The position numbers and the translations under genes are program-made. Shown here piece by piece: positions 1 through 24,901 of a stretch of DNA of 24,901 nucleotides. The stretch covers positions 1 to 24,901 of the IMG/VR virus record IMGVR_UViG_3300046369_001109. The stretch is one strand, 5' to 3'. Under the pieces are notes generated by a model that worked only from the letters and a program-made list of their open reading frames with translations, was not told where the DNA came from and did not search any database. The DNA comes from a virus. Position 1 is the stretch's first letter. Each line of letters begins with the position of its first letter.

Positions 1-134
1 ACTTGTAGTTTTTTCTTATGATGATGACAAAAAGGACAATAGTGTGCCTGTTCATCATTTTTCATAGATGTACCAGGCCCTAAAATATCATTTAGTATGT
101 TTACAACTTCTTGTTTCTCGTGATGTGAGAGCAT
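1..134 (-). CDS. DNA primase, CHC2 zinc-finger N-terminus (partial, runs off left edge)
   Basis: Only the first 44 codons are inside the window. They begin at an ATG at 134 and stay open to the left edge. The visible peptide has a short helical lead and then HYCPFCHHHKKKL (residues 31-43). This is the first half of a CxxC...H zinc-ribbon as found at the start of DnaG/CHC2-type primases and their T4-like phage relatives. Such primases synthesise RNA primers for lagging-strand replication with the phage helicase. The second Cys pair and the TOPRIM catalytic domain would lie beyond the window, so the call rests on the zinc-finger half-site only. The gene has its own host-type promoter 19 nt upstream (151-184), which fits early expression. 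It could instead be another zinc-ribbon protein. Confidence 0.6.
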   Translation of the reverse strand, partial: MLSHHEKQEVVNILNDILGPGTSMKNDEQAHYCPFCHHHKKKLQ

Positions 135-150
135 AATTATACTTTTAACA

Positions 151-184
151 ATACAAATATACGAAATTATTCTGTAATTTCCAA
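151..184 (-). promoter_or_regulatory. Bacteroidota-type (host sigma) promoter, copy 1
   Basis: On the minus strand the sequence is TTGGAAAT, 10 bases, then TTTCGTATATTTGTAT. It contains TTG (-33-like) and TATATTTG (154-161), which matches the Bacteroidota -7 consensus TAnnTTTG, with the usual ~20-nt separation. It is 19 nt upstream of the primase ATG at 134. Its upstream half overlaps the last codons and stop of the GIY-YIG gene. A second copy with the same conserved blocks and the same 10-nt gap is at 23373-23406. Recognition by host RNA polymerase is inferred. Confidence 0.75.
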
Positions 185-640
185 GTCTTTTCTAAAAAAC
201 TTTCCTAATAAGTTATCATTTAATGATAATTCATCTGCAAGTACATTATTTGAAAACTGTTCTTGTAGTTCATAATAGGTTAAAGCCTTCTTAGATTTAC
301 AAAATCTAAGTATTTGTAGATTTAGAGTATCATTTATATCACTTCTTCTATCTTCTAATAAAGCAAATTCGTTTTCTTTAAACCATAATTGTACTGATGG
401 ATTGGATGAACGATAATCTTGCCACTTAGATTCCTTTACCACTTTTCGTTTTCTTTTGTAACCTTTTAGTGGTGGTAGTGTTCGATGTGAATATAAGGAT
501 TTCTTGCCAATATAGTATTGACCTGTTAATCCATTTGTAATTTTGTATATGAATCCGATAGTCCCCTCTGGCATATCAGATATTTCTGTAATTGATTTTC
601 CGTTATATGTCCAACCCATAGTTAAAAATCTTGAAATCAT
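167..640 (-). CDS. GIY-YIG-like nuclease (Seg-type, putative)
   Basis: A 157-residue protein with GFIYKITN (residues 29-36) followed by QYYIGKKSL (41-49). This is the two-strand GIY...YIG signature with Phe in place of the central Ile of the first element. R53 and the E124/E127 helix are candidate catalytic positions. The C-terminal part is Lys/Arg-rich (YKRKRKVVKESKW, 61-73), as expected for DNA binding. Proteins of this shape occur scattered in T4-like phages, often called Seg-like homing endonucleases, but no free-standing homing site is visible here. The ATG at 640 has a GAGAGG Shine-Dalgarno about 8 nt before it and overlaps the sulfotransferase end by 38 nt. An alternative ATG at 619 would also retain the whole domain. 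Family membership is fairly sure; a homing role is only a possibility. Confidence 0.65.
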   Translation of the reverse strand: MISRFLTMGWTYNGKSITEISDMPEGTIGFIYKITNGLTGQYYIGKKSLYSHRTLPPLKGYKRKRKVVKESKWQDYRSSNPSVQLWFKENEFALLEDRRSDINDTLNLQILRFCKSKKALTYYELQEQFSNNVLADELSLNDNLLGKFFRKDLEITE

Positions 641-1175
641 TTTTATACCTCTCTCTCACCCAATCTTTCATCCACTCTTCTCGATACATATGTTTGTAAA
701 AATCATGCTGTTTCAAGTTTGGATGTTTATCATAAATTGGATTCCTATTAAGATGTGGTATTTTTTTATCTATTTTTAATTTATTAAATATCGTAATAGA
801 ATCTTTTTCTATATTTTCATATTTTCCTATAAAACTAACATTCTTATTTTCAGTTACTCCAGCTGTTGTAAAATAGTATTGTGGTAATAACCATAAATCT
901 GAATCTAATTTTAAATTTAAAAATTTACTAAAATCGTTTATATATTCTCCCTTCCTAACTCCATGTTGAAATGCAGATTGTAATCGTGTAAATGGATTTC
1001 TTACAAATGTAAAAATGAAATAATTGGGTGAGTCTGGTAATGCCCGAATAGAATCATGCATAGTAATTCTTTCTGTACCTTCTATTTCTTGAAGTACAGA
1101 ACTAATTGATGTTCCACCAGTTTTAGGAATATGAATAAAAGCCCACTTCTGAGCGTGATTAATGAGTAAACTCAA
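603..1175 (-). CDS. Sulfotransferase (PAPS-dependent carbohydrate type)
   Basis: A 190-residue protein. HIPKTGGTS (15-23) is the 5'-phosphosulfate-binding loop of PAPS-dependent sulfotransferases. FTFVRNPFTRLQSAF (55-69) is the 3'-phosphate-binding element with Arg59, Asn60, Pro61 and Arg64. FIGKYENI (115-122) and the C-terminal YxxDFxxFNY (177-186) are further hallmarks of the carbohydrate sulfotransferase family. It probably transfers sulfate from PAPS to a sugar or other acceptor hydroxyl; the acceptor cannot be told from sequence. The start is a TTG at 1175, because no ATG is in frame before the PAPS loop and the protein already has full N-terminal length for the family. It lies 10 nt after the stop of the 60-residue gene, so it is likely read through from the virion module. 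Similar genes occur in many marine phages. Confidence 0.85.
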   Translation of the reverse strand: MSLLINHAQKWAFIHIPKTGGTSISSVLQEIEGTERITMHDSIRALPDSPNYFIFTFVRNPFTRLQSAFQHGVRKGEYINDFSKFLNLKLDSDLWLLPQYYFTTAGVTENKNVSFIGKYENIEKDSITIFNKLKIDKKIPHLNRNPIYDKHPNLKQHDFYKHMYREEWMKDWVRERYKNDFKIFNYGLDI

Positions 1176-1185
1176 AATTTTGTTT

Positions 1186-1368
1186 TTATCGTGAAACTGA
1201 ATCAGAGTACTTTTTCTGATTTAATTTTCCGCCTCTTGCGTTAGCAAGTGCCTTATCATCTTTGTGAAGTTTATTTCCTTCATCAGCTGATAATGGAGTT
1301 TTATCTTTTCCACCATCTGCTAATTTTGAAAATTCTGATTTGTTGTATAAATCTTGTATTGATGCCAT
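1186..1368 (-). CDS. 60-residue hydrophilic protein, unknown
   Basis: The ATG at 1368 is preceded by a strong AAAGGAG at the correct spacing, so it is preferred to the upstream in-frame ATG at 1422, which would add a hydrophobic leader and would overlap the preceding gene's end. The product is 60 residues, begins MASIQDLYNKSEF, is rich in Lys, Asp and Ser, and has no membrane segment. I do not recognise a family. A late-type ATATTTATAT box lies 21 nt upstream (1390-1399), so it is probably expressed with the virion genes and may be a minor virion or assembly component. The start choice is well supported; the function is unknown. Confidence 0.7.
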   Translation of the reverse strand: MASIQDLYNKSEFSKLADGGKDKTPLSADEGNKLHKDDKALANARGGKLNQKKYSDSVSR

Positions 1369-1389
1369 AATTAGTATCTCCTTTGTATA

Positions 1390-1399
1390 ATATAAATAT
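1390..1399 (-). promoter_or_regulatory. Putative late promoter box, copy 1
   Basis: Minus-strand ATATTTATAT, preceded by CT to give TATATTTA, 21 nt upstream of the ATG at 1368 in the 34-nt gap between two genes. The identical 10-mer precedes four other transcription-unit heads here at similar distances. A TTG lies about 19 nt further upstream, which the other copies lack at a consistent place. Function as a late (-10-like) element is inferred. Confidence 0.65.
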
Positions 1400-1402
1400 A
1401 GA

Positions 1403-2539
1403 TTAAGTATCGAAACGAACAATAAAGTTCAAATCATAATCTGGTAAATTCTTTATTGGTGTTGGTAATTTAGCAACTGCTATCATATCACCATCCTTAT
1501 CATATAAACCAATAGTTGTTATATATGTTGATAAATATGAACCTGTTGGGTCTACTGAAGCTGATGAGAAATAATCATCCCAAGAACCACTTACAGTTTG
1601 GTCAACACTACCACTAAAAAATTCTCTTCGTTTTATATCTAAAACTTCTTTAATTTTTTTAGTTCCAGCTGGGAATGAGTTAAATACAGGTGTTGTTTCA
1701 AAGTCATATGAACCACTTAATGTTACTTGAACAGCTGTAGGATTTTGTGAATAGTTAAATTCTCCAGCCTTTACATTAATTAAAACTTCTGTTTCATATA
1801 TTGTTTTTGTACTTCTAAAATCTAAAACATAATTAGAAAATTGAGGAACATTACTAAATACCAACAACCCATCATCATAAAATACATTTCCATATTTTTG
1901 TTCATCTATTGATAAACCATCAAAATCTAAAGGTTGTGATGTTTTTATAATTCCTTGTTGAAAATCAATTCTAACTATTTCTACAACATCAGTATCAGAA
2001 CCAAATGTTAAAGTTGATAATCCAGTATTTAAATCTAAATCAGTTATAGTACCATTAAAAACCTCCCCATCAAAATCACTAATTATAATTTCTCCTGTAT
2101 GGAAGTCGATTGATATTAAGGTATATAATGGAGTATCGGAAACTATGTTACCATGACCATCATCTGCATAAACAGATTCATTATCATTATCTTGTAAGAT
2201 AATTGATTCTTTTTTTAGTTGTTCACCATATAAATTTTGAGGTAGTGCAAGAACATAAACACTATTACCAATATTTCTATCAACTGATAATCTTTGTAAA
2301 TCTTCTATATCACCAAATAGTTCAATAAGAGATACACCTTGATTGTAATACTTGGATTTGATTGAACGATATAAAGAGTGAGTAATTATACCACTTTGTG
2401 AAGTGAAAGTATCGGAATCAAAGAAACCAGTCTCTACTGAGGCAGAAACTATCTCATATTGAGATTGATTAACCTGCCATTTTTTATATACTTCAAAGGC
2501 ACGTCTGTTAACACTTGATTTTTGTATTGTTTTTAACAT
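1403..2539 (-). CDS. Virion structural protein (paralogue A)
   Basis: A 378-residue beta-rich protein. The N-terminal ~110 residues are mixed, with VSLIELFGDIEDLQRLSV near 69-86. A GHGN turn follows, then Thr/Ser-rich beta segments, then GEFNYSQNPT (about 264-273), and a 40-residue C-terminal module (339-378) beginning YITTIGLYDKDGDMIAVAK. The same module, also exactly 40 residues, ends the neighbouring 409-residue protein, so the two are paralogous at least in their C-terminal part. Proteins of this kind sit in the structural cluster of marine T4-like phages, and their exact virion position (tail tip, baseplate periphery or fibre attachment) cannot be read from sequence. AGAGGAG precedes the ATG. 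The gene has its own late-type box (2557-2566) directly after the upstream terminator. Confidence 0.7.
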   Translation of the reverse strand: MLKTIQKSSVNRRAFEVYKKWQVNQSQYEIVSASVETGFFDSDTFTSQSGIITHSLYRSIKSKYYNQGVSLIELFGDIEDLQRLSVDRNIGNSVYVLALPQNLYGEQLKKESIILQDNDNESVYADDGHGNIVSDTPLYTLISIDFHTGEIIISDFDGEVFNGTITDLDLNTGLSTLTFGSDTDVVEIVRIDFQQGIIKTSQPLDFDGLSIDEQKYGNVFYDDGLLVFSNVPQFSNYVLDFRSTKTIYETEVLINVKAGEFNYSQNPTAVQVTLSGSYDFETTPVFNSFPAGTKKIKEVLDIKRREFFSGSVDQTVSGSWDDYFSSASVDPTGSYLSTYITTIGLYDKDGDMIAVAKLPTPIKNLPDYDLNFIVRFDT

Positions 2540-2556
2540 ACTGATATTACTCCTCT

Positions 2557-2566
2557 ATATAAATAT
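2557..2566 (-). promoter_or_regulatory. Putative late promoter box, copy 2
   Basis: Minus-strand ATATTTATAT, 17 nt before the ATG at 2539 and immediately beyond the T-tract of the 2571-2599 terminator, so transcription stops and restarts in about 40 nt. The AGAGGAG ribosome-binding site begins within 2 nt of its downstream edge. The resulting 5' leader would be very short if this is a -10 element. Confidence 0.7.
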
Positions 2567-2570
2567 GTAG

Positions 2571-2599
2571 AAATAAAAAACCCCACTCGAAGTGGGGTT
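2571..2599 (-). terminator. Rho-independent terminator after paralogue B
   Basis: Read on the minus strand: AACCCCACT, TCG, AGTGGGGTT, followed by TTTTTTATTT. The stem is 9 bp with a tight UUCG-type tip and a U-tract with one A interruption. It starts 20 nt after the stop of the 409-residue gene. Its 3' architecture (TTCG, G-rich arm, TTTTTTATT) is the same as in the other terminator of this window. Confidence 0.9.
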
Positions 2600-2619
2600 A
2601 TTTTAAAAATTAAGATATT

Positions 2620-3849
2620 TTAGAAATCAAGTTTAACTTTGATTAAGATTTCTTTATCGAATGATTTAGGGATTGGTTGTGATGTTTTAGCCACTGCAAT
2701 CATTTCATTTGAATCATTATATAAACCAACAGTTGTAATAAATGTTTTAGGGTCTTTCTCAAATGTTGATTCTGAGAATGAACCATCTGAACCTGTTACG
2801 AATGTTGGGTTATTAGAGAAGTTAAATTCTCTATTTGTTGCTCTTATGAAGTAGTGTGAAGTAGAAACATTTTCTGTTCTTCTTGCCTCAAAATCTCCAC
2901 CACCATTTATAGCCTCATGTAATAAGAATTGATTTTTACCTTCATAAGCATTTCCACTATAAAGAGATGCATTTTGAACAGAACCACTATCAATTGATTT
3001 TCCAATTATACTATGAACTGCTACAGGGTTAAGAATTACTAAACCTTGGTCAGGATAAAATAATCCAATACCTTCACCATTTGATGCGGTAAGTGAATTA
3101 ACAGTAGCCTCTGATTCTGAACCTAAGTTCAATGAACCACTACCTACATTAAATATTCTACCAGCCTTACCAACTCTATCTGAGAATTTCTTTCCACTAT
3201 CATCAATAAATGTTGAAATACCATTTGAACCACTTAATTTCAATGACCAGTTTCCTGCATCCATTTTCTCTTTGTATCTGGCACGTGATACATTGATTAC
3301 ATAGATGTCATCTGAATCATGAGTTCCTGCAGCCGATGATGAAACAAATGTAAATTGGTTATCATCTTGGTCTAAAAGAATTGAACGATATTGTGCATAT
3401 GTTGCTTTTGATGCGAGTGTAGATGAATCAGAAACACTTAGTGATACTGAACCACTATTTAATCTGTGTCCATATGATACTGCATATTGTACAGCAGCTG
3501 ATGTATCAGATGCTGGATTTTTATCATATACATTTAAGTAATAGTTTGAACTCGCTGCAACTGCCTGAGTTGATGAAGTAAAGAAAGATGTTAAACTTCC
3601 AGTATCACCACTCCAAAGACCTGTTGTAACAACTTCAACTTTACCACTAATTTGGTCAAACTCTGTAAATCGTTTGTAAACCCCCGTAGTAACATTACCA
3701 CCCTGTCCTGCTAACTTATCACCACCAACAAGATATTGGTTAATGATTGATGCAAGTTGTTCGGAAGTAAGTTGTCCTTGTTGAGCAGATAAATAATTCG
3801 CCAACTCTTGGGTTAAGTTTGCTCCTGCCTGTCCTGAAATTTGTGCCAT
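2620..3849 (-). CDS. Virion structural protein (paralogue B)
   Basis: A 409-residue Ser/Gly/Thr-rich structural protein. It opens with MAQISGQAGANLTQELANYL, a Gln/Ala-rich helical region (1-45). A long beta-rich body follows, containing VSRARYKEKMDAGNWSLKLS (about 192-211). It then has REFNFSNNPT (~338-347) and the 40-residue C-terminal module FITTVGLYNDSNEMIAVAK... (370-409), shared with the 378-residue neighbour. The pattern of fixed ends and divergent middle suggests a common attachment role in the virion, with duplication and divergence. CGGAG precedes the ATG; the gap to the upstream gene is only 18 nt and has no late box, so it is cotranscribed with the 208-residue gene. The unit ends in the strong terminator at 2571-2599. 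Confidence 0.72.
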   Translation of the reverse strand: MAQISGQAGANLTQELANYLSAQQGQLTSEQLASIINQYLVGGDKLAGQGGNVTTGVYKRFTEFDQISGKVEVVTTGLWSGDTGSLTSFFTSSTQAVAASSNYYLNVYDKNPASDTSAAVQYAVSYGHRLNSGSVSLSVSDSSTLASKATYAQYRSILLDQDDNQFTFVSSSAAGTHDSDDIYVINVSRARYKEKMDAGNWSLKLSGSNGISTFIDDSGKKFSDRVGKAGRIFNVGSGSLNLGSESEATVNSLTASNGEGIGLFYPDQGLVILNPVAVHSIIGKSIDSGSVQNASLYSGNAYEGKNQFLLHEAINGGGDFEARRTENVSTSHYFIRATNREFNFSNNPTFVTGSDGSFSESTFEKDPKTFITTVGLYNDSNEMIAVAKTSQPIPKSFDKEILIKVKLDF

Positions 3850-3867
3850 TTTTATATTTCTCCGTTA

Positions 3868-4494
3868 TTAACTTGGTTGTACATATGTTACTGTAACTGG
3901 TATAGATTGTGAACCACCAGTTTCATTACCATAAACCGTAATAGTTGTTTTAATTGTTTCCGTAATATTTGGATTTGGAATAAATGTAAATTCTAATCCT
4001 GTTTCTATTGCCGCAGTTGCAGTTAATTCATCACCTAAGAATGTTGGGGTTGAACCACCTTCTGCTAAACCACTACCAACAATAGAACCTGCATTCTTAT
4101 TAGAAAGAATTACAGTATATCCACTTTGTGTATTACCACTTGGGGAAGTTGTTGGTGAAAGATTTACCTGTCCACCACTTTGAGTTGTAGAAATCGAAGG
4201 GACTCCAAACTCAACTTTAGGAATCTTAGTTGTTCCTTTTGGTAAAGTTACCAATTTGTATCTTAGTACTTGAGTTTCATCTGGTGAAGCTTCAGTAATA
4301 GGTATTGCCTTAATAGAAGCATCATAATAAGCACTTCCTTTTGGATGTGCTGGTTCGTAAAGGGTATAATCAATTTCATCATCACCCAAAGCGAACTTCG
4401 TGATGTTTAAACCTTGTCCAGCTGCTAATTTCTCTCTACCCTTCTTAGTAAGAATCGCATCTACTGTGATTTCGGTGTTATCTAAATAAGCCAT
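3868..4494 (-). CDS. Tail/virion structural protein with conserved 'TVDAILTKKGREKL' start
   Basis: 208 residues. The N-terminus (MAYLDNTEITVDAILTKKGR..., then ITKFALGDDEIDYTLYEP at 31-48) is a pattern I associate with structural proteins of T4-like marine phages: a small globular head domain in which a newly made chain 'KKGREKLAAG' helix precedes an acidic FALGDDEIDY strand. The remaining ~140 residues are Thr/Ser/Gly-rich beta sequence ending in an Ig-like ITVYGNETGGSQSIPVTVTYV segment. No enzyme motif is visible. It is preceded by a late-type box (4525-4534) and an AAGGA ribosome site, and followed after 18 nt by paralogue B. The precise virion role is unknown. Confidence 0.68.
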   Translation of the reverse strand: MAYLDNTEITVDAILTKKGREKLAAGQGLNITKFALGDDEIDYTLYEPAHPKGSAYYDASIKAIPITEASPDETQVLRYKLVTLPKGTTKIPKVEFGVPSISTTQSGGQVNLSPTTSPSGNTQSGYTVILSNKNAGSIVGSGLAEGGSTPTFLGDELTATAAIETGLEFTFIPNPNITETIKTTITVYGNETGGSQSIPVTVTYVQPS

Positions 4495-4524
4495 AATTTA
4501 AATTCCTTGTTAATGTTATTCAAT

Positions 4525-4534
4525 ATATAAATAT
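4525..4534 (-). promoter_or_regulatory. Putative late promoter box, copy 3
   Basis: Minus-strand TTATATTTATAT containing the conserved ATATTTATAT, in the 59-nt gap between the 1786-residue gene and the 208-residue gene, 30 nt before the ATG at 4494. No hairpin terminator is seen in this gap, so the downstream genes could be served both by read-through and by this promoter. Confidence 0.65.
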
Positions 4535-4553
4535 AACTATTTTATAAAATCGT

Positions 4554-7500
4554 TTAATCTACTTCTAAAATTGGTTCTCCACTTCCTCTACCACTATCAG
4601 AAACTTTCAATGTATTCGGATTTGTAGTAAATGTTTGAACAGGTGAACTACCATCTAAAGTAGTTGCACTTGTTTGTTTTGAACCATTAAAGAATGAATT
4701 TTCCAATCCACTTGTTAAATCTCCTACATTTCTATAATGAGATGGGAAATATCCATCAAGAGGCGTAGCCTCTACAATATCTCCAACAACAGATGAACTT
4801 GTTTCATTTCCATCTGAACCTGTGAATGGTAAAATATTTACTTTATATCTATATTTTGTTTGTGTTACTAATTCAACACCTCTTGATGAATCATTTGAAT
4901 CTATATTTTGTGGTACATCTTCTGTGTATGATTGTTTCAAGAGATATATTTTTACTCTTTCTTTTTTTGTATTTCCAGATTTATCAATAAATGTTCTTTG
5001 TGCACTACCATTTTCTCCATATAATCCAAATCCTAATCTTGATATAGAATCATCTTCCATTCCTATTGATTCAAGTTTACTTGATTCAAATTGTTTAACT
5101 CTACTACTACCAAGTTCTTTAGTATTAATAGTGAAATCAATTCCACCCATTGTTGAACCAGAGTTTACAGTCATCTCACCTAATAAAGATACATCGGATT
5201 CTGCATCAATTGATGATTCATAATTTTTTATTTCACTATCTAAGTTAATATCAGATTCTGCAGTAATTAATGATTCATATTGAATATTATCAGATTCTAA
5301 TGATACAACATTTTCAACATCCAAACTCATTGTATATTGTGGATTGGTTGAATTTAATGATATATCTTCTTCAACATCAATTATACTTTCATATTGTTTA
5401 TTTTCACCTTGTGGTCTATTCCATTTAGTTTTATTTCTTTCAAGTATATGTGGTTCAATTAATAATCCACTTGATACTTTTGCTCTTGCAGGTACAAGTG
5501 ATTCTAATGTTTCGAATAATGATTTATCAATATATCTTACAAGTTGAATATACTCATATAGATTTAAATTGAATCTATCAAAGTAGTAATTTCTTAATTG
5601 TCTTAATTCTGAGTATTCATCCGAGTATTCATCTTGTGGATTACCAATGTAGTTATCTATACTGAACTCACCAAGAGATTTTATAATATCCATATTAATC
5701 TCTTTTATTGGTGAAAAGAATAATCCTAATCTATCTGAATCAATCGGTGATTGGTCATATGATTTTCTTGTTGCTCTTTGTCTATATGATAGATTTGATA
5801 TTTTTGTTTGAGTTTCAAATCTTAACTTATTACCAACATTAAATCCACTTGATGGAACATCAGCGGTTACTGTTCTATCATATGGTGTATAATGATATGG
5901 ATATGAACTAATGTTATCGAAGTTAGAAGCAGTTACATATGATTCATTATATGAACGATTTATAGAAACATTCTTAATGAATGGGTCACCTCCACTTGCA
6001 ACGTCAGTTCTGTTTTTAGGATATTCAAAATCTAATCTGAATATCAAATCTTCTGTTGATGAAGAAACATGATTACCATCTATTGCATCTGGTAACAAAG
6101 TATGGTTTTCTATTTTAGATTGTGATAATGCAGTTGTCCATAATCTAAACTCATCTACTGAACTTAATATATTACTACCACCAATAGAAATATAAGAACC
6201 ACTTGTCCAACCTTTTTCTGATGTTGTTAGTGATGCAGATACTTCATTTCTTATTCTTTCTTGGAATCCTTCTTTTACAAATACATCAAATACATCTGAA
6301 CTACCTGTTGTTCTATTAACAACTATTTGTGTGTATTCATCATTGTAAATAGGCATTGGGTCTGTTGAAGATGATTGTGAACCAACTACTAACTCCACTC
6401 TAGCATGAGAACCAGTATCAGTTAATAAATTTAAACTCCAATTACTACCACTTATTATTTGTTGGTCTTGTTTATGTTCGGTGTTTAATCGTATCTCTAC
6501 TGAATTTGGATGTTCCGAAGTTCCACTATATTGTTTCCATGGGATATCTATACTTTGACTACCACTTATGTTTATAGATGCCGTTCTATCTTCAAATGTA
6601 AATTTAGTTGTACCTGAACTTGTTGGGTCTTTAGGTCCTCCAAATTCCATTACAGTTAATAATGAAGCAGGAACTCCATAACAAGACATAGCAGCATGTA
6701 GTGCTCGTTTAGTACCTTTGTTTTTATACAGATATGGTAAGTTATTTAGTATTCTTCTCCAAACTTCACTCTGTCTATCTTTACCACTCATCTCAGATAC
6801 AATACTACCATCGGAGTGTTTACCAAATGCATATTCCCAAAGTAGTTGTGATTGAACACCCATATCAGCATCCCATCCAAGAGATTCTAACATATGGTAA
6901 ACTAAATCATTTGTTATACCATCTTGATACTTGTGTTCTAATTTTTTAGATTGAGAGAATCCTTTAATATGTGTCCAAATAATATCATAGTGTTGACCAA
7001 TCATATCAAAGAATAAAACAAACTCTTGTCCTTTGTCATCGTTTTGAATATGATGTGGTAAGTTGTATGTGAATCGAGAAGTATTATTATCATCAAATAT
7101 TCTCGCAGATTCAACAGCACCATTGTACCAAGATACTGCAGAAGAACTTAATGCATTTATTATACTACCAGTATTATCTGTTTTAGGATAAGTTAGAGTA
7201 TCAGCTGATGAGGATGTAAATAAGAATTGTTCAAATGAATCAAATCCTTTCTTTAAATCGTTTACTTTTTCTTGTTGTAGTTTTGCTTCATTTCTAACCG
7301 ATACAGAACCAGTCCATTCAGAACCACTTGTTAATAAATCATATCTTGATTCATATTGATTTATTAATTTTATTTTATAATAAAAGTTGTGTACTCTTTC
7401 TTCAGCTGAAGAATACTTAACAAAATCTTTCCAATTGTAATCATATGTAGTATCAACTAAAATACTACCACTAACTATTTTTGTTGTATCAACATAATTA

Positions 7501-9914
7501 ATATCTAAATTTTCTAAAGAAAATTCACTTGATGAAACAAACTGTCCAACTACTTCAGTTGATGAGGTTGAACCACTTGCTATTAAATCATCAAGTATTT
7601 GATATCCAATATCATCACCAACATCTAATCCAAAGTTTGGTGTTAATGGAACACAATGTTTAGTTACATCATCTAATATAGTTATTTGGTCTATTAAAGG
7701 TATAGAATGTACCTTAGATATCCATAGTTTATCGTTTGTGTTTACATCAGATGGTAATGGTTCATATAATTTTAAAACAAGTGATTTTTCAATATTTCTA
7801 TATTTCGTTTCATTTGTTTCTTCATCAACATATTTTTCAGAAAAAGTTTTATCATCAATTCCCCATGTACCAATTAACTTATTACTTCCATCTCCGATAT
7901 GAAGATAGTGAGTTAATAATGGTGAGATGAAATCTTCAAAACCAGATTCATCTGCATTAGATATAAAAGCATTCTTTATATCATTTATAACATTTGCTCT
8001 TCTTAATCTTAAATCTCCCTTATCAAATGTTATAGTTGCCTCTTCTGTTTTACCAGGTGTTAATTCATCTCCTTCTTCATTGTAAGGAATAAATAATAAT
8101 TTGAAAACTGATTTATCTCTATCTTGAACTAAACCAGCTCCTATTTTTTGTACGATATCAGCAACATTAAAACTTGCATCTCCTTGTGGAGAAACTTTAG
8201 CAAGAAAGTTCTTATCTGATACTTTATCAACATATATGTGAATGTAGTTTGTATTTATTGATTGCCAAGAAATATCAAAATCTACATTGTATTCTTTAAA
8301 ATCAGCTCCTTTAATATTTTGTGGGAAGTTAATATGTGTAATATCAGGACCAGGTAAATAAGCTCTACTTTCTACTGTTATTACTACTTTTTGGTTTTCA
8401 CCACTACCACCCCTTTTGGATACAGGTTGGAGATATAAAATATATCTACCCACTCCATTTGGAAAATCAGAATTAGTTAAACTAATTACACCACTTGGTT
8501 TTATTTCTCTTACTGTTTTACCTAATGTGTAAATTACTTTATCAGCATATTCTGTTCCATAGGATATGTTTATTGATTTGGAATTAGCTATGTTAAAAAC
8601 TAAATTTCTATTATCAACTTTTATTACAGGAGTAGTTGGGGATGGAACTACTGATTTCTTTACAGCACTAACTTGTATATTATTTTTACCTGGTGCTAGA
8701 TTTATCGTAGTATCAAGACCATTTCTCGATTCGTTTTTAGGTTGAGAAGAACTGTTGAATGTATAATTAACTGTATGAGTATAATCACTAATACCAACTC
8801 CACTAAACTTAACATAACAAGTTGGTTTTTTTCCTTGTTTATTATAAGATAAATTTAATTTACCATCTGTAATATATCCTTCATCACCTTCACTTGTTTG
8901 ATAAAATATTATATCATCAGAACTAACATTTGCACTAATAGAAACATCAAATGAACTTACTATTGGAAGAGGATTTCTTTGTTCAATAGTAAAAAATAAA
9001 TCATATGATAATGCCTTTTTAGGTAAAGTACCTCTTAGTAATGTAGGTTTTAAATCACTACTGTTTAATTTAACTATCTTAAATTCACCATCTTCAAATT
9101 TCTTTTCAATTTTAACTTCATAGTATTTGAATTCAAAAGTTCCAAAACTTAATGCAGGTTTTACAAATGTTGGTGCTGGAATAAATGGTGCTATACCAAG
9201 AGTAGGTCTTACAGTACCTCTATTGTAATCTATTTGTGGAATTTTAGTATTTCCAAATCCACCTAAACCAAATAGTGGGTTTCTTCGATTACTACCACCA
9301 AAGATATTTCCCATAGGAAAGTTTGGTCTGAATCCTACATCCTTACTGAATTTTATTCTATCTTGGAAATCCGCAAGAACTTGGTCATTATCAAAATCTT
9401 TTGGAATTACAGGTTTTATTGTTTTTGAGTTTGTTTTTTGTATAGCACTAACTCTATATGTTTCTTTGGCCTGTGATTTATCTCCACCTAAAACAGTTAT
9501 AGTTTTTGGTGATAATAATTCTTTTTCAGTAAATTGAAGAACTCCTCTTTTCTTTGAAGTTATCGCCTTACCATCTACTAATACAGAAGAAGATTTACCA
9601 CCATCTACTTTAATGTTTAGTAAAACAGTTCTACTTTTTTCTTTAACAACAGGTAGTGGCGGTGGATTATAAACACAACTTCCATTATCTCGTGTTGCAT
9701 TTCTATTATAATTTTTGGCCTTTGGGTCAGTACATCCTTGTATTACTGTACTACCACCCCCACCTCGTGAGATACTTCCTCCTCCACCTCCGTTAAATCT
9801 GATATCTTCGAGAAGGACATCTTGCCTACCACGGTCTATTCCATTGTCGAATCCATCATTGAATCCATCATTGAAATTTTCATCGTATATTCCAAATTCT
9901 CTTCTTCTAGCCAT
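4554..9914 (-). CDS. Giant tail/baseplate protein with LamG-like lectin domain and repeats
   Basis: 1786 residues, the largest gene here. In order: a charged head with NDGF repeats (13-26); two Gly runs (42-46, 51-54); a GCTDPKAKNYN...GSCVY Cys motif (60-82); Ser/Thr-rich Ig-like beta domains (~95-620); a region with NDKLWISKVHSIPLIDQI (~723-740) resembling the 635-residue neighbour; a helical stretch (~960-1100) with conserved-looking Trp/Tyr. A LamG/concanavalin-like sandwich (~1105-1300) follows, with SSVDEFRLWTTALSQSKI near its end. Then comes a helical segment ending VPARAKVSSGLLIEPHI (~1475-1495), four 19-residue repeats (1507-1582), and a beta-rich tail. LamG folds bind glycans, so a host-surface role is likely. 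The start overlaps the previous stop (TAATG), implying translational coupling. It is probably a baseplate-linked adhesin; it could also be a peripheral baseplate wedge component. Confidence 0.75.
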   Translation of the reverse strand: MARRREFGIYDENFNDGFNDGFDNGIDRGRQDVLLEDIRFNGGGGGSISRGGGGSTVIQGCTDPKAKNYNRNATRDNGSCVYNPPPLPVVKEKSRTVLLNIKVDGGKSSSVLVDGKAITSKKRGVLQFTEKELLSPKTITVLGGDKSQAKETYRVSAIQKTNSKTIKPVIPKDFDNDQVLADFQDRIKFSKDVGFRPNFPMGNIFGGSNRRNPLFGLGGFGNTKIPQIDYNRGTVRPTLGIAPFIPAPTFVKPALSFGTFEFKYYEVKIEKKFEDGEFKIVKLNSSDLKPTLLRGTLPKKALSYDLFFTIEQRNPLPIVSSFDVSISANVSSDDIIFYQTSEGDEGYITDGKLNLSYNKQGKKPTCYVKFSGVGISDYTHTVNYTFNSSSQPKNESRNGLDTTINLAPGKNNIQVSAVKKSVVPSPTTPVIKVDNRNLVFNIANSKSINISYGTEYADKVIYTLGKTVREIKPSGVISLTNSDFPNGVGRYILYLQPVSKRGGSGENQKVVITVESRAYLPGPDITHINFPQNIKGADFKEYNVDFDISWQSINTNYIHIYVDKVSDKNFLAKVSPQGDASFNVADIVQKIGAGLVQDRDKSVFKLLFIPYNEEGDELTPGKTEEATITFDKGDLRLRRANVINDIKNAFISNADESGFEDFISPLLTHYLHIGDGSNKLIGTWGIDDKTFSEKYVDEETNETKYRNIEKSLVLKLYEPLPSDVNTNDKLWISKVHSIPLIDQITILDDVTKHCVPLTPNFGLDVGDDIGYQILDDLIASGSTSSTEVVGQFVSSSEFSLENLDINYVDTTKIVSGSILVDTTYDYNWKDFVKYSSAEERVHNFYYKIKLINQYESRYDLLTSGSEWTGSVSVRNEAKLQQEKVNDLKKGFDSFEQFLFTSSSADTLTYPKTDNTGSIINALSSSAVSWYNGAVESARIFDDNNTSRFTYNLPHHIQNDDKGQEFVLFFDMIGQHYDIIWTHIKGFSQSKKLEHKYQDGITNDLVYHMLESLGWDADMGVQSQLLWEYAFGKHSDGSIVSEMSGKDRQSEVWRRILNNLPYLYKNKGTKRALHAAMSCYGVPASLLTVMEFGGPKDPTSSGTTKFTFEDRTASINISGSQSIDIPWKQYSGTSEHPNSVEIRLNTEHKQDQQIISGSNWSLNLLTDTGSHARVELVVGSQSSSTDPMPIYNDEYTQIVVNRTTGSSDVFDVFVKEGFQERIRNEVSASLTTSEKGWTSGSYISIGGSNILSSVDEFRLWTTALSQSKIENHTLLPDAIDGNHVSSSTEDLIFRLDFEYPKNRTDVASGGDPFIKNVSINRSYNESYVTASNFDNISSYPYHYTPYDRTVTADVPSSGFNVGNKLRFETQTKISNLSYRQRATRKSYDQSPIDSDRLGLFFSPIKEINMDIIKSLGEFSIDNYIGNPQDEYSDEYSELRQLRNYYFDRFNLNLYEYIQLVRYIDKSLFETLESLVPARAKVSSGLLIEPHILERNKTKWNRPQGENKQYESIIDVEEDISLNSTNPQYTMSLDVENVVSLESDNIQYESLITAESDINLDSEIKNYESSIDAESDVSLLGEMTVNSGSTMGGIDFTINTKELGSSRVKQFESSKLESIGMEDDSISRLGFGLYGENGSAQRTFIDKSGNTKKERVKIYLLKQSYTEDVPQNIDSNDSSRGVELVTQTKYRYKVNILPFTGSDGNETSSSVVGDIVEATPLDGYFPSHYRNVGDLTSGLENSFFNGSKQTSATTLDGSSPVQTFTTNPNTLKVSDSGRGSGEPILEVD
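5169..5396 (-). repeat. Four tandem 57-nt (19-residue) coding repeats
   Basis: Inside the giant tail protein, residues 1507-1582 divide into four units of exactly 19 residues. They begin QYESIIDVEEDISL, QYTMSLDVENVVSL, QYESLITAESDINL and NYESSIDAESDVSL, each followed by five variable residues. The consensus is (Q/N)YxSxIDxExDxSL. Conservation is at protein level; the DNA units have diverged, so this is an old, selected repeat, not a recent slippage product. It is acidic and probably forms repeated beta-hairpins or a short fibrous stalk. Confidence 0.85.
9750..9797 (-). repeat. Glycine-codon-rich tract
   Basis: The start of the giant tail protein has two Gly runs (residues 42-46 and 51-54) coded by GGT/GGA triplets, immediately before the Cys motif. 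A 12-nt unit (aatccatcattg on the plus strand, around 9848-9872) is duplicated nearby and encodes NDGF NDGF. These low-complexity stretches look like flexible linkers that could vary in length by triplet or 12-nt slippage without breaking the frame. Confidence 0.6.
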
Positions 9915-11821
9915 TATCTTATATTCCTTGTAAGTTCTGCTGGTCTATTAGCCCCACCATATCTAGCATCTACTGATTCAGGTCCATCAAATTCGTTTCG
10001 AATGAATTCGAAAGAACCTCCTCCTCCTCCACCTCCACCACCTCGTGGTGTTGATGCGATAGGAATTATATTTGGAGTTGGTGCTGGTGTTGGTGTAACA
10101 CTACATGAACCAAGTCCAGTTGATATCAAACCATTTGGTAAAACTAAACTATTAACTTGAGCACATATTGTTGTAGTTCCACCTGGTTGAATTACACCAC
10201 TTGTTTTAATATTACCAAGTGCATCCTTATACTTAAATGTTAATGGATTGCCTCTATATATAGGAAATGGTCTTTCATCATAATATCTCTCTCCATATCT
10301 GATTTCATCATATGGTCCTCTTCCAAAACTATCTCTATTACCAAATCCAGTACCTCGATACTCATCACCAGGATATCTATTCATAAATACAGCAGGTGGT
10401 TGTAATACTTTACTTCTACTTTGATTCGTTATTTTAAAACTAGCCATTATTGGTTTTGGAACTCGTATCTTAGGAACTTCTCTTACATCACCTTTAAATT
10501 TAAATGAACCAACATCATGTGTGATGTTAAATGAATCGAATTCAATTCCACTCTTACTTCCACCTGGTTGACCATTTATTTTCCATTTCATTTCTGCCGT
10601 TGATGACCAAACATAGTATTTAGCTGTTTTAGTTGGATTTACATTTTTATATTCACAACTACCATCATCTTTAGTAGCCTGTGGATTGTAATTTAATGCC
10701 GATGAATCTGTACATCCCGCTACTTCAATTTCTTCTACCTCTTCAGGATATTTACAAGTACCATTATCTTCTCTTGCTTTTGGATTGTAGTTTAATGCAT
10801 TTCTATCCATACACCCTCTAATAACAGCATCAACTTTATTTGGTTCAGTTGATTTATATATGTTATCAGAAACAGATGATTTTAATATCTGTTTTACCTC
10901 ATCAAAAGTTACTTGTTGTTCTGGTGTTAATTCGTTTTGTTCTTGTATATTTCTTTTTGGTAAATAAAATTCAATTACATTTCCAAGTGATTGTTCAATT
11001 ACAAGATTAATATCATCTATTGATAATTGAATCACATCTAATTGATTTGTGGGTTTACCATAATTTAAATCAAATATATTCCACTGTCTATCATCAATAA
11101 AATATTCTATCGATTCAATAAACTTTTCTCTAATTCTATTGATAAGAAGTTCTACACTATCTATTTTAAATTCTTTTCTTATCAATCCATGGTATATTTC
11201 AGTATCCTTTTGTTTACCTTTTATTCTTGAAAAGAAATCTAAAACCTTTTTTGTTGTAATATTTTGAATATATTGTTTAGCATAATATATAGTATCATCT
11301 CTAAACTGTTTTTCTTCAGTAAAGGTTTCATATCTTTTTTCTAAATCAAGATTTGGATTGTTTGAATTCTTAATCGGTAATACTCTTATTTCTGTTCTAC
11401 TCGGTGATATCTCATGAATCCAAAGTTTATCAGTATCACTATTTTCTTTACCAGCTCTTCTGTTAAGTAAGGTTACTTGAGTTTTAAATATTCCACTTGA
11501 GTACCCAGCCTCTCTAATTAGTTTTTCAATATCAACTATAAATTCTGAGGCTCCATTTAGTTTTTTAGTAAAGTTATTTTCAGAAATTATAAAGTACTCT
11601 GATATATTTTTTTCATCTAAACTTATATATCTTACTAATTTACCATCTTCACCTTGAGGCAATTGATTCTCTGATGCATCAAATAATATGAATTCAATCA
11701 TATCTGCATTACCAAGACCAAAGTAAGATTTACCGATTTCTTTCTCGAAGATTTTTCTATCTTCAGATTCAACCTTATATCCTCTTCTTTCTATTATGTC
11801 TTTGAATCCCTTAATTGCCAT
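9914..11821 (-). CDS. Baseplate-type structural protein with two GCTD Cys motifs and poly-Gly tract
   Basis: 635 residues. Residues 1-150 form a beta-rich domain with IEFILFDASENQLP (42-55) and TDKLWIHEISPSRTEIRVLP (130-149); the DKLWI element recurs in the giant neighbour. Residues 165-320 are mainly helical. Two Cys motifs follow, GCMDRNALNYNPKAREDNGTCKY (336-358, quoted in part as GCMD...GTCKY) and GCTDSSALNYN...GSCEY (369-391). Then come an Ig-like segment, an Arg/Tyr/Gly-rich stretch, and nine consecutive Gly (594-602) before the C-terminus. The gene lies directly upstream of, and overlaps by TAATG, the giant tail protein, and its start overlaps the coiled-coil gene by 11 nt. A role as a baseplate wedge/fibre-network component is inferred from position after gp25 and gp6; no named T4 homologue is recognised. 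Confidence 0.68.
   Translation of the reverse strand: MAIKGFKDIIERRGYKVESEDRKIFEKEIGKSYFGLGNADMIEFILFDASENQLPQGEDGKLVRYISLDEKNISEYFIISENNFTKKLNGASEFIVDIEKLIREAGYSSGIFKTQVTLLNRRAGKENSDTDKLWIHEISPSRTEIRVLPIKNSNNPNLDLEKRYETFTEEKQFRDDTIYYAKQYIQNITTKKVLDFFSRIKGKQKDTEIYHGLIRKEFKIDSVELLINRIREKFIESIEYFIDDRQWNIFDLNYGKPTNQLDVIQLSIDDINLVIEQSLGNVIEFYLPKRNIQEQNELTPEQQVTFDEVKQILKSSVSDNIYKSTEPNKVDAVIRGCMDRNALNYNPKAREDNGTCKYPEEVEEIEVAGCTDSSALNYNPQATKDDGSCEYKNVNPTKTAKYYVWSSTAEMKWKINGQPGGSKSGIEFDSFNITHDVGSFKFKGDVREVPKIRVPKPIMASFKITNQSRSKVLQPPAVFMNRYPGDEYRGTGFGNRDSFGRGPYDEIRYGERYYDERPFPIYRGNPLTFKYKDALGNIKTSGVIQPGGTTTICAQVNSLVLPNGLISTGLGSCSVTPTPAPTPNIIPIASTPRGGGGGGGGGSFEFIRNEFDGPESVDARYGGANRPAELTRNIR
10017..10045 (-). 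repeat. GGN microsatellite encoding nine glycines
   Basis: On the plus strand this is a run of CCT/CCA triplets (cctcctcctcctccacctcc...), read on the minus strand as nine successive Gly codons (GGT/GGA) at residues 594-602 of the 635-residue protein. The run stands out in an AT-rich genome. It is the sort of trinucleotide tract that changes length in frame, and it lies next to the C-terminal 33-residue tip. Confidence 0.75.
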
Positions 11822-13061
11822 TTCTTGCTTCCAAATATTTTAATACCTTATATCTTCGTTCTCCACCAAAGTTATCATATACAAACTTACTAAATCCATT
11901 TCCAAATATAGTATGTATCAATTTACCAATCCAAATTCGTTTTTGATTTACCTTAACTCCCATTTGGTCTGCCATCCATGCACACCAATATTTAGAAAGA
12001 CCATGATAAAACATATCAATTAAAATATGATTTGGATTTTTCTTCATCCATTCAACAATTGGTCTTGACCACATCATATAACCAACTACTAATCGTGGGT
12101 CTTTGATAAACATCATATCACCCCAATCCTCATCGGCCTTATATATTTCATAAGGTATATATCCTTGATTGTATAATTCTACACAAATAATCTTTTTCTT
12201 TTTAGAATTTGCAGCAGATGATGCTGTTGCCTGAGCTGCCTGAACTTGTTGATTAGCTGCCTTTATTTGTTGTTCTGCAATTGCTCTGTTAGATTCAATA
12301 GTTGCTTGTAGTGTTTCATTTGCACCTTGTAAAGATTTTACAATTTGTTTTTCTGATTCTAATTGAGATGCAAGTGTTTCCTTTTGTGCACCCAATCCTC
12401 TTACTTGAGCAGTCATAGATACTCTTTCTATACCTTCCTTAGTTCCTTTTAAAACAGCATTTTGAAAGTCTGCTAATAGAACTTCAAATCTATTTTTTAA
12501 AGCTTCAAATTCTGCCTGAGAGGTTCTTAATTGTTCTTGTGCTGAACGAACTTCACTTTCTAAACTATTTACATTAGTTTCTAAAGTTGCTATATCTCTT
12601 AAGTATTCAGCGTTTGTTAGTTCAAGTCTACGAATTTGTTCGTTAAGATTTTGTATCTCATCTAACTTTGTCTCATACTTATCATATTTAATATATCTAC
12701 CTTTTGATGGTTTTTCTTCTTTGATTAACTCATCAACTTCAATATCAACAGCCTTTTTTAATTCTTCTTCATTATAATAAGGTCTTTCAAGTGTAGAAGA
12801 AGTTTCTCCACTAAAAGAAGTTTGTTCAATGTTTTCTTCTTCAATTGGTTCTATTAAATCACTTTTTAATTTAGGTTCTTTAATCTTACCTCTAATTGGT
12901 TCTTGACCATATGGTTTTGATGGTTTTAATTTTATTTGACTTGGTTTTACTTCCTTACCATCTTTTTTGAGCACACGAATTTTATCAGAGGAATCTCTCT
13001 TAATAGCCTTTGAACCCTTTTTAACAAGTTCATCTATTCTAAACTTATCTCGTAAACTCAT
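11811..13061 (-). CDS. Coiled-coil virion protein with C-terminal 'ICxELYxQGY' domain
   Basis: 416 residues in three parts. Residues 1-125 are Lys/Glu-rich and probably disordered. Residues ~130-285 are heptad-like coiled coil (LNEQIRRLELTNAEYLRDIA... and later Gln/Ala-rich AEQQIKAANQQVQAAQATA). The C-terminal 126 residues (291-416) form a globular domain with IICVELYNQGYIPYEIYKAD, DPRLVVGYMMWSRPIVEWM and several Trp. I recognise this C-terminal pattern from phage tail/virion proteins, where it occurs at the end of otherwise unrelated chains, but its function is not known to me. The order after gp6 and the DNRLRE-like gene suggests a baseplate or fibre role; the rod could join baseplate to fibre. 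It starts 1 nt after the preceding stop. Confidence 0.65.
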   Translation of the reverse strand: MSLRDKFRIDELVKKGSKAIKRDSSDKIRVLKKDGKEVKPSQIKLKPSKPYGQEPIRGKIKEPKLKSDLIEPIEEENIEQTSFSGETSSTLERPYYNEEELKKAVDIEVDELIKEEKPSKGRYIKYDKYETKLDEIQNLNEQIRRLELTNAEYLRDIATLETNVNSLESEVRSAQEQLRTSQAEFEALKNRFEVLLADFQNAVLKGTKEGIERVSMTAQVRGLGAQKETLASQLESEKQIVKSLQGANETLQATIESNRAIAEQQIKAANQQVQAAQATASSAANSKKKKIICVELYNQGYIPYEIYKADEDWGDMMFIKDPRLVVGYMMWSRPIVEWMKKNPNHILIDMFYHGLSKYWCAWMADQMGVKVNQKRIWIGKLIHTIFGNGFSKFVYDNFGGERRYKVLKYLEARNGN

Positions 13062-13062
13062 G

Positions 13063-14124
13063 TTATTTCTCTACTGTAAATGTTAAATCTTTATCTTTAA
13101 AATATTCTATAACACCACTTCTATTTACTTTTATTTCAATATAATAATCTCTATTATATTCCCAATTTGTTAAATTTAATTTAAAGTAGTTACCACTCGA
13201 ATCACAACTTACTTTTGTAAAGTTTGAGAATGGTACAATTATCTCATCTGTTACAACATCTCTAATTTGATAATGTGTTGTTGATGGTAAATATTTTACA
13301 TCTTGATAAGAAAATGTATTGGTGTATGTTTTAAGAGGATATTTTTCTCTTCCATAAACTCTAATCGTAGGTTTACTTGCTAGTTTATATCTACTCTTCA
13401 ATCTTTTAAATGTTACTATGATATCATCCGAAGTTAATTCTGTTAAAGAACCAGTAGAGAAAGATGAATCATCCCAACCAATTCTAACTTTAGGTTGGTA
13501 TATTGTATTTGTTTCTTTTGAAAAGAACTTTAATTGACCATAATCTTCAGTATCATTTTCTAAAGATGATGTGTACTTTAATATAAATCCTTCATTTGGT
13601 AATGTTCCACCAACCCACTCATCCATAGTACCTTTGATATCCATTTCGATATCAGCTGATTCATATGAAAAAGATTGTGTTGAATATGAACCTGTGAACC
13701 ATGTTCCTCCTTTACCATTGAAAGAACCAGTTGTATCAGATGAATGATTATTAAGTGATAACCAATTCTGTCCTGTTCTTACCGAGTTCCAAGATACACC
13801 ATCAGTAGATATTTCATCAAACCTTGTTCCAATTCCCATATCCCACGATTGTGTTACTGCATATGCATATATCGTGTAATCAACTGGTATTTCTGATGTT
13901 TCACATTCACGAAGAATTAATTCAGCTGAAGTCATTGTTACCTCACCACTTGATATTGATTGAGAAAGTGGAGTAGTTTCAAACTTAATTAAACTATGAG
14001 CAATATCTTTCAAACTACCATAGTAAGTTTTAGATACTTCTAATATTTCATCTAAACCTGTATTCTGTGTTGGTTGTTGTAAATAGATTGTTGAATCTTT
14101 TGATGCTGTTAAAAAGTAATACAT
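13063..14124 (-). CDS. Virion protein with DNRLRE-like beta-sandwich
   Basis: 353 residues. The first ~200 residues fit a DNRLRE-type carbohydrate-binding-like sandwich: KDSTIYLQQPTQNTGLDEIL at 9-28, SAELIL (65-70), a VTQSWDMGIGTR strand (~89-100), GVSWNSV and a Trp-rich GGTWFTG turn, and a closing EWVGG...GFILKYTSS strand. DNRLRE domains usually occur in secreted bacterial surface proteins. The C-terminal part is another beta domain ending DKDLTFTVEK. The start codon overlaps the gp6 stop (TAATG). Position directly after gp6 suggests a baseplate component that may be exposed and sugar-binding. The DNRLRE assignment is by pattern only and should be treated as moderate. Confidence 0.65.
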   Translation of the reverse strand: MYYFLTASKDSTIYLQQPTQNTGLDEILEVSKTYYGSLKDIAHSLIKFETTPLSQSISSGEVTMTSAELILRECETSEIPVDYTIYAYAVTQSWDMGIGTRFDEISTDGVSWNSVRTGQNWLSLNNHSSDTTGSFNGKGGTWFTGSYSTQSFSYESADIEMDIKGTMDEWVGGTLPNEGFILKYTSSLENDTEDYGQLKFFSKETNTIYQPKVRIGWDDSSFSTGSLTELTSDDIIVTFKRLKSRYKLASKPTIRVYGREKYPLKTYTNTFSYQDVKYLPSTTHYQIRDVVTDEIIVPFSNFTKVSCDSSGNYFKLNLTNWEYNRDYYIEIKVNRSGVIEYFKDKDLTFTVEK

Positions 14125-16139
14125 TATACAACCCTCCCTTTTATATCCTTGTTAGGAAATTTAACTTCGAAAACAGAAGGGTCTAATGATGGATACACCA
14201 TCTTACCTTTTGTTGCTCCTTGTATATCATACGAATGTTCAGAGTACTGTCCTAAACATTTATTAATAATTTCACATTTAGGTACTGATTGAACTCCTTC
14301 TACATTTGCTATTAAGATTTCAACTTCTGAAATGTTAATAGGCATATTGAATGTCCAATTATCTATATTAAAATATTCTTTTAATCCATTGATACATTTT
14401 GTTAAAACTTCTCTTTTATTATATCCACCATAAACTCTTATTTCAAAATCCAATCCTATGTTGATAACAAATCCATCAATTAAGTTTATACCATCTGTTA
14501 GTAATCTATATTCACTTAAGTATGTTTTCAAGTTTTCTTTTACAGCTCTGTTTAAAGATGTTAGATACTTACTTGAATTATATCCAAGAACATATAAGTT
14601 AATAGCAAATGGATTATTCTTTTCATTAATATTATTTTTCTTACCAGATAAGAATGTTCTAACCTCATCTTTTATTTCTTGTTCAGTTGAGTTTGATTCT
14701 TTTAATGATTGTACCAATCCTGCAAATTCTTCAAGAGAATCAGGATTATTTAATATTGAACTTGGTGAATTATTATCTAACTCACCATCTGGTGCACAAT
14801 AAGCTTTAGCAACACCACCAAACTTTGGAGGTAATGAAAGTGCTCTTACAACATAATCTTTTCTTGTTACTGCTCTATTTTGTGAACCGAAGTTTGCAAG
14901 TGAGTTTTCTCTAATCTCATCGATAGTTTCAGAACCTCTACCACCAGTTGCTGGCATTTCATTATCAACCGCAACAGAAGATTTCATTCTGTTATATAAA
15001 GTTAAATCATCTCCTACAAATGTTTTTACATCATCATCAAATTCTATTCTTTGAATAGTTGTAAGTTCACCCTTACCAACATTTGATTCTACTCCACCAC
15101 CAATTAAATATGAAACAGTAAATTCTCCAGTCGGTGCCTGTCCATATGTTTTTGTTTTTAAAAAGTTTGATGGGTCAAATGAAGAACCCAATCTATCAAT
15201 AGATGAGTTTAACCCCAATCCTACATTTTTAAAATTAGGAATTAGTGTTTCATCATTAGTTGAAGTACCTCCACCAAATACTATTGTTGTTGTATTATCA
15301 CCATTTACTTTTGTAGTGAATCTTCTCGATGTTTTAACTAATTGTAAAACATTTGATACTGAATCTTTAAATTGTGAAAGGTCTTTATCTTTTTGTTCTG
15401 ATATAGGATAATCAACATATACCATTTCTTGTGCAAGGTAAGGTACTTGATACCACTTATTACCATTTGAATCTCTTACATCGTAAATATCAATTACATT
15501 TGTATCTGCTATTTCTAATTTTGAAAAGTTATTTGGTGTACTACCAAAATTAAAAGATACTTCTCTTAACTCTGCAGATAATGCATTTACTTTTTTCTTT
15601 ATAAGATATTGAGTAGGTTCACCACCAGAATCTCTTTCATATATTGTAATCTCTCTATCAGTTTCATCATTAAAATCTACCAACTCACTTGTTCTAAATT
15701 GAGTACTTGTTTTGGAAGATTCGATTACCATACCTTCTTTTATTCTTAAGTAAAAATCAGAATCGGGTCTGTTTTCTTCTCCTGTTCCAGTAGATGGTAC
15801 TAACTGATAAACAGTTACTTCACATAAAGCGGGTGAAGTTGTTTTCGGTTTATATCCTAAGTATTGTGCTAATGCTATAACATTTTCTTTATCTTCTGCA
15901 TATAACATTAAAGATTCTTTTAAAGAATCATCTGTATAGTAAGAAAGAATATCACCAACATACGAAGCCATTTCTATGAACATCATACCTGGTGATGTTT
16001 CATTAAAATCAGAATAACTTTTTGGGAAATATGTTTTAGCGTACTCAATTAAGTTTCCTCTAAATTGAGAGAAATCTTTAGCAAGATATTTTATATTTCT
16101 TCCGTTATTACTTTTAAAGTTTGCTGAATTTAATGCCAT
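14124..16139 (-). CDS. 6: Baseplate wedge subunit gp6 (baseplate J-like)
   Basis: 671 residues, matching the T4 gp6 size class. The N-terminus has the family pattern: YLAKDFSQFRGNLIEYAKTY (19-38) and then FNETSPGMMFIEMASYVGDI (44-63), followed by LSYYTDDSLKESLMLYAE and the ALAQYLGYKPKT segment near 90-100. The C-terminal half has LKENLKTYLSEYRLLTDGINLIDG-like and INISEVEILIANVEGV elements typical of baseplate J domains. gp6 forms the heterotrimeric wedge core with gp7 and joins gp25 and gp53 in the T4 baseplate. It starts 1 nt after the gp25 stop, as in many T4-like phages, and ends in a TAATG overlap with the next gene. Confidence 0.92.
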   Translation of the reverse strand: MALNSANFKSNNGRNIKYLAKDFSQFRGNLIEYAKTYFPKSYSDFNETSPGMMFIEMASYVGDILSYYTDDSLKESLMLYAEDKENVIALAQYLGYKPKTTSPALCEVTVYQLVPSTGTGEENRPDSDFYLRIKEGMVIESSKTSTQFRTSELVDFNDETDREITIYERDSGGEPTQYLIKKKVNALSAELREVSFNFGSTPNNFSKLEIADTNVIDIYDVRDSNGNKWYQVPYLAQEMVYVDYPISEQKDKDLSQFKDSVSNVLQLVKTSRRFTTKVNGDNTTTIVFGGGTSTNDETLIPNFKNVGLGLNSSIDRLGSSFDPSNFLKTKTYGQAPTGEFTVSYLIGGGVESNVGKGELTTIQRIEFDDDVKTFVGDDLTLYNRMKSSVAVDNEMPATGGRGSETIDEIRENSLANFGSQNRAVTRKDYVVRALSLPPKFGGVAKAYCAPDGELDNNSPSSILNNPDSLEEFAGLVQSLKESNSTEQEIKDEVRTFLSGKKNNINEKNNPFAINLYVLGYNSSKYLTSLNRAVKENLKTYLSEYRLLTDGINLIDGFVINIGLDFEIRVYGGYNKREVLTKCINGLKEYFNIDNWTFNMPINISEVEILIANVEGVQSVPKCEIINKCLGQYSEHSYDIQGATKGKMVYPSLDPSVFEVKFPNKDIKGRVV

Positions 16140-16140
16140 C

Positions 16141-16578
16141 TTAATTTGTTCCTTGTACTGTAAATGTTAATTCTTGTAAATCAATTTGATTACCAACAGT
16201 AAACTCTAAACTTAAGTTTACCCTATTTTGGTCTTTCAATTCGTTTGTCATTTCTACATCAATATTTTTAATAGAAATATATGGTAACCAATAATTAACA
16301 TTTTTGGTTATTGTTTCTTGTATCTTTTGTTCAAAAGTATCATCAATCTGTTCAAATAATAAAGATTGTAATCCTGTTCCGAAGTTTGGTTGCATTATTC
16401 TCTCACCTTTTTTAGTAAGTAAAAGATTCTTTAAATTTGATTTAGCTTGTTCATAAGAAGTAAATGCTTGTTCAAAAAATCCAGTTTCACCATTCTTTAT
16501 AGGCAATGTAATACCATATGCAAAAGAATCAAAATCTTCTGTATCTTTCAGTACCTTTCTACCGATTACATATGCCAT
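16141..16578 (-). CDS. 25: Baseplate wedge subunit gp25 (GPW/gp25 family)
   Basis: 145 residues, the normal length of gp25. The core motif NLLLTKKGERIMQPNFGTGL (51-70), then LLFE (73-76), is the characteristic LLxTxxGERxxxPxFGxxL...LFE of the GPW/gp25 family, which is universal in contractile tails and type VI secretion sheath-baseplate complexes. gp25 links the wedge to the first sheath ring and starts sheath polymerisation. TAGGAG lies just before its ATG, and the TAG of that site is the stop codon of the 24-residue peptide upstream, so the two are tightly linked. It is followed after 1 nt by gp6. Confidence 0.95.
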   Translation of the reverse strand: MAYVIGRKVLKDTEDFDSFAYGITLPIKNGETGFFEQAFTSYEQAKSNLKNLLLTKKGERIMQPNFGTGLQSLLFEQIDDTFEQKIQETITKNVNYWLPYISIKNIDVEMTNELKDQNRVNLSLEFTVGNQIDLQELTFTVQGTN

Positions 16579-16588
16579 ATCATTTCTC

Positions 16589-16663
16589 CTATTTAAATAA
16601 GTTTTGGATTATAGTGATTATTAAAATAATTCCCATTACCACTATAATCAATCCACTTACCAT
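16589..16663 (-). CDS. 24-residue single-pass membrane micropeptide
   Basis: A 25-codon frame in the otherwise unexplained 84-nt gap between the 196-residue gene and gp25. The ATG at 16661-16663 overlaps the preceding TAA by one base (TAATG), exactly like four other junctions here. It reads MVSGLIIVVMGIILI... and ends ...QNLFK followed by TAG. Residues 3-19 are almost entirely Ile, Val, Leu, Met, Gly and Thr, giving one hydrophobic helix with a Lys at the C-terminus. The stop TAG lies inside the TAGGAG ribosome-binding site of gp25. It has no Shine-Dalgarno of its own and would rely on coupling. Function is unknown; it may be a membrane-active peptide, or mainly a coupling device for gp25. 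Confidence 0.6.
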   Translation of the reverse strand: MVSGLIIVVMGIILIITIIQNLFK

Positions 16664-17253
16664 TATCTCTTAAACTTTTTTACAAGTTCGGAATTATCTC
16701 TGTTTAAAATTCTATCTAAACCAGGTAATCCTGTTTTTACTCCAAGGCCTGTTTTACTAACACTACCTTGGTTTACACTACCATAACCCATTTGTGCAGC
16801 CATATTTGCTCTCATACCTTCCACTCCAGCACCAGCACCTTGTTCTGTAAAGGTAACTGTTTTATCCATACTTTCTTGGATAGGTTGTTGGGGTAACTTA
16901 TCTAATACAGATTTAGTACCACCAGCTCCACCTTGTCTCTGTTCTTTTGTAAATGGTTTTGTATTATTCAATACTTCATTTAAAACAGAATTTTTAGTAA
17001 ATTGTTTTTTTGGTGCTTGTCTTTGTTCCTGTAATGCAAGTTCTGCCTGTTCAAATGGGTCTACCTCATTCACTAACTGTGGAACTTGCGTAGAGGGAAC
17101 GCTGACTACACCTCCCTTCTCCTCTGCTAATCGTTTCTTAACTTCCTCTTCCAATATCTTTGGAAAGGTTTTAGTAAGAAACCTCTCATGTTTTTTAGCA
17201 ACTTCTGCCTCAACAATGGTTTTGATAACTTTTACTAATTGTTTTGAATCCAT
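16663..17253 (-). CDS. Gln/Gly-rich structural-cluster protein, unknown
   Basis: 196 residues. The first ~45 are a Lys/Glu-rich helix (VVKVIKTIVEAEVAKKH-type, ending LEEEVKKRLAEEKGG). A low-complexity Gln/Pro/Gly middle (~55-160) follows, then a short ordered C-terminus TGLPGLDRILNRDNSELVKKF (173-194, given in part). The helix-linker-short-tail design looks like a scaffold or minor virion protein that anchors by its ends. It begins the gp25-gp6 group, has a late-type box 23 nt upstream (17277-17286), no clear Shine-Dalgarno, and ends in a TAATG overlap with the 24-residue peptide. I recognise no named family. Confidence 0.65.
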   Translation of the reverse strand: MDSKQLVKVIKTIVEAEVAKKHERFLTKTFPKILEEEVKKRLAEEKGGVVSVPSTQVPQLVNEVDPFEQAELALQEQRQAPKKQFTKNSVLNEVLNNTKPFTKEQRQGGAGGTKSVLDKLPQQPIQESMDKTVTFTEQGAGAGVEGMRANMAAQMGYGSVNQGSVSKTGLGVKTGLPGLDRILNRDNSELVKKFKR

Positions 17254-17276
17254 TTTATTTAATTTAGTTTATCTTA

Positions 17277-17286
17277 ATATAAATAT
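17277..17286 (-). promoter_or_regulatory. Putative late promoter box, copy 4
   Basis: Minus-strand ATATATTTATAT including the conserved ATATTTATAT, in the 46-nt gap before the 196-residue gene and 23 nt from its ATG at 17253. It would head the gp25-gp6 transcription unit. No terminator separates it from the preceding gene. Confidence 0.65.
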
Positions 17287-17299
17287 ATTATTATCAATT

Positions 17300-17863
17300 T
17301 TATGGTATTGTAAATCCCGTCCAAGTTAAGATACCAGGTGCAGGTGGTATAAGTGGGAATCCTGGATACATTGATATTGTTATGTATAATCCACTAACTG
17401 TTGTAAGATGCATTTGCATTGCCATTATCAATCTATCCAAAAACATATTAATATCAGTAGTAGGTATTAGTGGGCCGACCGGTGTCCAAGTACCAGGGTT
17501 TAAAGTAAAGGCAGCGGTTGATGTTATATTTTGTATTGCACCAATTGATGGTATAATTGGTGGTATTCCTGTCAATAGTGTTGCACCTGTCCAATAACCA
17601 ACACATCCCTTTCCAATATCATCTATAAAATTATGATAACCACTTTTCTTACTTAGTGCTTTAGCACAAGCTAGTGTTACCAAAATCTTCATTAAAGATT
17701 TGTTCGGACTAGAAAGTGGGATATTGTTTATAGTTTGCATTCCACTACGAGCCGCTATATCATATTCATCGGTAATTTTTTTCGCAAAGTCTTTATATGA
17801 ATCTATACCTTCAGGTCGATTCATGTACATAAACATATTTGATTTAAATAAAGCAAATGACAT
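17300..17863 (-). CDS. Virion-cluster protein with hydrophobic Pro/Gly-rich C-terminal half, unknown
   Basis: 187 residues. The first ~75 residues are soluble and helical (KDFAKKITDEYDIAARSG near 24-41; LMKILVTLACAKALSKKSGY near 57-76). From ~85 onward the chain is unusually hydrophobic and rich in Pro, Gly, Thr and Ile: GYWTGATLLTGIPPIIPSIG, PGTWTPVGPLIPTTDI, and a C-terminal SMYPGFPLIPPAPGILTWTG. These are too rich in Pro to be ordinary membrane helices and more like a tightly packed beta or polyproline structure. CGGAG precedes the ATG. The gene lies 4 nt after the spike gene, so a role near the tail spike or hub is plausible, but no family is recognised. Confidence 0.65.
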   Translation of the reverse strand: MSFALFKSNMFMYMNRPEGIDSYKDFAKKITDEYDIAARSGMQTINNIPLSSPNKSLMKILVTLACAKALSKKSGYHNFIDDIGKGCVGYWTGATLLTGIPPIIPSIGAIQNITSTAAFTLNPGTWTPVGPLIPTTDINMFLDRLIMAMQMHLTTVSGLYITISMYPGFPLIPPAPGILTWTGFTIP

Positions 17864-17867
17864 TAGT

Positions 17868-19106
17868 TTACTCCGTAAAGTTTAATGTAGATAAAATAGT
17901 ATCTAACTTATTCGATATTCCTGCATATGCTGATGCGTTTGATGGTGGAGCTGATGGTCCTGCTGGTGTTGGATGTATTTCTTTCTGAAGTTCTGAACAA
18001 AGGTCTTTTAGTAAATCAACTAAAACCTGTCCTCTTACTAATGGTTGTTCATCCGATTCTGTGTTAAGGTAAATTTCTCCACTACTGGCCAAAAACTTCA
18101 TATCATTATCATTGGTAGTAATCAATAAATCACCATTCAAATCAATTGAAGCACCATCATTACCATTATCAATTGTAAGTTTACCATCAGATATAAATGA
18201 ATAATCTCCCTTAGAGTAAAATATCATTTCAGAATCTTTTGCTGATAAAATAATTCTACCACTATTAACCAATACTTGGTCTGTACCTTTTAGTTCATCA
18301 GGTGGAGTGTGATATATTGGTTCGGTATCAAATGGTGAATCTTCTGTTCCTGGTACAAAGTTTAATAAGTACTCTCCACTTGTTATTGCTATAGTAGAAC
18401 CATCTTCAACAATATCTTCTTCAGTATGTTGATACTCTTTTAACTCATCAAATGATTTTGGATTTTGTTTATTTCTAATTATTATAGTAGGAGCTAAAAT
18501 GTTTTCATCATTATTATATCCACTAAATCTAATCGATTGTCCAAATCGAGATTGAATTAATTTATCACCTTCATATAATCGTAATGGGTTTATTTGATTC
18601 TTTTCAAAATACTCACCGAACTTAGTTGTTCTATCTCCTTCATCAGAAGAGTTAGCCGTACCTGTTTGTGATGTGGTTGAATAATCTTTACTACCACCTC
18701 CAGATTCCTCATCAGGCAATCCTCTTAATAATGCATCTTCAACAGCATTACCAGCATTTAAATTTATATTTGGAATTCTCTTATAAGCAAGTTTACCTCC
18801 CACTTCTACCAACTGAACAGTTTCTCCAAGTAGTGGGATTCCCTCATCAGGATTTGATGGTGGATATTCTGGTATATTATTTACATTATAAGTAGATTCA
18901 CCTCTTTGTACAATTTTACAATATCCAATTACAAATTGTTTATCATGTACTTTATCTGTTAAATCACTTGGCAGTTCTAATGGTTCTGCTTCAGAATCAT
19001 CAAGGTGTACAAATATAACTGTACCAACTCTTGAATTAGCTCCTTCATAAAGTTTCTTTCCTTTATTAGAATAAAAACTACTATTTGATATTGAAGTTCT
19101 ACCCAT
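17868..19106 (-). CDS. gp5/VgrG-like baseplate central spike protein
   Basis: 412 residues. Residues ~24-115 resemble an OB-fold (SRVGTVIFVHLDD, FVIGYCKIVQRG, GETVQLVEVGG). A low-complexity Gly/Ser/Asp linker (130-165) follows. Then LIQSRFGQSIRFSG (183-196), a hallmark of phage gp5-type spikes, precedes a repeated beta pattern (278-350: SGRIILSAKDSEMIFYSKG, GASIDLNGDLLIT, SGEIYLNT) typical of the VgrG/gp5 triple-stranded beta-helix. T4 gp5 carries a lysozyme domain between OB-fold and helix; none is visible here, so this is a spike without built-in peptidoglycan hydrolase. The C-terminus is a short helical extension. It starts by a TAATG overlap with the 136-residue gene. The family call is fairly strong. 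Confidence 0.8.
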   Translation of the reverse strand: MGRTSISNSSFYSNKGKKLYEGANSRVGTVIFVHLDDSEAEPLELPSDLTDKVHDKQFVIGYCKIVQRGESTYNVNNIPEYPPSNPDEGIPLLGETVQLVEVGGKLAYKRIPNINLNAGNAVEDALLRGLPDEESGGGSKDYSTTSQTGTANSSDEGDRTTKFGEYFEKNQINPLRLYEGDKLIQSRFGQSIRFSGYNNDENILAPTIIIRNKQNPKSFDELKEYQHTEEDIVEDGSTIAITSGEYLLNFVPGTEDSPFDTEPIYHTPPDELKGTDQVLVNSGRIILSAKDSEMIFYSKGDYSFISDGKLTIDNGNDGASIDLNGDLLITTNDNDMKFLASSGEIYLNTESDEQPLVRGQVLVDLLKDLCSELQKEIHPTPAGPSAPPSNASAYAGISNKLDTILSTLNFTE

Positions 19107-19516
19107 TACTTAGATACCTTTTGTTTAAGTTCTTCTATTTCGTTTGTAAGTTCATCAACCTTTAAATCTTGTTCATCTGCAACTTCAGCAATTGTTTCAT
19201 CTAATTGTTTTAGAAGTTGTTCCTTTTCATCATCCGATAGGAATCCTGTATCACCTTCTACCTTATCCTTAGATGCAATCATTCTTTGTGCAATAGAGGC
19301 CATCTTAATTAGTGATTCATCGTTTCTTACTGAAGTATCAACTAAATCTTTTATGATTGGCCCAATCACTGCCATATCACCAGAATGTCTAATTACCTTT
19401 TTCATTTCAGAAATTAATTCTGAGATTCTTTGTTTTTTATTCTGTTGGTTATCGTAGATATCCTTAAACAATCCACTTAAATCTTTACCAGGAAATAATT
19501 CAAAATTTGTACTCAT
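19106..19516 (-). CDS. Small helical virion-associated protein
   Basis: 136 residues, almost entirely helical. It begins MSTNFELFPGKDLSGLFKDI, continues NKKQRISELISEMKKVIRHS, then AVIGPIIKDLVDTSVRND, and ends in a Glu/Lys-rich coiled coil (about 95-136). I recognise this as a type of small protein found at the head of the baseplate cluster of T4-like phages of marine bacteria, but know no demonstrated function. It is the first gene after a terminator and a late-type box (19538-19547), with no Shine-Dalgarno, and ends in a TAATG overlap with the spike gene, so it likely serves or accompanies spike/hub assembly. Confidence 0.68.
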   Translation of the reverse strand: MSTNFELFPGKDLSGLFKDIYDNQQNKKQRISELISEMKKVIRHSGDMAVIGPIIKDLVDTSVRNDESLIKMASIAQRMIASKDKVEGDTGFLSDDEKEQLLKQLDETIAEVADEQDLKVDELTNEIEELKQKVSK

Positions 19517-19537
19517 GATTATACCATATTATGTTGT

Positions 19538-19547
19538 ATATAAATAT
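19538..19547 (-). promoter_or_regulatory. Putative late promoter box, copy 5
   Basis: Minus-strand CCATATTTATATAC with the conserved ATATTTATAT, 21 nt before the ATG at 19516 and directly downstream of the T-tract of the 19549-19581 terminator. It would be the first promoter of the virion module. Confidence 0.7.
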
Positions 19548-19548
19548 G

Positions 19549-19581
19549 GTAAAATAAAAAACCTCTCCGAAGAGAGGTTTT
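19549..19581 (-). terminator. Rho-independent terminator with UUCG tetraloop
   Basis: Read on the minus strand: AAAACCTCTC, TTCG, GAGAGGTTTT, then TTATTTTA. The stem is 10 bp, closed as C-UUCG-G, a very stable tetraloop, and is followed by a U-rich tail. It begins 36 nt after the holin-candidate stop codon and separates the regulatory region from the virion module. Confidence 0.92.
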
Positions 19582-19617
19582 AAATTGTTAACGCGTTATG
19601 GAATTAAAAAGTATTTA

Positions 19618-19848
19618 CTACTTCTTAATTATATGATATAGTACGAAAGCACCAACCAGTCCTAATAGACCTTCAGCACTCAGACCTCCTAAAATGCCCA
19701 TGATGTTATCAACTACTGATACCTCTGGCCAAAATGGGATTTCTGCACCTTTGAATAATACTTCAAGTACAACTCCCAAGGCGATGATACTAATACCGAT
19801 TTTTGTTAGTTCGTCAGCCCATGAGCCAACTTTTTTCAAAAATTCCAT
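19618..19848 (-). CDS. Two-helix membrane protein, holin candidate
   Basis: 76 residues. The first ~13 are amphipathic (MEFLKKVGSWADE), followed by a hydrophobic segment about 14-32 (LTKIGISIIALGVVLEVLF), a short polar loop with two Pro and an Asp, and a second segment about 49-72 (IMGILGGLSAEGLLGLVGAF...), ending HIIKK. Size, two membrane segments and a charged C-terminus match class II holins, which form pores that release an endolysin. However, an exported lysin (22742-23338) carries its own signal peptide, so a pinholin or unrelated membrane role is equally possible. ACAAAGGAG lies ahead of the ATG. The gene is isolated: 168 nt from the carbamoyltransferase and bounded by its own terminator. 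No experimental link is implied. Confidence 0.6.
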   Translation of the reverse strand: MEFLKKVGSWADELTKIGISIIALGVVLEVLFKGAEIPFWPEVSVVDNIMGILGGLSAEGLLGLVGAFVLYHIIKK

Positions 19849-20016
19849 ATAGTTCTCCTTTGTTTTTATTTAAAGAAAATAACTTTTCCATATTCCAAAA
19901 CATCGGACTTGTCCACAAATAACTATTGTATATATGAAATAAAAAGTATGGTTTTGATTTTAACACCCAATGAGTAAACAATAATGGGTGTCAATAAAAA
20001 AACCCCTCGAAATGAC
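19849..20016 (-). other. 168-nt intergenic region with possible regulatory inverted repeats
   Basis: This is the longest gene-free stretch in the window. It contains the half-terminator just after the carbamoyltransferase stop, a 7-bp inverted repeat ACACCCA...TGGGTGT with a 17-nt loop (about 19962-19990), a short GGACTTGTCC inverted repeat (about 19915-19924), and the AAAGGAG site of the membrane-protein gene. No convincing copy of either the host-type or the late-type promoter is present, so how the membrane-protein gene is started is unclear. Both inverted repeats are weak. Confidence 0.5.
19992..20012 (-). other. Half-terminator: 3' arm and U-tract without a partner
   Basis: Four nt after the carbamoyltransferase stop the minus strand reads TTTCGAGGGGTTTTTTTATTG. 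This matches the 3' half of the 2571-2599 terminator (TTCGAGTGGGGTTTTTTATTT), but no CCCC-containing 5' arm occurs upstream. It looks like a terminator whose first arm was removed or replaced. See findings. Confidence 0.6.
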
Positions 20017-21726
20017 TTAAAGTATTTTCTTTTTTAAGATGTAGTTGTGAATCACAAGAGTATCCATTTCACAATTTAGAAATGTTTGAATAGCTGATTT
20101 GGGGTCTAATACCATTGTTTGGTCTTTTAAGTTAAAAGAAGTATTTAAAACAATAGGATAACCATTTATAGATTGTAACTTGTTTAACAACTTATACATT
20201 AGTGAATGTCCCGAATGTCCTAAAGATTGTATTCTAGCTGAACCATCTATATGAGTAATAGCTGGTAAATCTTTTTGATATTCTTTTCTAACTTGTATAA
20301 CTTGATTCATATAAGGAACTGATTCAGTATAATCAAAATACTTAAGTTGTTCTTCGAGTTTTACTATTGGGGCAAATGGCCTGAATCCTTCTCGTTTTTT
20401 AATAACTCTATTTACTCTTGATTTCATCTGAGGGTCTCTTGGGTTGGCGAGTATAGAACGATTACCTAATGCTCTTGCACCAAATTCCATTCTACCTTGA
20501 AACCAACCAACAACATTTCCTTCTGTTATTTCTTGTGCAATATCATCTATAATTTCAGAGTGTAATTTCTTTGTAAACCAAACATCATTTTCAAATTCTT
20601 TTAATACTTTTTCTACATCATCATTTGTGTAGTGAGGACCAAGATAAGGATATGAATTATCTATTCTGTTGGATTTTAAATTTGTAGAATAATGATAATG
20701 TAATGCACATCCAATAGCAGAACCAGCATCAGATGGAGCTGGTGGAATATAAACTCTGTTGAAGTTTGTGTTTTTTAATATCTTACCATTAGCCGTTCCA
20801 TTATATGCACAACCACCACTCAAACATAAGTTATGTGTTTGTTTTTTTACATAAAGGTTATTTAGTAAATGAAAAAATATTTTTTCGTAAGTAGATTGTA
20901 ATCCTGCCGCTATATCCTTATGTTCTTGTGTAAGTTCATCTTCTGGTAATCTATTTACTATTTTAAATAACCTACTGAGTTTTTCATTAAACATAATCTC
21001 ATCAGAATAATCATAAGTAAAGTAACTCATATTGATTTCATATGAATCTCCTTTTGGATAAATTAGTTTTGAAAATTGTTTTTCATATTTCGTAGAATCT
21101 CCATATGGTGCCAATCCCATTACCTTGTACTCACCTTCGTTTGGTTTGAATCCTAAGAATGCAGTAAAAGATGAATATAACATTCCTAATGAATGTGGAA
21201 AGTTTACAGTTCCTATTTTTACTAAACGATTTCCCTCTCCATAATACATTGAAGTTGTTTCCCATTCACCAACTCCATCTACTGAAAGTATTGTTGCTCT
21301 ATCAAAGTTTGATGTATAATATGAATAAGCAACATGAGATAAGTGATGGTCACCATAAATTATTTTAGTATTATTACCCTTTATAGAATTTATTAAAGTA
21401 TCTAATTTTTTATACTCTTTTTCATTTCTATTAAGAATTTTTTTTCTTTTAAAATAATTTAGAACACCACCTCTTCTTGTACTCTTATCAATTCTATCTA
21501 ATTTTAAGTTTGGGTTTTCATAAAAACAAATGGCATCGATATCATCCTTTTCAATTCTAAATTCAGAATACAACCACTTTATGGTTTCTATTGGAAATGA
21601 GGAATCATGTTTTATACCTGTGAATCTTTCTTCTTCAACTGCACCAAGAACTTTACCATCTTTGATTAAAGCAGCTGCACTATCGTGATATCCACAACTA
21701 ATTCCTAATATGTAACCTTTTGACAT
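20017..21726 (-). CDS. Carbamoyltransferase, NodU/TobZ family
   Basis: 569 residues, full length for the family, with both domains. The Kae1-like N-terminal domain has GISCGYHDSAAALIKDG (8-24), EEERFTGIKHD (31-41), the metal/substrate HHLSH at 127-131, and LSVDGVGEWETTSMYYGEG (147-165). LSGGCAYNGTANGKI is at 302-316. The YrdC-like C-terminal domain has GRMEFGARALGNRSILANPR (411-430), FRPFAPIV (448-455) and LNTSFN (527-532). The usual GPRALG is GARALG here, and the usual GEPxV after NTSFN is KDQTMV. These enzymes use carbamoyl phosphate and ATP to carbamoylate hydroxyls of sugars or antibiotics; the phage acceptor is unknown and could be a glycan or a modified base. The start lies 6 nt after the sigma gene stop, with no Shine-Dalgarno, implying coupling. 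Confidence 0.93.
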   Translation of the reverse strand: MSKGYILGISCGYHDSAAALIKDGKVLGAVEEERFTGIKHDSSFPIETIKWLYSEFRIEKDDIDAICFYENPNLKLDRIDKSTRRGGVLNYFKRKKILNRNEKEYKKLDTLINSIKGNNTKIIYGDHHLSHVAYSYYTSNFDRATILSVDGVGEWETTSMYYGEGNRLVKIGTVNFPHSLGMLYSSFTAFLGFKPNEGEYKVMGLAPYGDSTKYEKQFSKLIYPKGDSYEINMSYFTYDYSDEIMFNEKLSRLFKIVNRLPEDELTQEHKDIAAGLQSTYEKIFFHLLNNLYVKKQTHNLCLSGGCAYNGTANGKILKNTNFNRVYIPPAPSDAGSAIGCALHYHYSTNLKSNRIDNSYPYLGPHYTNDDVEKVLKEFENDVWFTKKLHSEIIDDIAQEITEGNVVGWFQGRMEFGARALGNRSILANPRDPQMKSRVNRVIKKREGFRPFAPIVKLEEQLKYFDYTESVPYMNQVIQVRKEYQKDLPAITHIDGSARIQSLGHSGHSLMYKLLNKLQSINGYPIVLNTSFNLKDQTMVLDPKSAIQTFLNCEMDTLVIHNYILKKKIL

Positions 21727-21732
21727 TTTAAT

Positions 21733-22461
21733 TTAATAATTTTCGTTATCCCAAAACTCTTGTTGGATATCGTTAAATTGACCTGTTTCTAAGTATTCGT
21801 TTAACATTTTCTTTTGATGTGTTTTCATTACATTTACAACTTTGGTAATGTAGTGAGTTTTACAATCAGTCATTTCCCTTATAAGAAGATACAAATGTTT
21901 TTTATTAAAGTTTTCTATATGTTCACTTCTTCTAAATAATTCTAATACTGCATCTGCTATTTGAATATCTCTTTTCTTATTAAAAATTTGAGTTAAGTGA
22001 TTATCCCAATACTCTAACATGATTTGTTTAAAATCTTTAAATTCATCATTCTCTTGAGATTCATAAAAATCATTTTCAGGATTCCAAGTTTCTGGCATTT
22101 CTGAAAGAAGTGCATTTTGTTTCCATCTTTTGTAGTTACCATTATTCTTTAAAATCAAATGGTTCTTTGCAATAATAGTAAAGTAAGAAAAGGCTCTACC
22201 CTTACCTTCTTTAAACATATGCATCTTCTCCACCATTGTAGAAACTACTTCTGTTTGAATATCCTTCTTCGGTACATCGAAGTAAGTAAACTTAAATGTA
22301 TTTATAACATTCTCTGCTAATTTTTCAAATGGGTACTTAATTCGTTCTTCATAAATTTTAGACCTTTTCTTGGGGTCATTACATTTGTTGTACTCTACTA
22401 TAGCTTCCTGAGCAGGTGTTCCAAAATATATTTTGGATTTCTTTCTTCTTGGTCTTGGCAT
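21733..22461 (-). CDS. 55: gp55-like late-transcription sigma factor
   Basis: 242 residues. The N-terminus is basic (MPRPRRKKSKIYFG). Residues ~40-105 resemble sigma region 2: KLAENVINTFKFTY, then DIQTEVVSTMVEKMHMFKEG, then GRAFSYFTIIAKNHLILKN, where the AFSYFxxIAKNxLI helix is the most recognisable element. Tyr/Trp-rich KRWKQNA follows. The C-terminal third (about 170-225) is helical and may act as a region 4 substitute or coactivator contact. Phage gp55 proteins direct host core RNA polymerase to late promoters, so this is the obvious reader for the five ATATTTATAT boxes in the window; that pairing is inferred. The gene is 4 nt after the small membrane protein and 6 nt before the carbamoyltransferase, in the unit driven by the 23373-23406 promoter. 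Confidence 0.78.
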   Translation of the reverse strand: MPRPRRKKSKIYFGTPAQEAIVEYNKCNDPKKRSKIYEERIKYPFEKLAENVINTFKFTYFDVPKKDIQTEVVSTMVEKMHMFKEGKGRAFSYFTIIAKNHLILKNNGNYKRWKQNALLSEMPETWNPENDFYESQENDEFKDFKQIMLEYWDNHLTQIFNKKRDIQIADAVLELFRRSEHIENFNKKHLYLLIREMTDCKTHYITKVVNVMKTHQKKMLNEYLETGQFNDIQQEFWDNENY

Positions 22462-22464
22462 AAT

Positions 22465-22740
22465 TTATATCTGATTATTTAACTCTTCTACTATCTTTTT
22501 TAATTCACCGAAAGTAACTCCAACTTCATCATCTTTTTCAAATGCTTGTTTGGTATCCAATCTTCTCATTTCTTTTAATGATTCAGAGATTCTAAATCTA
22601 ATCGAACCAATTGTTTCAACAAGTCTATCTTCGAGTTGTTCATTTTGTTTTAATAAATTTCTAACCCCTACCAATAAAACAATATTGGCAATTGCAGAAA
22701 CTCCTATAATAATATTATAGGTTGTAAATATTTCTAACAT
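22465..22740 (-). CDS. Small inner-membrane coiled-coil protein, unknown
   Basis: 91 residues. One transmembrane helix lies at about 8-28 (YNIIIGVSAIANIVLLVGV). A Gln/Glu/Lys/Arg heptad region follows (29-63: LLKQNEQLEDRLVETIGSIR...), then a soluble acidic end (VGVTFGELKKIVEELNNQI). The ATG is 1 nt beyond the lysin stop, so it is coupled to the lysin. A membrane anchor plus coiled coil next to an endolysin resembles the inner-membrane part of a spanin pair, but no outer-membrane lipoprotein partner is nearby, so this is only a possibility. Alternatively it may be a phage membrane protein modulating host functions. Confidence 0.6.
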   Translation of the reverse strand: MLEIFTTYNIIIGVSAIANIVLLVGVRNLLKQNEQLEDRLVETIGSIRFRISESLKEMRRLDTKQAFEKDDEVGVTFGELKKIVEELNNQI

Positions 22741-22741
22741 A

Positions 22742-23338
22742 TTAATTTAATTTTATATCGTATCCACTAAACTGTTTCATATACGATGTTATTTTTGTAC
22801 CATAGGCATCAGAAAATACTTTACCTTTTCTGAAATACCTTTTTACAGAACCTTGTCCTCCAAGATGAGCAGCTGCTAATATACCACTTTCAGAAACATA
22901 CATACCATTGATAGTTTTACCATCGTAAATATCAATATAATTTTGTAATTTTTCTTTGTTGTGATTTAATAAAGCCATCATTGCTGAATCTTGTAGTTGT
23001 GGATTATTAAGAAATTCGGTTTTAGAAACTTTAAATCCTAAACCTTTTAATGTTGATTTGCCGAATTGAAATCTTCCCATATATCCCCAAGTATTTGTGA
23101 TATCATATCTGTTACCACTTTCTCTGTGTCCTATATCATTTAAGAATCTATTAAGTTCATCTTCATGATATTTTTTAATTTTTTCCTCTTCAAGTCTTTT
23201 TAATTCTAACTCTCTGAGTTCTTCTTCTTGAATCATCTGTTCAAGAGTTTTATCTGGTGTTTTATCACCAACCGCGGAATCTATCATTCCAAATGATAGT
23301 AATGAAACTATCAATGTAAATATAATTTGTTTTCTCAT
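22742..23338 (-). CDS. Exported lysozyme-like (SLT) lysin
   Basis: 198 residues. The N-terminus MRKQIIFTLIVSLLSFGMID is a classic signal sequence (positive start, hydrophobic core about 5-20, SAVG near residue 24 as a possible cleavage zone). A Glu/Lys-rich helix (30-62) follows, then the catalytic-type GHRESGNRYD (70-79, Glu73 as the likely acid), WGYMGRFQFGKSTLKGLG (84-101), MMALLNHN (120-127) and AAAHLGGQGSVKRYF (155-169). This E-S-G... G-x-x-Q-F... arrangement is that of SLT-type lytic transglycosylase/lysozyme folds that cut the glycan backbone of peptidoglycan. A Sec or SAR-type exported endolysin would not need a large-pore holin. AAAAGGAG precedes the ATG. It heads the transcription unit whose promoter is at 23373-23406. 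Confidence 0.82.
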   Translation of the reverse strand: MRKQIIFTLIVSLLSFGMIDSAVGDKTPDKTLEQMIQEEELRELELKRLEEEKIKKYHEDELNRFLNDIGHRESGNRYDITNTWGYMGRFQFGKSTLKGLGFKVSKTEFLNNPQLQDSAMMALLNHNKEKLQNYIDIYDGKTINGMYVSESGILAAAHLGGQGSVKRYFRKGKVFSDAYGTKITSYMKQFSGYDIKLN

Positions 23339-23372
23339 AGGGATTACTCCTTTTGATTAACTTACTTCTTTT

Positions 23373-23406
23373 ATACAAATATACGAAAAATTTTCGATAT
23401 TTCCAA
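23373..23406 (-). promoter_or_regulatory. Bacteroidota-type (host sigma) promoter, copy 2
   Basis: Minus strand: TTGGAAAT, 10 bases, TTTCGTATATTTGTAT, identical in its conserved blocks and spacing to the copy at 151-184. TTTG (23404-23407) and TATATTTG (23376-23383) are 20 nt apart, the Bacteroidota -33/-7 geometry. It sits in the 86-nt gap before the lysin, 37 nt from its ATG, and would drive lysin, membrane protein, sigma factor and carbamoyltransferase with unmodified host polymerase. Confidence 0.85.
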
Positions 23407-23424
23407 ATAAATTGGTAAAAACTT

Positions 23425-23679
23425 TTAAGCCTCACCAACGGGTCCGAAATAAAAACCCTCCAGCTCTTCTGAATAATTTGTATCATCAGAGGAGTTTTTT
23501 TGTAAACTATCCAAGGTTTTAGTAAGCTCGTCTACGTCTTTTTTAATTCTTTGTTCCAAATCTTCTTCAGATATTAACCCATTTTCAAGTATTATATCTA
23601 CAAGATTTTGCATTATAATACTTTGCGTTAGTATTCTGTTATTTAGATTCTGAATAACTTTTTTTGATATTAAGCTCAT
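23425..23679 (-). CDS. Small helical protein with conserved-looking 'FYFGPVGEA' tail, unknown
   Basis: 84 residues. It starts MSLISKKVIQNLNNRILTQS, continues with a hydrophobic helix IIMQNLVDIILENGLIS (about 21-37) and a charged helix (EEDLEQRIKKDVDELTKTLDSL), then a Ser/Asn/Glu linker and the C-terminus EGFYFGPVGEA. The distinct Gly/Pro tail after a linker looks like a docking tail, but I know no partner. AAAGGAA lies 8 nt before the ATG, and the gene overlaps the previous one by 41 nt. Its stop is 18 nt before the second host-type promoter's upstream edge. I recognise no named family. Confidence 0.68.
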   Translation of the reverse strand: MSLISKKVIQNLNNRILTQSIIMQNLVDIILENGLISEEDLEQRIKKDVDELTKTLDSLQKNSSDDTNYSEELEGFYFGPVGEA

Positions 23680-23905
23680 CTAATAATTCCTTTATACTGT
23701 TTGGTTCATCATTACCAAAAACCAAATCTCCGAATGATTTTTTAATTGAATTTTCGTGATACCCCATAGCCGAAGCTAATCTCACACACATAACTTTGAA
23801 TTCGGATATATTCATATCATCTGGTACTTCGAATTCTATTTTTGAAGCTTCTCTTTGTACTTCCAATAACTCTTTGTCGGTATAATTAAATATAAGTTTT
23901 CCCAT
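23639..23905 (-). CDS. Small helical protein, unknown
   Basis: 88 residues. A basic/acidic helical protein with VCVRLASAMGYHENSIKKSFG about 40-60 (part given: VRLASAMGYHENSIKKSFG), which has a helix-turn-helix-like shape (helix, GYHEN turn, helix), and a C-terminal acidic helix (NSIKELLDELNIKK). A DNA-binding or adaptor role is conceivable but not shown by any key residue I can name. It follows the deformylase after 11 nt and overlaps the 84-residue gene, so it is part of the same transcription unit. No Shine-Dalgarno is visible ahead of its ATG. Confidence 0.62.
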   Translation of the reverse strand: MGKLIFNYTDKELLEVQREASKIEFEVPDDMNISEFKVMCVRLASAMGYHENSIKKSFGDLVFGNDEPNSIKELLDELNIKKSYSESK

Positions 23906-23916
23906 TTTTAAATAAA

Positions 23917-24534
23917 TTATAAGATTTCTGCACCACTTTCAAGTAATGACTGTGCCTTTTTGTATTTCATAAATTGAGTAGAACCATCAGATAATTTTAC
24001 CATTACCCTTTCGTTTCTACCATATTTCTTTCCTCTTGTGATTGTTTCTGTATATCTTCTAATCGGGTCTGTGATTAATATTCCATGAAGATGGTCTATC
24101 TCATGTTGAGCACATACACATTCTAACAATCCTTCATCTGAAAAGAATTCATCTGAATTTTCCCATGTACCTGTTTCTGAATCAGGTGAGAATATAACTG
24201 TTCCTAAATTATCTGTTTCAACTGTGAATGATTTATGTCTTACTGTTTTAACTGGTTTTCTCATTGTTTTATCCAATGATAAACATTGTTCCACATAAGC
24301 AACTGTACCTTCTGATACATCTGTTACTTTTGGATTTATTAACACCAAAGGTTCTTTAACATTGATTACACAGGCACATACATCCAAACCAATTTGATTT
24401 GCAGATAATCCAATACCTCCATGTTTTGTTAATTCTTTTAGAAGAATAGTTGATACTTTATCAATCTCTTCTTGACTCATTGGTTTTTTTTCCAATGGTT
24501 TTCTTAATTTATTTGGATTCTTTATTAGTTTCAT
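23917..24534 (-). CDS. def: Peptide deformylase with C-terminal extension
   Basis: 205 residues. All three deformylase motifs are present: GIGLSANQ (40-47), EQCLS (82-86, with the metal-binding Cys84; the common form is EGCLS), and HEIDHLHG (144-151; His144 and His148 metal ligands, Glu145 catalytic). The enzyme removes the formyl group from nascent N-terminal methionines. The core is longer than in minimal phage deformylases, with an insertion about 112-132 (SPDSETGTWENSDEF) before motif III. A Lys-rich C-terminal extension (about 165-205: GKKYGRNERVMVKLSDG...KYKKAQSLLESGAEIL) lies beyond the catalytic core; its role is unknown and may be ribosome or substrate binding. It overlaps the preceding gene by 26 nt. 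Phage deformylases are thought to support rapid translation. Confidence 0.93.
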   Translation of the reverse strand: MKLIKNPNKLRKPLEKKPMSQEEIDKVSTILLKELTKHGGIGLSANQIGLDVCACVINVKEPLVLINPKVTDVSEGTVAYVEQCLSLDKTMRKPVKTVRHKSFTVETDNLGTVIFSPDSETGTWENSDEFFSDEGLLECVCAQHEIDHLHGILITDPIRRYTETITRGKKYGRNERVMVKLSDGSTQFMKYKKAQSLLESGAEIL

Positions 24535-24760
24535 TAAATAGATTTAATTGTTTTGTAACTTTTTTTCTTGTTGAAGTTGGTTCTCCCCAACCTCTAACAT
24601 ATATTGTTCTACCTCCATCTGGTGATTCGAAGATTTTGGCATCTTTCATTTTTTCAGAGAGCTCTTCTCTGTATTGAATTCCTTTAAGATATAGCTCTCT
24701 TACTATTTTTCCAAGTTCCATATCATTCGGATAATCATTTACTAATTGTTCTATGTTCAT
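24509..24760 (-). CDS. Small conserved-type protein, unknown
   Basis: 83 residues from the ATG at 24760, which overlaps the previous stop by TAATG and is preferred to the upstream in-frame ATG at 24796, since that would place the start inside the previous gene. It contains IVRELYLKGIQYREELSEKM and FESPDGGRTIYVRGWGEPT (about 50-68), a Gly/Arg-rich segment of the kind conserved among marine T4-like phages, and a Lys/Asn-rich tail. No catalytic motif is seen; it may be a small adaptor. It overlaps the deformylase gene at the other end. Confidence 0.65.
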   Translation of the reverse strand: MNIEQLVNDYPNDMELGKIVRELYLKGIQYREELSEKMKDAKIFESPDGGRTIYVRGWGEPTSTRKKVTKQLNLFNETNKESK

Positions 24761-24900
24761 TATTCCGCGATATTTAAATATTTTTCTAATAACCACGATG
24801 AAGATTGAATCTTATCTCCCAATCCCCATACTGATTCTATTCCATATGAATTACATACATCGTTTTCTGGTGTGGTTGTTTCTGTTCTATCTCCACCATT
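24760..24900 (-). CDS. C-terminal fragment of an unknown gene (partial, runs off right edge)
   Basis: The right edge holds the last 46 codons of a gene whose start is outside the window. They read in frame from 24900 to the TAA at 24760-24762 and end ...SSSWLLEKYLNIAE. The segment contains VCNSYGIESVWGLGDKIQ and a Trp/Leu-rich terminal helix. No family is recognised from this piece, and length and function cannot be stated. The next gene starts by TAATG overlap. Confidence 0.6.
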   Translation of the reverse strand, partial: NGGDRTETTTPENDVCNSYGIESVWGLGDKIQSSSWLLEKYLNIAE

Positions 24901-24901
24901 A

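Follow-up and report, generated by a model that had tools for sequence, protein, structure and literature searches.

A conserved box upstream of virion genes in aquatic Bacteroidota phages is very probably a T4-type late promoter read by a diverged gp55-like sigma factor

The window analysed here is a 24,901-nucleotide stretch of viral DNA (IMG/VR record IMGVR_UViG_3300046369_001109), and its virion module is identified by genes for gp6-like and gp25-like baseplate wedge proteins. Five copies of the ten-base sequence ATATTTATAT are present in it at the positions given by the original prediction, all of them on the coding (minus) strand, between genes and 17–30 nt upstream of a start codon. The spacings below were computed from coordinates and are measured from the 10-mer to the ATG. 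The features discussed in the text are the following:

154..163, minus strand: host-type promoter box CGTATATTTG, ahead of a primase gene truncated at the end of the window
1390..1399, minus strand: putative late box, before the 60-aa gene 1186-1368, ATG 21 nt away
2557..2566, minus strand: putative late box, before gene 1403-2539, ATG 17 nt away; directly after a terminator-like hairpin
2579..2599, minus strand: hairpin resembling an intrinsic terminator, upstream of the box at 2557
4525..4534, minus strand: putative late box, before gene 3868-4494, ATG 30 nt away
14124..16578, minus strand: genes for baseplate wedge proteins of the gp6-like and gp25-like types, lying downstream of the box at 17277
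17277..17286, minus strand: putative late box, before gene 16663-17253, ATG 23 nt away
19538..19547, minus strand: putative late box, before gene 19106-19516, ATG 21 nt away; directly after a terminator-like hairpin
19558..19581, minus strand: hairpin resembling an intrinsic terminator, upstream of the box at 19538
21733..22461, minus strand: gene of a diverged gp55-like late sigma, the proposed reader of the box, matched by profiles and models to gp55 and to sigma region 2
23376..23385, minus strand: host-type promoter box CGTATATTTG, preceding the lysozyme-like gene, which is the first of the run lysozyme-like, g91, sigma

Neither strand of the window contains a sixth copy of ATATTTATAT, which is the sole 10-mer with at least five coding-strand copies that all lie in gaps. 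One hundred shuffles of the window yielded a mean of 0.82 and a maximum of four copies, and none of the 100 had five. Under a first-order model built on the 1,002 intergenic bases of the coding strand (19 gaps), 0.05 copies of ATATTTATAT and 0.35 of TATTTATA are expected, compared with five observed for each, and the reverse complement TATAAATA is absent from the same gaps. The suggestion that two of the boxes immediately follow terminators agrees with the hairpins at 2579-2599 and 19558-19581. The totals of terminator-like sites in the two scans were close to the shuffled expectation (3 vs 3.9 and 6 vs 3.8), and the terminator scan alone is therefore weak evidence for the two hairpins.

The box is real and strongly conserved. 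Among 133 copies in 78 deduplicated loci, 122 are located in the gap before a gene on the same strand. Copies are not equally common inside genes or on the opposite strand, as the original prediction required of a promoter: five are inside genes, and one precedes an opposite-strand gene. The exact 10-mer holds as the conserved box in the window and not in the relatives, where the conserved unit is TATTTAnA preceded by A or C, with the A two bases after TATTTA also required. Orthologues of gene 16663-17253 retain the box in 62 of 63 cases in the window clade, those of gene 19106-19516 in 48/48 in the window clade and 52/65 in the clade of the cultured Flavobacterium phage immuto, and those of gene 3868-4494 in 1/1 in immuto and 0/1 in Mel-JY01. 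Internal gene starts lack the box, as seen for the orthologues of the gp25-like (0/71) and gp6-like (0/68) genes, g187 (0/58) and g353 (0/56). A logo of 153 sites contains neither a strongly conserved block upstream of the box nor a -35 element. Purines peak 4–5 nt after the last A of TATTTATA, which hints that transcription may start closer to the box than the 7–10 nt downstream suggested originally.

The proposed enrichment before virion genes was borne out in immuto, where the box precedes 16 of the 64 gene starts in virion blocks, which we defined from the annotation, and 6 of the 169 others (p 4e-6). No box stands immediately before the major capsid gene of immuto, and the minus strand carries 15 of the phage's 45 copies. 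Copy counts were equal on the two strands in 4 of 30 records, and 35 of the 89 copies of TATTTATA in the related 288-kb phage G002 are inside genes. LR756508 encodes a relative of the sigma, and the 140.6 kb of it that were scanned exhibit no box enrichment or clear late motif; TATTTATA precedes one of 109 starts there, and the reverse complement likewise one. In 50 kb of each of the control phages crAss001 and phi14:2, none of 11 and none of 18 copies of TATTTATA, respectively, was located before a gene. A 49-kb part of T4, also a control, had no clear coding-strand cases of TATTTATA and seven of TATAAATA. The titles and abstract openings searched contained no report of the box or of mapped late promoters for these phages, bioRxiv and most subscription journals being outside the scope of the search.

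The same phages carry a second class of promoter. Host-type TTTCGTATNTTTG boxes, preceded by a conserved TTTCG, are found in place of the late box upstream of replication genes and of the sigma operon. The gene at the window end is 68% identical over 44 aa to a protein matching a DNA primase PHROG, and CGTATNTT is located upstream of 19 of 20 orthologues of the lysozyme-like gene that heads the sigma operon. The late box was found at none of 46 and none of 66 orthologues of the sigma gene; therefore, the sigma gene is not itself under the box. Both promoter classes occur within G002. Of the proteins scanned there, 4 of the 25 headed by the late box match virion families, whereas those headed by host-type boxes include none of 15 that match virion families and 7 of 15 that match DNA-metabolism families.

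The late box could itself be a host promoter, a weak version of the Bacteroidota sigmaA box TAnnTTTG at the -7 position (PMC9723704), whose late timing would come from an activator and not from a phage sigma. TATATTTA fits this consensus except for the final G, which is replaced by A; the run of three T's is common to both, as is the preceding TA in the window clade. Reading the box as a TAnnTTTG variant was initially favoured from the window clade and was weakened by the immuto clade: of 113 sites there, 58% have C immediately ahead of TATTTATA, so that most no longer have the TA in front of TTT, while TATTTA and the A two bases further on are retained. Moreover, the late box lacks the TTTCG of the true host-type boxes with which it coexists. 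We consider this explanation improbable.

The promoter reading of the box instead points to the late promoters of T4-type phages. According to PMC2988020, PMC2984593 and PMC1524935, from which the consensus forms were drawn, the T4 late promoter is TATAAATA, read by gp55, that of cyanophage S-PM2 is NATAAATA, and that of Aeh1 is CTAAATA. Like these, the box is a short -10-type element without a -35 element in the 153 sites, precedes virion genes, as in immuto, and is accompanied by a co-encoded gp55-like sigma. The A or C before TATTTA recalls the A of T4 and the C of Aeh1 at position -12, and the loosely conserved base before it recalls position -13 (PMC1524935, PMC2988020). The box matches none of the three consensus forms. 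Its core TATTTAnA differs from TATAAATA at two central bases, TT in place of AA, and also requires the base two positions after TATTTA. One of the two central bases corresponds to position -9, where gp55 takes up the flipped base in a pocket (PMC7892883). The original prediction was correct that the box differs from that of T4, and its description as the reverse complement of the T4 box holds for the letters; it is simpler, though, to read the box on the same strand, with the two central A's changed to T.

The sigma protein had no family match in single-sequence searches. Profile-profile comparison with a broad gp55 set gave E values of 2.4e-5 and 8.5e-5 over the sigma region 2 part, indicating sequence homology to gp55 in this region; matches to a T4-type gp55 set were weaker (E 0.0056 and 0.17), and reversed-profile decoys reached 0.11 and 0.18. 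The PHROG late sigma model phrog_234 did not match the window protein at E 10 and matched residues 5–116 of the immuto protein at E 0.5. Comparison of the predicted model (VIA) gave T4 gp55 as the best row, with a Z of 10.4 over 120 residues; for helical bundles the tool advises caution below about 13. Foldseek listed T4 gp55 at E 2.1 and nothing with an E value of 0.001 or less, and the predicted structures thus lend soft support to the likeness. Searching solved structures by sequence retrieved none for the sigma, one search giving two weak unrelated rows. No relatives of the sigma were found in the genome_contigs collection by pattern search, and IMG/VR yielded none closely related to the Mel-JY01 sigma. 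The new sigma differs from T4 gp55 in an extra C-terminal helical part. Modelled alone, this part matched sigma region 4 chains at Z 4.3–4.9, among unrelated rows of equal level, and its best Foldseek E value was 3.3.

The pocket residue Asn13 is present in 21 of 21 aligned gp55s and absent from all 44 new sigmas. The latter all retain Tyr97, and the position of Thr99 is occupied by Thr in the 10 window-clade sequences and, in the remaining 34, by Gln, Gly or Ser. His95, which at first seemed to mark the change, was dropped as a marker: six of seven divergent gp55s, those of four cyanophages, Pelagibacter phage HTVC008M and pf16, also have Phe there, and only Asn13 was therefore kept.

Another phage factor might read the promoter while the gp55-like protein does something else. 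Recognition of the box by this protein is deduced solely from homology and shared occurrence, and LR756508 has the sigma relative and no visible box. Against this, the protein is found in both box-bearing clades and also in immuto and Mel-JY01, and, besides the invariant Tyr97, most members are acidic at the clamp-helix contact positions of gp55 Glu70 and Asp74 (39/44 each; 0/44 at Glu77). We give this explanation little chance of being correct. G002 has clamp-like and clamp-loader genes (PHROG matches), and no clamp loader turned up in immuto. The sliding-clamp model PF02916 matched none of 15 records and none of the controls, and is hence uninformative. It is highly improbable that the A/T-rich box, close as it is to start codons, acts in RNA or DNA as a translation enhancer, mRNA processing site or leader protein-binding site, since the same operons lack it at their internal starts, it is strand-specific with one reading direction, and two copies directly follow terminator-like hairpins.

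The behaviour expected of a late promoter is thus supported by the position of the box, its strand bias, its conservation at orthologues, its bias to virion genes and the co-encoded gp55-like sigma. The box is very probably a T4-type late promoter of the -10 type read by the phage's diverged gp55-like sigma, and most likely turns on the particle-building genes in this group of aquatic Bacteroidota phages. The following mechanism can be proposed. Host polymerase with its own sigmaA would first read the host-type TTTCGTATNTTTG boxes and thereby produce the replication proteins and the gp55-like sigma of the phage. Bound to the host core polymerase, the phage sigma would then read [A/C]TATTTAnA without a -35 element. 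Transcription would start a few bases downstream of the box, leaving a short leader before the virion genes. The sigma would work as T4 gp55 does with TATAAATA, with the central AA changed to TT and the base pocket of the sigma altered in step. The timing, the recognition of the box by the sigma, the start site and any sliding-clamp role are what we infer; the box, its strand, position, orthologue conservation and gene-class bias, the sigma homology and the pocket-residue difference are read from sequence.

We speculate, giving the idea somewhat less than an even chance, that a gp55-type sigma exchanged the otherwise invariant Asn13 for another residue and thereby came to prefer T over A at the flipped base, -9, and perhaps also at -8. 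The outcome in Bacteroidota phages would be a natural, co-evolved sigma-promoter pair, with a late box that blends the T4 box and the TTT found in the -7 box of the host. For a large phage group, mostly uncultured and with a cultured relative in immuto, the box offers a promoter code that can be tested, and late genes could be proposed from sequence alone. The group may also serve as a natural experiment in how the flipped-base pockets of sigma factors and their promoters change together under a polymerase with a different promoter grammar.

The original prediction described five copies of the 10-mer ATATTTATAT, a proposed phage late promoter box, and all five (1390-1399, 2557-2566, 4525-4534, 17277-17286 and 19538-19547) are present on the minus strand of the 24,901-base window, which is the entire virus record. 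The long reading frames lie on the minus strand, so this is the coding strand, as proposed, and the box is located in a gap every time (5/5 copies). Shuffled windows contained a mean of 0.82 copies and never reached five, and a first-order model predicts 0.05 copies in the 1,002 intergenic bases. Two 10-mers have five coding-strand copies in the window, of which only ATATTTATAT is always in gaps. The leader between the box and gene 19106-19516 (window 19517-19540, TACAACATAATATGGTATAATC) is conserved in many relatives, and its conservation exceeds the need of the box alone.

The window belongs to a phage with a contractile tail: its products include gp25-like and gp6-like baseplate wedge proteins, together with a lysozyme-like protein, a carbamoyltransferase and a peptide deformylase.

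Accessory genes between the virion genes of the window
20017-21726, NolO-like carbamoyltransferase
603-1157, sulfotransferase
23917-24534, peptide deformylase
167-640, SegE-type GIY-YIG endonuclease

Related IMG/VR loci were fetched with the protein encoded at 21733-22461 (-), a diverged gp55-like sigma proposed to read the box (best 80 of 530 relatives), and with the gp25-like protein (best 80 of 106 relatives); one locus was common to both sets. Removal of loci with at least 20% of sampled 40-mers already seen left 78, the window included. Copies inside genes or on the opposite strand are not as frequent as those in 5' gaps: 122 of the 133 ATATTTATAT copies lie in gaps upstream of a gene on the same strand, and the remainder are in other gaps (5), inside genes (5) or before an opposite-strand gene (1). 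Permuted A/T 10-mers showed no such gap or strand behaviour in the same 78 loci. Whole records display strand bias of ATATTTATAT, such as 28 versus 3 copies in the 288-kb relative phage G002, with equal counts on both strands in 4 of 30 records. The reversed pattern gives no independent control of these counts, since both patterns are contained in TATATTTATAT.

The box precedes gene 16663-17253 in 62 of 63 relatives. Before gene 19106-19516 it occurs in 48/48 window-clade loci, 52/65 loci of the clade of the cultured Flavobacterium phage immuto (NC_055915.1), immuto itself (1/1) and not Mel-JY01 (0/1), another phage encoding a sigma relative; gene 3868-4494 has it in immuto (1/1) and not in Mel-JY01 (0/1). 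Internal window-clade starts lack the box (gp25-like 0/71, gp6-like 0/68, g187 0/58, g353 0/56, g416 0/34, gp5-position gene 0/29), the exceptions being gene 9914-11821 (1/22) and the carbamoyltransferase gene (18/48). Three listed carbamoyltransferase sites lie where the preceding gene ends, just 3-6 nt upstream of the start, and therefore some of these sites may be coding coincidences. No orthologue starts were located for 1186-1368, 1403-2539 and 2620-3849.

The immuto-clade set of 80 loci, found by searching with an alignment whose first sequence was the immuto sigma, was deduplicated to 72; its sigmas are 35-42% identical to that of the window. Its box is A or C followed by TATTTATA; among 113 sites, the preceding base is C in 58% and A in 36%. 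Judging by single-base variants, the box requires TATTTA and the A two positions further on, and tolerates change at the base between them. No -35 element was seen upstream of box sites. In the window clade, TATTTATA most commonly lies 20-24 nt from the called start (76/163); in the immuto clade, the commonest distance is 10-14 nt (45/113), and 34 more are at 0-4 nt, some of them probably miscalled starts. At 4 and 5 nt downstream of the box, the base is a purine in 93% and 91% of window-clade and 75% and 94% of immuto-clade sites. This peak is only a hint of a possible transcription start, because the leaders are A-rich and the window clade also has 90% purine at 9 nt. In 7 of 40 listed sites, the box follows a conserved stretch with TTAACA/TAACA repeats and stands just before a small gene whose ribosome site is strong and of the AAGGAGG or AGAGG type; these sites form a subclass that may be under extra control.

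Box sites with a TTAACA/TAACA stretch (locus:position)
L004:6081
L008:4880
L011:11691
L021:12517
L022:4701
L023:3418
L026:10888

Single-sequence scans of the window sigma gave no family match. Sigma profiles matched the T4-type gp55 set weakly (E 0.0056 and 0.17), and a broader set including cyanophage, Pelagibacter, Vibrio and Pseudomonas phage members with E 2.4e-5 and 8.5e-5; reversed-profile decoys reached 0.11 and 0.18. Against 834 other ORFs and 11 gp55s, the six best outside matches of the new-sigma profile were all gp55s (E 0.0045 to 0.46), and the reverse search from the gp55 side ranked two new sigmas first. The predicted structure (mean pLDDT 78) resembles sigma region 2. Its top VIA row is T4 gp55 (Z 10.4, rmsd 5.6, 120 residues), a Z that helical bundles can reach by chance, and Foldseek gave E 2.1 against T4 gp55. 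In most window-clade sigmas (window 21733-22461) the C-terminus is a variable tail carrying an aromatic pair, for example FW. It is reminiscent of the gp55 tail that binds the clamp, and the immuto protein lacks it. G001, G002 and Mel-JY01 gave strong matches to T4-like clamp loaders, and none were found in immuto.

Section 8 of PMC7892883 describes how gp55 in the T4 complex flips -12A (Tyr97), -9A (Asn13, His95) and -8A (Thr99). A joint alignment of 21 gp55s and 44 new sigmas shows Tyr97 retained by 44/44 of the latter. Asn13 is present in 21/21 gp55s and 0/44 new sigmas, which have G, T, P or D, although the register here is uncertain by one residue because of a gap close by. The His95 position holds Phe or Tyr in the new sigmas, and Phe also in 6/7 divergent gp55s, four of them from cyanophages, whose late promoter is given as NATAAATA in a passage of PMC2984593. 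At Thr99, the 10 window-clade sequences have Thr, and the remaining 34 have Gln, Gly or Ser. We favour, with reasonable but limited confidence, placing TATATTTA on T4 -13 to -6, with changes at -9 and -8. Position -13 is then loose, the purine peak falls at +1/+2, and -12 can be A or C, which matches T4-like phages and Aeh1 according to passages of PMC2988020 and PMC1524935. Placing TATTTATA on -13 to -6, with changes at -10 and -9, is a possible alternative. Under either register, the absence of Asn13 would coincide with an A-to-T change at -9, one evolutionary contrast and not proof.

In immuto, TATTTATA (30 plus-strand and 15 minus-strand copies) is 4-35 nt upstream of 22/233 plus-strand starts: 16/64 in virion blocks, which we chose as 78.9-101 and 114-160.4 kb, versus 6/169 elsewhere (p 4e-6). 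Endolysin and holin genes come after one of the six starts outside these blocks (43413). No box lies directly upstream of the major capsid gene. Of 89 TATTTATA copies in G002, 36 precede same-strand genes (34 plus), 35 are inside genes and 18 elsewhere. The 25 box-headed proteins scanned comprise virion, tail or connector families (4), DNA metabolism (2), other named families (3), unknown function only (3) and no match (13). Of 28 listed genes behind the host-type box, a Bacteroidota sigmaA-like promoter box, 15 were scanned: seven matched DNA metabolism, including helicase, primase, DNA polymerase and polymerase processivity factor, one a methyltransferase, one unknown function only, six nothing and none a virion family. 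Gene 27095 of G002 has both boxes upstream. In the window clade, host-type TTTCGTAT occurs in 60 upstream stretches and its reverse complement in 1. The lysozyme-like gene heading the sigma run is preceded by CGTATNTT in 19/20 relatives; in the window, this box is also upstream of a primase gene truncated at the window end. Immuto further contains eleven near-identical ATATTTAGGTATCAATAATTAAAA(C) copies (NC_055915.1 67,635-72,934 and 73,824; L162). Almost all lie 15-25 nt upstream of small genes without known function; the copies are probably a separate early promoter class.

Among the control phages, TATTTATA preceded genes in 0/11 copies of crAss001 and 0/18 of phi14:2 (50 kb each). In Mel-JY01, 13 copies precede a gene, 2 are on the opposite side and 48 lie elsewhere. 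A sigma relative is also encoded by LR756508, which has no box enrichment in 140.6 kb; thus, its box differs or the sigma-box pairing is not universal. The recorded host of Mel-JY01 (PP395634.1; L161, L165-L167) is Microcystis elabens. Its upstream regions nevertheless show enrichment of TATATTTG and CGTATATT, both resembling Bacteroidota promoters, and relatives of its sigma and baseplate proteins are found in Flavobacterium phages. It may be worth checking the host label.

Across 49 kb of the T4 late region, 7 clear coding-strand cases were counted for TATAAATA and none for TATTTATA, with 5 more of the latter ambiguous between divergent genes. The box is real, and the late-promoter behaviour proposed for it is well supported by sequence: it would work like a T4 late promoter, but is not one by box consensus.
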